Positions 1 to 57,836 of a stretch of 57,836 nt of DNA are shown here, in pieces. Both the position numbers and the translations under genes were made by a program. Origin of the DNA: Lutibacter sp. (GTDB lineage Bacteria > Bacteroidota > Bacteroidia > Flavobacteriales > Flavobacteriaceae); NCBI RefSeq assembly GCF_030692605.1, contig NZ_JAUYUD010000111.1, forward strand, positions 1-57,836. Reading direction: 5' to 3'. The notes below the pieces were generated by a model, which saw nothing but the letters and a program-made list of their open reading frames with translations, searched no databases and was not told where the DNA came from. Numbering within the stretch: position 1 is the stretch's first letter; each line of letters begins with the position of its first letter.

Positions 1-126
1 GCCAAAACATTTGATGGATTTAAAACAAGAATACTTTCTAAATTAACCTCGTTGACAATTATTCAATACATTAACAAGTTTATTTTTGAGAGAAATATTA
101 ACAACTTAAAAATTAACATTGTCTAA
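1..126 (+). CDS. IS982-family transposase, C-terminal fragment
   Basis: Only the last 41 codons are present, with the stop at 124-126. The visible residues include TFDGFKTRILSKLTSLT and then IQYINKFIFERNINNLK. This resembles the end of the DDE catalytic domain of IS982 transposases, where a helix with a KTRI-type arginine motif is followed by a short basic tail. No catalytic DDE residue falls inside the fragment, so activity cannot be judged. The stop codon lies just inside the probable terminal repeat, as is usual for this family. Confidence 0.6.
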   Translation, partial: AKTFDGFKTRILSKLTSLTIIQYINKFIFERNINNLKINIV

Positions 127-139
127 ATGCACAACGGGT
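1..139 (+). mobile_element. Right end of an IS982-like insertion sequence (truncated by window edge)
   Basis: The open frame at 1-126 reads as the C-terminus of an IS982-type transposase. It is followed at 128-139 by TGCACAACGGGT, whose reverse complement ACCCGTTGTGCA looks like the terminal inverted repeat used by IS982 elements of Bacteroidota. Immediately after it the sequence becomes, in frame, the end of a HAMP-like segment of a histidine kinase. I infer that the element inserted into the kinase gene. The left end lies outside the window, so the inverted repeat pair and target duplication cannot be seen. The family assignment is from memory of transposase C-termini and terminal sequences. 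Confidence 0.6.
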
Positions 140-904
140 AAATTTAATGAAATGTTGCTTCGTTTAAAGCAGACCTATGCAGATTTAAATGAAGCACAAT
201 CATCTTTAATTCAATCCGAAAAAATGGCATCCTTAGGAACACTTTCTGCTGGGTTAGCACATGAAATTAACAATCCAATTGCAGGTATTAAAAATTGTAT
301 GCGCAGAATTGTTGATAATCCAGATAACCTTAAACAGAATATTGTTTACCTTGAAATGATGGAAGAAGCTGTGCTGAAAATTGAAAAAGTAATAAGTAAC
401 TTATTAAATTTTACTCGAAAACCAAAAATTGAAATTGCAGAGGTTAGAATTAAAGATATTATTGAAAACGTTTTGATGCTTTCAGTTTTTCAATTAGAAA
501 AATCTAGAATTACACTAATTAAAAAATATGATGATCCAATTCCGTTTATAATGGCTAGTGCCAATAATATTGAACAAGTTATTTTAAATTTGTTATTAAA
601 TAGTATAGATGCTGTTAATGAGAAACAAGAAATTTCTTCAGATTTTGCTGGTGAGATTTGTTTTAGATTAAGTTGTAACAAACAATTTGTAGTATTTGAG
701 ATAAGCGATAACGGTATTGGCATTTCTGAAGATAAATTGTCTGCAATTTTTGATCCATTTTTTACGTTTAAAAAAATACGCCAAGGTACCGGTTTAGGTT
801 TATCAGTATGTTATAATATTATTCAACAGCATCAGGGTAAAATAGCAGCAAATTTAAACCCAACTGGAGGAATGAAATTTACGGTTTCATTACCAATAAA
901 ATAA
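119..904 (+). pseudogene. Sensor histidine kinase, 5'-truncated by an IS (HisKA + HATPase core remains)
   Basis: The 261-residue frame opens at a TTG inside the IS end; the first ATG is at 152. What remains starts at a HAMP-like tail (KFNEM) and a short coiled coil. Then come the H-box around His48 (GLAHEINNP), an N-box near 155-165 (NLLLNSID), G1 (DNGIGIS) and G2 (GTGLGLSV). That is a complete NtrB-like kinase core, but no membrane segment or sensor domain is left. It would phosphorylate the NtrC-type regulator 9 bp downstream. The core could still be made from an IS-borne promoter as a soluble, stimulus-blind kinase. It is therefore either a pseudogene or a rewired kinase. Confidence 0.75.
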
Positions 905-913
905 ATAAACAGA

Positions 914-2272
914 ATGAAGAAAAATCTCAAAATAATGGTGGTAGATGATGAACGCATATTGCGTGTCACCATAGCAGATGATCTTAAAGATGCAGGTTAT
1001 TTGGTTAGAGAATATGCAAATGCACAAGCTGCTTTAATTGATTTGAAAGAGTTTGAACCAAATATTGTAATTACGGATGTTAAAATGCCAGGTTTATCCG
1101 GGATTGAATTACTATCTAAAATTAAAAGGTTTAATGCTGATATAGCCGTAATAGTAATGACTGCACATGGCACAATAGAAACAGCTGTACAGACAATGAA
1201 ATTAGGAGCGTATGATTACCTTCTTAAACCATTTGTAAAAGACGAAATTCTTTTAATGATAGAACGAATTTGTGAATTACACACCATAAAGAATGAAAAC
1301 AAAATATTAAGAAAAAATATAGAACAAAAATTTGATTTTTCAACCTACATAGGAGAATCTGAGGTTAATAAAGAAATATATAATCTAATAAATTTAATTG
1401 CAGAAAAAGACAGTACTGTTTTAATAATTGGTGAAACTGGTACAGGTAAAGAACATATAACCAATATAATACACTATAATAGCCAAAGAAAAAATAAACC
1501 GTTAATAAAAGTAAGTTGTGCTATTTTATCGCGTGAAATATTTGAAAGTGAACTTTTTGGACACGTAAAAGGCGCATTTACGGGTGCAGACCAGGATAAA
1601 AAGGGTCGTTTTGAATTGGCGGACGGAGGAACATTGTATTTAGATGATATTGACGATATTCCACTCGATTTACAAGTAAAACTATTAAGAGTTTTACAAG
1701 AAAGTGAAATAGAAAAAGTGGGAAGCGCTGCTACCCAAAAAATTGATATACGTATTATTGCCTCTACTAAAAAAAATCTTCGACAAATGGTGAACGAAGG
1801 AAAGTTCAGAGAAGATTTGTATTATCGTTTAAATATTTTCCCCATTAATTTGTTGCCACTTAGAGAGAGAAAAAAAGATATAAAAATCATATTTAAGCAT
1901 TACGTTCAAAAATATTTAAATAATATAAATGCTTCAATAGACAATGAAGTATTCAATGTATTAGAAAAATACCCTTGGCCAGGGAATATTCGTGAGTTAA
2001 AAAATATTGCTGAACGCATGGTTATATTATCTTCAAACGATTCAATTATCGAGGTTAAACACATTCCAATAGGAATTAGAAATCCAATTGAAACTGATAT
2101 TAATAAAATAATAGGGAATAAAACGCTTGAAGAAACTCTGTCAGAAATTGAGATTGCATCCATCAAATTAGCCCTAGAAAAATCGAAACAAAATAAAACC
2201 AAAGCTGCTGACATTTTAGGTATTCCACCTTCTACGTTACGTACAAAAATGGATAAATATAAATTGGGTTAA
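914..2272 (+). CDS. NtrC-family sigma-54-dependent response regulator
   Basis: At 452 residues it has the standard three-part layout. The receiver domain (1-120) has acidic residues D11/D12, phospho-acceptor D55 in ITDVKMPG and the LLKPF lysine. The AAA+ domain has Walker A GETGTGKE at 173-180 and the sigma-54 contact loop GAFTGA at 220-225. A Fis-type helix-turn-helix occupies about 415-450. Walker B reads LYLDDIDD, with Asp where Glu is usual. It is co-transcribed with the preceding kinase. A sigma-54 promoter lies about 210 bp downstream in front of the porin and molybdoenzyme operon, which is the obvious target. Class assignment is firm; the target is inferred. Confidence 0.95.
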   Translation: MKKNLKIMVVDDERILRVTIADDLKDAGYLVREYANAQAALIDLKEFEPNIVITDVKMPGLSGIELLSKIKRFNADIAVIVMTAHGTIETAVQTMKLGAYDYLLKPFVKDEILLMIERICELHTIKNENKILRKNIEQKFDFSTYIGESEVNKEIYNLINLIAEKDSTVLIIGETGTGKEHITNIIHYNSQRKNKPLIKVSCAILSREIFESELFGHVKGAFTGADQDKKGRFELADGGTLYLDDIDDIPLDLQVKLLRVLQESEIEKVGSAATQKIDIRIIASTKKNLRQMVNEGKFREDLYYRLNIFPINLLPLRERKKDIKIIFKHYVQKYLNNINASIDNEVFNVLEKYPWPGNIRELKNIAERMVILSSNDSIIEVKHIPIGIRNPIETDINKIIGNKTLEETLSEIEIASIKLALEKSKQNKTKAADILGIPPSTLRTKMDKYKLG

Positions 2273-2313
2273 ATCTTTCACCTAAGATGTAAAAATTCTG
2301 ATTTTTTAAATTA

Positions 2314-2366
2314 AAAATCAACGGTTTTCCGCCTAAATCAACGGTTTTTCGTTGATTTTTTTGTTT
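2314..2366 (+). terminator. Repeat pair and hairpin after the NtrC-type gene
   Basis: AAATCAACGGTTTT occurs twice, at about 2315 and 2335. The second copy forms a perfect 9-bp inverted repeat (AAATCAACG / CGTTGATTT, loop GTTTTT, 2335-2358) followed by a T-rich tract. It fits a rho-independent terminator for the kinase-regulator operon. Because it lies 120-170 bp upstream of a sigma-54 promoter, the repeated half-sites could equally be enhancer sites for the regulator. Confidence 0.5.
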
Positions 2367-2426
2367 TGCTAATTTAGAAGAATTCTAAATATCAATTCAG
2401 GCAATTATTTAATTTGCTGTAAATAT

Positions 2427-2442
2427 GTAACATAGGTAACAT
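2427..2442 (+). repeat. Tandem GTAACAT direct repeat upstream of the sigma-54 promoter
   Basis: GTAACAT occurs at 2427-2433 and again at 2436-2442, a 9-bp period, about 45 bp before the -24 element. It may be part of an activator binding site. No inverted symmetry is present, so this is only a candidate. Confidence 0.3.
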
Positions 2443-2483
2443 TTGTATGAAAGTACTCATTGTTATAAAATGCTGATCCTCCA

Positions 2484-2498
2484 TGGTACACTCCTTGC
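2484..2498 (+). promoter_or_regulatory. Sigma-54 (-24/-12) promoter
   Basis: TGGTAC-ACTCC-TTGC matches the sigma-54 consensus TGGCAC-N5-TTGC with one mismatch. There are exactly 10 bp between the invariant GG (-24) and GC (-12). The predicted start is near 2509-2510, about 60 bp before the barrel gene at 2571. The gene immediately upstream encodes a sigma-54 activator, which strongly supports the assignment. Confidence 0.8.
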
Positions 2499-2570
2499 CA
2501 ATACTTCAAAAGTTAGATTAATTAAAATCAACTCTTAAAAAAGATAAAAAACAATTTAAACATTAAAAAA

Positions 2571-3575
2571 ATGAAAAAACTAATTATTCTATTTGTATTA
2601 TTTGGCACTTTAACTGCCGTTGCTCAAACTAAAGGGAAAGTTACGGGGTCTTTATTTTTTAATTATCATAAAGATATGACTGACGGTGCAGTTCAAAAAA
2701 GTGCTTATGAACTTGATCGAGCATATTTAGGGTATGACTATTCATTCAGCGATAAATTTTCTGCTAAAGTTACGTTAGATGTTGGTAAAGGTACTGTAAC
2801 TGATTACTCTTACTACCTAAAAGCAGCTCAATTAGACTATAAAGCTGCTTCTTGGGCAAAATTATCTGCTGGTATGATTGGTTTAAACCAATTTAGTGAT
2901 CAAGAGAAATTTTGGGGATACCGTTATTTATATAAATCATTCCAAGATCAACATAGTTTTGGTACAAGTGCCGATTTAGGTTTTAATGCAGAACTATCGC
3001 TTCATAAAACGTTAAAAATGAATTTATTTTCATTAAATGGGGAAGGGTATAAAAAAGTACAAGACTTATATGGAAAATATAAAGTGGGAGGGAATTTAGT
3101 TTATACACCTACCGATAAAATTACATTAAAGGCATATTATGCTAAACAAGATTCTAAAAAATTAGTTGGAACAGTTGTAGTAGAAAACCCAACTGTGAGC
3201 AACTTGGCATTTTTTGCTGGTTACGATATGAAATCATTTAGAATTGGTGGAGAATACAATATTATGAATAACGGTAAAAAATTCACAGACGCTTTTGAAG
3301 ACCACGATTTAACAGGTTTTTCTATTTACTCTACTTATGTAATAAATAAAAAGGTTGAATTATTTGCAAGATATGATAAATTAGAATCTAATAAAGTTGG
3401 AACTGCTACAGCAAATTGGAATGCATCTAAAGACGGAAACGCATTGCTTGCGGGTTTACAGTTTGCTCCAATTAAAGGTGTTAAATCATCGTTAAACTAC
3501 CGTACTTGGAATTATGATGATGCTACAAAAAGTGATAATTCAGCAATTTACTTAAACTTAGAATACAAATTCTAA
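2571..3575 (+). CDS. Predicted outer-membrane beta-barrel (porin-like) protein
   Basis: The 334-residue product has a cleavable signal peptide (about 1-19, ending VAQ). The rest is alternating hydrophobic/polar strands with frequent aromatic girdle residues, and it ends in EYKF with a terminal Phe, typical of barrels. There is no TonB box or plug, so it is a passive porin or small structural barrel. It is the first gene behind the sigma-54 promoter and lies 11 bp before the ferredoxin subunit of a molybdoenzyme. A role in letting the oxidoanion substrate or product cross the outer membrane is an inference. Substrate specificity cannot be read from the sequence. Confidence 0.8.
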   Translation: MKKLIILFVLFGTLTAVAQTKGKVTGSLFFNYHKDMTDGAVQKSAYELDRAYLGYDYSFSDKFSAKVTLDVGKGTVTDYSYYLKAAQLDYKAASWAKLSAGMIGLNQFSDQEKFWGYRYLYKSFQDQHSFGTSADLGFNAELSLHKTLKMNLFSLNGEGYKKVQDLYGKYKVGGNLVYTPTDKITLKAYYAKQDSKKLVGTVVVENPTVSNLAFFAGYDMKSFRIGGEYNIMNNGKKFTDAFEDHDLTGFSIYSTYVINKKVELFARYDKLESNKVGTATANWNASKDGNALLAGLQFAPIKGVKSSLNYRTWNYDDATKSDNSAIYLNLEYKF

Positions 3576-3586
3576 AAAATTAACTC

Positions 3587-4498
3587 ATGGAAAACAACAA
3601 AAAAGAAGAATCATTGCTGAATAAAAAAATCTCAAGAAAAGATTTTTTTAAGTCAGCAGCTGTTGCAGGAGCTAGTGCACTTGTTGCTTCTGAAGTTTTT
3701 GCAAAATCGCGCTTTTTACCTGAAATTGAAATTCCAATAGGTGAAAGTACGATAAAAGAAATAGCCGAATTTAAGTCTGTAAAAGTAGAATCGAATTCAG
3801 ATATTTTAATTCGTATGCAAGCCGAGCTTAAAAAAGCATTGGCTAAGCCAATGGAACAACGCAAATGGAAAATGATAATTGATACACGTAAATGTGTGGG
3901 TTGTCACGCTTGCACTGTTTCTTGTATTGCAGAAAATAAATTACCAAAAGGAGTAATTTATCGCCCTGTAACCACAGTAGAAATGGGTACCTACCCAGAT
4001 CTTAAAATGAGATTTTTACCTCAACCTTGTATGCAGTGCGAAACACCAAGCTGTGTGCCTGTTTGCCCAGTAAATGCAACAGGTATAAGACCAGACGGAA
4101 TTGTTCATATAGACTACGAAGTGTGCATTGGTTGTGGTAATTGCGTAGAAGCTTGCCCTTATGAGCATAGATCTATGGATACCGGTGAAAACTATTGCGA
4201 TGAAACACCTTCAGTTCAACCTTATGAACTATTACCTACTATGGAATATGGTAAAGACTGGACAAGAGAAGGAAAGTATTCTGCAACTGAAGGTAGTGCG
4301 CGTAAATGCTCTTTTTGTTTACACAGATTGGACGTTGGGCAATTACCTCAGTGTGTTACCACTTGTATAGGTAGAGCTACTTATTTTGGAGATATTAATG
4401 ATCCAACATCATTTATTTCTGAAATGGCTACAAAACCAAATCAAATGAAATTATTAGAAGAAAAAGGAACTAATCCAACCGTAACTTATATCATATAA
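3587..4498 (+). CDS. Four-cluster [4Fe-4S] electron-transfer subunit of a molybdopterin oxidoreductase (TtrB/PsrB-like)
   Basis: The 303-residue protein carries four ferredoxin-type cysteine sets: C103/106/109/113, C148/151/156/160, C180/183/186/190 and a final KCSFC...QCVTTC set. This is the DmsB/TtrB/NrfC pattern for relaying electrons to a Mo subunit. A leader of about 40 residues ([18 protein letters not shown]) resembles a Tat signal, but the twin arginine is RK rather than RR; co-export with its partner is possible. It lies 2 bp before the catalytic gene, so the two form a complex. No NrfD-type anchor follows. Confidence 0.92.
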
Positions 4499-4500
4499 TT

Positions 4501-7500
4501 ATGAAAAATTCAGAAAAAATTAATATAAAACGACGAAATTTCCTAGGCAAAGGAGCACTTCTTGGAGGAATTTCAATGGTAGGAATGTTTCTTGGCGGAA
4601 CTGCCTCTGCTAAAGCACAAACGGCTCTTTTAAAAAAGAAAAGAGGCACCAAGCCTTATGAATTAAATAATCCAGAAAATATTATTTACTCTTCTTGTTT
4701 AAATTGTAATACAGGTTGTGGTATTAAAGTGAAAATTGAAGATGGTGTGTTGTCTAAAATTGATGGTAACCCATACAATCCATTTACCATGGTACCTCAT
4801 ATCGATTATAAAAACAGTATTGAAGATGCTGCTAAAATTGATGGTGGCCTTTGTCCAAAAGGACAAGCTGGTGTTCAAATAGCTTATGACCCTTATCGTA
4901 TTCGTCAGGTTTTAAAAAGAGACGGTAAAAGAGGTGAAAACAAATGGAAATCAGTTCCTTTTAATCAAGCAATTACTGAAATTACTGAAGGTGGTAATTT
5001 ATTTGCTCATGTACCAGGAGAAGAAAACCGTTATGTAGAAGGTTTACGTTCTATCATGGCAATGAAAGATAATGATCTTGCAACTGCTATGTCTGCAGAT
5101 GTAGATGGTATTTACAATGAAAAAGATAAAACCAAGAAAAAAGAATTGGTTGAAGCTTTCAAAACCAAATATGCAGCAGACCTTGATAAGTTAATTGATC
5201 CAAATCATCCAGATTTAGGCCCAAAAAACAATCAATTTGTAATTTCATGGGGTCGTTTAAAAGGGGGTCGTAAAGACTTTTTCCAAAGATTAGGTGATGC
5301 ATATGGAACAACAAATTTACATGGTCACACTACCGTTTGTCAAGGTTCCTTATATTTTACCTGTAAAGCTATTAGTGAACAATACATAGGTGCTAAATTT
5401 ACAGAAGGTCAAAAATTCTACTGGCAAGCAGATATTGAAAATGCAAAATACATTTTATTTGTAGGAGCAAATTTATTAGAAGCTAACTATGGTCCAACAA
5501 ACCGTTCAGTTAGATTGATGAATAATTTGGAAAGCGGTAAAACTAAAATAGGCGTGGTAGATCCTCGTTTCTCAAAATTAGCAAGTAAAGCAGCTACATG
5601 GCTACCAATTAAACCAGGAGAAGATTCTGCTTTAGCGTTGGCTATTATGCAGTGGATGATTGAAAACAACCGTTATGATTCAAAATTCTTAAAATGTGCC
5701 AACAAAGCTGCTGCCAAAGAATCAGGAGAACTTAGCTGGACCAATGCTTCTTTATTAGTTGAAATTACTGAAAAAGGTCCTGGAAAATTAGTCCGTGCCA
5801 CATCTTTAGGCATCAAAGATGCTGAAAAAAGAATTGTTGACGATCCTAAAGATAAGAACAAAGAAATCAGTTATACAGAAGATTTCTTTGTAGCAATGGT
5901 AAATGGAAAACCTACTTGGGTAGATCCTAATGATGAGGATGAAGCTGTTTTTGGGGATTTATTTGTAGATACTACGATCAAAGATAAAGATGGGAAAGAT
6001 GTACGCGTAAAATCAGGAATGCAGCTATTAAAAGAATCTGCTAATGAACAAACATTTGCAGATTGGTGTACACTTGCGGGTGTTCCTCAAGATGCCGTTG
6101 TAGAAGTTGCTACAGAATTAACAAGCTACGGTAAAAATGCAGCTGTTGATTTACATAGAGGTCCAGCACAGCACACAAACGGTTTCTACAATGTATTAAA
6201 TTGGATGGCTGTTAATATGCTGTTAGGTAATTTTGACTGGGCTGGTGGTATGTCTGCAGGTGCAACTTATAAATATGATGGTGGAAATGATGGGGTTTTT
6301 GATGCCAAAAAACAAAGTGGAAAATTAAAAACTTTTGGTATTAGTTCTATTCGTCATGATAAAGATTACGACAAAACAACCATTTTTGAAGGTTATCCAG
6401 CAAAACGTAACTGGTATCCATTAGCATCAGATACGTATCAAGAAATTATTCCGAGTATAGGTGACGCATATCCATATCCTGTTAAAGCATTATTTATGTA
6501 CATGGGCGCACCAACGTACGCACTACCTGCGGGTCATACTAATATTGATATTTTAGCAGATGTAAATAAATTACCGCTATTCTTTACAAGTGATATTTTA
6601 GTTGGAACATCTTCTATGTATTCAGATTATATCTTCCCAGATCTATCATACTTGGAAAGATGGGAGTTTCAAGGTTCACACCCAAATAATATCTACAAGG
6701 TAGAAAACGTACGTCAGCCAGCTATTTCTCCAATCCCTGAAATCGTTAAGGTTTATGGTGAAGAAATGCCAATCAGTTTAGAATCTCTTTTCATGGGAAT
6801 TAATGAAAAGTTAGGACTTAAAGCATTTGGTAAAGACGCCTTAGGGAGTGGTTTACATATCAATAAGCCAGAAGATTTTTACTTAAGAGCTGTGGCTAAT
6901 ATAGCTACTTCTGAAAATGGAGGTGTACCAATGGCAAGTAGAGCAGAACAAGAAATTTTCTCTAAAGCAAGAAGGCACTTAAACAAATCTGTTTTTGATG
7001 AGGAGCGTTGGAAATCAATTGTTGGTAAAGAAAATTGGGCACAAGTAGTTTATGTGCTTAACAGAGGTGGTCGTTACCAAGAGCATTCAAAAGCACTTAA
7101 TGGGAAACAATTGAGCAACAAGTATGGTAAGTTGTTAAATCTTTATCAAGAAAAAACTGCAAGTAAAAAACATGCAGGAACTGGTAAAAATTATTATGGG
7201 TATCCAAAATATGTTCCCGTTGCACAATTCGATGGAAAACCAGTTGATAAGTTAGCAGATGGTTATGAATTTACCTTAATCACTTGTCGTACGGTAACTC
7301 AAACAAAATCGAGAACAAATGGAGCTTATTGGTTAACAGCAATCGAACCAGAAAATGGAATTGTTATTAGCAATCAAGATGCCGTAAGATTAGGTCTGCA
7401 AACAGGCGATATGGTTAAAGTTGTGAGTTCTACCAACAAAGAAGGTGTTTATGATTTAAAACATGGTAACAAGAAAGAAATGATTGGTAAAGTAATTGCT

Positions 7501-7746
7501 ACAGAAGGAATTAGACCAGGAGTTATTTCATTTACTTTAGGTTTTGGCAACTGGGCATCTGGTACTGCAGACATGTTAATTAACGGAGAAGTTGTTGCTG
7601 GTGATGAAAGACGAGGAAAAGGAATTATGGCAAATGCAGCTATGTGGATAGATCCATCAATAGGTAGCAATAATACTTGCTTAATTGATGACGTAGGTGG
7701 TAGTGTATCATTTTATGACACAAAGGTTAATTTAGTAAAAGTTTAG
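4501..7746 (+). CDS. Tat-exported molybdopterin oxidoreductase, TtrA/SrrA/ArrA-like catalytic subunit
   Basis: The 1081-residue enzyme starts with a clear Tat leader (KRRNFLG, hydrophobic stretch, ASAKA near 35-39). A [4Fe-4S] site follows (C66, C69, C73, C118, with LCPKGQ). C280 in HTTVCQGS is the likely Mo-coordinating cysteine. The C-terminal molydop-binding domain lies about 930-1060. Length and leader fit the tetrathionate/selenate/arsenate reductase branch of the DMSO-reductase family, working in the periplasm. An extra charged segment at about 180-245 is visible. Substrate cannot be decided; tetrathionate, another sulfur compound or arsenate/selenate are candidates. It is sigma-54 controlled with the two genes before it. 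Confidence 0.85.
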   Translation: MKNSEKINIKRRNFLGKGALLGGISMVGMFLGGTASAKAQTALLKKKRGTKPYELNNPENIIYSSCLNCNTGCGIKVKIEDGVLSKIDGNPYNPFTMVPHIDYKNSIEDAAKIDGGLCPKGQAGVQIAYDPYRIRQVLKRDGKRGENKWKSVPFNQAITEITEGGNLFAHVPGEENRYVEGLRSIMAMKDNDLATAMSADVDGIYNEKDKTKKKELVEAFKTKYAADLDKLIDPNHPDLGPKNNQFVISWGRLKGGRKDFFQRLGDAYGTTNLHGHTTVCQGSLYFTCKAISEQYIGAKFTEGQKFYWQADIENAKYILFVGANLLEANYGPTNRSVRLMNNLESGKTKIGVVDPRFSKLASKAATWLPIKPGEDSALALAIMQWMIENNRYDSKFLKCANKAAAKESGELSWTNASLLVEITEKGPGKLVRATSLGIKDAEKRIVDDPKDKNKEISYTEDFFVAMVNGKPTWVDPNDEDEAVFGDLFVDTTIKDKDGKDVRVKSGMQLLKESANEQTFADWCTLAGVPQDAVVEVATELTSYGKNAAVDLHRGPAQHTNGFYNVLNWMAVNMLLGNFDWAGGMSAGATYKYDGGNDGVFDAKKQSGKLKTFGISSIRHDKDYDKTTIFEGYPAKRNWYPLASDTYQEIIPSIGDAYPYPVKALFMYMGAPTYALPAGHTNIDILADVNKLPLFFTSDILVGTSSMYSDYIFPDLSYLERWEFQGSHPNNIYKVENVRQPAISPIPEIVKVYGEEMPISLESLFMGINEKLGLKAFGKDALGSGLHINKPEDFYLRAVANIATSENGGVPMASRAEQEIFSKARRHLNKSVFDEERWKSIVGKENWAQVVYVLNRGGRYQEHSKALNGKQLSNKYGKLLNLYQEKTASKKHAGTGKNYYGYPKYVPVAQFDGKPVDKLADGYEFTLITCRTVTQTKSRTNGAYWLTAIEPENGIVISNQDAVRLGLQTGDMVKVVSSTNKEGVYDLKHGNKKEMIGKVIATEGIRPGVISFTLGFGNWASGTADMLINGEVVAGDERRGKGIMANAAMWIDPSIGSNNTCLIDDVGGSVSFYDTKVNLVKV

Positions 7747-7765
7747 AGTTTATTTAAATTTGTTG

Positions 7766-7794
7766 GAGCTGTCCTGTTTTAGGACAGCTCTTTC
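7766..7794 (+). terminator. Rho-independent terminator after the TtrA-like gene
   Basis: A perfect 10-bp stem GAGCTGTCCT / AGGACAGCTC with loop GTTTT (7766-7790) is followed by TTTC. It lies 20 bp after the stop at 7746 and separates the sigma-54 operon from tatA and the cofactor genes. The short T-run suggests partial read-through. Confidence 0.75.
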
Positions 7795-7817
7795 AAAAAA
7801 ATCAAATAATTAAAATT

Positions 7818-7997
7818 ATGAATACATTAAATATTTTTTTAGGAATGGTGGGAGTGCCACAAATAGTGCTAATTTTAGGTGTAGTTTTATTGCTTTTCGG
7901 TGGTAAAAAAATACCAGAATTAATGAAAGGAGTAGGTCAAGGTTTGAAAGAATTTAAAAATGCGACCAAAGACATTGATTCTCATAGTAAATTATAA
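7818..7997 (+). CDS. tatA: Twin-arginine translocase subunit TatA/E
   Basis: The 59-residue protein has a single N-terminal membrane helix (about 13-27), the FGxxKxPEL hinge (FGGKKIPEL) and an amphipathic helix with a G-x-G-x-G-L-K-E-F pattern. It ends in a short charged tail. This is the canonical TatA layout. It sits directly after a Tat-dependent molybdoenzyme and 13 bp before mobB, which suggests a dedicated or extra TatA copy to support export of folded Mo enzymes. No tatC is in the window, so it must work with a TatC encoded elsewhere. Confidence 0.93.
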
Positions 7998-8010
7998 TAA
8001 TAAAGCTTAA

Positions 8011-8595
8011 ATGAATAATTTAAGTAATTATAGCAATGTAATTAGTATTTGTGGTTCAGGTAGAAATGTTGGCAAAACATTTTTAGGAGAATCTATAATA
8101 ACACAATTTTCAAAACAACATTGTATAATTTCCATTAAAATTTCAAAATTTAAACATAAGGAAAGTGATAAATTTGGACTTCATAAAATTTATGAAACAA
8201 CTCATTTTACCATTTGGAAGGAATTAAACCACACCCCAAAAGACAGCGGAAGGTATTTAAAAGCAGGGGCAACTGCATCTTATTATATAGAATGTGATGA
8301 TGCCCATCTTTTGAATGCCTTTTTAGTTGTCTATAAAATTTATGGAGATTCTTGCTTAGTAATTTGCGAGTCAGCAAGTATTACAAAATATATAAATCCT
8401 GCAATTTCAGTTTTTGTTGAATCTGAGTCTTATATAACAGAAAACAATAAATTAAGCTGCCTTAATAGAAGCACTTTAGTTTTAAAAGAAAGAAGTATTG
8501 AAATTTCTATGCCTGAATTATTTTTAAACACTCAAAATAGCAAGTGGTTGTTAAAATTTGAAAAAATAATGGAGAATTATGCCTATTTTATCTAA
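8011..8595 (+). CDS. mobB: MobB-like molybdopterin guanine dinucleotide biosynthesis GTPase
   Basis: The 194-residue protein has an N-terminal P-loop (GSGRNVGKTF, about 15-24). Its central KDSGRYLKAGAT segment matches the KD-x-R-x-x-x-AGA region of MobB, and it has MobB length. MobB binds GTP and assists MobA in forming the bis-MGD cofactor needed by both Mo enzymes here. The Walker B region is weak (CLVICES), and the C-terminal third is divergent. The last codons overlap the start of the Crp/Fnr gene by 17 bp, so translation is probably coupled. A second MobB-like domain, without a P-loop, is fused to MobA at 12828. Confidence 0.75.
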   Translation: MNNLSNYSNVISICGSGRNVGKTFLGESIITQFSKQHCIISIKISKFKHKESDKFGLHKIYETTHFTIWKELNHTPKDSGRYLKAGATASYYIECDDAHLLNAFLVVYKIYGDSCLVICESASITKYINPAISVFVESESYITENNKLSCLNRSTLVLKERSIEISMPELFLNTQNSKWLLKFEKIMENYAYFI

Positions 8596-9343
8596 ACTTA
8601 ATTACAGTGTTGATAAATTAAAAATAAGTAAAAGTTTAAAGTATAATTTAAAATTACTTGCTAGCCATAAAGAAACTAGACATTTAATCAGTTATGAAAA
8701 ATTAGAAAAAGGATTTTTACTTGCAGATGAAAACAAACCTGTACAAGGTATTTACTTTATACTTAAAGGGAAAGTTAAAATATTTCATACCGAAGCAAAT
8801 CAAAAAACTAAAATAATTAGATTTGCCACCAAAGGGGAACTTGTTGGTTTTTCAAGTTTAAACACCTCTCATTATTGGTTAAGTGCAGTTGCTCTTGGAA
8901 ATGTAGAAGCCTACTTTATAAATATTAAAAATTTAAAACAAATTTTAAAAAACAACAGTAAACTTAGCCTATTATTTGTTAATGCATTAGCCATAAAACT
9001 TCATCATCAAGAAATAAGACAAAGATATTTGGATTTATTTCCCGCTCAAGAGCGTGTTATTGAAGCTTTATTATTAATTGCATCAAAGTTTGGTGAAGTT
9101 ACTGAAAATGGGTTGGAAATATCCGATTGTACTTTAAGAAGAGAAATAGCCTCCTTTGCGAATGTTTCAATTGAAAATACGATTCGTATCTTTAGAAATT
9201 TAATTGCTGAAAATTTAATAACTGTAAAAGAAAAAAAAATAATCGTTTTAAATAAAGAAGAATTAGTAAATCAACTTAAAAAATATTGTTGTTCTCAAAA
9301 ACTTCCTGATGCTTTAAATGATTGTTATATTGATTTAATGTAA
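8579..9343 (+). CDS. Crp/Fnr-family transcriptional regulator
   Basis: The 254-residue protein has a cyclic-nucleotide-binding-fold domain (about 40-130), a long dimer helix and a winged HTH (about 178-230). The recognition helix reads VSIENTIRIF. Glu199 and Arg203 fit the pair that reads TGTGA/TTGAT half-sites, preceded by Ile as in the Val of FNR. The N-terminal FNR iron-sulfur cysteines are absent. A C-terminal cluster of cysteines (CC and a later C, about 237-249) is present. A perfect TGTGA-N6-TCACA site lies at 18740 upstream of the second Mo-enzyme operon. It probably controls Mo enzymes in response to redox or an effector. Confidence 0.88.
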   Translation: MPILSKLNYSVDKLKISKSLKYNLKLLASHKETRHLISYEKLEKGFLLADENKPVQGIYFILKGKVKIFHTEANQKTKIIRFATKGELVGFSSLNTSHYWLSAVALGNVEAYFINIKNLKQILKNNSKLSLLFVNALAIKLHHQEIRQRYLDLFPAQERVIEALLLIASKFGEVTENGLEISDCTLRREIASFANVSIENTIRIFRNLIAENLITVKEKKIIVLNKEELVNQLKKYCCSQKLPDALNDCYIDLM

Positions 9344-9392
9344 CGCTTCTTTTTCTAAAAACATTATATTTGATAATTGTTTTTGAAGAAGC
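9344..9392 (+). other. Imperfect hairpin between crp/fnr and moaA
   Basis: GCTTCTTTTTCTAAAAACA (9345-9363) pairs imperfectly with TGTTTTTGAAGAAGC further right (ending 9392), with an A/T-rich loop. It may end the upstream transcript or form a leader structure for moaA. It lacks the conserved architecture of the Moco riboswitch as I know it from proteobacteria. Confidence 0.4.
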
Positions 9393-9421
9393 AAGGGAAT
9401 GAATAAAAGAGTTAAAAGAAA

Positions 9422-10411
9422 ATGAAGGGACTTACAGATAAATTTGGCAGAAAAATATCTTACTTACGTTTAGCAGTTACTGATAGATGCAATCTGCGCT
9501 GCCAATACTGTATGCCAGCACAAGGTATTGATATAGTTGATAGAAAAGAGCTTTTAACTTATAAAGAAATGTATCGGATCACACGCGTTTTATCTGAACT
9601 TGGTGTGAATAAAATTAGACTTACAGGAGGCGAACCTTTTGTAAGAAAAGATTTTGTCAACTTTTTAGAGTCACTTTCATTCAATAATAAATTGAAAGAA
9701 ATCAACATCACTACCAACGGCGCCTTAATTTCAAATCACATTGATAAGTTAGTTGAATTAGGAATAAATGCCATTAATTTAAGTATTGATAGCCTTCAAG
9801 AAGAAAAATTTAATGAAATTACACGAAGAAATGTATTTAAAGATGTTTACCAAACTCTTGAAAAATTAGAGGAAAGTCCTTTAAAACTAAAATTAAATGT
9901 TGTAGTTCAATCGGGAGTTAATACCGATGAGATTATTGATTTTATAGAGCTTTCAAAAAATAAGGATATTGCTGTGCGTTTTATTGAAGAAATGCCTTTC
10001 AATGGTAAAGGACAACGAACTATGGATGAAGTATGGAATTTCAATAAAATTATCAACCATATTAGGAATCATTATACAAGTATAGAACCTGTTTTATCGA
10101 AGAAATCATCCACTTCAAAAAATTATAAAATTTCAAATTACAAAGGAACATTTGGAATAATACCAGCGTTCACACGCACTATTTGCAACGATTGCGACAG
10201 AATTAGAATAACTTCAACCGGATTATTTAAAAATTGCTTATTTGATGGAGGTGTTTTTAATGTGAGAGATTTTATAAGAAATGGGGCAAGTGACAATGAA
10301 CTCAAAGAATTGTTTATTTCAACAGTGCATCGTAAACCAAAAAATGGTTTTATTGCAGAAGCAGCTCGAAAGAATGATGTTTCGGAGAGTATGTCTACCA
10401 TTGGTGGATAA
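9422..10411 (+). CDS. moaA: GTP 3',8-cyclase MoaA
   Basis: The 329-residue radical SAM enzyme carries out the first step of molybdenum cofactor synthesis, GTP to 3',8-cyclo-7,8-dihydro-GTP. The SAM cluster motif is C23-x3-C27-x2-C30 (CNLRCQYC), followed by the GG(E)P motif TGGEPF. The second, substrate-side cluster is seen as CNDC near 250 and a third cysteine in FKNCLF. The C-terminal STIGG double glycine, needed for activity, is intact. It heads the cofactor gene string that continues to about 15018. Length and all motifs are normal. Confidence 0.97.
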   Translation: MKGLTDKFGRKISYLRLAVTDRCNLRCQYCMPAQGIDIVDRKELLTYKEMYRITRVLSELGVNKIRLTGGEPFVRKDFVNFLESLSFNNKLKEINITTNGALISNHIDKLVELGINAINLSIDSLQEEKFNEITRRNVFKDVYQTLEKLEESPLKLKLNVVVQSGVNTDEIIDFIELSKNKDIAVRFIEEMPFNGKGQRTMDEVWNFNKIINHIRNHYTSIEPVLSKKSSTSKNYKISNYKGTFGIIPAFTRTICNDCDRIRITSTGLFKNCLFDGGVFNVRDFIRNGASDNELKELFISTVHRKPKNGFIAEAARKNDVSESMSTIGG

Positions 10412-10436
10412 TTATTTTAATTGAAAATTAATAATT

Positions 10437-11105
10437 TTGAGTTTGAAAACAAAATTCACACACATTAAAATTTGTTGTATAAGCAGTATTAAAGAGGCTG
10501 AAATAGCTATTAAAGCTGGCGCTACAGCAATTGGGTTGGTTGGTAATATGCCCAGTGGACCAGGCGTTATTTCAGATGATTTAATTGCAAAAATTACAGC
10601 AAATATTCCCGGCCATATAGATACTTTTTTATTAACAAGCGAAACAAGCGTCGATAAAATTATTGAACATCATTCAAAAGTAAATACCAAAACTATTCAA
10701 ATAGTAGACATCTTAACTGAAGGAACTCATGTTCATCTAAAACAAGCCTTGCCAACTGTGAAAATTGTTCAGGTTTTACATGTTTTAGATGAAAAAACAA
10801 TAGAAGAAGCACTTGTAATTTCTAAAAATGTGGATGTAATTTTGTTAGATAGTGGAAATCCAAATTTAGGCACTAAAGAACTTGGTGGTACTGGAAGAGT
10901 TCATAACTGGGAAATAAGCAAAAAGATTATTGAATTGGTTCAAATTCCAGTTTTTCTAGCAGGTGGAATTAATGCTTTAAATGCACAAAAAGCAATTGAT
11001 GAAGTTAACCCTTATGGCCTAGATTTATGCAGTGGCGTTAGAACAAATGGGAATTTAGATGTAATAAAATTAAATGCCTTTTTTAAGGCAATTAATACAA
11101 ATTAA
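10437..11105 (+). CDS. TrpF-like phosphoribosylanthranilate isomerase-family protein in the Moco cluster
   Basis: The 222-residue (beta/alpha)8 protein has a TTG start (a second TTG lies at 10443). TrpF hallmarks are present: the catalytic cysteine region KICC (C13), LLDSG with Asp138, GGTGRVHNW (150-158), LAGGI (174-178) and LCSGV near the phosphate-binding end. Canonical TrpF reads KICG, so the residue after the catalytic Cys is changed, and the usual SSG is CSG. No other tryptophan gene is nearby. It lies between moaA and moeA, 25 bp and 3 bp away. Either it is the ordinary TrpF captured here, or a paralogue with another substrate in cofactor metabolism. Confidence 0.75.
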   Translation: MSLKTKFTHIKICCISSIKEAEIAIKAGATAIGLVGNMPSGPGVISDDLIAKITANIPGHIDTFLLTSETSVDKIIEHHSKVNTKTIQIVDILTEGTHVHLKQALPTVKIVQVLHVLDEKTIEEALVISKNVDVILLDSGNPNLGTKELGGTGRVHNWEISKKIIELVQIPVFLAGGINALNAQKAIDEVNPYGLDLCSGVRTNGNLDVIKLNAFFKAINTN

Positions 11106-11108
11106 AAT

Positions 11109-12305
11109 ATGACAACAGTTAAAGAGGCACTTGAAATTATTTTAAACAATGCTATTAATTTTGGAGTTGAAGAGGTTGATTTTTTAAATTCGGTTGGTAG
11201 AGTTTTAAAAGAAGATATTGTTGCAGATTGTGATTTTCCACCTTTTAACCGAGTAAGTATGGATGGAATCGCCATATCTTCGGAAGCTTTTAATAAAGGA
11301 ATTCGAGCGTTTAAGATAGAAGGTATACAAGCTGCTGGAAGTCAACAATTAATACTTCAAAATACTGAAAATTGTATAGAAGCTATGACTGGTGCAATGT
11401 TGCCAAATAATACAGATATTGTTATTCAATATGAATTATTAACTATTGAAAATGGTATTGCTCGAGTAAATTTAGATGAAGTTAAAAATTTTCAAAATGT
11501 TCATTTAAAGGGTTTAGATAGAAAAGTTGGGGATATTTTAATACCAACAAATACTCTAATTTCTTCCGCTGAAATTGGAGTATTTGCTACTGTTGGTAAA
11601 TCCACTATAAAAGTTGCCAAACAACCAAAAGTAATGATTATTTCTACAGGAAACGAGTTGGTAGAAGTTTCTGATACACCTGAAGAACATCAAATTAGAA
11701 GAAGTAACGTTTTTACTTTGGTATCGCTATTAGAAAGATTAAATATAAAAGCAGAAGTAACTCATATGGCTGACGATAAGAACTCGCTTTTAACAAAAAT
11801 AAGCGCCCTTATAAATGAATATGATGTGTTACTTTTTAGCGGTGCAGTTTCAAAAGGGAAATTTGATTTTATTCCAGAAGTTTTAAGTAATTTAGGGGTT
11901 GAAAAGTTATTTCATCAAGTAAAACAACGCCCAGGAAAACCATTTTGGTTTGGAAAAAAGGAAAACAAAATAGTGTTTGCGTTTCCAGGAAATCCAGTGT
12001 CGACATTTGTAAATTGTTTAAAATATTTTTATCCGTGGCATTATAAATCGGTTGGTTTAAGTTTTGAAAATAAAAACCAAGCAATTTTAAGTGAAGATTA
12101 TTATTTTAAACCAGATTTAACATATTTTTTACAAGTAAAATTAACTCAAAAAGAGGGAAAATTGTTTGCGACCCCAATTACTGGAAAAGGTTCGGCAGAT
12201 TTAACTAATTTAGTTGATGCCGATGCTTTTTTGGAATTGCCAGATGATTGCAGTAATTTTACAAATGGAGAAGTTTTTTCGATACTGTCGTATCGGAGTT
12301 TTTAA
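11109..12305 (+). CDS. moeA: Molybdopterin molybdotransferase MoeA
   Basis: The 398-residue enzyme inserts molybdate into adenylylated molybdopterin. Visible signatures are the PPFNRVSMDGIA segment (about 39-50, canonical P-x-x-SxMDGYA), the TGAMLP motif near 95 and ISTGNEL near 180. The LFSGAVSKGKFDF segment near 240 corresponds to the catalytic GGxSxGxxD, here with SGAVSKG. GKPFWFG and FPGNPVS follow. Length is normal. It starts 3 bp after the TrpF-like gene. MogA/MoaB, the usual adenylating partner, is not in this window and must be encoded elsewhere or replaced. Confidence 0.95.
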   Translation: MTTVKEALEIILNNAINFGVEEVDFLNSVGRVLKEDIVADCDFPPFNRVSMDGIAISSEAFNKGIRAFKIEGIQAAGSQQLILQNTENCIEAMTGAMLPNNTDIVIQYELLTIENGIARVNLDEVKNFQNVHLKGLDRKVGDILIPTNTLISSAEIGVFATVGKSTIKVAKQPKVMIISTGNELVEVSDTPEEHQIRRSNVFTLVSLLERLNIKAEVTHMADDKNSLLTKISALINEYDVLLFSGAVSKGKFDFIPEVLSNLGVEKLFHQVKQRPGKPFWFGKKENKIVFAFPGNPVSTFVNCLKYFYPWHYKSVGLSFENKNQAILSEDYYFKPDLTYFLQVKLTQKEGKLFATPITGKGSADLTNLVDADAFLELPDDCSNFTNGEVFSILSYRSF

Positions 12306-12320
12306 TTAAAGCTCATAAAT

Positions 12321-12348
12321 CGTCATTGCGAATGCAGTGAAGCAATCT
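12321..12348 (+). repeat. Dispersed intergenic repeat fragment (CGTCATTGCGA...GAAGCAATCT type)
   Basis: The 50-bp gap between moeA and moaC contains CGTCATTGCGAATGCAGTG followed by AAGCAATCT. This closely resembles a short palindromic repeat often found between genes in Bacteroidota and other bacteria. ATTGC and GCAAT can pair as a small stem. It may act as a transcript-processing or attenuation site. Confidence 0.6.
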
Positions 12349-12355
12349 TTCACTT

Positions 12356-12835
12356 ATGGAAAATAAATTTTCTCATATCAATAAAAAAAACCAACCCAAA
12401 ATGGTTGATGTTGGTGATAAAGAAATCACCAAACGTAAAGCAACAGCAAAAGCTATCATGTTTTTGGGTTCTGATATTATTTCTAATTTTAATAATAACG
12501 AATTAATTACCAAAAAAGGACCGGTTTTTCAAACGGCTATTATAGCTGGAATTCAAGCAGTTAAAAAAACTTCAGAATTAATCCCAATGTGCCATCCTCT
12601 ATTAATTAACGGCGTTGATATTGATATTGAAATTATTGATAATGAGCATATTGAAATATTTTGTACCGTTTCTATCGAAGGGAAAACTGGAGTTGAAATG
12701 GAAGCGCTTACGGGTGCAACTATTACTGCCTTAACAGTCTATGACATGTGTAAATCTATTTCTCAAAAAATGATTATTAAAGAAGTAAAATTGGTTAAAA
12801 AATCAGGAGGTAAAAGTGATATTAAAAATGGATAA
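12356..12835 (+). CDS. moaC: Cyclic pyranopterin monophosphate synthase MoaC
   Basis: The 159-residue protein catalyses the second step of Moco synthesis, turning the MoaA product into cPMP. Conserved parts are MVDVGDKEITKRKATA near the start, the MCHPL motif (about 80-84) and GKTGVEMEALTGA (about 112-124). KSISQ and the terminal KKSGGKS carry the catalytic lysine environment. Length equals the family norm. Its stop overlaps the next start (ATGGATAA at 12828-12835), so moaC and the mobA fusion are translationally coupled. Confidence 0.97.
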   Translation: MENKFSHINKKNQPKMVDVGDKEITKRKATAKAIMFLGSDIISNFNNNELITKKGPVFQTAIIAGIQAVKKTSELIPMCHPLLINGVDIDIEIIDNEHIEIFCTVSIEGKTGVEMEALTGATITALTVYDMCKSISQKMIIKEVKLVKKSGGKSDIKNG

Positions 12836-13952
12836 ACATCAAAAACACGCCAAACTAAAATTGCGGGATAACGACAATTTTGCACCCAATGAAATTGCTT
12901 TAGTTGGTTCAAAATGTGATGTTATTAGCAATTTAGTGCAGCAAATTTCAAATAAATTATTGAAATATAAAATTGCCTATTTTGATGCTTCTCATAATAA
13001 TTCGGTTGTCAAAAATTTACTTGATATTTATACCTTTCACGAAAATGGAACAGCTGTTACTTCTGTAAAAATTTTTGTAAACAAATTCAATCAAAGAACT
13101 CAATTTTCTCAACATGATTTGCTTTTAATTAACGGCAATCATTATCAAGGAGCAAAGCAAATATTAATTTTAGACAAAGATAAAGAGGCTTCAGTTTTTA
13201 AAAGAATGGATCAATTAAAGAATATTGAATTTGTTATAAAATTGACTGATGATGCTGTTTTGTTTCCATTTTTTGAAGAAAAAATGCCACATGTTAAAAA
13301 CCTAATTTGTTATCATATTGATGAAATTGAAAAAATTTCGAAACACATAGAGAACATTATTAAACAAAAAATTGCACCAATTCAAGGGTTGGTTTTGGCA
13401 GGTGGGAAAAGTATTAGGATGGGAACGGATAAAGGGACTTTAAATTTTTATGGTAAAAATCAGCGTGATGTAACAGTAGATTTATTAGAGAAGCACCAAT
13501 TAAAAACTTTTTTGTCGGTTCGAGAAGATCAGGTTATAAATTTTGAGTTCAAAATAACAGATAAATTTGTTGGTTTGGGTCCTTTTGGCGCAATTTGTTC
13601 AGCTTTTCAAAAAAATCCAGATGTGGCTTGGTTGGTAATTGCAACAGATTTGCCGTTTGTAAATGATGAAGTAATTAAGATGTTGCTAAAACATAGAAAT
13701 CCTTCCAAAATTGCAACAGCAATTAAGGGTAAAAATAATGAATTTCCGGAACCATTAATTACTATTTGGGAGCCAAAAAGTTATACAGTGTTACTTAATT
13801 ATTTAGCTCAAGGATATTCTTGCCCTAGAAAAGTATTGATAAATTCTGATATTGAAATTATTGAGGTTGATACTAATTTAATTAGAAATATAAATACGCC
13901 TGAAGAATTTAAAGATGCACATAAAGAGATTAATGATAATGGAGCTAAATAA
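12828..13952 (+). CDS. mobA: MobA molybdenum cofactor guanylyltransferase with N-terminal degenerate MobB-like domain
   Basis: From the ATG at 12828 (374 residues; a GTG at 12816 is also possible), the C-terminal half is MobA. LVLAGGKSIRMGTDKG, starting near residue 188, binds GTP, followed by ATDLPF with the metal-binding Asp. It attaches GMP to Mo-molybdopterin. The first 180 residues resemble the MobB fold (NEIALVGS at the first strand) but have no GK(S/T) P-loop, so GTP binding there is unlikely. A true P-loop MobB is encoded at 8011, so the fused domain may serve as a scaffold. The gene overlaps both neighbours. Confidence 0.85.
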   Translation: MDKHQKHAKLKLRDNDNFAPNEIALVGSKCDVISNLVQQISNKLLKYKIAYFDASHNNSVVKNLLDIYTFHENGTAVTSVKIFVNKFNQRTQFSQHDLLLINGNHYQGAKQILILDKDKEASVFKRMDQLKNIEFVIKLTDDAVLFPFFEEKMPHVKNLICYHIDEIEKISKHIENIIKQKIAPIQGLVLAGGKSIRMGTDKGTLNFYGKNQRDVTVDLLEKHQLKTFLSVREDQVINFEFKITDKFVGLGPFGAICSAFQKNPDVAWLVIATDLPFVNDEVIKMLLKHRNPSKIATAIKGKNNEFPEPLITIWEPKSYTVLLNYLAQGYSCPRKVLINSDIEIIEVDTNLIRNINTPEEFKDAHKEINDNGAK

Positions 13953-15018
13953 AAAGGAATATTTTAAGAGGCAAACTACGCTGTCGGAAATTGGAGAGCA
14001 AGGACAAGAATTGCTGCAAAAAGCCAAAGTTTTGGTTATTGGTTGTGGAGGTTTAGGAAGTCCTGTTGCAATTTATTTGGCTACTAGTGGTGTTGGAACA
14101 ATTCATTTGGTTGATTTTGATATGGTTTCTGTTTCTAATTTACACAGGCAAGTTTTTTATAAAATAAAAGACATTCAAAAGGCAAAAGTTGAAATATTAG
14201 CAAAAGAAATGAAAAAAAGAACCCCATTTGTTAAGGTTTCTTTTACAAATTGTGCAGTAGATAAAAATTCTATTTTAGAACTAATATCTAGTTATGATGT
14301 GGTTGTAGATGGTACAGATAATCTTCAAATTAAATATTTAATAAATGATGCGTGTGTACTGGCTAAAAAGCCATTGGTATATGGTTCATTATATAAATTT
14401 GATGGGTATGTGGCTACATTTAATGTGTTAAATGGCGATGGAGATTATACATGTAATTTACGTGATGCTTTCCCAAAAATAGCTTCGGATATTCCTAACT
14501 GCGAAGAAGCAGGAACAATGAATCCAATTGTTGGAATTATTGCTCTTTTACAAGCAAATGAAGTGATTAAACTCATTACAAAAACTGGTAAATTACTTAC
14601 AAATCAATTGTTGATTTACAATGTACTTGAAAACACTCAGTTTAAAATGAAGTTAAAGAAAAACAAATCTTTAATTTTTTCAACTATTTTCAAAGATTCC
14701 AATTATTTAGATATTCATTGTTCAACTCAAGATAGTTCTTTGTTAATTTCTTCCGAAGAATTAAAAAAAAGAATCAACGATAAAAATATTGAAGTTGTAA
14801 GTGTTTTAAATAATGTAGATACATTGCTACCTTTTAAAGTATCTCAAAAAATACCATATAAAAATTTTGATGTAAATACCTTTACTCCTGATTTTAAGAA
14901 AAACTATGTTATAGTTTGTCCAAAAGGAATTACAAGTTATGATGTAACCTTAAAATTAAAAGATAAATTTCCTTCATTAAATGTTTTTAGTTTATTTGAA
15001 GGAATAGAAAAGTATTAA
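13939..15018 (+). CDS. moeB: MoeB/ThiF-like adenylyltransferase with C-terminal rhodanese-like domain
   Basis: The 359-residue protein (start chosen at ATG 13939, overlapping mobA by 14 bp; 13915 would overlap more) activates the MoaD C-terminus. It has the N-terminal RQ motif, the nucleotide loop GCGGLGSP (35-42), DFDMVSVSNLHRQ and DGTDN. The usual zinc site is damaged: where MoeB has CxxC this reads TCNLRDAFP, and no later CxxC is visible. The C-terminal 90 residues look like a rhodanese domain with VCPKGITS as a possible active-site loop, otherwise divergent. A MoaD with intact GG tail is at 18412. Confidence 0.85.
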   Translation: MELNKKEYFKRQTTLSEIGEQGQELLQKAKVLVIGCGGLGSPVAIYLATSGVGTIHLVDFDMVSVSNLHRQVFYKIKDIQKAKVEILAKEMKKRTPFVKVSFTNCAVDKNSILELISSYDVVVDGTDNLQIKYLINDACVLAKKPLVYGSLYKFDGYVATFNVLNGDGDYTCNLRDAFPKIASDIPNCEEAGTMNPIVGIIALLQANEVIKLITKTGKLLTNQLLIYNVLENTQFKMKLKKNKSLIFSTIFKDSNYLDIHCSTQDSSLLISSEELKKRINDKNIEVVSVLNNVDTLLPFKVSQKIPYKNFDVNTFTPDFKKNYVIVCPKGITSYDVTLKLKDKFPSLNVFSLFEGIEKY

Positions 15019-15047
15019 ACTTAATTATCATTTACAATTAGCAATTG

Positions 15048-15470
15048 TTACGGGTGTGCATTTACCCAAACCTCGCCATCTTCAAAATGTTCTTTTTTCC
15101 AAATAGGTACTGTTTCTTTCAGCGTGTTAATTGCATATTGGCAAGCCTCAAAAGCAGCATTTCTATGCGCTGATGAAACTGCAATAATAACAGGAATTTC
15201 TCCAATTCTTAATTTTCCAACAGCATGATGAATGGCAATTTTATAAATTGGATATTTGGCCAATGCAGTTTCAGCAATTTTTTGCATTTCTTTTAAAGCC
15301 ATAGGTTCATAAGCACTAAAATCTAAAAAAGTAACCGATTTACCTTGGGTCGAGTTGCGTACAGTTCCAACAAATAATGCAATTCCGCCACAAGAAGCGT
15401 CTTCAACAAATTGATAACAATCTTGTTGGTTTAAAGGTGTTGTTGTTATTTTTACTGAAGTAAATGCCAT
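15048..15470 (-). CDS. moaE: Molybdopterin synthase catalytic subunit MoaE
   Basis: The 140-residue protein forms molybdopterin from cPMP with thiocarboxylated MoaD. Conserved features are GGIALFVGTVRN (about 28-39), YEPMALKEM, HHAVGKLRIGE and the SAHRNAAFEA stretch. The lysine pair IWKKEHF near 121-127 includes the catalytic Lys. It is on the minus strand, facing the moeB gene and 29 bp from its stop, so it is separate from the main cofactor operon. The downstream minus-strand gene is an unrelated outer-membrane protein. Confidence 0.96.
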   Translation of the reverse strand: MAFTSVKITTTPLNQQDCYQFVEDASCGGIALFVGTVRNSTQGKSVTFLDFSAYEPMALKEMQKIAETALAKYPIYKIAIHHAVGKLRIGEIPVIIAVSSAHRNAAFEACQYAINTLKETVPIWKKEHFEDGEVWVNAHP

Positions 15471-15512
15471 ATTTTAATAACGTAAAAATACATAAATATT
15501 TAGTACTATATA

Positions 15513-17975
15513 TTAAAATGTCAATCCAAAAACAAGTCCGTTTTGAGATACTCCATTATAGTATGATTTCACATAATCAAGTCTTAAGAACCTCAATTTC
15601 CCAAAACCTAATTTGTTTAGGCCAATAGTTAATTCGGAATAAGCCTTGTTGTCTTTTGTTAAAAGGGAATGCGCGCCTATCACTAATTCAAACCCTAATT
15701 TATTTAGTAGCGGAATTTTATTCAATAAATATCCATTAAAATTATGTTCTGCATGAAATTCGGCATACGATTTATTTGTGCTAAAATTATAATACGGCAT
15801 TAAGTTAAATGCATCGGTATAATTTGAAGACATATTTACATGAGTTTGATTTCCGTTAAAATGTTTGTAGTCAATAAAAGCAATGTCGTTAGCTTCAAAA
15901 AAAGTTCCCGTCTTTATATTATACCTAAAACGCCCTTTGTTATCTATATCAAAACTTTGTTGAATTCGAGCGCCAACTTCACCAAAATTATAATTTTCTT
16001 TACTTGAAGCAAAATTTTGATTGTAAAATAAGGTTAGTGAAGGAAATTCAGAAGAAAAAGTATTTATTTTTCTGTTTGGATATGAAATATATTTTTGACC
16101 AAATCGGATAGAAGCTGCGGTTTGAAATGAATATACAGAATGTTTTTCAAAAGAAGGAATTCCGTGGTTGTTTTCATTTAAAGGATCATTCGAAGTGTAG
16201 GTTTTTTGTTTATCGTTCAATGAAACATAATAGGTTGTATTTACTAGTGGAGAACGTTTTTCATAACTCAATGAACTTTCCATTCTAATACCGTTTGTTA
16301 ACTCATCAGAAAAAAACACTTTAACAAAATTTTTATCGTAAAATTTGGCATAATTTTCTTCAAAATATAAAGTGCTTACCGAATTAATTAATGGAGAAAT
16401 TGGAGCATTTTCATTAAACTGACTGATTTTTTCCCCTCCTAAAATTTGTATGTATGGCCTTGAAATACCATTAAATAAATAGCTGGCACTACCGTCAATT
16501 CTTAATTTTTCATCAGAAAGTCCGTAATTAAAATTTGCATATGTAGAAAAGTTAGATACTTTTTCTTTGTCATACATATTATAAGAAATTTTTATTGCAG
16601 AATTCCAACCTTGAACGGTGTTAAAATTGATATTTGATAAAATAGATGAAAAATTTAGATTACTATTTTTATGTGAATTTTTATAAGAATAGCCGAACAA
16701 AAGAGCTCCTATTTTAAATTTATTATTTTTTTGATCTATAGAATCTAAATATTTTTTTGATTTTTTAAGAATTTGTATACTGTCCTTTATTTTATAGTCG
16801 TTTACTTCTTCTTCAGTTAAAATAATGGGTCTGGCAGATTCCCAGAATATAGCGTCTTTTTTATTTGAATTTTCAGAAAAAAGTAAAATTTCATTTGTAA
16901 ATTCTTTTGCTTCAAATTTTGGACTAAAATTATAATTGCTATATGATGTACTAAATTGCCCATCGATATTTATTCCGAACATTCCATATTTAAAACCTAT
17001 TAATTGCGAAATTAAAGCCCAATATTTTTCTTTTTCTTGATAGGTATAATTGTGTTTTAAACTTAGAATTTCAATCATTGGTTGTCCTAGTTGTGCTCCA
17101 TTAATATGTAAATCTAACCCATATATTGCCCAATCATTTTCAACAATATATAAAATACCAGTAAATGAATTATCTGTTTTCCTTTTTGGTAATACTTCAA
17201 TTTTGTTAATTAAATGTTCACCTTCATAAAAGGTTCCGAGCAAGGTATAGTTATAATAATTAAAAGCGTAAGATGCAATTGGTGATATTACGTTGTTGGC
17301 TAAATCAATTGTGTTTTTGTAGAAGTTAAAATTTACTTCGGAAGCTTGGTTAAAACTAAAACCACTATTGTTTCCACTTACTTTTGAAGCTAAAATATTC
17401 TCTTTAAACAAATCTGGCTTCTTAAATGCTATTTTTGATACAGTTTCCGATAAATAAATAACACCGGTTCTGGTAGAGTCTAAACCACCTCCTAAATCAC
17501 CAATTTCTCGTCCCAATATTTTTTTAGGTGCATTTTTAATTCTAAAAATTCCTTTGGAATAAAAATCGCTGGTATAGGCATTAATTTTATCTAAATAGGG
17601 CTTTCTATTATTAATAGTATTTCTAATAATTCTATTAGCGGGATTTTCTTTTGAACTAATAAGAACTTCATTTAATTGAATACTTTCTTCTGCTAACTGA
17701 ATACTTATTTTGTAAGGAAATGAATTAACTTCAATCGTTTTTTTAAGTGATTGAAATCCTAGAAATTGAAATACAATAGTGTATTTTCCTATTTTTGAAA
17801 TGGGTAGTTCAAATAAACCTTCTTCATTTGTGGTAGTTCCAATAGTTGTTTTTTCGAGATAAACACTTACATAAGGTAATGGTTCATTTTTTGAGTTGGT
17901 AACATTTCCTCTAATTTGTGCAGAAAGTTTTATAAAAGTTAGGCAAAGTAAAATCAGGATAATGCTCTTTTTCAT
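15513..17975 (-). CDS. DUF5686 / carboxypeptidase-regulatory-like outer-membrane protein
   Basis: The 820-residue protein begins with a signal peptide (about 1-19). A CarboxypepD_reg-like beta-sandwich follows (about 20-105; IRGNVTNSKNEPLPYVSVYL, GTTTNEEG). The rest is a long DUF5686 region with many aromatic amphipathic strands, consistent with an outer-membrane barrel. It ends FGLTF with a terminal Phe. Such proteins are common in Bacteroidota and have no assigned biochemical role. It lies between moaE and the DUF3817 gene with no clear link to molybdenum. It may share a transcript with moaE, which starts 42 bp beyond its stop on the same strand. Confidence 0.85.
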   Translation of the reverse strand: MKKSIILILLCLTFIKLSAQIRGNVTNSKNEPLPYVSVYLEKTTIGTTTNEEGLFELPISKIGKYTIVFQFLGFQSLKKTIEVNSFPYKISIQLAEESIQLNEVLISSKENPANRIIRNTINNRKPYLDKINAYTSDFYSKGIFRIKNAPKKILGREIGDLGGGLDSTRTGVIYLSETVSKIAFKKPDLFKENILASKVSGNNSGFSFNQASEVNFNFYKNTIDLANNVISPIASYAFNYYNYTLLGTFYEGEHLINKIEVLPKRKTDNSFTGILYIVENDWAIYGLDLHINGAQLGQPMIEILSLKHNYTYQEKEKYWALISQLIGFKYGMFGINIDGQFSTSYSNYNFSPKFEAKEFTNEILLFSENSNKKDAIFWESARPIILTEEEVNDYKIKDSIQILKKSKKYLDSIDQKNNKFKIGALLFGYSYKNSHKNSNLNFSSILSNINFNTVQGWNSAIKISYNMYDKEKVSNFSTYANFNYGLSDEKLRIDGSASYLFNGISRPYIQILGGEKISQFNENAPISPLINSVSTLYFEENYAKFYDKNFVKVFFSDELTNGIRMESSLSYEKRSPLVNTTYYVSLNDKQKTYTSNDPLNENNHGIPSFEKHSVYSFQTAASIRFGQKYISYPNRKINTFSSEFPSLTLFYNQNFASSKENYNFGEVGARIQQSFDIDNKGRFRYNIKTGTFFEANDIAFIDYKHFNGNQTHVNMSSNYTDAFNLMPYYNFSTNKSYAEFHAEHNFNGYLLNKIPLLNKLGFELVIGAHSLLTKDNKAYSELTIGLNKLGFGKLRFLRLDYVKSYYNGVSQNGLVFGLTF

Positions 17976-18105
17976 TATTGTTAATTTTTAGACAAAGCTA
18001 ATTGCTCAAAAATTAATTCATTAATAAAAGACTGTTAATTAATTCCTTTTTTTGATAAAGTTTTTAGGTGCAATAAATAATTTAATTAGATGCAATTTTA
18101 AAATG

Positions 18106-18113
18106 TACTTTTG
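18106..18113 (+). promoter_or_regulatory. Bacteroidota-type -7 element (TAnnTTTG)
   Basis: TACTTTTG matches the TAnnTTTG -7 consensus used by the primary sigma factor of Bacteroidota. It lies 27 bp before the ATG of the DUF3817 gene. No good -33 TTTG is seen, so confidence is moderate. Confidence 0.5.
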
Positions 18114-18139
18114 CCCACTCTTATTGAAATTTAAAATTT

Positions 18140-18415
18140 ATGAAAAAAACATTTAGATGGGTTAGTATAATAGAAGGGTTGTCCTATATATTATTGTTAT
18201 TTATTGCCGTACCAATAAAATATATGGCAGGAAATGACACCTATGTTAAGATGCTTGGAATGCCGCACGGAATTTTATTTGTTGGCTATGTTATGCTTGC
18301 CATTGTTATAAAATATGAATTGGAATGGAAATCTAAAACCTTTTGGATAGTTCTTGTAGCATCAATAGTTCCTTTTGGCACATTTTATATTGATAAAAAA
18401 TATTTAAGAAACTAG
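18140..18415 (+). CDS. DUF3817 family small integral membrane protein
   Basis: The 91-residue protein has three predicted membrane helices (about 8-28, 45-58 and 66-84). It has the DUF3817 pattern IIEGLSYILLLF, a P-x-KY after the first helix and MPHG before the second. The function of the family is unknown. Its stop codon shares 4 bp with the stop of the convergent moaD gene, so the two transcripts necessarily overlap at their 3' ends. Confidence 0.85.
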   Translation: MKKTFRWVSIIEGLSYILLLFIAVPIKYMAGNDTYVKMLGMPHGILFVGYVMLAIVIKYELEWKSKTFWIVLVASIVPFGTFYIDKKYLRN

Positions 18416-18654
18416 CCTCCACTTACCGGCGGAATAATTGCAACCACATCTCCTTCCCTTAATTTCAAACTGCTTGAAGCATATTCTTCATTAACGGCAA
18501 TTGCATAGTCATTAATATTTTTCAGATTTGGATACTGCTTTACTAATTCGTTTTTAAGATGCTCAACTGTTGCATTTTCTTCTAAACTAAATAATTGCGA
18601 ATTCGAGCCAACCAAATCTGTAGTTATTCCAAAAAACAAAATTGATATTTTCAT
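18412..18654 (-). CDS. moaD: Molybdopterin synthase sulfur carrier subunit MoaD
   Basis: The 80-residue ubiquitin-fold protein ends PPVSGG. The terminal Gly-Gly is adenylated by MoeB and then thiocarboxylated, giving sulfur to MoaE. The KLREGDVVAIIPPVSGG tail and overall length are typical. It is on the minus strand, 2.9 kb away from its partner moaE and apart from moaA-moeB, an unusual scatter for this pathway. It is transcribed away from the second Mo-enzyme operon, sharing a 157-bp intergenic region with it. Confidence 0.95.
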   Translation of the reverse strand: MKISILFFGITTDLVGSNSQLFSLEENATVEHLKNELVKQYPNLKNINDYAIAVNEEYASSSLKLREGDVVAIIPPVSGG

Positions 18655-18739
18655 TTTTAAGTATTAAATTGGTACAAATGTAACCAAATCGACTTAAAAA
18701 AAGAACTCTTAATTTAGATTAATTCTAAATAATATTATA

Positions 18740-18755
18740 TGTGATTTCAATCACA
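18740..18755 (+). promoter_or_regulatory. Perfect Crp/Fnr-type operator palindrome
   Basis: TGTGATTTCAATCACA is an exact TGTGA-N6-TCACA dyad and also reads GTGAT-N4-ATCAC, the FNR-like register. Its centre (18747/18748) is about 41 bp upstream of the start predicted from the -7 element at 18776, the classic class II activator position. The Crp/Fnr protein at 8579 is the obvious candidate to bind it. It could also affect the divergent moaD gene. Confidence 0.75.
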
Positions 18756-18775
18756 TTAATGCCTGTCCCAATGGG

Positions 18776-18783
18776 TAATTTTG
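18776..18783 (+). promoter_or_regulatory. -7 promoter element of the FeS-NrfD/Mo-enzyme operon
   Basis: TAATTTTG matches TAnnTTTG. It lies 29 bp before the ATG at 18812 and 20 bp after the Crp/Fnr-type palindrome. There is no good -33 motif, which would fit an activator-dependent promoter. Confidence 0.6.
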
Positions 18784-18811
18784 TTATAATTCAAAAATAT
18801 ATTTTTTAGAT

Positions 18812-20428
18812 ATGAAGTACGGTTTTATAATTGACAACCGAAAATGTATAGGCTGCCATGCTTGTACAACTGCTTGTAAATCAGAACACGATGTTGCTGT
18901 TGGGGTTAACAGAACCTATGTAAAACAAGTTGAAAAAGGAGAATTTCCAGATACACGTCGTATTTTTTCAGTCATGCGCTGCAACCATTGTACTGATGCT
19001 CCCTGTGTTGAAATTTGTCCGGTTGAGGCACTTTTTACACGTGAAGATGGTATTGTAGATTTTGATAACAACCGTTGTATAGGTTGTAAATCGTGTATGC
19101 AAGCGTGTCCTTATGATGCATTATACATTGATCCGGATACTAGTACGGCTGCAAAATGTAATTATTGCGCACATAGAGTGGATGTTGGTAGAGAACCAGC
19201 TTGCGTTTCTGTTTGTCCAGAACATGCAATTATTGCAGGCGATATGCACAATCCAACTACGGAGATTTCTCAATTATTGGCGCGTCAGGCAGTTAAGGTT
19301 CGTAAACCTGAAAAAGGTACGAACCCTAATTTATTTTATATTGATGCAGATGATGCTTCTTTGGTTCCTGAAGCTACTGATAAATCGGGTGACTGGCTAT
19401 GGAATTCACAAGCACGCGGTGTTGGTCATTTTGCAAAAGCTGCTGAAAAAATGATGCATACAAATAATGATGTTGATTTATTACAAATGACTATAGATAA
19501 CGATATTCAAGCGGCGTATCAACGAAAAGATTCTGAAAACCCAAATTATATTGATGTTCTAAGTGGAAAAGCTAGAAGAGTTTACGATACACCAGATAAA
19601 GGTATTTTATGGGGTTGGGAAGTTTCAACGTATGTTTTCACAAAAGCAATTGCTGCGGGAGCATTTTTAATTCCATTTTTAGCAATAATGTTAGGTTATG
19701 AAGTTTCACCAACCGCTAAATTATGGTCGGCAGGAATTTCATTAACATTCTTAGCTTTAACAGGATTATTCTTAGTGATGGATTTAGACAGACCAGATCG
19801 TTTTTTAAACGTTCTATTACGTCCTCAATGGAATTCTTGGTTGGTAAAAGGGGGTTATACCATAACCGTTTTCGGATTGTTAGTAACTGTTTGGGGAGTT
19901 ATGACATTCTTCGAAGTAAAAGCTGGAGAAAACATTTTATTATGGATTACAGCGGTTTTTGCAGTATTACTAGCTATTTATACAGCCTTCTTATTTGCGC
20001 AAGCAAAAGGTCGAGATTTTTGGCAAAGCCCAACGTTACCATTGCATATGTTAGTTCATAGCGTAATGGCTGGAGTTGCAATTTTTATAGTAGCTGGTTT
20101 AATTTTTGGAAATGAAGATTGGATGGGTATTTTAAAAAATACAATGATTATTGCACTAGTTGTTAATTTATTTACATTGGTTACTGAATTAACAATTACA
20201 CATCCTACAACAGCTGCAAAAACTGTAGTTAAAATGATTACCAAAGGAAGATATAAAAATCTGTTTTGGATGGGAACTGTATTTATTGGTAACATTATTC
20301 CATTAGTATTGTTGTTTTTTGGAAATGGAGGAATATTAACTGTTGTTTCAGGAGTATGTGTATTAATAGGAATTTTAATAACTGAAAAGATTTGGGTGGA
20401 AGCACCACAGCGAGTGCCGCTCGCTTAA
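18812..20428 (+). CDS. Fused four-cluster ferredoxin / NrfD-type membrane quinone-interacting subunit
   Basis: The 538-residue protein joins two subunits that are usually separate. Residues 1-180 are a DmsB/NrfC-type ferredoxin: C12/15/18/22, C57/60/65/69, C89/92/95/99, and a fourth set in KCNYC...ACVSVC. Residues about 275-530 are an NrfD/PsrC-like domain with about eight membrane helices. It has no signal peptide, so the FeS head faces the cytoplasm and exchanges electrons between menaquinone and the cytoplasmic Mo subunit at 20534. The arrangement resembles SoeBC or PsrBC in one chain. A linker at 190-260 joins the halves. Confidence 0.9.
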   Translation: MKYGFIIDNRKCIGCHACTTACKSEHDVAVGVNRTYVKQVEKGEFPDTRRIFSVMRCNHCTDAPCVEICPVEALFTREDGIVDFDNNRCIGCKSCMQACPYDALYIDPDTSTAAKCNYCAHRVDVGREPACVSVCPEHAIIAGDMHNPTTEISQLLARQAVKVRKPEKGTNPNLFYIDADDASLVPEATDKSGDWLWNSQARGVGHFAKAAEKMMHTNNDVDLLQMTIDNDIQAAYQRKDSENPNYIDVLSGKARRVYDTPDKGILWGWEVSTYVFTKAIAAGAFLIPFLAIMLGYEVSPTAKLWSAGISLTFLALTGLFLVMDLDRPDRFLNVLLRPQWNSWLVKGGYTITVFGLLVTVWGVMTFFEVKAGENILLWITAVFAVLLAIYTAFLFAQAKGRDFWQSPTLPLHMLVHSVMAGVAIFIVAGLIFGNEDWMGILKNTMIIALVVNLFTLVTELTITHPTTAAKTVVKMITKGRYKNLFWMGTVFIGNIIPLVLLFFGNGGILTVVSGVCVLIGILITEKIWVEAPQRVPLA

Positions 20429-20435
20429 AAATTTA

Positions 20436-20528
20436 AGATGTACGATTTTAGATTTATGAATTGAAAAACACAGTATCAATTTAAAATAATCAAAACCGTA
20501 AATCGTAATTCAACAATCGTAAATCAAA
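20436..20528 (+). repeat. Short repeated CGTAAATC/ACGATTTTAGATTTA spacer sequence
   Basis: The 105-bp spacer between the FeS-NrfD gene and the Mo-enzyme gene holds TACGATTTTAGATTTA (20441-20456) and two copies of CGTAAATC (near 20497 and 20518). It looks like the degenerate AATCGTAAATC repeats scattered in flavobacterial genomes. It probably is not a promoter. Confidence 0.35.
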
Positions 20529-20533
20529 AAGTC

Positions 20534-23446
20534 ATGGGATATAAAAAACCATCGTTTATAGAAAATATAGCAGAAAAATTAGGAATTATTCCAAATCTGC
20601 ATAAAGAAGGTTATCAAGAATTTGATAAAGATATGCGCCAATTTACTGATGAAGAGGTTGCTAAGATGTATGAGAATTTTCCACCACCAGAAAAGTGGGA
20701 TAACTGGGTTGAGTACAATCCAAAAGTTTGGCCAAAAAAAGAGAAAAAAACCTATCAAATTGTACCTACAACATGTTTTAATTGTGAAAGTGCTTGTGGT
20801 TTAACAGCGTTTATTGATAAAGAAACCCAAGAAGTTAAAAAGTTTGAAGGGAATCCGTATCACCCAGGAAGTAGAGGAAGAAACTGTGCGAAAGGACCAG
20901 CAACAATTAATCAAGTTACAGATCCAGATAGAATTTTATTTCCTTTAAAGAGAAAAGGAAAACGTGGAGATGGAGAGTGGGAACGTGTTTCTTGGGATGA
21001 TGCATTGGATACAATTGCAACCCGAATTAGAAAGGCAATTTTAGAGGATCGTCATAATGAAATTGCATACCATGTTGGAAGACCGGGTAACGAAAATTTT
21101 ATGAACTGGATTTTACAGGGTTGGGGAATAGATGGTCATAATTCACATACAAATATTTGCTCTTCAGGAGCTCGTTTTGGATATAATTTATGGTATGGAT
21201 ATGACAGACCATCACCAGATCACGCCGAAGCAAAATTTATATTATTAATTTCTGCACATTTAGAATCGGGTCACTATTTCAATCCACATGCACAACGTAT
21301 TATTGAAGGAAAAATGAAAGGAGCAAAATTGGCAACAATGGATCCTCGTTTATCCAACACAGCTAGTATGTCAGATTATTGGTTACCATCGTATCCAGGA
21401 ACTGAAGCTGCTGTTTTATTGGCAATAGCTTTAATCATTTTAGAAGAAGGATTGTACAATAGAGCATATTTAGAAAATTGGACGAACTGGCAAGAATACT
21501 TAAAAGCAAGACATTCAGATAAAGAAATAACTTTTGAAAACTATATTGCTTCAATGATTGCCGAGTACAAAGAATTTACTCCAGAATATGCTGAAAAAGA
21601 ATCAGGTGTAAAAGCTGATATGATTATTGAAATTGCACGTAAAATTGGTGAAGCAGGTGAACGTTTTGCATCTCATAACTGGCGTGCAGCAGGCGCTTCA
21701 AATCTTGGTGGTTGGGCAGTTGCACGTTGTTTACATTTCTTAACAGTATTAACTGGAGCAGTTGGTGCTAAAGGCGGAACATCTCCAAATTCTTGGAATA
21801 AATTCAAACCAACCCAACCAAATCCGCCAGCACCTCAGAAAAAATGGAATGAATTGCATTTTCCAAAAGAATATCCGTTGGCATTCTTTGAAATGAGTCA
21901 GTTATTGCCACATTTCTTAAAAGAAGGAAGAGGTAAATTGGACATGTATTTTTCACGAGTATTTAATCCGGTTTGGACTTATCCTGATGGATTTACTTGG
22001 ATGGAAATGTTAACAGATGAAACTAAATTTGGAATGCATGCTGCATTAACTCCAACTTGGAATGAAACGGCATTTTTTGCAGATTTTGTATTACCAATGG
22101 GATTAGCGTCTGAGCGTCACGATATCAATAGTTACGCTACACACGGCGGTACATGGGTTGCTTTTCGTCAGCCTGTATTAAGAGAAGCTGCTCGAAGAAA
22201 TGGAAAACCAGTGAAATTGACGTATGAAGCCAATCCGGGTGAAGTATGGGAAGAAGATGAATTTTTTATTGAATTATCATGGAGAATTGACCCTGATGGA
22301 AGTATGGGAATTCGTAAAACATTTGAATCGCCATATAGACTAGGAGAAAAAATAACCATTGATGAGTATTATCAATATATTTTTGAAAGAGTTAAAGGCT
22401 TAAATGAGGTTGCAAAAACAGATGGGTTTACTGGACAATTTGCCGCATTAGAATACATGAAAAAATATGGTGCGTATGAAATTGAAAAAGGAGAGTCTTA
22501 TAAAATGAATGAAAAACTGTTGACTGAGGAACAATTAAAAGGTTCAATAGTTGACCCAAAGAATGATGTAATTTCAAAAGATGGTAAAGGAATTGGTGTT
22601 ATGATAAATGGAAATCCTTGCGTTGGTTTCCCTACACCATCTCGTAAAAATGAGTTTTACTCTCAAACCATGGTGGATTGGAAATGGCCAGAATACGCAA
22701 CACCTACTTATATTAAAAGCCATATACATAATGATGTTTTAGATAAATCAAAAGGAGAATATGTATTGGTTCCAACATTTAGATTGCCAACGTTAATTCA
22801 TTCTCGTTCTGGGAATGCAAAATGGCTGGTAGAAATTTCCAATAGAAATCCAATTTGGATGCATCCAGACGATGCTAAAAAATGGGGATTCCAAACAGGA
22901 GATTTGGTAAAATTAAATACAGATATCGGTTATTTTATAGATAAAGTTTGGGTTACACAAAGTATGAAACCGGGTGTTGTTGCTTGTTCACATCATATTG
23001 GACGTTGGAGAAGACCACAGGATCAAACAGGAAATCGTTGGGCAACAAATACTGTAAATATTGAAAGTGATGGCAAAGGAGCTTGGAGAATGAACACCAT
23101 TTCAGGTATAAAACCATTTGAATCTAGCGATAAAGATTCTAAACGTATATTTTGGAAAGACGGCGGTGTTCATCAAAATATTACACACGCTGTGCATCCT
23201 GATCCAATAAGTGGAATGCATACTTGGCATCAACGTGTTCGAATAGAAAAACCGAAGGAAGGTGAAAACTATGGGGATATTTTTGTTGACACCAATAAAT
23301 CACATGAGATTTATAAGGAATGGTTATCAATGACTCGTCCTGCACCAGGTCCAAATGGAGAACGAAGACCATTTTGGTTTGCCAGAGCTTTTAGACCAGA
23401 TGATTCTACTTATTATTTAAAGCCTACAAATAATGGTTCTGAATAG
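20534..23446 (+). CDS. Cytoplasmic molybdopterin oxidoreductase, SoeA/PsrA-like catalytic subunit
   Basis: The 970-residue DMSO-reductase-family enzyme has the [4Fe-4S] site C81, C84, C88, C118 (CAKGP). C209 in NICSSGA is the likely Mo ligand, and a molydop-binding domain lies at about 740-880. It lacks a Tat or Sec leader; its first 75 residues are a hydrophilic extension. Together with the preceding FeS-NrfD fusion it forms a cytoplasm-facing, membrane-bound enzyme. Size and topology fit the sulfite dehydrogenase SoeABC, but polysulfide/thiosulfate-type activity is also possible; substrate is not proven. Expression is likely Crp/Fnr dependent through the site at 18740. Confidence 0.82.
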   Translation: MGYKKPSFIENIAEKLGIIPNLHKEGYQEFDKDMRQFTDEEVAKMYENFPPPEKWDNWVEYNPKVWPKKEKKTYQIVPTTCFNCESACGLTAFIDKETQEVKKFEGNPYHPGSRGRNCAKGPATINQVTDPDRILFPLKRKGKRGDGEWERVSWDDALDTIATRIRKAILEDRHNEIAYHVGRPGNENFMNWILQGWGIDGHNSHTNICSSGARFGYNLWYGYDRPSPDHAEAKFILLISAHLESGHYFNPHAQRIIEGKMKGAKLATMDPRLSNTASMSDYWLPSYPGTEAAVLLAIALIILEEGLYNRAYLENWTNWQEYLKARHSDKEITFENYIASMIAEYKEFTPEYAEKESGVKADMIIEIARKIGEAGERFASHNWRAAGASNLGGWAVARCLHFLTVLTGAVGAKGGTSPNSWNKFKPTQPNPPAPQKKWNELHFPKEYPLAFFEMSQLLPHFLKEGRGKLDMYFSRVFNPVWTYPDGFTWMEMLTDETKFGMHAALTPTWNETAFFADFVLPMGLASERHDINSYATHGGTWVAFRQPVLREAARRNGKPVKLTYEANPGEVWEEDEFFIELSWRIDPDGSMGIRKTFESPYRLGEKITIDEYYQYIFERVKGLNEVAKTDGFTGQFAALEYMKKYGAYEIEKGESYKMNEKLLTEEQLKGSIVDPKNDVISKDGKGIGVMINGNPCVGFPTPSRKNEFYSQTMVDWKWPEYATPTYIKSHIHNDVLDKSKGEYVLVPTFRLPTLIHSRSGNAKWLVEISNRNPIWMHPDDAKKWGFQTGDLVKLNTDIGYFIDKVWVTQSMKPGVVACSHHIGRWRRPQDQTGNRWATNTVNIESDGKGAWRMNTISGIKPFESSDKDSKRIFWKDGGVHQNITHAVHPDPISGMHTWHQRVRIEKPKEGENYGDIFVDTNKSHEIYKEWLSMTRPAPGPNGERRPFWFARAFRPDDSTYYLKPTNNGSE

Positions 23447-23502
23447 AATCTTGTTATTATCTATAGTTACTTATTGTTAAATTCATGATTATTTTAACAC
23501 TA

Positions 23503-23538
23503 TCGAAAACGTTTTCGATTATCCGAAAACGTTTTCGG
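23503..23538 (+). promoter_or_regulatory. Tandem LacI-family operators upstream of susC
   Basis: TCGAAAACGTTTTCGA (23503-23518) and CCGAAAACGTTTTCGG (23523-23538) are perfect palindromes with a central CG, the hallmark of LacI/CcpA-type operators. Their centres are 20 bp apart, on the same DNA face. Near-identical operators flank the lacI gene at 53916. They are 235-270 bp upstream of susC. The rest of the 327-bp intergenic stretch holds phased RTTAAT repeats and A/T-rich DNA with no gene. Confidence 0.88.
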
Positions 23539-23539
23539 T

Positions 23540-23567
23540 AATAATAAAAAGTTAATGAAAGGTTAAT
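23540..23567 (+). promoter_or_regulatory. Phased 11-bp direct repeats (candidate OmpR-type regulator site) upstream of susC
   Basis: AATAAT (23540), GTTAAT (23551) and GTTAAT (23562) recur exactly every 11 bp, with an A/G-rich spacer (AAAAA, GAAAG). One-turn phased direct repeats are typical of OmpR/PhoB-type sites. A very similar array precedes the CRTAC1 cluster (31945) and a shorter one precedes the MFS gene (54034). The OmpR-type regulator at 28523 is a candidate binder. Confidence 0.4.
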
Positions 23568-23773
23568 AGTGTTAAATTTATTAATTAAATGATAATTGTA
23601 AATAGTAGTAAATTAAATTGTTAAACTTAAATAAAATCTAAAATCATTTTTGCGTATGATTACATAAAAAAATTATTAAAAAATCACCGATCATCTTTGT
23701 GATAAATGATATTTAAATATTAAAATTCGCAAAGTGATTTACCAAAATTAATCAATAAATAACCATATTAAAT

Positions 23774-26700
23774 ATGAAAAAAATCATTACTAATAATTCT
23801 CGAAAAGGCAATCCTATTTATTGGGGTTTAAAAATGTGCCTTTCCATTATTTTACTTGTTTTAACATTTTCAAATAGTTATTCAAGTATTTTATCGAATT
23901 CAACGGGCTTAAATTCTGAAAATTTAGCTCCGGAACAACAAACATCTGTACAAGGGAATGTTAAGGACGCAAATGGAGTTCCCTTACCAGGTGTTAACAT
24001 CATAATTGTTGGAACTTCTAAAGGAACTCAATCTGATTTTGATGGGAACTATTCATTAGAAGGTGTACCTGCGAATGCAGTGTTATCATTTAGCTTTGTT
24101 GGTTTTTCTACCAAACAAGTTACCGTTGGAGGTCAAACTAGAATTAATGTAGTTTTACTAGAAGATGCTAATAAATTAGATGAAGTAGTTGTTGTAGGAT
24201 ATGGTACTACTACCAAAAAAGATGCAACAGGTGCTGTTAATGCAATTAGCGCTAAGGATCTTACTGCGGTAAGTTCTATTAATCCTGGTTCAGCCTTAAG
24301 AGGTAAAGTTGCAGGGGTGCAAGTTTCACAAACTAATGGTGAGCCAGGAGGTGGTTTAAATATTAGAATTCGTGGAAATTCATCTATTCGTGGAGGAAAT
24401 GAGCCTTTAATTGTTGTTGATGGTATTCCGTTAGCTGGTGGTGGTGTTTCTGCAGGTGGTGCAGACATTGGTGGTGTTGGATCATCTTCTGCTAAAAGTG
24501 CACTTAACTTTATTAATCAAGACGATATTGAATCTATTACTATTTTAAAAGATGCATCTTCAACTGCTATTTATGGCTCTAGAGGTGCAAATGGAGTTGT
24601 AATTATTACTACTAAAGGTGGTAAATCTGGAGCAGCACAATACGATTTTAATAGTAATATCAGTTTTGCAAGTTTAAGAGGTGATATTGACATGATGACC
24701 GGCGATCAGTACGCTTCTAAAGTTTCTGAGTTAGGTTTAAGTCAAGATTTTGGTGGAAGAAGCTACGATTGGAAAGAAACTTTATTACAAACAGGAATTT
24801 CTACAAACTATAGTTTGGGAGCAACTTTCGGAAATGGTGGTAATCAAAATAGACTCTCTTTAGGGGTACAAGATGTTGAAGGTATTGTTAAAAATACAGG
24901 CCTACAACGTTATTCACTAAATTTTGACAATAAAACAACTGCTTTTGATGAGTTAATAACACTAAACACAAAAGTTTCTGTATCTCAAATAGAAGATCAA
25001 GCTGAAAACACTACAGATAATGCTGGTTTTATTGGTAATATTGTAGGTGTTGGTTTATACTGGAATCCTACAAGAGAATTACGTAATTCAAATGGAACAA
25101 TTAATGTTGTATCTGATACCTATTTAAATCCTGAAGATTATTTAAATTCTTATACTGACAAAACAAGTACAACTAGAGTTTTAGCAAGTGTTGCACCAAC
25201 CGTTAAATTATCTGATAATTTATCTTTTAATATGATTATTGGGGTTGACTATTCAACATCTGAAAGAGCAAGTGCTTTACTGCCAACATTCCAATTACAA
25301 GGATACTACAATAGAAATAACCCAAATGGAGATGATAATTTAGGCGGATTTGCTGCAATGAATGCTATGACAAGATTTAATAAAACTTTTGAAAACTATT
25401 TCACCTACAATAAAACGGTATCTGATAATTTTTCATACAAAGCGTTATTAGGATATTCTTATTATGATTATAATGTAGAAGGATTTTACGTATCAGCAAG
25501 AGATTTTAATCCAGCTCAAACAAATTTAATTGATAATATTGAAGGTGGATTGGCAACTGAAACTAGAACTTCTTCATTTAGATCAAGAAATGAGTTACAA
25601 TCATTCTTCGGAAGATTTGAATCTGTAATTAATGATAAATTATTGGTAACGGCTTCTTTAAGAATAGATGGTTCTACAAGACCAGGTGCTGACGAAAAAT
25701 ATGGCACGTTCCCAGCAATAGGAGCTGCATATAAATTTATTGAAAATGGTGATGGAAACTTGAATAACTTAAAACTAAGAGTTAATTATGGAATCACTGG
25801 TAATCAAGAATTTGACAACAATTCTGCATTATTTGTAGGTCAATACAATAATGGTGGATTTAGCCCAACAACAAACGTAAACAATAAGTTGAAATGGGAA
25901 ACCACCACTTCTTATGGTGCAGGGATAGATTATTCAGTTTTAGATAATAAAGTTACAGGATCGTTAGATTTCTTCCTAAAAGATACCAAAGATTTAATTT
26001 TCCCTACAGATCCAGCCGGTGGAGTACCTGGTGCGTCAATTAGAAGATTTATTAACTTGGATGGTTCTTTGGAAAATTTAGGTTTTGAATTCTCTGTAAA
26101 TTATGATGTAATAGATTCTGAGGATTTAGATTTCTCTGTTGGTACTAATATGTCATTCTTAAAAAATGAAATGAAAAATTTCAAACGTATTGAATTCACA
26201 GGGAACTTACATGGACAAGGATTATCTAATGCTCAATCTCAAATAATTAAAGAAGGAGAACCTTTATTTACTTATTATCTTAAAGAATGGGCAGGTTTTG
26301 ATTCAAATGGGTTGTCTCAATATATTAGAAACGATGGTTCTATAACAGATTTATCAGATGCTCCTGAAAAAGTATTATCAGGTAAATCAGGTTTACCAGA
26401 CTTTAATATTGGTTTCAATACAAGTTTAAGATACAAAAAACTTGATTTCACAACTTCTTGGTATGGTCAATATGGTCACTATATTTATAATAATACGGCT
26501 AACGCATATTTTTATATGAGTGCATTTAATGGTGGTAGAAATATGCCGATAAGTTATGTTAATAGTGGACAATCTGCTAGTGACGTTGCTACTCCATCAT
26601 CGTTATATCTTGAAAAAGGAGATTTCCTTAGATTAGGCGAGCTTGGTATTGGCTATACTTTTGATACAGCAAACTACAAATATATTAATAGTTTACGCGT

Positions 26701-26866
26701 ATTTTTTAATGGATCAAATTTATTGACATTTACTGATTACTCTGGATTTGATCCTGAAGTATCTGTTGCAAAATATAACTCAAATGGTGTACCTTCTGCA
26801 GGAATTGATTATTTAGGATACCCTAACAGTAAATCATTCACTTTTGGATTAAACGTTAAATTTTAA
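23774..26866 (+). CDS. susC: SusC/RagA-family TonB-dependent outer-membrane transporter
   Basis: The 1030-residue protein has a signal segment (hydrophobic 20-36) and a CarboxypepD_reg-like domain (about 58-130). The TonB box DEVVVVGYGT (136-145) leads into a plug with IRIRGNSSIRGGNEPLIVVDG and a large beta-barrel ending VKF. It imports an oligosaccharide with the SusD lipoprotein 12 bp downstream. LacI operators upstream and distant GH65 enzymes under the same operator type suggest an alpha-glucosyl disaccharide or oligosaccharide as ligand. Length and order are normal for the family. Confidence 0.96.
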   Translation: MKKIITNNSRKGNPIYWGLKMCLSIILLVLTFSNSYSSILSNSTGLNSENLAPEQQTSVQGNVKDANGVPLPGVNIIIVGTSKGTQSDFDGNYSLEGVPANAVLSFSFVGFSTKQVTVGGQTRINVVLLEDANKLDEVVVVGYGTTTKKDATGAVNAISAKDLTAVSSINPGSALRGKVAGVQVSQTNGEPGGGLNIRIRGNSSIRGGNEPLIVVDGIPLAGGGVSAGGADIGGVGSSSAKSALNFINQDDIESITILKDASSTAIYGSRGANGVVIITTKGGKSGAAQYDFNSNISFASLRGDIDMMTGDQYASKVSELGLSQDFGGRSYDWKETLLQTGISTNYSLGATFGNGGNQNRLSLGVQDVEGIVKNTGLQRYSLNFDNKTTAFDELITLNTKVSVSQIEDQAENTTDNAGFIGNIVGVGLYWNPTRELRNSNGTINVVSDTYLNPEDYLNSYTDKTSTTRVLASVAPTVKLSDNLSFNMIIGVDYSTSERASALLPTFQLQGYYNRNNPNGDDNLGGFAAMNAMTRFNKTFENYFTYNKTVSDNFSYKALLGYSYYDYNVEGFYVSARDFNPAQTNLIDNIEGGLATETRTSSFRSRNELQSFFGRFESVINDKLLVTASLRIDGSTRPGADEKYGTFPAIGAAYKFIENGDGNLNNLKLRVNYGITGNQEFDNNSALFVGQYNNGGFSPTTNVNNKLKWETTTSYGAGIDYSVLDNKVTGSLDFFLKDTKDLIFPTDPAGGVPGASIRRFINLDGSLENLGFEFSVNYDVIDSEDLDFSVGTNMSFLKNEMKNFKRIEFTGNLHGQGLSNAQSQIIKEGEPLFTYYLKEWAGFDSNGLSQYIRNDGSITDLSDAPEKVLSGKSGLPDFNIGFNTSLRYKKLDFTTSWYGQYGHYIYNNTANAYFYMSAFNGGRNMPISYVNSGQSASDVATPSSLYLEKGDFLRLGELGIGYTFDTANYKYINSLRVFFNGSNLLTFTDYSGFDPEVSVAKYNSNGVPSAGIDYLGYPNSKSFTFGLNVKF

Positions 26867-26878
26867 AATTAAAAAAAG

Positions 26879-28408
26879 ATGAAAATAACAAAATATATAT
26901 TTACAGTATGCCTTAGTGGTATTTTGTTTACAGCTTGTACAAACCTTGAAGAAAAGGTGTATGATGGTGTTGAACTAGAATCCGCTGCTAGTGCTTACGC
27001 TGTTTCTAGCGAAGATGCGTCGACCTTATTAAATAGTGCTTATACCGCTATGAGAGGTGCTTATCAAGATCAAGCTCGTTTAATGGCTTTGGATGAAATG
27101 GCTGGAGACGGAATGGTTGGACCTACTAGAGGTGGTGACTGGGACGATGCAGGTGCGTGGAGAAAAATACATACGCATACAATGGATCCAAATCATGGAT
27201 TTAACAAAGACACATATAATGACTTGTATAGTTTAATAAACGCAGCCAATTTGGTTATTGGTTCAACTACTGCTACAGCTGGTCAAGTTGCTGAAGCAAA
27301 GTTTTTAAGAGCACTACACTATTATCACGTTATTGATCTTTATGGCTCTGCTGCTTATAGAGAAATTGGAAGTGATACCAACGCTGATGCGCTTGTTTAT
27401 ACGAGAAAAGATGCAACTGATTGGGTTATTGCTGAATTGGAATCAATTATAGCAGCTTTACCTTCGTCGATTAATCCAACTAAAGCTAACAAAAATGCTG
27501 CATATTGGTTATTGGCCAAATTGTACCTTAATTATGGGGTATTTGCAGGAGATGCAGCTAGCCCAACTTTTGATGCTGCAAAAATGGATAAAGTAATTTC
27601 TAATGTTAATGCTATAACTGGTAAAACTTTAGCAGCTAATTATTGGGATAACTTTATTCCAAAGAACTCTGAAACATCTTCTGAGTTAATTTTTGTATCT
27701 CAAAACATTGGAGGATCATCTTCAGGAAATATTCGTTCTAGATGGTTTATGGGTCAACATTACAATCAAACTCCATCAGGATGGAATGGTTTTACAACAT
27801 TGGGTGAATATTATGATAAATTTAACCCAAATGATGTTCGTATAAAAACGATGGTGCCATCTGTTACAGCGAATAGTGGATACAATGTTGGGTTTCATAT
27901 TGGACAGCAATATGGACCAGGAGGACCTGGTGTAGGACCAGCTTTAAAAGATAGACTTAATCAAAATTTGGTTTTTACAAAAGCACTTACATTAATTACT
28001 GGAGGTAATACTTTAGAAACCGCTGGAGTTAGGGGTGTTAAATATGTACCTGATTATACTGGTGGTGATAATGCTGATAACGATTATGTAGTTGCACGAT
28101 ATGCAGATGCTTTATTAATGAAAGCAGAAGCAATGTCTAGAAAAGGGGATAATGCAGGTGCACAAGCATTGGTAAGAACTTTACCTAATGAAAGTGCAAC
28201 CGTTGTTGCTTCAACAGCAGATTTAAATATAGTTCGCGCAAGAGAACTTTGGTGGGAAGGATGGAGAAGAAATGATATGATTCGTTTTGGAACTTTCTTA
28301 CAGGTAAGAGCTTTAAAACCGTATGTTTCTGATAAAAAATATTTGTTGAATCCAATTCCATTACCTGGTACAACAAATCCTAATATGGTACAAAATCCTG
28401 GATATTAA
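26879..28408 (+). CDS. susD: SusD/RagB-family surface glycan-binding lipoprotein
   Basis: The 509-residue protein has a lipoprotein signal with lipobox Cys at residue 20 (ILFTACTN). A SusD-like TPR-rich fold follows: LLNSAYTAMRGAYQD, AKFLRALHYYHVIDLYG near 135-155, VARYADALLMKAEAM near 400 and RARELWWEGWRRNDMIRFG near 455-475. It caps the SusC barrel and binds the glycan at the cell surface. It ends with the usual P-x-P-LPGTTNPN-type tail. A long perfect inverted repeat follows the stop. Confidence 0.96.
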   Translation: MKITKYIFTVCLSGILFTACTNLEEKVYDGVELESAASAYAVSSEDASTLLNSAYTAMRGAYQDQARLMALDEMAGDGMVGPTRGGDWDDAGAWRKIHTHTMDPNHGFNKDTYNDLYSLINAANLVIGSTTATAGQVAEAKFLRALHYYHVIDLYGSAAYREIGSDTNADALVYTRKDATDWVIAELESIIAALPSSINPTKANKNAAYWLLAKLYLNYGVFAGDAASPTFDAAKMDKVISNVNAITGKTLAANYWDNFIPKNSETSSELIFVSQNIGGSSSGNIRSRWFMGQHYNQTPSGWNGFTTLGEYYDKFNPNDVRIKTMVPSVTANSGYNVGFHIGQQYGPGGPGVGPALKDRLNQNLVFTKALTLITGGNTLETAGVRGVKYVPDYTGGDNADNDYVVARYADALLMKAEAMSRKGDNAGAQALVRTLPNESATVVASTADLNIVRARELWWEGWRRNDMIRFGTFLQVRALKPYVSDKKYLLNPIPLPGTTNPNMVQNPGY

Positions 28409-28421
28409 TTTATAATTAATT

Positions 28422-28482
28422 CCAAATAATATTAAATAAAAAAGTAGGCAATTTGCCTACTTTTTTATTTAATATTATTTGG
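28422..28482. terminator. Bidirectional terminator: perfect 30-bp inverted repeat
   Basis: Two 30-bp arms (28422-28451 and 28453-28482) are exact reverse complements around one central base. The GTAGGC/GCCTAC core is flanked on both sides by A/T-rich arms, so each strand yields a hairpin followed by a T-run. It sits between the convergent susD and response-regulator genes and would stop transcription from both sides. Confidence 0.9.
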
Positions 28483-28522
28483 TTTAGAATGCACCCACCA
28501 TATAATTTTAATTATCAATTTT

Positions 28523-29209
28523 TTAAGGAGCAATTAATTTAAATCCTTGATTATGGATATTTTCAATTTTTATAGATTCATCTTTTGCTAAATACTTTCT
28601 TAAACGGGTAATAAATACATTGAGACTTTTTCTATTAAAGTAATCATCTTTTTTCCAAAAAGTATTCAAAATATTGCTATGTGTGCATGTATGATTTTTA
28701 TTTTTCAATAAATATAGCAATAAATCACCTTCCCTAATAGTAAGCTGTCTTTTTTCATTTTGAAATTGTAATTCATAACTTATGGAACAATAAATATAAT
28801 TTCCAATTTCGTAAAAATCGTTTCTTTCTTTGGTGTCTTTAGTTAATATTCCTAATAAGCTATTTAGCCTTACTACTAACTCTTCTTCATCAATTGGTTT
28901 TTTTATAAATTCAACAGCACCTAATGAATATCCTTTTAATACATCTATTTTCAGTGACCGTGCTGTTAGAAAAAGAAATGGAATTCTAATGTTGTTTTCC
29001 TTCATTTTTTTTGCTAATGAAAACCCATCCATATCTGGCATCATAACATCTAACAAACATAAATCAAACTTTTTTTCTCTTAGAATTTCCAATGCGTTAA
29101 TTCCATTCTTTACCCAGGTAACTGAAAATTTTTTAAGTTTTAGATATTCACTTAATAAATAACCTAAAGAGTCATCATCTTCAACAAGAAGTAATCTATA
29201 TTCAGTCAT
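28523..29209 (-). CDS. OmpR-family response regulator
   Basis: The 228-residue protein has a receiver domain (1-118) with D11/D12, phospho-acceptor D54 in LLDVMMPD and the KKP lysine near 104. A winged-helix DNA-binding domain (about 130-225) follows. Its start touches the kinase stop, leaving a 3-bp gap, so the two are one operon. It is convergent to susCD. Phased 11-bp repeats upstream of susC, of the 32-50 kb cluster and of the MFS gene are the sort of site this family binds; this link is inferred only. Confidence 0.95.
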   Translation of the reverse strand: MTEYRLLLVEDDDSLGYLLSEYLKLKKFSVTWVKNGINALEILREKKFDLCLLDVMMPDMDGFSLAKKMKENNIRIPFLFLTARSLKIDVLKGYSLGAVEFIKKPIDEEELVVRLNSLLGILTKDTKERNDFYEIGNYIYCSISYELQFQNEKRQLTIREGDLLLYLLKNKNHTCTHSNILNTFWKKDDYFNRKSLNVFITRLRKYLAKDESIKIENIHNQGFKLIAP

Positions 29210-29212
29210 AAT

Positions 29213-30484
29213 TTATTGATTAATTTGAGGTAATTTAAACGTTATAATGGTTCCAAATTTAAGAGAGCTATGTATTTCTATACTGCCTTTATGAAGTTTA
29301 ATAATTTTTTTCACATAACTTAAACCAAGCCCATAGCCTTTTACAGTATATAAATCTCCAGAAGAAACTCTGAAATATTTATTAAAAATACGGTGCTGAT
29401 CTTTTTTAGCAATTCCAATGCCATTATCTTCAACGGAAATAACTAGTTTTTTATTTTTAATTTCTGCATTTAAATTTATTAATTTGGGTGTGTTTTTGTT
29501 ATATTTTTTTGCATTGTCCAATATATTATTAATGGCGTTACTCAAATGTTTAGGTTCACAAAGTATTAGTAACTTTTCATCTTTTAAGGTATAATTAAAT
29601 TGAATGTTTTCTATTTTTGAGAACAAAAAAAACTCCTCACAAAGTTTTTTTAGATGTGGGAAATAATCAGTAAGAGTTAATTTAAATATATTTTTTTTAT
29701 CTAAACTGGCTAGTTTTAGAACATCATCAATATGAACTTTAAGTCGCTCATTTTGGCTTTTAATTATTTCAAGTAAAACGTTGTTTTCTTCATTGTCTTG
29801 CTGTTGAAGTATTTTAACAGCTAGGCTAATAGAAGAAACAGGAGTTTTTAACTCGTGAGTAAGGTTGTTGATAAATTCATTGGTCATTGTAATATTGCTT
29901 TGTTGCCAGTAAAATGATCTTAAAACCCAAATAACAATTAAAATAATAGCAATTAAAAAAAGCAGACTCGGTATGTAAAGACTATTTAATTGATACAAAA
30001 AATAGCCATTAATATTATTAAATTGCAATTCTAAAATTAACGTTTTGCCAACTAAATTTGGTAAATATCCATTAAGTTGAAGGGGATATCTTTTAGCCTT
30101 TTTTACTTCAGAATTGTAATTTGAAGAATAGATAAATAGAGCCGTATCTCGTGCAAATAATTTATAAGAAAAATCTGTTTTTATACCGTTTTCTAACAAG
30201 CTGGATGCGATAAAATCTTTTAAAAAATAACTGGACGCATCTCTTACACTATCTATATTAGATTTAAAATAAGTACTATCGTTGGTAATTGCTTTGCCTA
30301 AAAGAAATGTAAGATCGTTTTGAGATGTTAAATCAAATTTTATTTTTTTTGCAGACTGCCCTAAATTTTCATTAAAACGAGCTTCAGCTAAATTCAATCC
30401 AATTTTAAGATAACGATATTGAATAATTCCTAAACCAACTATGGAAATTATAAATATGAGGATGTATATATTTCTCTTATTCAA
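29213..30484 (-). CDS. Sensor histidine kinase (HisKA/HATPase) with periplasmic sensor
   Basis: The 423-residue protein has a first membrane helix (about 5-23), a periplasmic sensor of roughly 145 residues without a recognised fold, and a second helix (170-188). HisKA follows with His210 (NNLTHELKTPVSSI). The HATPase domain has N-box NNILDNAKKY, G1 DNGIGIA and G2 GYGLGLSYV. It phosphorylates the OmpR-type regulator next to it. There is no HAMP domain. The signal is unknown; position next to susCD and the redox cluster suggests that it senses their substrate or envelope state. Confidence 0.94.
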   Translation of the reverse strand: MNKRNIYILIFIISIVGLGIIQYRYLKIGLNLAEARFNENLGQSAKKIKFDLTSQNDLTFLLGKAITNDSTYFKSNIDSVRDASSYFLKDFIASSLLENGIKTDFSYKLFARDTALFIYSSNYNSEVKKAKRYPLQLNGYLPNLVGKTLILELQFNNINGYFLYQLNSLYIPSLLFLIAIILIVIWVLRSFYWQQSNITMTNEFINNLTHELKTPVSSISLAVKILQQQDNEENNVLLEIIKSQNERLKVHIDDVLKLASLDKKNIFKLTLTDYFPHLKKLCEEFFLFSKIENIQFNYTLKDEKLLILCEPKHLSNAINNILDNAKKYNKNTPKLINLNAEIKNKKLVISVEDNGIGIAKKDQHRIFNKYFRVSSGDLYTVKGYGLGLSYVKKIIKLHKGSIEIHSSLKFGTIITFKLPQINQ

Positions 30485-30744
30485 TTTAATAAATTATTTG
30501 TCAATTTTAAATAATAAACAATACACTTTAAAATTTTAATTTAATCGTAATCGATAGATTATCAGCCGAATATAAATAAAAATTTTAAATAAATAAATAA
30601 ATGTTAAAGTTAGACAAAATTGTACAATTTTCAATTTATTGTTTGTTTTTTAATTGATAATTTTAACCGAAAAATATACGGTTTTTGAATTTCAAATGGA
30701 TATTTTTGTGAAGTATTATAAAAATAAAAAAAGTTTAGACTAGT

Positions 30745-31653
30745 ATGAAGAAAAAAATAATTTTAGGTATTGTATTGCTATTTTCACTTTTAATACTTTG
30801 GTATTTGTTTGTTAAAAAATATGATTATATAGTTACATTTAAAGAAAAAACTTCACCTGGAACTATTTTTCATGGGGCATTAGAATGGAATGAAAATTTA
30901 ATAAAATCTGATTTAATAGAGTCAAAAATAATTAAAGAAATTGCGTTTTCGAACATAAAACAAGAATTTAAAATCAAAGATAGCACCATTGTTTTCAATT
31001 GGGATTTTGAAGGGATTAACGATTCAATAACAAAAGTGACCGTTGGAGTTATTGATGCTAAAAATTCAATTCTTAATAGAATAATGTTGCCTTTTACTTC
31101 TAATGGAATAAAACAATTTGCAATTAATAAAGTTGTTAGTTTTAAAAGTGGATTAGAACAACATCTAGATAAACACAAGGTAAAATTTAGAGGAATATCC
31201 GAAATTCCTGAAATTTTTTGTGCTTATGTAAATGTTGAAAGTACTTTAGAAGGCAAAGCTCAAGAAATGATTGCTAATAACAGTACTGTTATGGTTTTTT
31301 TAAACGAGAATAATATTAAAATGGTTGGAAATCCATTTATTGAGGTTACTTCATGGGATATTGTAAATAAAAATATTAAATTTAATTATTGTTTTCCAGT
31401 TGAAAAAATGAACTATTTGCCAAAGCATCCAATGGTATTTTTCAAACAAATAACTGCCAAAAAAGCACTGAACACGACCTATTTTGGAAATTATAGAACT
31501 TCTGACAGGGCATGGTTTTCAGTTTATGATCATGCTCTTAGAAATAATATTAAATTAACGAATATGCCTCTAGAAATTTTTTACAATAATCCATATATGG
31601 GTGGAAATGAATTGGAATGGAGGGCTGAAATATTTATTCCAATTGAAGAATGA
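30745..31653 (+). CDS. Membrane-anchored SRPBCC + GyrI-like effector-binding domain protein
   Basis: The 302-residue protein starts with one membrane helix (about 4-22). A polyketide-cyclase/SRPBCC-like segment follows (about 25-145), then a GyrI-like/AraC-effector-binding domain (about 155-300; the final strand reads WRAEIFIPIEE). Such two-domain proteins are frequent in Bacteroidota and lack a DNA-binding part. They probably bind hydrophobic small molecules, but no function is established. It is divergent from the kinase gene across a 260-bp A/T-rich gap with no gene, and is followed by a 445-bp gap before the CRTAC1 cluster. Confidence 0.7.
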   Translation: MKKKIILGIVLLFSLLILWYLFVKKYDYIVTFKEKTSPGTIFHGALEWNENLIKSDLIESKIIKEIAFSNIKQEFKIKDSTIVFNWDFEGINDSITKVTVGVIDAKNSILNRIMLPFTSNGIKQFAINKVVSFKSGLEQHLDKHKVKFRGISEIPEIFCAYVNVESTLEGKAQEMIANNSTVMVFLNENNIKMVGNPFIEVTSWDIVNKNIKFNYCFPVEKMNYLPKHPMVFFKQITAKKALNTTYFGNYRTSDRAWFSVYDHALRNNIKLTNMPLEIFYNNPYMGGNELEWRAEIFIPIEE

Positions 31654-31944
31654 AATATTTTTTATTGAGTAAGACACAAATTTCCTGTTTTGTGTAATTT
31701 TGAATATATAAAAGCACAAATTAACAGGGATATCTCAATATTATTTTCATCATAAAAAATAAATAAATGAAGGTTTTGTAAATGATGAAAATCTTGTGAA
31801 TTTATAGTGATATAAATAAGAACCTTGAGGTAAATTTGATTTTAAAATTCCACATTATAAAAACATAAAACTACTTATTTGTGGTAATTTTGAAGGAGTA
31901 ATTTTATATTTTTATCTCCTTTTTCTCAATAATTTCATTCAAAA

Positions 31945-31972
31945 TATAATGAAAGATTAATGAAGGGTTAAT
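31945..31972 (+). promoter_or_regulatory. Phased 11-bp direct repeats upstream of the CRTAC1/haem cluster
   Basis: TATAAT (31945), ATTAAT (31956) and GTTAAT (31967) recur every 11 bp with GAAAG and GAAGG spacers. The core TTAATGAAGGGTTAAT differs at one of 16 positions from the array upstream of susC (23552). The array is 60-85 bp upstream of the -7 candidate at 32031, a suitable activator position. Confidence 0.45.
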
Positions 31973-32030
31973 GTCTTATTAATACTCATTAAAAACCTTA
32001 TTTTAACAAGCCTCTTGAATTTTTTTCTCT

Positions 32031-32038
32031 TATTTTTG
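32031..32038 (+). promoter_or_regulatory. Candidate -7 element of the CRTAC1/haem cluster
   Basis: TATTTTTG fits TAnnTTTG and lies 60 bp before the first gene at 32099. The -33 region is poor. Given the A/T content this could be chance. Confidence 0.4.
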
Positions 32039-32098
32039 TTTCACTACTTAATTAAAATTGTTAAAAATTTGTCTAAAATATAGAAAAAATAACAACAA

Positions 32099-33802
32099 AT
32101 GTATTCTATAAAAAAGGGTATTAATAACAAGAGTAAAATTAAAATATTTATTTTTATTTTAATAATTTCATCTGGGTTTTTAGGATGTAATTTTAGTAAT
32201 AAATCAGCTTCATCATCTGAAAATTTAAATCTTTCGGTTCCAGATTCAAATAATGAATTCTTTCAAGAAATTGGTCAGTCAATTGGATTAAATTTTATTC
32301 ATTCAATAGGTTCTAAAGAGATGGATAATATTATCGAATCTGTTGGCGGAGGGACTGCCTTTCTTGACTTTGATCAAGATGGTTTTATAGATATTTTTAT
32401 GTGCAGTGGCACTTGGATTGAAGGATTTAGCGATGGTGATAAACCAGATAATTTACCTGTAAATAGACTCTATCGTAATTTGAAGAATGGCACTTTCGAA
32501 GATGTAACTGAAAAAGCTAAGTTAAACATTCCAATGTATAGTTTAGGATCTACAATTGGTGATTATAATAATGATGGTTATCCCGATATTTTTATCAGTA
32601 ATTATGGGATTAACGCTTTGTTCAAAAACAACGGAAATGGCACATTTGAAAATGTAACTAAAAACGCAAAAATTGGAGGTGGAAAAAACGAATGTAGCGT
32701 TGGTGCAGTTTGGTTTGATTATGACAATGATGGGCTTTTAGATTTATATGTTGGAAATTACCTAGAATTTAATCCCGATTATAAATACTTCTACGCTCCA
32801 GATGGTTTTCCAGGACCACTTGCTTATAACAGTCAACCAGATATTTTGTACCATAATAACGGAGATGGATCTTTTAAAAATGTTACCAAACAAATGGGTA
32901 TTGTAGATATTGATGGAAGAGCAATGGGAGTTGGTGCGGCTGATTATGACGATGATGGTTTTATGGATATTTATGTTGCTAATGATCACACAGTTAATTA
33001 TTTATGGCATAATAATGCAGGTAAAGGATTTACAGATAGAGGTGTAATGTCAGGTACTGCATTTAGCCAAGCAGGTGAGGCCACAGTTAGTATGGCAATA
33101 GATTTTTCAGATTACAATCAAGATGGATTGTTAGATATGTTTATTTCAGATGACAATTATTGTTCGCTATATGAAAATTTAGGAAAAGGTGTTTTTAAGG
33201 ATAATTCATATGCTTCAGGTATTTCGATAGCTGCTGGTCAATTTATTGGTTGGTCTTCTTCATTTTTAGATTATGACAACGACGGAGATGCAGATATTTT
33301 TAAAACAAATGGAGAATTAAAACACCGATATGGGCAAGAAGATCAACTTTTTGAAAATTTAGGAGATGGAAAATTCAGTGATGTTTCGGTTGAAAGAGGA
33401 AGCTATTTTAAAGAAGAAAATGTTGGTCGTGGTGCATGTATGGGTGATTATGACAATGATGGAGATATTGATATTTTTATTACAAATTTAGATAATAAAG
33501 CAAAATTTTTAAGAAATAACAAAGGGAATCTAAATAATTGGATAACATTAAATTTAGTTGGTCAATCTAGTAATAGAGATGGAATAGGATCTAGAATTAA
33601 AATTGTAAGTGGCGGAAAAAATTACATAATGCAAAAAATTAGTACAAGTGGTTATCTTTCACAAAATGACCCAAGAGTTCACATCGGATTGAATAAGAAC
33701 CTAACAGTTGAAAGTATTGAAATTAAATGGCCTTCCGGAAAAATACAATTATTAAAAAACGTAAAGATTAATCAAATTTTAACAATTAAAGAGCCAATAT
33801 AA
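32099..33802 (+). CDS. CRTAC1/ASPIC-UnbV family FG-GAP propeller lipoprotein
   Basis: The 567-residue protein has a lipoprotein-type signal with Cys near residue 30 (GFLGCNF). Seven calcium-type DxDxDGxxD loops follow (DFDQDGFID, DYNNDGYPD, DYDNDGLLD, DYDDDGFMD, DYNQDGLLD, DYDNDGDAD, DYDNDGDID), one per blade of a seven-bladed FG-GAP propeller. The C-terminal 100 residues are the ASPIC/UnbV domain (GIGSRIKI, HIGL). CRTAC1-type proteins have no proven bacterial activity. It opens a run of thirteen co-directional genes and is 4 bp from the next, so it probably works at the cell surface with their products. Confidence 0.9.
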   Translation: MYSIKKGINNKSKIKIFIFILIISSGFLGCNFSNKSASSSENLNLSVPDSNNEFFQEIGQSIGLNFIHSIGSKEMDNIIESVGGGTAFLDFDQDGFIDIFMCSGTWIEGFSDGDKPDNLPVNRLYRNLKNGTFEDVTEKAKLNIPMYSLGSTIGDYNNDGYPDIFISNYGINALFKNNGNGTFENVTKNAKIGGGKNECSVGAVWFDYDNDGLLDLYVGNYLEFNPDYKYFYAPDGFPGPLAYNSQPDILYHNNGDGSFKNVTKQMGIVDIDGRAMGVGAADYDDDGFMDIYVANDHTVNYLWHNNAGKGFTDRGVMSGTAFSQAGEATVSMAIDFSDYNQDGLLDMFISDDNYCSLYENLGKGVFKDNSYASGISIAAGQFIGWSSSFLDYDNDGDADIFKTNGELKHRYGQEDQLFENLGDGKFSDVSVERGSYFKEENVGRGACMGDYDNDGDIDIFITNLDNKAKFLRNNKGNLNNWITLNLVGQSSNRDGIGSRIKIVSGGKNYIMQKISTSGYLSQNDPRVHIGLNKNLTVESIEIKWPSGKIQLLKNVKINQILTIKEPI

Positions 33803-33806
33803 ATAC

Positions 33807-35231
33807 ATGATACCTAATAGATTAAATAAATTTTTCATTCTTATAGTATGTATAGGGTTTGTTTTTGTGTTTTCATCTTGTGATAATAGCTTAAAAGAAG
33901 GGACAATTATTTGCACACAATTAGCTGAAAATCATGAAAGCAACAGCTTAAACATACAAAATTATTTAAACTATTTTTCAAATGCAAAAATTGTAGCTTT
34001 TAATGCTGAAAAACAAAGTGGATTTGCTCAAATTCTGACTGAAGAATTCTTCTCTGCTTGCGCTCCTTCTATTTCTTTTGATGGAGAATCAATGGTTTTT
34101 TCTGGTCAAAAAAATAAGAATGATGTTTGGCAGATTTGGGAAATGAATTTAACTAATTTAAAAATTAATGGAATAACAAATTCTTCAGAAAATTGTTTTG
34201 ATCCAGCTTATTTACCTAACGGGACAGTGGTATTTAGCAAAAGAAAAACAACAAATGTTGAAGACAATTTTTATGCTCTTTTTACCTGTAAATTAGATGG
34301 TACAGATTTAATGCAAATTACATATAACCCAAATCAAAAATTTGGTTCATCAATTTTAAGGGATGGAAGAATATTAACTATTTCGAGTCAAATTTACCCT
34401 GAAAATCAAGCGCCAATATTTGTGGTTTTAAGACCCGATGGAACAAAAGAAGAATTGTTTTATAAAAGTGAATTTAATGCAACTATTGTAAGTTCTGGAA
34501 TCGAAACATCTGAAGAAAAAATTGTTTTTATAGAATCTGATAGTGAAAACAAAGGAAGTATTGTTTCAATAAATTATAACAGGCCTTTTCATAGTTATGA
34601 AAATTTATCATCTGGTATTTCGGGATATTTTAATTCGGTTTATCCAATTACACATGAAAAATTTATTGTGACTTATCGTACTTCATCTAAGGAAACGTTT
34701 GCTCTTTATGAATTTAATCCGGTCACTAAATTACTTGGAAATAAAATCTATAAAGATGAAAAAAACAATTTGGTACAAGCGGTAGTTGTTTTGAAAAAGG
34801 AAAGACCAAAAAAGCTACCAAGCGAGATTATTTTAAAAAATGAAACCGGGCTTTTAGTTTCTCAAAACATCAATTTTTTAGATATAAAGGATATCGCGAA
34901 TAAGCAGTCTATTGCAATTGCTGAAAAAGTGGAGATTGAAGGGATGAAGAATTACAGAGAGGTTATCGATGTTGAAGAAGATGGTTCTTTTTATATTAAA
35001 GTTCCAGCTAATACACCATTTAGGATTAAAACCCTTGATAAGAACGGAAATATTGTAAAAGGACCAAGCGGTTGGATATATTTACGCCCAAACGAACGAA
35101 GAGGTTGTATTGGTTGCCACGAAGATAAGGAGCAATCACCTGAGAATGTACAACCACTTGCGGTAAGAAAGGAACCAATTTCAATTTTTGTTCAGAAAAA
35201 AGAAAATAACCAGATTAAAGTTGACTTTTAA
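33807..35231 (+). CDS. TolB/HzsA-like propeller lipoprotein with one c-type haem site
   Basis: The 474-residue protein has a lipobox (VFSSCDN, Cys near 26). TolB/PD40-type propeller repeats follow (for example PSISFDGESMVFSGQ and FDPAYLPNGTVVFSKR). The C-terminus carries one CxxCH haem motif (GCIGCHED near 433). The RRGCIGCHE segment recalls proteins annotated as related to the alpha subunit of hydrazine synthase (HzsA). That similarity is to a shared haem-plus-propeller layout and is not evidence of hydrazine chemistry. It lies 5 bp from the multihaem gene, so electron exchange between the two is likely. Confidence 0.8.
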   Translation: MIPNRLNKFFILIVCIGFVFVFSSCDNSLKEGTIICTQLAENHESNSLNIQNYLNYFSNAKIVAFNAEKQSGFAQILTEEFFSACAPSISFDGESMVFSGQKNKNDVWQIWEMNLTNLKINGITNSSENCFDPAYLPNGTVVFSKRKTTNVEDNFYALFTCKLDGTDLMQITYNPNQKFGSSILRDGRILTISSQIYPENQAPIFVVLRPDGTKEELFYKSEFNATIVSSGIETSEEKIVFIESDSENKGSIVSINYNRPFHSYENLSSGISGYFNSVYPITHEKFIVTYRTSSKETFALYEFNPVTKLLGNKIYKDEKNNLVQAVVVLKKERPKKLPSEIILKNETGLLVSQNINFLDIKDIANKQSIAIAEKVEIEGMKNYREVIDVEEDGSFYIKVPANTPFRIKTLDKNGNIVKGPSGWIYLRPNERRGCIGCHEDKEQSPENVQPLAVRKEPISIFVQKKENNQIKVDF

Positions 35232-35236
35232 GAAGT

Positions 35237-37273
35237 ATGAAAAAGTATAGTTTTTTAATGATTTTTGGTGTAATTTTTATCGCTATTTTGATAATTTATT
35301 CCCCTGTTCGTCAGTTGGCTAGAGCGCATGTAAATTATGAAACGGCTGTTAAAGACCATCCCTTATCATGTACTTCTTGTCATTTATACAACCAAAATGA
35401 TGGTTTTATCACAAAATTTATTAACGAAGATTATTATTCTCCTTTTAATTTAGTGGTTTCAAAAGATAGCAAAAAAGTTTATGTTATTGCTCAAGATGCA
35501 GACTTATTAATGATTTTAGATACCGAAAACAATAGAGTTTTAAATAAAATTAAAGTTGGAGAGCATCCGCATAGTGTAATTTTAAGTAAAAATGAACAAT
35601 TTGCTTATGTAAGTAATCAGTGGGAAGATTCTGTGTCTGTTATAGATTTAAAATTATCAAAGGAACTATTTAAATTAAAAACGGGTAATGGTCCGGCAGA
35701 ACTTTCATTAAGTCCTGATGGGAATTTTTTATATGTTGTAAATACCTTTAGCTCCGATCTATCAGTAATTGATCTGACGAAAAAAATTGAGGTTAAAAGA
35801 TTAATTACTGGTAGTAATCCAACAGGAATTGCCATAGAACCAAATGGTAAGAATCTGCTAGTTTCAGCAAGACGAGCTAATATAGATAATTACGGAGAAC
35901 TGATTTCATCCGATATTACCCTAATTGACATCAACAAACAATCTGTAATAAAAAAGATAAATGTTAAATCGGCATATATGCTTGAAAATATTGCATATAC
36001 ACCTTCGGGAGACTTTGCAATTACAACGCTAATTAGACCTAAAAATAACATTCCTTCTATTCAAGTTGAACAAGGCTGGATGATGAATCATGGTATTGGA
36101 ATTATTGACCAAAAAGGAGAAGGAAATGTAGTTCAGTTCTTAATTGATGAACCAAATTCATTTTATTCTGATCCTTTTGATATTGTAATTACTCCTGATG
36201 GTAAAAAGGCATTTGTTTCAAGTTCAGGAGTTGATGTAATTTCAGTAATAAGTATTGATTCAGTTCGTGCGATAATTTCAAAAGCATCACCTGAATTATT
36301 AAAAAAATACTCGAATAATTTGGGAATAAGTAGTAAGTATGTTGTGAAAAGAATAAAAACAGGAGCAAACCCAAAAGGTTTAGCACTTTCGGCTGATGGT
36401 AAAAAATTATTTATTGCAGAACAACTTCAAGATAGAATATTAGTGATTAATACGGCAACTTATGAGATTATAAATTCAATTGATTTGCAGGGGCCAAAAA
36501 AAATTACTGTAGCACGAAGAGGACGTATCCTGTTTAATAATGCGAGCCATACTTTTCAAAACCAATATGCATGTTATACATGTCATCCAGATACGCATGA
36601 AGATGGACTTATTTATAACATGGGAGGAGCTGGTATGGGGCGAAATTTAACAAACACAATGACGTTACGCGACATAAGCGAAACAGGCCCTTATAAATGG
36701 ACAGGAACAAATCATAGTATTTATAAACAAGACGGAATACGTTTTTCAACTTTTCTTACAAGAACAGAAGCGTTTAGTCACAGCGATTTAGATGCGCTAG
36801 TTGCTTATATTAGAACTGGGATAAAAAACCCTCCAAATTTAATTTACAATCCAACCGGAGAACATACCGATTCACAGCTTAGAGGTAAAGCAATTTTTGA
36901 AAGATCTAAGAATAATTTTGGCACATTAATTCCAAAAAATAATCGCTGTGTGACGTGTCATCCAGCTCCCTATTTCACAAACTTAAAGTTAGCAGATGTG
37001 AGCACTTTAGGAACATCTGATGACTCAACACTTTTTGACACACCACATTTAATTAATATTGATGCTTCTCCACCATATTTACACGATGGACGGGCTAAAA
37101 CATTAGAAGAAATATGGACAGTTTATGGCACAGATGAAAAACATGGTGTAGTTAACGATTTATCAAAAATAGAATTAAACGAATTGGTTGATTATTTAAA
37201 ATCAATAAGAGCACCAAAATATAATAAAGATGATTCAAAAAATTCACAATTAACACATTATAAATCTAAATAA
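35237..37273 (+). CDS. YVTN beta-propeller fused to MauG/cytochrome c peroxidase-like domain
   Basis: The 678-residue exported protein has an N-terminal hydrophobic signal/anchor (about 5-21), a first haem motif CTSCH (C45-H49), and a YVTN/NHL-type propeller (about 60-420, repeats such as KVGEHPHSVILS and LYVVNTFSSDLSVIDL). A cytochrome c peroxidase/MauG-like domain carries two haem motifs (CYTCH near 446 and CVTCH near 572). That gives three c-haems in total. MauG-type enzymes use bis-Fe(IV) chemistry to modify partner proteins or reduce peroxide. In this setting a maturation or oxidase role on a neighbour is plausible but unproven. It is 5 bp from both flanking genes. Confidence 0.88.
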   Translation: MKKYSFLMIFGVIFIAILIIYSPVRQLARAHVNYETAVKDHPLSCTSCHLYNQNDGFITKFINEDYYSPFNLVVSKDSKKVYVIAQDADLLMILDTENNRVLNKIKVGEHPHSVILSKNEQFAYVSNQWEDSVSVIDLKLSKELFKLKTGNGPAELSLSPDGNFLYVVNTFSSDLSVIDLTKKIEVKRLITGSNPTGIAIEPNGKNLLVSARRANIDNYGELISSDITLIDINKQSVIKKINVKSAYMLENIAYTPSGDFAITTLIRPKNNIPSIQVEQGWMMNHGIGIIDQKGEGNVVQFLIDEPNSFYSDPFDIVITPDGKKAFVSSSGVDVISVISIDSVRAIISKASPELLKKYSNNLGISSKYVVKRIKTGANPKGLALSADGKKLFIAEQLQDRILVINTATYEIINSIDLQGPKKITVARRGRILFNNASHTFQNQYACYTCHPDTHEDGLIYNMGGAGMGRNLTNTMTLRDISETGPYKWTGTNHSIYKQDGIRFSTFLTRTEAFSHSDLDALVAYIRTGIKNPPNLIYNPTGEHTDSQLRGKAIFERSKNNFGTLIPKNNRCVTCHPAPYFTNLKLADVSTLGTSDDSTLFDTPHLINIDASPPYLHDGRAKTLEEIWTVYGTDEKHGVVNDLSKIELNELVDYLKSIRAPKYNKDDSKNSQLTHYKSK

Positions 37274-37278
37274 TTCAA

Positions 37279-38463
37279 ATGATTATGACAAAAAAAACAT
37301 TTAAATACCTGATAATTTTTATTTTTACTATTGTTTTTTTAGGAGCTGGATATTTTTTGATTAATAACCTAAAATCAAGCAATAATTTGGTAAAAAATGA
37401 AGTAAATGAAAATAACACGACTTTTTCTGTTGCTGACAACAAAAAGGATCTTGAAAAGAATTTCGAATCAATGCCAATTTTCGGAAATTGGGAAAGTTTT
37501 ACTTCAGAAAATGGACTTCCCGATGATAAAACGTATTGCGTACGTATAGATGGAGAACGAATTTTGGTAGGAACTCACGGAGGTTTAGCTGTTTATGAAA
37601 ACAAGAAATGGAAAACCTATACCAAAGAAGATGGTTTGGCTCACAATGGTGTTATATCGATAGATGTAAGCGAATTAACGGGTGATGTTTGGTTAGGAAC
37701 TTTAGGAGGTTTATCAAGATGGTCTGCTGGTAAATTTGAAAATTTTACACAACTTAATAGTGGTATGCCAAATGATTTGGTTTATTCAGTTGTTTGTGAT
37801 GGTAAAGATGTTTGGGTTGCCACAGGAGGTGGAGCTGGAGCGTATGATACCTATACCAAAAAATGGCAAATTTTTACCGAAAAAAATGCACCAATGCACG
37901 AACCTTGGACGTATGGTATTAGTAAAGGAGATGGTAAAATTTTTATTGCTGCTTGGGGTGGAGGTGTTATAGAATACACAAAAAAAACAAGAACATTTAG
38001 AGATTATCATGACCCCGATGGTAATATGGAAATAGACCTTTTTCCTGATGATGGGATTGTACATGATATTACTACAGGAACATCATGGTCAAATGGATTT
38101 TTGTGGGTATCAACCTATTTTGGGCTAAGTAGGTACGATGGTGTAAAATGGAAAGGTTATTTTGACCATGATAGTGGTTTAGCTAGCAATTTTATAAATA
38201 GTTTAAAAGCATATAGAGGAGTTGTTTTTCTTTGTACAGATAAAGGATTGAGTACTACCGATGGCACAAACTGGGTTACTTATAAAAGAAATGATAATAA
38301 TTCTAAAGGAAAAGTTTTTATAACAAAGGAGGAGAAAATAACAGAAACAGCAAGTTCATCTTCAATTTCACATAGTTTTATTATTGGAGTTGATGTTAAA
38401 GATGATATAATTTGGGTGGCAACATCAAAGGGTATTAGCCGAGGAGAACTATTGAAACAGTAG
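37279..38463 (+). CDS. Membrane-anchored two-component-regulator-type (Reg_prop) beta-propeller protein
   Basis: The 394-residue protein has an N-terminal membrane helix (about 10-28), then repeats of the regulator-propeller type: WESFTSENGLPDDKTYCVRID, WKTYTKEDGLAHNGVISI, FENFTQLNSGMPNDLVYSV, WKGYFDHDSGLASNFINSL. These motifs normally form the periplasmic sensor of hybrid two-component systems. Here no kinase, HTH or other output domain follows, so it is a stand-alone periplasmic propeller. An ATG at 37285 is an alternative start. It follows the multihaem gene by 5 bp and probably serves as a binding or scaffold protein. Confidence 0.82.
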   Translation: MIMTKKTFKYLIIFIFTIVFLGAGYFLINNLKSSNNLVKNEVNENNTTFSVADNKKDLEKNFESMPIFGNWESFTSENGLPDDKTYCVRIDGERILVGTHGGLAVYENKKWKTYTKEDGLAHNGVISIDVSELTGDVWLGTLGGLSRWSAGKFENFTQLNSGMPNDLVYSVVCDGKDVWVATGGGAGAYDTYTKKWQIFTEKNAPMHEPWTYGISKGDGKIFIAAWGGGVIEYTKKTRTFRDYHDPDGNMEIDLFPDDGIVHDITTGTSWSNGFLWVSTYFGLSRYDGVKWKGYFDHDSGLASNFINSLKAYRGVVFLCTDKGLSTTDGTNWVTYKRNDNNSKGKVFITKEEKITETASSSSISHSFIIGVDVKDDIIWVATSKGISRGELLKQ

Positions 38464-38547
38464 ATTTATAAGTTGAAGTATGGTTGAAAAAGTAAAAATA
38501 AAGCAAAATTAAATAATAATAAAAATTCAATATAAATAATAGAAATT

Positions 38548-39141
38548 ATGGAAAATGCAATAGCATGTGATACTAAAAAAGTGTTAATAGATTTATCTAA
38601 ATTAACTGATGGCGAAAAAATTGAAATGAAAAAATTAGGAATCTTATCTGATACAAATAAAATAATAGATTCAGTTTACCCTGATATACATATTGGAAGA
38701 CCAGCAATAGAAAAACATGTTGTTCATGCACCGCATATTATAAATGAGGCCTATGACTACCAAAAACCATCTTCATTTTCAAGAGCTTTGCGTTTAGATT
38801 TAGGTGATTATAAGGTGTTGTTAATATCTGGAACAGCTAGTGTTAATGAAGAAGGAAAGCCAGAACATATTGGTGATTTTAAAGCACAACTTTGGAGAAC
38901 CTATCGGAATATTACAAATCTTTTAGAGGCAGAAGATATGTCGTGGCACGATGTGGTTAGGACATCAAACTACTTGAGAGATATTGAACGAGATTATGAA
39001 GAATTCAATAAAATTCGTACTACATTTTTTCAATGGCTAAACTTAAATCCTTTACCTGCAAGTACAGGAATTCAAGCACGATTATGTTGGGAAACCCTTC
39101 TTGTTGAAATAGAAGTTTATGCTATTTGTAAATCAAAATAA
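38548..39141 (+). CDS. RidA/YjgF-family protein with N-terminal extension
   Basis: The 197-residue protein has a RidA-like fold in its C-terminal 130 residues: LLISGTASVNEEGKPEHIGDFKAQ, TYRNITNLLEAEDMSWHDVVRTSNYLRDI, and LPASTGIQARLCWETLLVEIEVYAI. The Arg in the usual catalytic position of RidA is seen as QARLCW. About 65 N-terminal residues are extra compared with RidA (about 130). No signal peptide is present, so it is cytoplasmic. RidA proteins deaminate enamine/imine intermediates. Related YjgF folds occur in chorismatases, which is suggestive because a DAHP synthase lies two genes on. It follows a small 84-bp gap with no gene. Confidence 0.8.
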   Translation: MENAIACDTKKVLIDLSKLTDGEKIEMKKLGILSDTNKIIDSVYPDIHIGRPAIEKHVVHAPHIINEAYDYQKPSSFSRALRLDLGDYKVLLISGTASVNEEGKPEHIGDFKAQLWRTYRNITNLLEAEDMSWHDVVRTSNYLRDIERDYEEFNKIRTTFFQWLNLNPLPASTGIQARLCWETLLVEIEVYAICKSK

Positions 39142-39150
39142 AACGTAATT

Positions 39151-40461
39151 ATGAAACCTTATATTCTAAATTTGGCTATCATTTTATGCATGCTGTTACT
39201 ATCGGTTTCTAATTTGATTGCACAAAATAAAAGTAAAATGTATGGCAATACACCTGATAGGTTGTTCCCATATAATAATTTTGAGAAGGCTTATAAATAT
39301 CATTTTATTGATCCCATTCAATTTAGCGGAGCAGGAAGAGAAAAACTTCCTCCAAAAGATTTAAAAGAAGTTCGCATAGGTTTCCTCGGACCTTTGGAAG
39401 GTTCTGCAATAGTTTCTTTAGGAAAACAAATGTTACAAGGAACAATGTTAGCTATTGAAGAGGCCAATAAAAAAGGAGGATATAAGGGTCTTCCTTATAA
39501 ATTAATGGTACATAATGATGCTGGACTATGGGGAGCTGCAGCAAATGAAGTTGTAAAAATGGACGATGAAAAAGTATGGGCTTTTTTAGGTTCAATAGAT
39601 GATATTGTATCTCATGTAGCGTTAAGAGCAGCTTTAAAATTGGAAATACCAATGGTTTGTACCGGAAATCCAGATCCAACATATACTGAAACTAATATTC
39701 CTTGGACCCTTCGTGTAATAAGTGATGATAGACAAAGCGGTTATGCTATAGGTGCATATATTTTTGAAAAAATGAAACACAAACGTGTTGCTGTTATGAG
39801 AAATAGTGGAAGATACGGAAGAGTTGGTGTGGGCGAATTTTATGGAATTGCAAAACGAATGGGGCATCCAATTAGGATTGAAGAACGATTTGACACCGGT
39901 GAAACCGATTTTAAAATGCAATTAGAAAGCATTAAGCAGCTAACACCTGAAGCCATTCTAATATGGGGAAATGCTAAAGAATCGGCACTTATTATAAAAC
40001 AAATTCGTTCAATGGGCTTAAAACAACCAATTTATTGTTCAGATAGAATAGTTTCTAAAGAATTTCTTGAAATTGCTGGACCGTTTGCGGAAGGAATTGT
40101 TTCTACTTCTCCATATAACCCTGAGGCTAATAACCCTAAGTTAAAAGAATTTCAAATCAATTATTTTAAGCGTTTTAAACAACAACCCGATGCTTTTTCT
40201 GCACATGCCTATGATGGAATGAAAATTTTAATTGAAGCTATTAATAAAGGAGGACTTAACAGAGTTTTAATTCGAGATTATTTGCTCGATCTTAAAACTT
40301 TTCAAAATTATCAAGGGATAACAGGTAAAATAGTTTTTGATGCCACTTGGAATGATATTGGTGATATTTGGCTTGCGAAAGTTAAAAACGGGAAATTTAC
40401 TTTTATACTAAATGATGCAAATGAAAATGTTGGCACTAAAATAAAGGGTGCTAAAAACTAA
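39151..40461 (+). CDS. LivK-type periplasmic ligand-binding protein 1 (orphan)
   Basis: The 436-residue protein has a Sec signal (about 1-25) and then a type I periplasmic binding fold (Peripla_BP_6). The first strand is [11 protein letters not shown], followed by [29 protein letters not shown], and [15 protein letters not shown] near the end. It resembles branched-chain amino-acid and amide binding proteins. No permease or ATPase gene occurs in the cluster. LivK-like proteins without transporters are known in PQQ-dependent alcohol oxidation clusters, where they accompany YVTN propellers and cytochromes, much as here. Ligand unknown. Confidence 0.88.
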
Positions 40462-40471
40462 AATAGAATAT

Positions 40472-41338
40472 ATGGATATGGAAGCTAAATCTTGTAATAA
40501 TTTAACTATTTCAAAAATTATAATTCCAACTTTAGTGAGTCTTAAAAAAGAACAAAAAACATCACTTGTAAAAGTGGGAAATGTTGTATTTGGAGGATCT
40601 GAAGTTATTGTGATTGGAGGCCCTTGTGCTGTTGAAAGTGAAGAACAACTTTTTGAAACAGCTAGATCGGTTAAAAAAAGTGGCGCAAAAATATTAAGAG
40701 GTGGAGCTTTTAAACCAAGATCGTCTCCATATAGTTTTCAAGGAATGGGCGAAGATGGGTTAAAACTTTTAAGTCAAATTAGCAAAGAAACGGGTTTACC
40801 AATAGTAACCGAAGTTATGGATACTAGACAGTTAGAATTAGTAGCTTCGTATGCCGATATGATTCAGATTGGCTCAAGAAATATGCAAAATTTCCCACTG
40901 TTAAAAGAAGCTGGAAAATGTGGCAAACCGGTTTTATTAAAACGGGGTTTAATGGCGACTATCGAAGAGTTTTTAAATGCTGCAGAATACATTCTTTATC
41001 AAGGTAACAATCAGGTTGTTCTTTGTGAAAGAGGAATTAGAACCTTTGAAACTACCACTAGAAACACACTAGATTTAAGCGCTGTGCCAATGTTAAAACA
41101 TTTAAGTCATTTACCGGTAATTGTAGACCCAAGCCACGGCACTGGATTGAGATGGATGGTGCCAGATTTATCAAAAGCAGCGGTTGCCGTTGGTACAGAC
41201 GGTTTAATACTTGAAGTTCATTTTAAACCAGAAATAGCATTGTGCGATGGGAGTCAATCTCTTGATCTTGAAGAATTTACAAATTTAATGAGTGATATGA
41301 GAAAAATAGCAAGTGCCGTTGGTCGAGAAATTTTATGA
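40472..41338 (+). CDS. aroF: 3-deoxy-7-phosphoheptulonate (DAHP) synthase, type I-beta core
   Basis: It condenses phosphoenolpyruvate with erythrose 4-phosphate, the entry to the shikimate pathway. From ATG 40472 it has 288 residues (a GTG at 40448 would add eight). Visible motifs are GGPCAVES (metal Cys), [48 protein letters not shown] and LEVHFKPE. The N-terminal ferredoxin-like or ACT feedback domain is missing, so the enzyme should be free of aromatic-acid inhibition. It lies between two binding-protein genes and overlaps the second by ATGA. No other shikimate gene is present. It suggests diversion of carbon to a dedicated aromatic product. Confidence 0.93.
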
Positions 41339-42441
41339 TAAGAACACATTTTTTTATAATAGCCATTTTATTTTTCTTTATTCAAAATATTTTTTCGCAA
41401 AAAAACGTTTCAAAAGAAGTTAAAATAATAAAAATTGGAATGCTAATAAGTGATGAGAAATCATTATTTGCCAAAAACGCTGCTGAATTAGCAATAGAAA
41501 AAGCAAATGAAAAAGAAAGAAAAAATGGACTTCAATTTCAATTAGTTGTTAGGTCTATGGATGGCGCTTGGGGAATAGGTTCAAAACAGGCAGTAGATCT
41601 TATTTTTAACGAAAAAGTATGGGCAATTATAGGCTCTCATAATGGTAGAAATGCACATTTGGTAGAACAAGTAATTTCAAAAACGCGTATCGTTTTTTTA
41701 TCAGCATGGGCCAGTGATCCAACCCTATCTCAGGCTTTCGTTCCTTGGTATTTTAGTTGTGTTCCTAATGATAATCAACAAGCAAAAGCATTAGTGGACG
41801 AAATTTATAACAACAGAAGAATTACTAAAATTTCTACTATATCAGATTTAGGTTATGATTCAAAATTAGGATTACAAAGTTTTTTAAGAGAAACAGAAAA
41901 GATAAAGACCAATACCCCTTTGCAGTTGTTTTATAAAGATTCGAATAAAGATTTCATCGAAATTATAAAGAGGTTAAATAAGGAATCTATTCAAGGTGTT
42001 ATCTTTTTTGGACAGCCTGCTAATTCAACAAAATTTTTTCTTGAAATGAAGCAAAAAAAAATGAAGCAACAAGTTTTTGGAACGTTGTCTCTTATGGGAG
42101 AAGATGAATTCAATAATATAAATTTGGTAAATTATGAAAATCTTATTATAGCAAATTACGGCAATTGGATGGATTCAGACGGCTTCGTTTTTAGAAGGGA
42201 TTATCAAAAAAAATATAGGATTGTTCCAAATGCAGTAGCTGCATATTCCTTTGATAGTGTAAATATGATTATTGAAGCAATTAAAAAATCGTCATATATT
42301 AAAGAAAACCTTCAGAAAGAATTATCAACTATTCAATATAATGGTGTTACAGGTACTATTCAGTTCGATAATAAAGGCAATCGTAAAGGAAAAGTAGGAC
42401 TTGTAAAAATAAAAAACGGGATTCCTGTTACTATAAAATAA
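41335..42441 (+). CDS. LivK-type periplasmic ligand-binding protein 2 (orphan)
   Basis: The 368-residue protein has a Sec signal (about 1-22, ending FSQ). It is a divergent type I periplasmic binding fold: [50 protein letters not shown], and a last strand [11 protein letters not shown]. It is a paralogue of the binding protein at 39151 but shorter and less like classical LivK. Its ATG overlaps the DAHP synthase stop (ATGA), so translation is coupled. No membrane transporter is nearby. The two receptors may present one small molecule to the propeller/haem proteins, as an inference from position only. Confidence 0.82.
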
Positions 42442-42484
42442 CACCAATAGATTTGATTTACTATTATTTCTTAAATTTGGAATT

Positions 42485-45400
42485 ATGAAGAACATATTAA
42501 ATTTATTTGTTTTAACACTTTTTATAGTAGCTTTATCAAGCTGTAAAAATTCTGAAAAAGAGGATAAAGGAAAGGCCGTTGAATTAATGACCTCACAAAC
42601 CTTGGGGTTGGCATATTTAGAAGAGTTTAAATTAGAAGACGCAGAAAAAGAGTTTTTAAAAGTAATAGAAATGGCACCTAATGAAAAATTAGGATATGCC
42701 AATTTAGGACTTACTTATTTAAGAATGGGTAACTATAAAGATGCCGAAAAACAACTTTTTAAGGCAATTGAAATAGACGTAAAAGATGCGGATTTAATGT
42801 TGCTCTTAGCAACAGTCTATAAAATGGACAGCAAAAATGAAAAAGCAATAAATACGTTAATAAATGCATTAAAGTTTGCACCAGATCATATAAAAATTCT
42901 CTACGAACTTACTGAATTTTATACACTTGAATTTAATAATGAATCTCAAAAAAAGCGTTTCGATTATTTAAAATTATTGGTCGAAAAGGCAGCTGGAAAC
43001 ATAGTTCCGCAACTTAATATAACTGAAATTTACATTAAGAATGGAGAAACAGATAATGCCTTAGCACAATTAGAAATTATACAAAAACAGTTTCCTGAAT
43101 TTCCGAAGGAAGCAATTCCGTACTTTGACAAAACAATGTCTTTATTGAAAAAAAAGGATGAAGAAAACGCGCTAACGCAATTTATGATTTTTCATAATTA
43201 TTTAAAAGTTTCCTTTCCTTATCAAAATGGAATTATGGATTTGAAGGGGCCAGGAGGTTCACTTATTGGTTTCCCACTAATTACTTTTGATAAACAAGAT
43301 TCTTCAACAGAATTAAGCAGTTCTAAATCTATTATTGAGGCAATAAAATTTACAGATATAACAGCATCTGCGGGTTTAGATATTGTACCAACATTTGAAG
43401 AAGGTAAATTTTTAGAATACAAAAATTCTACTTTTATTGAAATTGCAGATTACGATGGAGACGGAGAAATAGATATTTATGTAGGAAGTTTTAATCCAAC
43501 AACTAAAACATTTCAGCATTACCTTTTTAATAATGATATGGCACGCTTTAAAGATGTTTCAAAAGAAGTTGGACTTAAATTTACAGGAAATGAATCGTCA
43601 GCAATTTTTGCGGACTATGACAACGATGGTTTTTTGGATCTTTTTATTACAAGAGAAGAAGGCGATTTATTGTATAAAAATGTTGGAAAAGGCATTTTCG
43701 AAAATGTTACAAAAAAAGCTAAACTCGAAAATTCAAAAGGAGGGAAAAAGAGTTTATTTGTAGATTTTGACCACGATGGAGATCTTGATTTATTCGTATC
43801 AAAACTAAATTCTAATGTTGTTTTTCAAAATAATGGTGATGGCACCTTTACAGATAATACTAACAAAATGGGATTATTTGGGACAGGGACTAATTGTAGT
43901 AATGCCACATTTGGAGATTTTGATGATGATGGAGATATTGATCTTTTAGTTGCAAATGAAAACACTAAGAACGTTTTATATTCTAATCAACGCCAAGGAA
44001 TTTTTAGAGATATAACAAAAAATACAGGATTAAAAGAGACTAGAGGTTCCAGTTCATTGGCTGTTGGAGATTTTAATAACGATGGATTTTTAGATGTGTT
44101 TATAACATCAAGTACTGGTGAAACTTCTGAATTATATAAAAACCTAGGAAATGCTAAATTTGAACTAATAAAAGGGACAAATAATTTTTTTGATAAATTA
44201 ATTAATGTAAAAGTTTTCGACTCTAAATTTTTTGATTTTGATAACGATGGATTATTGGACATAATTATTGTTGGTGAATCTAAACAAAAAGGAGGTCAAG
44301 GAGTTTTTCTATACCACAATGAAGGATCTGAAAAATTTAAAAATGTATCTCACTTATTACCCGAAACATTAAAATCTGGAAAGCAAATTAAACTTTTCGA
44401 TTATAATGATGATGGTGATTTAGATTTAGTGATAGCAAAATTGAATGGCGGAATTTCACTTTTACGAAATGACGGAGGAAATAACAATCATTATTTAAGC
44501 ATGAAACTTGTTGGTTTAAGGACAGGAAGCGCCAAAAACAATTATTTTGGAATTGGCTCAAAAGTGGAGGTTAGATCTGGGGATCTTTACCAAACTATGA
44601 TTGTTACTAGTCCTAATGTCTATTTTGGTCTTGGAAATAGAACGAGAGCTGATATTATTAGAATAACTTGGACTAATGGTGTGCCTCAAAATATATTTTT
44701 ACCTGAAGCGGATCAAGCTTTAATAGAGGCTCAAACATTAAAGGGCTCTTGTCCTTTTATTTATGGATGGAACGGCAATAAATTTGAGTTTGTAAAAGAC
44801 ATAACTTGGAGAAGTGCACTTGGGATGCCTCTTGGTATCATGGGCGGAAATACCATGCATGCATTCGCGAATGCTTCCGATGATTATATTAAAATACCAG
44901 GCGAACTTTTAAAACCTAAAAATGGTGAATATATATTACAATTAACATCTGAACTTTGGGAAACTATTTATATGGATAAAATACAATTGATAGCAGTAGA
45001 TCATCCTGAAAATATTGATGTTTTTGTTCCAGAACAATTCTCTCCACCACCTTTTCCAGGAATGGATATCTATCAGGTTGAGAAAAAAATTGAACCTATT
45101 TCTGCAAAAGATGACTTTGGAAATGATGTACTTTCATTAATAACAAAAAAAGATGACAAATACATTTCAAACTTTAAGCCATGGAAATATCAAGGAACAA
45201 CCGAGTTACATGATTTAATTATTGATCCAGGAGAAGTTGGAAAAAGTAAAGAACTTTACCTATTTCTAAACGGATGGATATTCCCAACAGATGCAAGTAT
45301 TAATGTAGCGCTTTCTCAATCTGATAATTTTAAACTAATTCAACCTTCAATACAAGTTAAAAATAAAAAAGGAGAGTGGGAAACAGTTATTGAAAATTTA

Positions 45401-46051
45401 GGATTTCCAATGGGGAAAGATAAAACCGTAATTGCAAATCTTTCAGGGAAATTTTTATCTAATGACCATAGAATAAGAATTCAAACCAATATGGAAATTT
45501 ATTGGGACTATGTATTTTTCTCAAATAGCAATCCAAATGCATCCATAGAAACAACAGTTTTAAATCCCACCTATGCAAATATTCATTATAGAGGATTTTC
45601 TCAAACATATAAAAAAGGAGGTCGTTACGGTCCTCATTGGTTTGATTATTACAACGTTGACAAAAATAAAAAATGGCGAGATTTGATTGGTAATTACACA
45701 CGATATGGAGATGTATTGCCGCTGCTTTTGGAATCGGATAACAAATACATTATTTCCAATGGAGGCGATGAAACTACATTAAAATTTAATGCCAACATGT
45801 TACCACCCTTGAAAAAAGGATGGAAGAGAGATTTTCTTATTCATAGCGTAGGTTGGGTTAAAGATGGTGATATTAATACAGCTTTAGGAAGTACCGTTTT
45901 ACCACTTCCATTTCACGGAATGAGCAGTTATCCGCCAACTAAAATGGACGTATATCCTAGCACGAAAGAACTTCAAAAATACAATAAAGAATATAATACT
46001 AGAATTATTACGTCTGATGATTATCGTAATGTTCTTAAAAAATTAAACTAA
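42485..46051 (+). CDS. TPR + FG-GAP/ASPIC propeller lipoprotein with a large unassigned C-terminal region
   Basis: The 1188-residue protein has a lipobox near residue 20 (ALSSCKN). TPR repeats (about 30-250) include AYLEEFKLEDAEKEFLKVIEMAPNE. An FG-GAP propeller (about 310-680) has seven calcium loops (DYDGDGEID, DYDNDGFLD, DFDHDGDLD, DFDDDGDID, DFNNDGFLD, DFDNDGLLD, DYNDDGDLD), and an ASPIC-like segment follows (about 690-740). The last 430 residues form one or two further domains that I do not recognise, rich in Trp/Pro/Gly. It is probably the surface hub of the cluster. It starts 43 bp after the second binding protein and is 2 bp from the next CRTAC1 gene. Confidence 0.88.
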   Translation: MKNILNLFVLTLFIVALSSCKNSEKEDKGKAVELMTSQTLGLAYLEEFKLEDAEKEFLKVIEMAPNEKLGYANLGLTYLRMGNYKDAEKQLFKAIEIDVKDADLMLLLATVYKMDSKNEKAINTLINALKFAPDHIKILYELTEFYTLEFNNESQKKRFDYLKLLVEKAAGNIVPQLNITEIYIKNGETDNALAQLEIIQKQFPEFPKEAIPYFDKTMSLLKKKDEENALTQFMIFHNYLKVSFPYQNGIMDLKGPGGSLIGFPLITFDKQDSSTELSSSKSIIEAIKFTDITASAGLDIVPTFEEGKFLEYKNSTFIEIADYDGDGEIDIYVGSFNPTTKTFQHYLFNNDMARFKDVSKEVGLKFTGNESSAIFADYDNDGFLDLFITREEGDLLYKNVGKGIFENVTKKAKLENSKGGKKSLFVDFDHDGDLDLFVSKLNSNVVFQNNGDGTFTDNTNKMGLFGTGTNCSNATFGDFDDDGDIDLLVANENTKNVLYSNQRQGIFRDITKNTGLKETRGSSSLAVGDFNNDGFLDVFITSSTGETSELYKNLGNAKFELIKGTNNFFDKLINVKVFDSKFFDFDNDGLLDIIIVGESKQKGGQGVFLYHNEGSEKFKNVSHLLPETLKSGKQIKLFDYNDDGDLDLVIAKLNGGISLLRNDGGNNNHYLSMKLVGLRTGSAKNNYFGIGSKVEVRSGDLYQTMIVTSPNVYFGLGNRTRADIIRITWTNGVPQNIFLPEADQALIEAQTLKGSCPFIYGWNGNKFEFVKDITWRSALGMPLGIMGGNTMHAFANASDDYIKIPGELLKPKNGEYILQLTSELWETIYMDKIQLIAVDHPENIDVFVPEQFSPPPFPGMDIYQVEKKIEPISAKDDFGNDVLSLITKKDDKYISNFKPWKYQGTTELHDLIIDPGEVGKSKELYLFLNGWIFPTDASINVALSQSDNFKLIQPSIQVKNKKGEWETVIENLGFPMGKDKTVIANLSGKFLSNDHRIRIQTNMEIYWDYVFFSNSNPNASIETTVLNPTYANIHYRGFSQTYKKGGRYGPHWFDYYNVDKNKKWRDLIGNYTRYGDVLPLLLESDNKYIISNGGDETTLKFNANMLPPLKKGWKRDFLIHSVGWVKDGDINTALGSTVLPLPFHGMSSYPPTKMDVYPSTKELQKYNKEYNTRIITSDDYRNVLKKLN

Positions 46052-46053
46052 TT

Positions 46054-47700
46054 ATGAAATTTAGAAATACAGTTTTTATTTTTTTTATTTTTTTCAGCAC
46101 TGCTTACGGACAGAAAATTATGTTTACAGACGTAACCCAAAAAGCAGGTATTAATTTTAGATATACTTTTGGTGATAACAGTTATCAAAATATTCTTGAA
46201 AGTAGTGGTTCAGGCATAACTATTTTTGATTATAATAATGATGGATTTATGGATATTTATCTTTTGAACGGACGCTATTTGGAAGGAATTTCAGATTCAA
46301 AAGGTAAAATATATAAAAACTTTCATAACGAACTGTATAAAAATAACGGGAATGGCACATTTACAAATGTTACTAAAAAAGCCAGAGTTGAAGGAAATTA
46401 TTGGGGTATGGCTGCAAGTGCCATTGATTTAGATAATGACGGATTTCAAGATTTGTATGTGTTAAATTTTGGCAAAAATGTTTTCTACCATAATAATGGA
46501 AATGGAACATTTAGTGACATAACAACATCCTTAAATTTGAGCGGTCCAGATAAATTAAATGGATTTACAAAGTGGAGTATTGGAGCATCCTTTTGGGATT
46601 ATAATAAAGATGGCAAATTGGATGTAATGGTTGGTAATTTTATGGCGTTCAACCCAAGTTATTTTACACCATCATCACCAGATATGATGCCAAGCCCTGC
46701 AGAATATGATGGACAGGCTTCCTTTCTTTATGAACAACAATCTAACGGAAAATTTTTAGATGTTACAAGTAAGAATAACCTGTTATTTCCACAGTCGAAA
46801 TGTATGGGATTATCAATATTTGATTTCGATAATGATGGAGACTTAGATATTTTTCAAGCAAATGATCATCAGTTAAATTTCTTATTTAAAAAAGAAAAGG
46901 ATGGATTTAAAGATGTAGCTATTCAAAGTGGAGTTGCTGCAAATAATAAAGGAATAGGAACTGGTTCAATGCATCCAACAATTGGGGATATAAATGGAGA
47001 TGGCTTAATTGATATTCTTGTTTCTGATCTTGATCATGGCGCTCTGTACTTAAATAAGGGAAATGGTTTGTATGAAGATGTTACAGTTAAAAGTGGTGTA
47101 GCAGCTGCAATGTTGGGAAAAGGAGGATGGGGAGCTGCATTATTTGATTTTGATAATGATGGAGATCTCGATTTGGTTGCAGCAAACGGAACCGCTGAAA
47201 AGCTTATTTTACAATATCCATTATTAATGGAAAATGATGGAAAAGGGAATTTTAAGAATATAGGACAAAAACATGGTTCTTATTTTTTAACAAAACGTTC
47301 TGGGAGAGGTTTAGCAATATTGGATTATAATAATGACGGATTTTTAGATATTGTTATATCACATCTAGACAAGCTAGGAGTTCCTTCATTGCTTAAAAAT
47401 AGTGGAGATAATGGCAATCAATGGCTTGGGCTAACGTTAAAAGGTAAAAATGGACCTAGTTCAACAATTGGAGCTACAGTAGTGGTTACCTCTGGTGGAA
47501 AAAAGCAAGTGTTTGTTAATCAATGGGCAACAAGTTATCTTTCAAACAATGATCAAAGACTTCATATAGGCCTTGGTAAAAATAAGATAATTGATTCCAT
47601 AGAAATAAATTGGACTAATGGCAATAAAGAAATTTATAAGAACATTAAAACCAACCAATATGTAATAATTTTAGAAGGAAAAGGATTTGTAAAAAAATAG
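46054..47700 (+). CDS. CRTAC1/ASPIC-UnbV family FG-GAP propeller protein (third copy)
   Basis: The 548-residue protein has a cleavable Sec signal (about 1-19, ending AYGQ) rather than a lipobox, so it should be soluble or secreted. Seven calcium loops are present (DYNNDGFMD, DLDNDGFQD, DYNKDGKLD, DFDNDGDLD, DINGDGLID, DFDNDGDLD, DYNNDGFLD). The C-terminal ASPIC/UnbV domain follows (TIGATVVVTSGGKK, LHIGLGKN). It is homologous along its length to the protein at 32099, which indicates an old duplication within the cluster. The 64-bp gap after it leads to the asparagine-synthetase-like gene. Confidence 0.9.
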   Translation: MKFRNTVFIFFIFFSTAYGQKIMFTDVTQKAGINFRYTFGDNSYQNILESSGSGITIFDYNNDGFMDIYLLNGRYLEGISDSKGKIYKNFHNELYKNNGNGTFTNVTKKARVEGNYWGMAASAIDLDNDGFQDLYVLNFGKNVFYHNNGNGTFSDITTSLNLSGPDKLNGFTKWSIGASFWDYNKDGKLDVMVGNFMAFNPSYFTPSSPDMMPSPAEYDGQASFLYEQQSNGKFLDVTSKNNLLFPQSKCMGLSIFDFDNDGDLDIFQANDHQLNFLFKKEKDGFKDVAIQSGVAANNKGIGTGSMHPTIGDINGDGLIDILVSDLDHGALYLNKGNGLYEDVTVKSGVAAAMLGKGGWGAALFDFDNDGDLDLVAANGTAEKLILQYPLLMENDGKGNFKNIGQKHGSYFLTKRSGRGLAILDYNNDGFLDIVISHLDKLGVPSLLKNSGDNGNQWLGLTLKGKNGPSSTIGATVVVTSGGKKQVFVNQWATSYLSNNDQRLHIGLGKNKIIDSIEINWTNGNKEIYKNIKTNQYVIILEGKGFVKK

Positions 47701-47764
47701 AATAAATAATTTATCTTTTAAAATTGGCTGGAATTATAACGAAAAAATATAATTAAAAAAAATA

Positions 47765-49099
47765 ATGAACATGAATAGTATGTATGTTAGTAAAGTAGTG
47801 GATCTAACAAATCCTGAAAAAAATGTCATTTATAATATGACGCATGAAGAAGCTGTAAATGTAGTTAAATCGGGTGATGTAGAGGCAGTGCGAAAAATTG
47901 ATGGTCAATTTTCTCTTGTTTCTGTAGAAGGGAAAACAATTCAAATGGCTCGATCTTTAGGTAGACCAATGCGTTATTTTATAGCAAAACGTGCAGTTGG
48001 ACCTCAATTGGTGATTGCTGAGCGCATTGATGTAATATTCGATTATTTAAAAAAAGAAGGTATGGAAGATCAGTTTCATCCTTCTTATACCAGAATGGTG
48101 CCGGCACATTATATTACAAGAATTGAATTATTAGGTTGTCCAGATCCCAATCCAATTTATACACGATTTTTTACACCACAACGAAATAAATATGCACCAA
48201 ATAGCGCAAATCAAATTGGTGCAGATTACATAAATGCAGTTTATAAAGAAATTAAAAAGTGGCTTCAATATAGAGCAACATCAGGACCAATTGGAGTAAC
48301 TTTCTCAGCCGGAATTGATAGTGGCTCAGTGTTTTTACTTACCTATCATGCACTTTTAGAACTTGGCGAAAGCCCATCAAGATTAAAGGCATTTACACTT
48401 TCAATTGAAGGAGGAGGGGAAGATTTAGCCCAAGCTAAAAAGTTCTTAAAAGACCTGAATCTTGAATTATTTTTAGAGCCTATAGAATTAGATCATTCAG
48501 CATTAGATTGGAAAGAAGCTATAAATGTTGTTGAAGATTATAAACCACTAGATATTCAATCTGCTACAATGAATTTGGCACTTTTAAAAGGAATTAAATC
48601 TCGTTATCCTGAATGGAAATATATTTTAGACGGAGATGGTGGTGATGAAAATTTAAAAGATTATCCGATAGAAGATAATCCCGAATTAACTATTAGAAGC
48701 GTACTTAATAATTTAATGTTGTATCACGAAGGTTGGGGAGTTGAGTCTATCAAACATTCCTTAACTTATTCTGGAGGATTAAGCAGAGGTTATATGAGAA
48801 CCTATTCGCCAGCAGATGTATTAGATTTTGAAACATTTAGCCCATATACATTGCCAAATGTTATTGAAATTTCGGAAGGAATTCCTTATATAGAAATGAC
48901 CAATTGGGATCATAAAAAACTATACGATTTAAAAGGAGATATTGTAGCTGCAGGTGTAAAAGCTGTGACTGGAATGGATATGCCTGTTTTTGAAAAAAGA
49001 CGTTTTCAGCATGGGGTAACTTCAATGGATGATTTTAAAAAATTATTTCCAATTAAAGAATTGGATTACAGAAAAGAGTTTCTGTCAAAATATGAGTGA
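47765..49099 (+). CDS. Asparagine-synthetase-like ATP-dependent amide-forming enzyme lacking the glutaminase Cys
   Basis: The 444-residue protein has an N-terminal domain of AsnB type (GQFSLVSVEGKT, about 47-58) but no catalytic Cys after the initiator Met (it reads MNMNSMYV). The synthetase domain has the PP-loop SAGIDSGS (181-188; AsnB has SGGxDSS) and DGDGGDENLKDYP near 300 (AsnB GxGxDExxxGY). It should adenylate a carboxylate and attack it with ammonia or an amine, as in beta-lactam synthetase or lasso cyclases, and not via glutamine. It is cytoplasmic and overlaps the radical SAM gene by 8 bp. The substrate is unknown. Confidence 0.85.
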   Translation: MNMNSMYVSKVVDLTNPEKNVIYNMTHEEAVNVVKSGDVEAVRKIDGQFSLVSVEGKTIQMARSLGRPMRYFIAKRAVGPQLVIAERIDVIFDYLKKEGMEDQFHPSYTRMVPAHYITRIELLGCPDPNPIYTRFFTPQRNKYAPNSANQIGADYINAVYKEIKKWLQYRATSGPIGVTFSAGIDSGSVFLLTYHALLELGESPSRLKAFTLSIEGGGEDLAQAKKFLKDLNLELFLEPIELDHSALDWKEAINVVEDYKPLDIQSATMNLALLKGIKSRYPEWKYILDGDGGDENLKDYPIEDNPELTIRSVLNNLMLYHEGWGVESIKHSLTYSGGLSRGYMRTYSPADVLDFETFSPYTLPNVIEISEGIPYIEMTNWDHKKLYDLKGDIVAAGVKAVTGMDMPVFEKRRFQHGVTSMDDFKKLFPIKELDYRKEFLSKYE

Positions 49100-50036
49100 G
49101 AATAAAAACCCAATTATATCTAATAAATGGATAGTTTCTAATCGTGGAATCAAAAATATTGTTGATTCACAAAAACCATATGCTTGGTTGGTAGAAAAAG
49201 AGCGGCAATCCTTGGGAAAAATTGAGGACGTAGCAACTATTTTTTTAACCAATCAGGAATGTCCTTTTAAATGTTTAATGTGTGATTTATGGAAGAATAC
49301 AACCAATAAATCGATTCCAATTGGGGCTATTCCAAATCAACTAAAATGGGCTTTATCACAAATGCCACAGGTTAAAAACCTAAAACTTTATAATAGCGGA
49401 AATTTTTTTGATGGGAAGGCTATTCCTGAAGAAGATTATGAACCAATAGCAGATTTAATTAAAGATTTTGAGACAGTTGTTGTAGAAAGTCATCCGAAAT
49501 TTATCAATGAAAAGTGTCTTCGATTTAAAAATTTGTTAAAACCTAAATTACAGGTTGCAATTGGTTTAGAAACTGTAAATACGAAAGTTCTTTTTAAGCT
49601 GAATAAACAAATGAATCTCAACGATTTTAAAACAGCAGTTGATTTTCTTTCTGAAAATGGAATTTCTTCAAGAGCTTTTATTTTGCTTCGCCCTCCATTT
49701 TTAACGGAAGAGGAAGGAATTTTTTGGGCACAAAAATCAATAGATTTTGCTTTTGAAGTTGGTGTTGAATGTTGTTCAGTTATTCCTGTTAGAGGTGGTA
49801 ATGGAGCTATGGAATTACTGCAAGAAACGGGTGATTTTAGCCCACCAAATATTCATTCTTTAGAAACAGTTATAGAATATGGTATTGCACTTAACGCTGG
49901 TAGAGTATTTGCCGATGTTTGGGATTTAGGTTTGTTTTCTAATTGTAAAAAATGCGTTGAGTTAAGAACAGAAAGGTTAATTGATATGAATTTGAATCAA
50001 AAAATAGAAAGTAAAATCCAATGTGATTGTAATTAA
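49092..50036 (+). CDS. Radical SAM enzyme with extra C-terminal cysteine cluster
   Basis: From the ATG at 49092, overlapping the previous stop by 8 bp, it is 314 residues (the frame stays open to 49029). The SAM cluster motif is C57-x3-C61-x2-C64 (CPFKCLMC). Later barrel segments include LKLYNSGNFFD, VAIGLETVN and RAFILLRPPF. The C-terminus adds C-x2-C (NCKKC) and a terminal CDC, four cysteines fit for a second Fe-S or zinc site. It resembles the TIGR01210/archaeosine-synthase-related branch, a resemblance that does not fix function. Translational coupling to the amide-forming enzyme suggests successive steps on one small molecule. Confidence 0.85.
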   Translation: MSENKNPIISNKWIVSNRGIKNIVDSQKPYAWLVEKERQSLGKIEDVATIFLTNQECPFKCLMCDLWKNTTNKSIPIGAIPNQLKWALSQMPQVKNLKLYNSGNFFDGKAIPEEDYEPIADLIKDFETVVVESHPKFINEKCLRFKNLLKPKLQVAIGLETVNTKVLFKLNKQMNLNDFKTAVDFLSENGISSRAFILLRPPFLTEEEGIFWAQKSIDFAFEVGVECCSVIPVRGGNGAMELLQETGDFSPPNIHSLETVIEYGIALNAGRVFADVWDLGLFSNCKKCVELRTERLIDMNLNQKIESKIQCDCN

Positions 50037-50075
50037 TTTGCAACACTATTAAAATAACACTTTTAATTTAATATA

Positions 50076-50537
50076 ATGAATAACGCGCATTTACATTTAT
50101 TGCTTAACCATTTATCAATAACATTTGTAATTATTGGTTTTATCGTGATGCTTTTCGGATTTTTATTTAAATCTGATATTGCTAAAAGAATAGCATATCT
50201 TATATTTATTTTAGCGGCTCTATTTGGGTTTGTAACCTTTCAAACGGGTGAAGGATCTAAACCATTAATTGAAGGAATTAAAGGCGTAAATAAAATTTCC
50301 ATAATAACTCATGAAAAAACAGCACTTATTTTCTTGTTTTTTCTGTATCTTTTAGGCGCTTTTTCAATAGTTGGCTTATGGGCAAATTGGAAAAAAAAAT
50401 CATTCTCCAATTTACTTGGTTATTCAATTATGGTATATTTATTTGTAGTTTTCTATTATGCTATACAAGCAGGAACAACTGGAGGTGAAATTAGACATTT
50501 AGAAATAATACCATTGGTTGAAAATTCTGATGTTTAA
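50076..50537 (+). CDS. DUF2231-like four-helix membrane protein
   Basis: The 153-residue integral membrane protein has four predicted helices (about 12-28, 36-53, 84-102 and 112-132). A family-typical N-terminus HLHLLLNHLSITF places two histidines near the first helix. Another HE pair precedes the third helix and a late GGEIRH follows the fourth. DUF2231 proteins often accompany c-type cytochromes, and conserved histidines could bind haem or metal. It ends the co-directional run, 39 bp after the radical SAM gene, and may be the membrane electron entry or exit point. The family function is not established. Confidence 0.72.
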   Translation: MNNAHLHLLLNHLSITFVIIGFIVMLFGFLFKSDIAKRIAYLIFILAALFGFVTFQTGEGSKPLIEGIKGVNKISIITHEKTALIFLFFLYLLGAFSIVGLWANWKKKSFSNLLGYSIMVYLFVVFYYAIQAGTTGGEIRHLEIIPLVENSDV

Positions 50538-50600
50538 AATGAGATTTTAATTAAATTGAAATACAAAGTACTTAAATAAAAAATTATAAATAATCACAAT

Positions 50601-52631
50601 ATGAAAAATATACTATTTTCACTTATATTAATAGTTAGCACATCAATTTATGCACAAAATGATGGTTGGAATATTTCAACTTCTAATAGCAATGATTACA
50701 CTGGAGTTGTAGTTGCAAATGGGAGAATAGGAATATTACCATCTGTAAAACTTTTAGAAGTAGAACAAATTATATTAAATAATGTGTTTGATAAAGAGTC
50801 ACCGTTAGGTGTAAGCAAAATTCTATTAGGTATGAATTTTGGAAATCTTGAAATTGAAATTGATGGAGAAAAAGTATCAGAAGCAAATAGTACTAATTGG
50901 AAACAAACCTTAAATATGAAGGAAGCGAAGTTTACAACTTCGTTTAATTATAGAGATAAAGCGGTTATTACTTATAGTATATATGCTTTAAGAAATGTTC
51001 CTTATGCTGGATATATTGACGTTACCATTGATGCAAAAAAAACAATTAAAACAAAAGTTACTGGTAAAATTCAAACGCCAGCCGAGTACCAAAATCCTAT
51101 GAGCACTTTTAGAATTTTGAAAGACATGGAAACTACGATGCCAATTCTTCAAACAGTTGCTAAAAGTAGATTAGGGAGGCACACTGTTGGGACATCTGCT
51201 ACGTTTATTTGGCATGCTATAAATTCTTCAAGAGAAGATCAACGTCCAGAATTAATTCATACTAAAATTTCAGAATATGATAATAGGTTATTTTTTGAAA
51301 AAGAAATAAAAAAAGGGATATCGCTCGATTTTGCTTGGACGGCGGCTCAATGTTCTACGCAAGATTTTTACGATCCTCAAACTGAATCGGAACGATTTGT
51401 TATTTTTAATTTATTAACTCCTAAAACAGACCTTTTAGATCAACATAAAGCTTTATGGAAAACCCTTTGGGAAGGCGATATTATTATAGAAGGTGATTTA
51501 CAATCTCAGCAAGACGCCCGATTAGCCTTGTATCATTTATATTCGTTTAGCCGTGGAGATTCTAATTTAAGTATTGCGCCTATGGGACTTTCTTCACAAG
51601 GTTATAATGGGCATATTTTTTGGGATACCGAATTATGGATGTACCCACCTTTATTAGTTCTAAACCAAGACATAGCACGATCACTTGTAAATTACAGATC
51701 TAACAGGTTGGATGAGGCCAAAAAGAAAGCGATTAATTTTGGTTTTAAAGGAGCAATGTTTCCTTGGGAAAGTGATGATACAGGAGAAGAAGCTACTCCA
51801 GCTTGGGCTTTAACAGGAACTTTTGAGCATCATATTACGGCTGATGTTGCTATTGCTTTTTGGAATTATTATAGAGTTACTAAAGATAAACAATGGTTAA
51901 CAGAAAGAGGATTTCCAATGTTAAAAGAAGTGGCTGATTATTGGGTAAGTCGTGTTACAAAAAACAAGGATGGAAGTTTTTCAATTAAAAATGTAGTTGG
52001 AGCAAATGAATTTGCTCAAAATATTGATGATAATGCTTTTACCAACGGATCTGCAATTACTTCATTGCAATTTGCAGTGTTGGCAGCAAAAGAACTTAGC
52101 CTTGAAGTTGATACGAATTGGGAATTGGTGGCAAAAAATATTATAATTCACAAATTTCTCGATGGTACTACAATGGAGCATAGTAAATATAACGGAGATA
52201 GAATTAAACAAGCTGATGTAAATTTGTTGGCCTATCCTTTAGAAATTGTAAATGATAAAGCTACACTTCTTAAAGATTTAAAATATTATGAACCAAAAAT
52301 TGCAGATGAAGGGCCAGCTATGGGGAAATCTATATTTGCTGTAATATATGCCCGTTTAGGAGATTCTAATAATGCATATAGGTTATATAAAGAGAGTTAT
52401 GAGCCAAATAAAAAAGCTCCTTTTGGAGCTTTAAGTGAATCACCAACAAGTAACAATCCATATTTTGCAACAGGAGCTGGGGGAATGCTACAGACCTTAC
52501 TTTTTGGCTTTGGTGGATTACATTTAACAGATGAAGGGATTATTCAGCAAAATCCAATTCTACCTAAACAATGGAAATCACTTACAATAACAGGTGTTGG
52601 AAAAGATAAAAAGACGTTTGTAATAAAATAA
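50601..52631 (+). CDS. Secreted GH65 alpha-glucosidase, kojibiose-hydrolase type
   Basis: The 676-residue protein has a Sec signal (about 1-19). The GH65 (alpha/alpha)6 barrel holds GYNGHIFWDTELWMYP (335-350), PWESDDTGEEATP (388-400), general acid E470 in VGANEF and a second carboxylate E613 in ALSESP. Phosphorylases have a phosphate-binding loop in place of E613, so this is a hydrolase. As I recall, the Flavobacterium johnsoniae kojibiose hydrolase uses Glu472 and Glu616, nearly the same numbering. It should release glucose from alpha-1,2-glucosides in the periplasm. It lies 63 bp after the DUF2231 gene but belongs functionally with the genes to its right. Confidence 0.88.
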   Translation: MKNILFSLILIVSTSIYAQNDGWNISTSNSNDYTGVVVANGRIGILPSVKLLEVEQIILNNVFDKESPLGVSKILLGMNFGNLEIEIDGEKVSEANSTNWKQTLNMKEAKFTTSFNYRDKAVITYSIYALRNVPYAGYIDVTIDAKKTIKTKVTGKIQTPAEYQNPMSTFRILKDMETTMPILQTVAKSRLGRHTVGTSATFIWHAINSSREDQRPELIHTKISEYDNRLFFEKEIKKGISLDFAWTAAQCSTQDFYDPQTESERFVIFNLLTPKTDLLDQHKALWKTLWEGDIIIEGDLQSQQDARLALYHLYSFSRGDSNLSIAPMGLSSQGYNGHIFWDTELWMYPPLLVLNQDIARSLVNYRSNRLDEAKKKAINFGFKGAMFPWESDDTGEEATPAWALTGTFEHHITADVAIAFWNYYRVTKDKQWLTERGFPMLKEVADYWVSRVTKNKDGSFSIKNVVGANEFAQNIDDNAFTNGSAITSLQFAVLAAKELSLEVDTNWELVAKNIIIHKFLDGTTMEHSKYNGDRIKQADVNLLAYPLEIVNDKATLLKDLKYYEPKIADEGPAMGKSIFAVIYARLGDSNNAYRLYKESYEPNKKAPFGALSESPTSNNPYFATGAGGMLQTLLFGFGGLHLTDEGIIQQNPILPKQWKSLTITGVGKDKKTFVIK

Positions 52632-52653
52632 TTTGAACAACATTGATTACATT

Positions 52654-52692
52654 AACCCTATGATGAATTTTTTTATTGTAGGGTTATTTTTT
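52654..52692 (+). terminator. Terminator after the GH65 hydrolase
   Basis: AACCCTA (52654-52660) and TAGGGTT (52679-52685) form a 7-bp stem with an 18-nt loop, followed by ATTTTTTG. It is about 20 bp after the stop codon and between convergent genes. Confidence 0.5.
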
Positions 52693-52790
52693 GTTAAAAA
52701 GCAAAGTTATGTAAATTTTTATGGTTTTTAAAATTACAGATTTAATTTATCGCAATTTGCAGATTAGAGCATCAATAATAAAATTAAATA

Positions 52791-53825
52791 TTAAGTAGAA
52801 TTTCTAATAACTAACGATGTTGGTAATACAACTTGTTGAAAATTATATGAGATATCGTTTTTTAAATTCTTAATCTCTTCTAATAATATTTCACAAGATT
52901 TTCGACCCATTTCAAAACCAGGCTGTTGAATAGTCGATAAGCTAGGAGTTAAAACCGAAGACATAAACCAATTACTAAAACCAAAAATAGCAATATCTTC
53001 TGGCACTTTAATACCAACTTCATGAAAACAGTTATAAATTCCAACTGCAACTGAATCTGTTATAGCAAAAATGGCATCAACATCTGGTTGTTCATCTAAT
53101 AATTTTCTAGCATTTTGGAATCCATCATTAAAATCGTCATTATTGTCACATAAATAAACAAGTAATGGGTCGAAACTAATCCCATTATCGACCAATGCTT
53201 TTTTGTAACCCACAAATCTATCAATAGAATTTTGAGGTTTTAAGGAGCCTCTAAAGTGTGCAATTTTTTTGTAGCCTTTTTTAATTAGATAGGTTACGGC
53301 ATCATAGGCAGCTTGACAATCATTAATTGTAACTTTAGAGCAATTAACAATTTTGCTTATTTTATCAAATAAAACCACAGGAATATTATTTTGAATAACT
53401 TCTTCAATATGTTTAAACTTGTATGTTTCATTAGAAAGTGATATTAATATTCCATCAACTCTTTTATGTTGCAAAAGTAAAATTTGTCTTTTTTCAGAAT
53501 CAACTTGTTCATTCGATTGTAACGTAATTACCAAGTATCCGTTTTTCTCGGCTTCTTCTATAATACCACTTAAAACTTCAGAAAAAAATTGATGAGCAAC
53601 AGTAGGTATAATGACTCCAATTGTTTTTGATTGCTGTGTTCTAAGATTTACAGCAGCAACATTTGGATTATAATTCATTTTTTTTACCATTTTTACAACA
53701 GCAGCACGGGTAGAACGGCTAACATCGCTATAACTTTTTAATGATTTTGAAACCGTAGCAATGGATATATTTAATTCTGTTGCAATATCTTTAAGCGTTG
53801 TTGGTTTTATTTTAAATTTTCCCAT
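52791..53825 (-). CDS. LacI-family transcriptional regulator
   Basis: The 344-residue protein has an N-terminal LacI HTH (TLKDIATELNISIATVSKSL, about 8-27) and a hinge helix (NYNPNVAAVNLRT, 50-62). A periplasmic-binding-like effector domain follows (GVIIPTVAHQFFSEVLSGI, VDGILISLS, FGFSNWF, STIQQPGFEMG). It should bind a sugar or sugar phosphate from the alpha-glucoside. Operators of the expected symmetric type with central CG lie 90-130 bp upstream of its own start and also before susC at 23503, predicting autoregulation plus control of import and degradation. Confidence 0.95.
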   Translation of the reverse strand: MGKFKIKPTTLKDIATELNISIATVSKSLKSYSDVSRSTRAAVVKMVKKMNYNPNVAAVNLRTQQSKTIGVIIPTVAHQFFSEVLSGIIEEAEKNGYLVITLQSNEQVDSEKRQILLLQHKRVDGILISLSNETYKFKHIEEVIQNNIPVVLFDKISKIVNCSKVTINDCQAAYDAVTYLIKKGYKKIAHFRGSLKPQNSIDRFVGYKKALVDNGISFDPLLVYLCDNNDDFNDGFQNARKLLDEQPDVDAIFAITDSVAVGIYNCFHEVGIKVPEDIAIFGFSNWFMSSVLTPSLSTIQQPGFEMGRKSCEILLEEIKNLKNDISYNFQQVVLPTSLVIRNST

Positions 53826-53915
53826 AGTATAGTACTACTTTTTTATTAAAAAAAAATGAATGGAGTCTAATTTAAGCATAAAAAATCATTAATTATTAAT
53901 GAAAAACGTAAAATT

Positions 53916-53954
53916 CCGAAAACGATTTCGGAATCTTCAAAAACGATTTCGGAA
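53916..53954. promoter_or_regulatory. Tandem LacI-family operators between lacI and the MFS gene
   Basis: CCGAAAACGATTTCGG (53916-53931) and a second, less symmetric copy AAAAACGATTTCGGA (53939-53953) lie with centres 21 bp apart. They match the susC operators except that the core is CGATTTCG instead of CGTTTTCG. The position in the 374-bp divergent intergenic region suits joint control of lacI and the MFS/GH65 operon. Confidence 0.85.
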
Positions 53955-54033
53955 TTTAAGAGCAGTTTTGTAATTTAAAGATGCATAACTTACTAGTCTA
54001 AAGCAATAAAAATAAAAATTTTAAGTAATAAAA

Positions 54034-54050
54034 GATAATATAAGGTTAAT
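54034..54050 (+). promoter_or_regulatory. Phased direct repeat GATAAT-N5-GTTAAT upstream of the MFS gene
   Basis: GATAAT (54034) and GTTAAT (54045) are 11 bp apart, with the GG before GTTAAT shared with the arrays at 23551 and 31956. Only two units are present and the DNA is A/T-rich, so this copy is the weakest of the three. Confidence 0.3.
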
Positions 54051-54091
54051 TTAAAACAGAGAAGTGAAGTGCTCTATAGTAGAAGAAACCT

Positions 54092-54162
54092 TACTGCACT
54101 CGCTAAACCAATATAAAAAATAATTTAAAGAGTTTAAATTATTGGGTTTTGTGAGTGCAGTA
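54092..54162 (+). other. Long imperfect hairpin in the 5' leader of the MFS gene
   Basis: The outer arms TACTGCACTCGCTAAACC (from 54092) and GGTTTTGTGAGTGCAGTA (to 54162) pair with a few mismatches. The inner arms AATAATTTAAA and TTTAAATTATT pair perfectly around GAG. The whole 71-nt stem would lie within the leader RNA 38 bp before the ATG, followed by TTTTAATT. It may be an attenuator, an mRNA stabiliser or a relic of a small palindromic element. Confidence 0.6.
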
Positions 54163-54199
54163 TTTTAATTAATTTAACCAACTAAATAAACCATTTTAA

Positions 54200-55441
54200 A
54201 TGAAAAATTTTGGAATTAAAGCTACCCTATATTTAAACTATTTTGTTTTTGCAATTTTATTAAATAGCGTTGGTATAGTTATTTTAAAATCACAAAATAT
54301 TTATGGAGTAGATGAAGTAGCGGCAAGTACTTTAGAATTATTTAAAGATTTACCAATTGCTATAGTTTCTTTTATTATTGCATCTTTTTTACCTAGAATA
54401 GGTTATAAAAACGCCATGTTAACAGGCTTATTTTTAGTAACTATTGGAAGCATTCAAATGTACTTTATGAATTCGTTTTTAGGAGCTCGAATTCTTTTTG
54501 CTATGGTGGGTGTTTCTTTTGCGCTCATAAAAATATCTGTTTATTCTTTAATTGGTTTAGTGGCAAAGGGTCAAAAGGAGCATAATAGTTTAATGAGTTC
54601 AATAGAAGGGGTTTTTATGATTGGTATTGCATTGGCCTACTTTTTATTTCCAGCATTTAATAATGAGAATAATCCAAATTCTTGGCTAAACGTGTATTGG
54701 TTATTAGCCGCAATATCAACCTTATCTTTTATAATATTAGTATATACAAAGTTTGATGAAGGACATGAAATTCCGGGAAAAGATTTAATAGATGACGCCA
54801 AGCAAATGATGCTATTGTTGACAAAGATATTTGTTTTAGTATTTATAATTAGCGCTTTCTTATTTGTAATGGTAGAGCAAGGTATAATGACATGGTTGCC
54901 TACATTTAATTCTCGGGTGTTAAAATTACCTGAAAATGTAGGAATTATGATGGCAAGTATTTTGGCTATTTCTTTAGCAGTGGGGCGTTTAACAGCTGGG
55001 CTTATTACAAAATATGTTTCTTGGGTCTATGTTGTAATTGTTTGTACAATAATAGCAATGCTTATTTTAGTGCTAATTCTTCCTTCGGCTATAGGTATAA
55101 CAGTTGTTGAAATAAATAGTATTACAGATATTCCTTTAATCGGATTTGTTTTTCCGCTTGTTGGATTATTTATTGCACCTATTTACCCATTATTAAATTC
55201 GGCAATATTAAGTGTATTACCAAACAAATTACATAGCCCAATGACAGGGCTTATTGTTATTTTTTCAGCATTAGGAGGTACTTTAGGATCAAGAATAATA
55301 GGATGGTTATTTAAAAATGTTGGTGCTGATACTGCTTTTTACTATATTCTAATTCCAATGGCAATGTTAATAATTGCTTTTATAATTTTGAATAGATTAA
55401 CAAATAAAATGGCACTTGATAAAGCAAAATCAAGTAATTAA
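54200..55441 (+). CDS. Major facilitator superfamily sugar transporter
   Basis: The 413-residue protein has twelve predicted membrane helices in two halves joined by a hydrophilic loop (about 190-205, KFDEGHEIPGKDLIDDAKQ). MFS loop signs are weak (PRIGYKNAM after helix 2). It is related to the FucP/glucose-galactose permease-like group found in Bacteroidota. It should carry disaccharide or glucose across the inner membrane. The GH65 phosphorylase starts 11 bp after its stop, so a disaccharide substrate, cleaved inside the cell, fits best. Expression is probably LacI controlled. Confidence 0.9.
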   Translation: MKNFGIKATLYLNYFVFAILLNSVGIVILKSQNIYGVDEVAASTLELFKDLPIAIVSFIIASFLPRIGYKNAMLTGLFLVTIGSIQMYFMNSFLGARILFAMVGVSFALIKISVYSLIGLVAKGQKEHNSLMSSIEGVFMIGIALAYFLFPAFNNENNPNSWLNVYWLLAAISTLSFIILVYTKFDEGHEIPGKDLIDDAKQMMLLLTKIFVLVFIISAFLFVMVEQGIMTWLPTFNSRVLKLPENVGIMMASILAISLAVGRLTAGLITKYVSWVYVVIVCTIIAMLILVLILPSAIGITVVEINSITDIPLIGFVFPLVGLFIAPIYPLLNSAILSVLPNKLHSPMTGLIVIFSALGGTLGSRIIGWLFKNVGADTAFYYILIPMAMLIIAFIILNRLTNKMALDKAKSSN

Positions 55442-55452
55442 AATAAAAATAT

Positions 55453-57696
55453 ATGGATAGTTGGAGTTATGTAGATACTGATTTTGAAGAATCGTATCAA
55501 TTAAAGGAAACACTTTTTAGTACAGCAAACGGTTATTTGGGTGTTAGAGGAAGTTTTGAAGAAGGATTAAGTAAAAAAATAAAAAGCGTTAGAGGAATTT
55601 ATATAAATGGGTTTTATGAGAGTGAAGAAATAACATATGGAGAGAAACTACATGGTTTTCCAGATAGAAGTCAAAGTATTTTAAACGTTATAGATACACA
55701 AGAAATTTTAATAAAAATTAATGGAGAAAATTTCTCTTTAGAGAATGGAACTGTTTTATTTTATGAACGAAATCTTAATTTAAAAGAAGGTGTTGTAACA
55801 AGATTAATTCATTGGAAATCATCAAATGGAGATGAGGTTAAATTAGTTTTTAAACGTTTAACTTCCTTTGTTCAAAGAGAATTGTTTTTAATCAACATTT
55901 CTATTGAGCCTATTAATTTTAGTGGAGAATTAGAACTTATTTCTTCAGTTAATGGTGATGTTTCTAATATTGTTTCTGAAGATGATCCTAGAATTGGAAC
56001 TTCAAATGCAAAAGCATTATCAGTAGTTGAAGTAATTGTTGATTCAAATAAATCTTTTGTAAAAGCGACTACTGAACATTCAAAATTAGCCGTTGTTGGT
56101 AGTATTTCGCATAAATGTTCAGCTAAATTTGATGAAACTATTGAAAAGGGAAAACAAAAAATTACTCATTCTTTTAAAGGTCAAATTTTAAAAGGTGAAA
56201 AAATTGAGTTTACAAAATATGCTGTTTATACAGATACTCGAAGACATGAAAATGAACTTAAACAAAATGCCTCTTTTTTAGAAACTTCTTTAAAATATGA
56301 TTTTAAGCATTTTGAAAATCTTCAAAAAGAATATTTACATGTTTTTTGGGAACATTCTGATATCCAAATAGATGGAGATTTAGAAATGCAACAAGGATTG
56401 CGTTTTAATTTATTTCATTTAGTGCAATCTGTTGGAAAAGATAGATTTAGTAATATTTCTGCAAAAGGACTTTCTGGGGAAGGTTATGAAGGTCATTATT
56501 TTTGGGATACAGAAATTTATATTTTTCCGTTTTTCCTATTTACAAATCCAGATTTAGCAAAAAATTTATTGAATTATAGATTTACAATTTTAGATTTTGC
56601 CCGTAAACGCGCAAAACAAATGGGTCATACTATTGGAGCATTATATCCTTGGCGTACGATTGCTGGTGATGAATGTTCACCTTTTTTCCCTGCTGGAACC
56701 GCCCAATATCATATAAATGTTGACATTGCTTATTCCATTATTCAATATTATCAAGTAAGTGAAGACATTACTTTTATGTCAGAAAAAGGAATGGAAATGT
56801 TGATAGAAATAGCAAGATTAATGCATCATATTGGGCATTACAATAGAAATGATAAATTCTGTATAGACGCAGTTACAGGTCCAGATGAATATACGTGTAT
56901 TGTAAACAATAATTATTACACCAATGTTTTAACAAAAAACTTGTTCAATAATATTGGTAAAATTTGGTCAGATTTATCTATTGATGTAACCAACAATTTA
57001 AAATCAAAATTAAAGTTCGTAGAAAGTGAATTGGACGATTTTAAAAACGCCGGAATTAAAATGTTTTTACCTTTTGATGAAGAACAGAATTTAACACCGC
57101 AAGACGATAGTTTTTTCAATAAAAAAGTTTGGGATTTCGAAAATACACCAAAAGAAAAATATCCACTATTATTAAATTACCATCCTTTAACGTTGTACAG
57201 ACACCAAGTTTGTAAACAAGCTGATACTATTTTAGGTCATTTTTTATTAGAAAACGAATCCAATTTAGAAACGATTAAAAACGACTATAATTATTACGAA
57301 AAAATTACAACACACGATTCTTCGTTGTCTACATGCATTTTTAGTATTATGGCAAATCGTATTGGATCGCATGATAAAGCATATGATTACTTTATGAATA
57401 CTGCCAGATTGGACATGGATAATTTACACCATAACACAAAAGATGGTATACATACAGCTTGTATGGGAGGCTCATGGATGTCGGTTGTATTTGGTTTTGC
57501 AGGAATGAGATTAGTTGATGGAGTATTAAATTTTCATCCAAATATTCCTAAAAAATGGAAAAGTTTAGATTTTAAAATAAATTTTAAGAATCGGATCCTT
57601 AAATGTCATTTAGAAAGAAATACTATTAATATTAAGTTGGAAAAAGGAATACCTTTAAGTATAAAAATTAATGATACAATAAAAATTATTAGCTAA
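55453..57696 (+). CDS. GH65 alpha-glucobiose phosphorylase
   Basis: The 747-residue cytosolic protein (no signal) has the N-terminal beta-sandwich (about 1-270), a linker and the (alpha/alpha)6 catalytic barrel. GEGYEGHYFWDTEIY spans 342-356, AGDECSPFFPAGTAQYHIN the +1-site region near 403-422, and general acid E479 lies in TGPDEY. HTACMGGSW near the end is the phosphate-binding loop of phosphorylases. It cleaves an alpha-linked glucose disaccharide to beta-glucose 1-phosphate plus glucose. The +1-site resembles nigerose/kojibiose/trehalose-type enzymes more than maltose phosphorylase, so the exact disaccharide is open. No beta-phosphoglucomutase gene is visible before the window ends. Confidence 0.88.
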   Translation: MDSWSYVDTDFEESYQLKETLFSTANGYLGVRGSFEEGLSKKIKSVRGIYINGFYESEEITYGEKLHGFPDRSQSILNVIDTQEILIKINGENFSLENGTVLFYERNLNLKEGVVTRLIHWKSSNGDEVKLVFKRLTSFVQRELFLINISIEPINFSGELELISSVNGDVSNIVSEDDPRIGTSNAKALSVVEVIVDSNKSFVKATTEHSKLAVVGSISHKCSAKFDETIEKGKQKITHSFKGQILKGEKIEFTKYAVYTDTRRHENELKQNASFLETSLKYDFKHFENLQKEYLHVFWEHSDIQIDGDLEMQQGLRFNLFHLVQSVGKDRFSNISAKGLSGEGYEGHYFWDTEIYIFPFFLFTNPDLAKNLLNYRFTILDFARKRAKQMGHTIGALYPWRTIAGDECSPFFPAGTAQYHINVDIAYSIIQYYQVSEDITFMSEKGMEMLIEIARLMHHIGHYNRNDKFCIDAVTGPDEYTCIVNNNYYTNVLTKNLFNNIGKIWSDLSIDVTNNLKSKLKFVESELDDFKNAGIKMFLPFDEEQNLTPQDDSFFNKKVWDFENTPKEKYPLLLNYHPLTLYRHQVCKQADTILGHFLLENESNLETIKNDYNYYEKITTHDSSLSTCIFSIMANRIGSHDKAYDYFMNTARLDMDNLHHNTKDGIHTACMGGSWMSVVFGFAGMRLVDGVLNFHPNIPKKWKSLDFKINFKNRILKCHLERNTINIKLEKGIPLSIKINDTIKIIS

Positions 57697-57749
57697 ATTA
57701 TATAAAGTCTAATATGTAATTACAAATTATTTTTTATTATCTTTGTGTT

Positions 57750-57836
57750 ATGAGTAGAGTAGCACTAAAGATAGAAAACTATAGTTCTGAAGAACTGAAG
57801 GCGTTATTGCGCAAAGACGAGAAATTTCAACAAGGG
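57750..57836 (+). CDS. IS630-like transposase, N-terminal fragment (runs off the window)
   Basis: 29 codons are visible: MSRVALKIENYSSEELKALL, then RKDEKFQQG. This resembles the start of helix-turn-helix proteins/transposases of the IS630 group in Bacteroidota. A TATCTTTG -7-like element at 57737-57744 is just upstream. The catalytic region is outside the window, so the family is a tentative call. Confidence 0.5.
   Translation, partial: MSRVALKIENYSSEELKALLRKDEKFQQG

Follow-up and report, generated by a model that had tools for sequence, protein, structure and literature searches.

A recurring bacterial operon combines distant hydrazine synthase relatives with a small set of synthesis enzymes

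The window, a 57,836-nucleotide stretch of a Lutibacter sp. contig, contains thirteen open reading frames (A to M) that all lie, with the motifs described below, on the + strand between 32099 and 50537. The intergenic gaps from A to M, computed with a corrected start of L, are 4, 5, 5, 84, 9, −14, −4, 43, 2, 64, −8 and 39 bp in order; 8 of the 12 are ≤9 bp or overlaps, which bears out the preliminary description of thirteen tightly spaced same-strand genes. Profile searches against Pfam and NCBIfam support the domain labels given there to A through L, with small corrections, and none of the thirteen genes encodes a PQQ dehydrogenase or PQQ synthesis protein. Upstream, a response regulator and a histidine kinase identified by profile matches (28523–30484, − strand) are candidate regulators. 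Of 36 testable loci, 7 have a histidine kinase no more than 2.5 kb upstream of A, with 67% identity in L112 and 26–29% in the other six. A promoter and terminator map was attempted and rejected, as predicted sites were no more numerous than in shuffled sequences (96 versus 102 ± 9 and 7 versus 7.3).

The first four genes encode a haem and propeller part. A (32099–33802) is a lipoprotein-like FG-GAP/ASPIC protein of the CRTAC1 type (FG-GAP_3, 2.8e-48; UnbV_ASPIC, 1.1e-19), its lipobox read by eye from the translation. B (33807–35231) is a homologue of hydrazine synthase (HZS) alpha (HZS_alpha, 2.5e-18), and its sole PDB match at E 0.001 is 5c2v_A (1.9e-24). It is about 300 residues shorter than HzsA and carries a single haem motif, CIGCH (35106–35120), equivalent to haem alpha-I; it lacks the haem alpha-II domain, having this one CxxCH and a length of 474 residues where the model has 804 positions. 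C (35237–37273) is a fusion of HZS beta (a seven-bladed YVTN propeller) and gamma (a MauG/CCP dihaem domain) with an additional N-terminal haem. Its best PDB match is 5c2v_B (2.2e-45), 5c2v_C also matches (3.4e-18), and it matches NCBIfam hydrazine_BC at 8.6e-66, under the family cut-off. The three CxxCH motifs of C are the extra N-terminal CTSCH (35369–35383), CYTCH (36572–36586, gamma-I equivalent) and CVTCH (36947–36961, gamma-II equivalent). D (37279–38463) is a Reg_prop-type propeller (5.7e-5).

By adjacency and homology to HZS alpha and beta-gamma, B and C belong to the HZS superfamily. The earlier view that the cluster has no recognised counterpart is thus wrong for these two genes, and a comparable set has already been described as clade III; our literature search found no published account of the operon's remaining genes beyond that set. 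We aligned long, X-free family rows (44 B, 53 C, 70 E, 20 K and 13 L, each with the window protein). The alpha-I CxxCH is present in 41 of 45 B proteins and absent in all four aligned Balneolaceae rows, where F-x-x-W-D/N replaces it. Among the 54 C rows, the gamma-I (C446, C449, H450) and gamma-II (C571, C574, H575) residues are kept in ≥97%, and Trp488, His616 and His636 are invariant (54/54). The position probably matching gamma-Cys165 holds Asp in 39 rows but Cys in the other 15. All 47 Bacteroidota/Chlorobiota C rows have three CxxCH motifs; five of the six rows from other phyla have two and one has ten.

E (38548–39141) is a Rid-fold protein (Ribonuc_L-PSP, 7.1e-16). Alignment to Rid structures located the column of the RidA catalytic Arg, which we take to be Arg105 in E. 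coli numbering; this column holds S or A in every one of the 71 E proteins. The fold of the "RidA-like" label stands, but the Arg of the RidA enamine/imine deaminases is missing. A chorismatase assignment was rejected, because FkbO aligns with the C-terminal half only (E 0.0008) and Rid proteins score better. F (39151–40461) is a LivK-type periplasmic binding protein (Peripla_BP_6, 2e-45; PDB 3td9, 6e-31), and H (41335–42441), found on 52 of 61 loci, is a second and more divergent one (ANF_receptor, 3e-27; also matched by Peripla_BP_6). Between them, G (40448–41338) is an optional DAHP synthase (TIGR01361, 393 bits versus a cut-off of 267.75), additional to other DAHP-synthase-type genes in the same genome.

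I (42485–46051) combines TPR, FG-GAP and ASPIC domains with a conserved C-terminal domain whose predicted model includes a jelly-roll. J (46054–47700) is an FG-GAP/ASPIC protein by Pfam that tends to stay with K and L: it adjoins K in 31 of 61 loci and lies beside K in 9 of 16 separately examined K contexts, in one case with an intervening 131-aa ORF. The last gene, M (50076–50537), is indeed a small membrane protein, but its DUF2231 match is under the cut-off (E 0.0087; 16.6 versus 26.4 bits) and it is not core. It was recognised only in the window and two other genomes (G617 and G618) and does not follow L in G608; many other stretches end earlier.

K (47765–49099; Asn_synthase, 1.1e-10) is an AsnB-like ATP-dependent ligase. 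Its SAGIDS at residue 181 keeps the SxGxDS pyrophosphatase loop of Asn-synthetase-fold ATP ligases (S181, G183, D185 and S186 conserved). The N-terminal Cys2 of glutamine-using Asn synthetases is absent from the window protein and from 20 of 20 other aligned K proteins. The predicted structure of K is poor (pLDDT 47). L is a radical SAM enzyme related to the archaeosine enzyme RaSEA (TIGR01210, 8.3e-34). It most likely starts at 49092 (MSENK...; 49092–50036) rather than at 49029, judging from three relatives that begin MSK... just after or overlapping K; counted from this start, its CxxxCxxC occupies residues 57–64. L scores 117.2 bits against an equivalog cut-off of 212.15, below the level of a RaSEA assignment, so its reaction may differ. 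A flavin halogenase as the missing partner of the cluster's K-L was rejected, with strong matches only in two Balneolaceae (G662 and G665) among 31 genome entries, of which G608 and G698 are the same species.

A search with E of genome contigs from 84,980 species found 94 relatives. We compared 80 of their loci, comprising 61 from Bacteroidota/Chlorobiota (loci counted, not necessarily 61 different genomes) and 19 from other phyla. Because flanks were ≤10 kb and many contigs stop short, per-gene locus counts are lower bounds; they also depend on the identity thresholds chosen here, with A matches of about 30% left out as other ASPIC paralogues. In the 61 loci, neighbouring pairs were E-F (61), D-E (60), C-D (55), B-C (48) and A-B (45). 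D is present on 60, and D-E-F are neighbours in nearly all. Wherever these stretches are long enough the order is A-B-C-D-E-F-(G)-H-I-J-K-L. C-D-E-F is kept in 9 of the 19 loci of other phyla, and the core also occurs in Acidobacteriota and in one Planctomycetota locus. G lies on 34 of 52 Bacteroidota/Chlorobiota loci with both F and H and is missing from the other 18; the "aromatic-derived" nature proposed for the cluster's compound thus remains a guess.

For 56 of the 61 Bacteroidota/Chlorobiota loci, K was found either within the locus or at another place in the genome. It was not found in five E-bearing Bacteroidota genomes (G650, G652, G656, G661 and G664) or in 18 of 19 genomes of other phyla, so K is not obligatory and the core can exist without it. 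Among 299 genomes of the family, E (E ≤1e-30) and K (E ≤1e-50) match the same five, from four genera; among 38 of the genus, B and K match the same five. These shared presence sets are inflated by kinship, as each rests on five genomes from one genus or four genera. More widely, strong matches to K are confined to 2 of 247 class genomes, and 24 of 395 phylum genomes have L at E <1e-60. B matches 108 of 375 phylum genomes at E ≤0.001, all but four being weak partial matches to the propeller or haem region. In eight loci K-L lies upstream of A on the same strand (L146, L148, L149, L152, L154, L221, L222 and L225), in three of them with other ORFs between. In the Balneolaceae, K-L is of the trio type and lies apart from the core. 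In a tree of K, midpoint-rooted for drawing only, 35 core-bearing rows form one clade (support 100/99), even where K lies elsewhere in the genome.

Conserved co-occurrence and synteny, with the core in several phyla, support the proposal that a periplasmic haem/propeller part and cytoplasmic enzymes form a single system. Homologues of K and L co-occur and are linked, and an ordinary shikimate or asparagine operon was rejected, as the genome has other DAHP-synthase-type genes besides G and K is not of the glutamine-using kind. The locus is a 12- to 13-gene operon of distant HZS relatives and a small set of synthesis enzymes that recurs as a unit in many bacteria. By homology and gene order, its core is A-F, in which B and C of the HZS superfamily, the CRTAC1-type A, the propeller D and the LivK-type F are periplasmic and E is cytoplasmic. 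In Bacteroidota, H, I and the unit J-K-L are added to this core, often with the extra DAHP synthase G.

The reading we tentatively favour, with a little less than even confidence, is that a periplasmic HZS/MauG-type haem complex works together with a small molecule that K-L produces, the chemistry being inferred. It is based on the structure matches of B and C to HZS, the conserved neighbours, the presence of K, the shared presence sets and the K clade, together with K-L upstream of A in eight loci, the invariant residues of C and the additional G. It is weakened by the dispensability of K, the Balneolaceae without the alpha-I haem motif and with K-L apart from the core, the low RaSEA score of L, the kinship behind the shared presence sets and the poor model of K. 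B and C would form a complex, with B and the propellers providing a cavity and docking surface. The first haem of the MauG/CCP-like gamma part of C would be the site of the redox chemistry, with the second haem and the extra N-terminal haem feeding it, and F and H may be binding or sensing proteins for a small molecule that is amino-acid-like or aromatic. In the cytoplasm, K would activate a carboxylate with ATP and couple an amine without glutamine; L would then act on the adduct to leave an amide or amidine, by analogy with ArcS/RaSEA. The product could be the substrate, cofactor or signal of the complex, and E might deal with a reactive by-product.

The main competing explanation, itself somewhat unlikely, is a catabolic or sensing machine in which the complex oxidises an environmental amine or aromatic caught by F or H and K-L makes a needed redox cofactor or protein modification. 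It would account for the core without K in most genomes of other phyla, for a pair of LivK-type receptors in a window cluster that has no ABC transporter gene, and for the weak likeness of C to MauG/MbnH-type enzymes. Annotation of ten neighbouring proteins in all adds in its favour a SusC-like/SusD pair after the core in the Balneolaceae locus L159 and an outer-membrane barrel in L169. Yet the recurring cluster genes include no transporter or dehydrogenase, and a dedicated DAHP synthase suggests making over degrading. That extra synthase, together with K-L in more than one position, speaks for the doubtful alternative that K-L, with G, makes a natural product precursor that A-J oxidise outside the cytoplasm into a secreted compound. 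K-L homologues do accompany a flavin halogenase-like gene, typical of natural products, in at least 14 of 20 other loci, but the window's cluster has no exporter, carrier protein or assembly line, and the core exists without K. Occurrence of K-L without the core in many Bacteroidota, and of the core without K in other phyla, would also fit two unrelated modules side by side, in which a K-L pathway hitch-hikes with a haem complex. This is very improbable given the identical presence sets, linkage in two different orders and the single clade formed by K of core-bearing genomes.

Canonical hydrazine synthesis by the cluster is unlikely because PF13447, which we take to cover HAO-type proteins, turned up in just one of 22 cluster genomes (G702; two of the 22 are the same species) and four of four Balneolaceae B proteins lack the alpha-I motif. 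PF13447 was not found in this genome or in any of 14 control genomes. On the favoured reading, the complex would have no part in anammox. All three HZS subunits have their homologues in B and C, but the prevalent Asp at the probable gamma-Cys165 position, the reported lack of conservation of key residues in clades I–III (PMC12758564) and the PF13447 and Balneolaceae results make a true hydrazine synthase or cryptic anammox, joining NO and ammonium, exceedingly improbable. We consider it decidedly unlikely, though far from negligible, that in a non-anammox HZS branch the two-site chemistry, which involves the gamma-I haem, an inner tunnel and the alpha site, now serves a dedicated small molecule instead of inorganic nitrogen, with K-L building an amide- or amidine-bearing compound that the periplasmic complex oxidises or in which it makes a new N-N or C-N bond. 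If so, the gamma-site half alone would survive in the Balneolaceae, which lack the alpha-I haem motif.

The HZS complex was once held to be without homologues; distant ones have since been described, and the literature we found reports no experimentally confirmed function for them. The operon provides one HZS branch with a conserved set of partners, among them enzymes expected to synthesise a particular small molecule. It occurs in strains that appear cultured, namely Maribacter luteus, aquimaris, polysiphoniae and arenosus, Lutimonas halocynthiae, Lutimonas saemankumensis and Lutibacter citreus. With such hosts and partner genes, gene removal and metabolomics could test what the HZS superfamily does outside anammox, with no need for anammox cultures.

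Among known systems, the anammox HZS of Kuenenia (PDB 5c2v) shares homologous alpha, beta and gamma domains with the cluster, which differs in lacking the alpha-II domain, in its operon and in that no HAO-type family was found in this genome; catalytic residues are reported not to be conserved in the homologues (PMC12758564). In the hzs-like genes of Phycisphaerae and KSB1 (Suarez et al. 2023, PMC10732223), an hzsA-like gene likewise adjoins a fused hzsBC-like gene, and a wider family with other substrates was already suggested; those genes are from Planctomycetota and KSB1, and "FG-GAP" is absent from the text of that paper. K-L resembles the archaeosine pair ArcS/RaSEA, a nitrogen-donor enzyme followed by a RaSEA-type radical SAM enzyme, in which RaSEA is reported to act after lysine transfer by ArcS (PMC11298593). 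Unlike that pair, K is AsnB-like and not ArcS, L is far under the RaSEA equivalog cut-off, and the cluster has no tRNA transglycosylase gene. The K-L-flavin-halogenase trio of other Bacteroidota has homologous K (about 55–60%) and L side by side, but includes a PltM/CmlS-like flavoprotein, has no A-F core beside it in the loci examined, and its K proteins fall outside the cluster K clade. Closest is clade III of the HZS homologues (Hägglund et al. 2025, PMC12758564), described with an FG-GAP gene upstream of alpha, alpha upstream of a beta-gamma fusion, two substrate-binding-protein genes downstream, a short alpha without haem alpha-II and one extra beta-gamma haem; loss of Tyr591, the haem alpha-I ligand, is also reported. 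The window matches all the listed clade III traits of gene order and haem number. The main text of PMC12758564 makes no mention of Rid, DAHP, asparagine, radical SAM or endoribonuclease, and its account of clade III assigns no function.

The window is one contig (C59) of a 3.1-Mb Bacteroidota genome, and its thirteen plus-strand genes, denoted A to M, span 32099-50537 with small gaps or overlapping ORFs. Domain searches upheld nearly all gene labels of the preliminary description; M, a small membrane protein that it called DUF2231, scores below the curated cut-off. L probably starts at 49092. Gene I ends in a highly conserved domain of ~440 aa (44705-46051) that lies beyond the Pfam matches, is 57-78% identical across 18 loci and includes a jelly-roll in its structure model. 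GH65, LacI, MFS and GH65 genes lie 3′ of the cluster (50601-57696), and GH65-like genes likewise follow M in two other Lutibacter genomes (G617, G618). Two further stretches of the window, 914-15018 and 18812-23446, encode a tetrathionate-reductase-like molybdoenzyme with an Fe-S subunit and a second set of molybdoenzyme, NrfD and Fe-S proteins, together with Mo-cofactor genes (MoaA, MoeA, MobA-type, ThiF family) and two regulators, one sigma-54-type and one Crp-like. Genes for four more ASPIC proteins of ~1,100 aa each are found on a different contig of this genome (G000:C54:11460-23516).

Using the Rid-fold protein E as query against genome contigs, we found 94 relatives, of which 80 were kept: 61 Bacteroidota-type/Chlorobiota loci (L104-L164) and a further 19, mostly Acidobacteriota, that represent other phyla. 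The fetched stretches of the 61 show E and F in all cases, D in 60, C in 55, H in 52, B in 48, I in 47, A in 45, K in 37, G in 35, J in 34 and L in 16; these counts are lower bounds because many stretches end ahead of K or L. Gene order varies in Balneolaceae, with I and H in front of A (L157, L159, L162). The order C-D-E-F recurs in 9 of the 19 loci of other phyla, preceded by B-A in five of the nine; the stretches of six others (L166, L168, L178, L179, L180, L183) lack both D and F. The earlier proposal of a single system is supported by conserved co-occurrence and synteny across the 61 loci and some of those from other phyla, and the whole gene set is very probably one conserved system.

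The AsnB-like ligase K and RaSEA-like radical SAM protein L belong to this system. K occurs elsewhere in the genome for 19 of the 24 Bacteroidota loci lacking it on the fetched stretch, and hence on the locus (37) or elsewhere for 56/61; it is absent from five Bacteroidota genomes searched (G650, G652, G656, G661, G664), and one of the 19 other-phylum genomes has a distant K. B and K match the same five of 38 genus genomes, and E (E≤1e-30) and K (E≤1e-50) the same five, from four genera, of 299 family genomes, against background frequencies of 2/247 class genomes for strong K and 24/395 phylum genomes for strong L. Among 375 phylum genomes, full-length B was found in four: that of the window and three from a single other genus, each of the three also having L. 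In eight loci (L146, L148, L149, L152, L154, L221, L222, L225) K-L precedes A on the same strand, with other ORFs intervening in L152, L154 and L225. J adjoins K in 9 of the 16 K contexts that were fetched separately, contig ends cutting three of the other seven. The distant K is that of a Thermoanaerobaculia MAG (G682), the only genome outside Bacteroidota/Chlorobiota in which K was found (51%); there a gene 49% identical to G follows E (L180:201-620 onwards).

A tree of 57 K proteins has a branch (support 100/99) with 35 from genomes bearing the core (A-F) on one side, apart from those of a separate trio: an AsnB-like ligase, a RaSEA-like radical SAM protein and a PltM/CmlS-like flavin halogenase-type protein. 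Two K proteins depart from this pattern: L228, which is of trio type and sits next to a full cluster, and the distant L233. K in Balneolaceae core genomes is trio-type (59-61% identity), so its co-occurrence with the core there may be chance. Of 20 Bacteroidota loci fetched, at least 14 contain the trio (L037-L055; examples are L051:4506-8315 and L039:9006-14778), and no published account of it was found in the literature searched. In a Chitinophagaceae MAG (L130/L228), an A-J cluster adjoins a trio-type K-L encoded on the other strand, an arrangement suggestive of replacement of the cluster's original pair.

K lacks the glutaminase Cys and retains the ATP loop, and NCBIfam places L near RaSEA, described in the portion of PMC11298593 available as acting subsequent to lysine transfer by ArcS. 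G is an extra DAHP synthase, because all 20 genomes tested, cluster-bearing or not, hold other family members; a DAHP synthase match over the cut-off occurs in five of the 20, all with cluster G, and the split G617 copy scores below it. G is missing from 18 of the 52 loci with both F and H, the LivK-type binding proteins. The RidA Arg is absent from E in 71/71 rows.

Our direct observations concern homology, synteny, co-occurrence and residue patterns. On these, B and C would form a complex, K-L would produce a small molecule of the amide or amidine type serving that complex as substrate, cofactor or signal, and G and E would act in the same path; we advance this full mechanism tentatively, at somewhat less than an even chance. 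That the cluster catabolises or senses an external compound is rather unlikely, and a natural product finished in the periplasm is less likely again. True hydrazine synthesis is very unlikely. PF13447, an HAO-type family, is absent from the window's genome and matched one of 22 cluster genomes (G702) and no control genome, in a search whose sensitivity was little tested. Key hydrazine synthase (HZS) residues are unconserved in HZS homologues, according to the available text of Hägglund et al. 2025 (PMC12758564).

Judged by sequence, the haem part of the cluster is hydrazine-synthase-like. The sole PDB relative of B at E 0.001 is HZS alpha (5c2v_A, 1.9e-24). The C propeller matches HZS beta (5c2v_B, 2.2e-45), with other propellers also among the PDB matches, and its dihaem part HZS gamma (5c2v_C, 3.4e-18); NCBIfam results for B and C are consistent with HZS, at scores far under the HZS cut-offs. 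C retains both gamma haem motifs in the family alignment and keeps Trp488, His616 and His636 in 54/54 rows, Trp488 being the MauG/CCP-type Trp following the mapping in the available text of PMC12758564. Position 499 of C is probably the counterpart of HZS gamma-Cys165; 39 of the 54 rows have Asp there and 15 have Cys. B has its CxxCH in 41 of 45 rows. The remaining four, which are the Balneolaceae rows (L157, L159, L160, L162), have F-x-x-W-D/N in place of the alpha-I CxxCH with the surrounding residues retained, a natural haem-site variant.

We found no report, in the literature searched, of the extended operon or the different gene orders in which it occurs, of the linkage of K-L to it, of the K clade or of the absence of the haem motif in Balneolaceae, nor any mention of Rid, radical SAM, asparagine or DAHP in the available text of PMC12758564. 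The HZS-like core is already published as a family, its function unconfirmed: from what is available of Suarez et al. 2023 (PMC10732223), a broader HZS-like family with other substrates had been proposed, and Hägglund et al. 2025 divide HZS homologues into clades I-IV. One Bryobacterales MAG encodes a C-type protein (L177:4879-7707) that carries ten CxxCH motifs and resembles the published clade I beta-gamma proteins. Clade III, as described in the available text of PMC12758564, is flanked upstream by an FG-GAP gene and downstream by two genes for binding proteins, lacks the alpha-II haem and has one additional beta-gamma haem, and the window cluster has all four of these traits.
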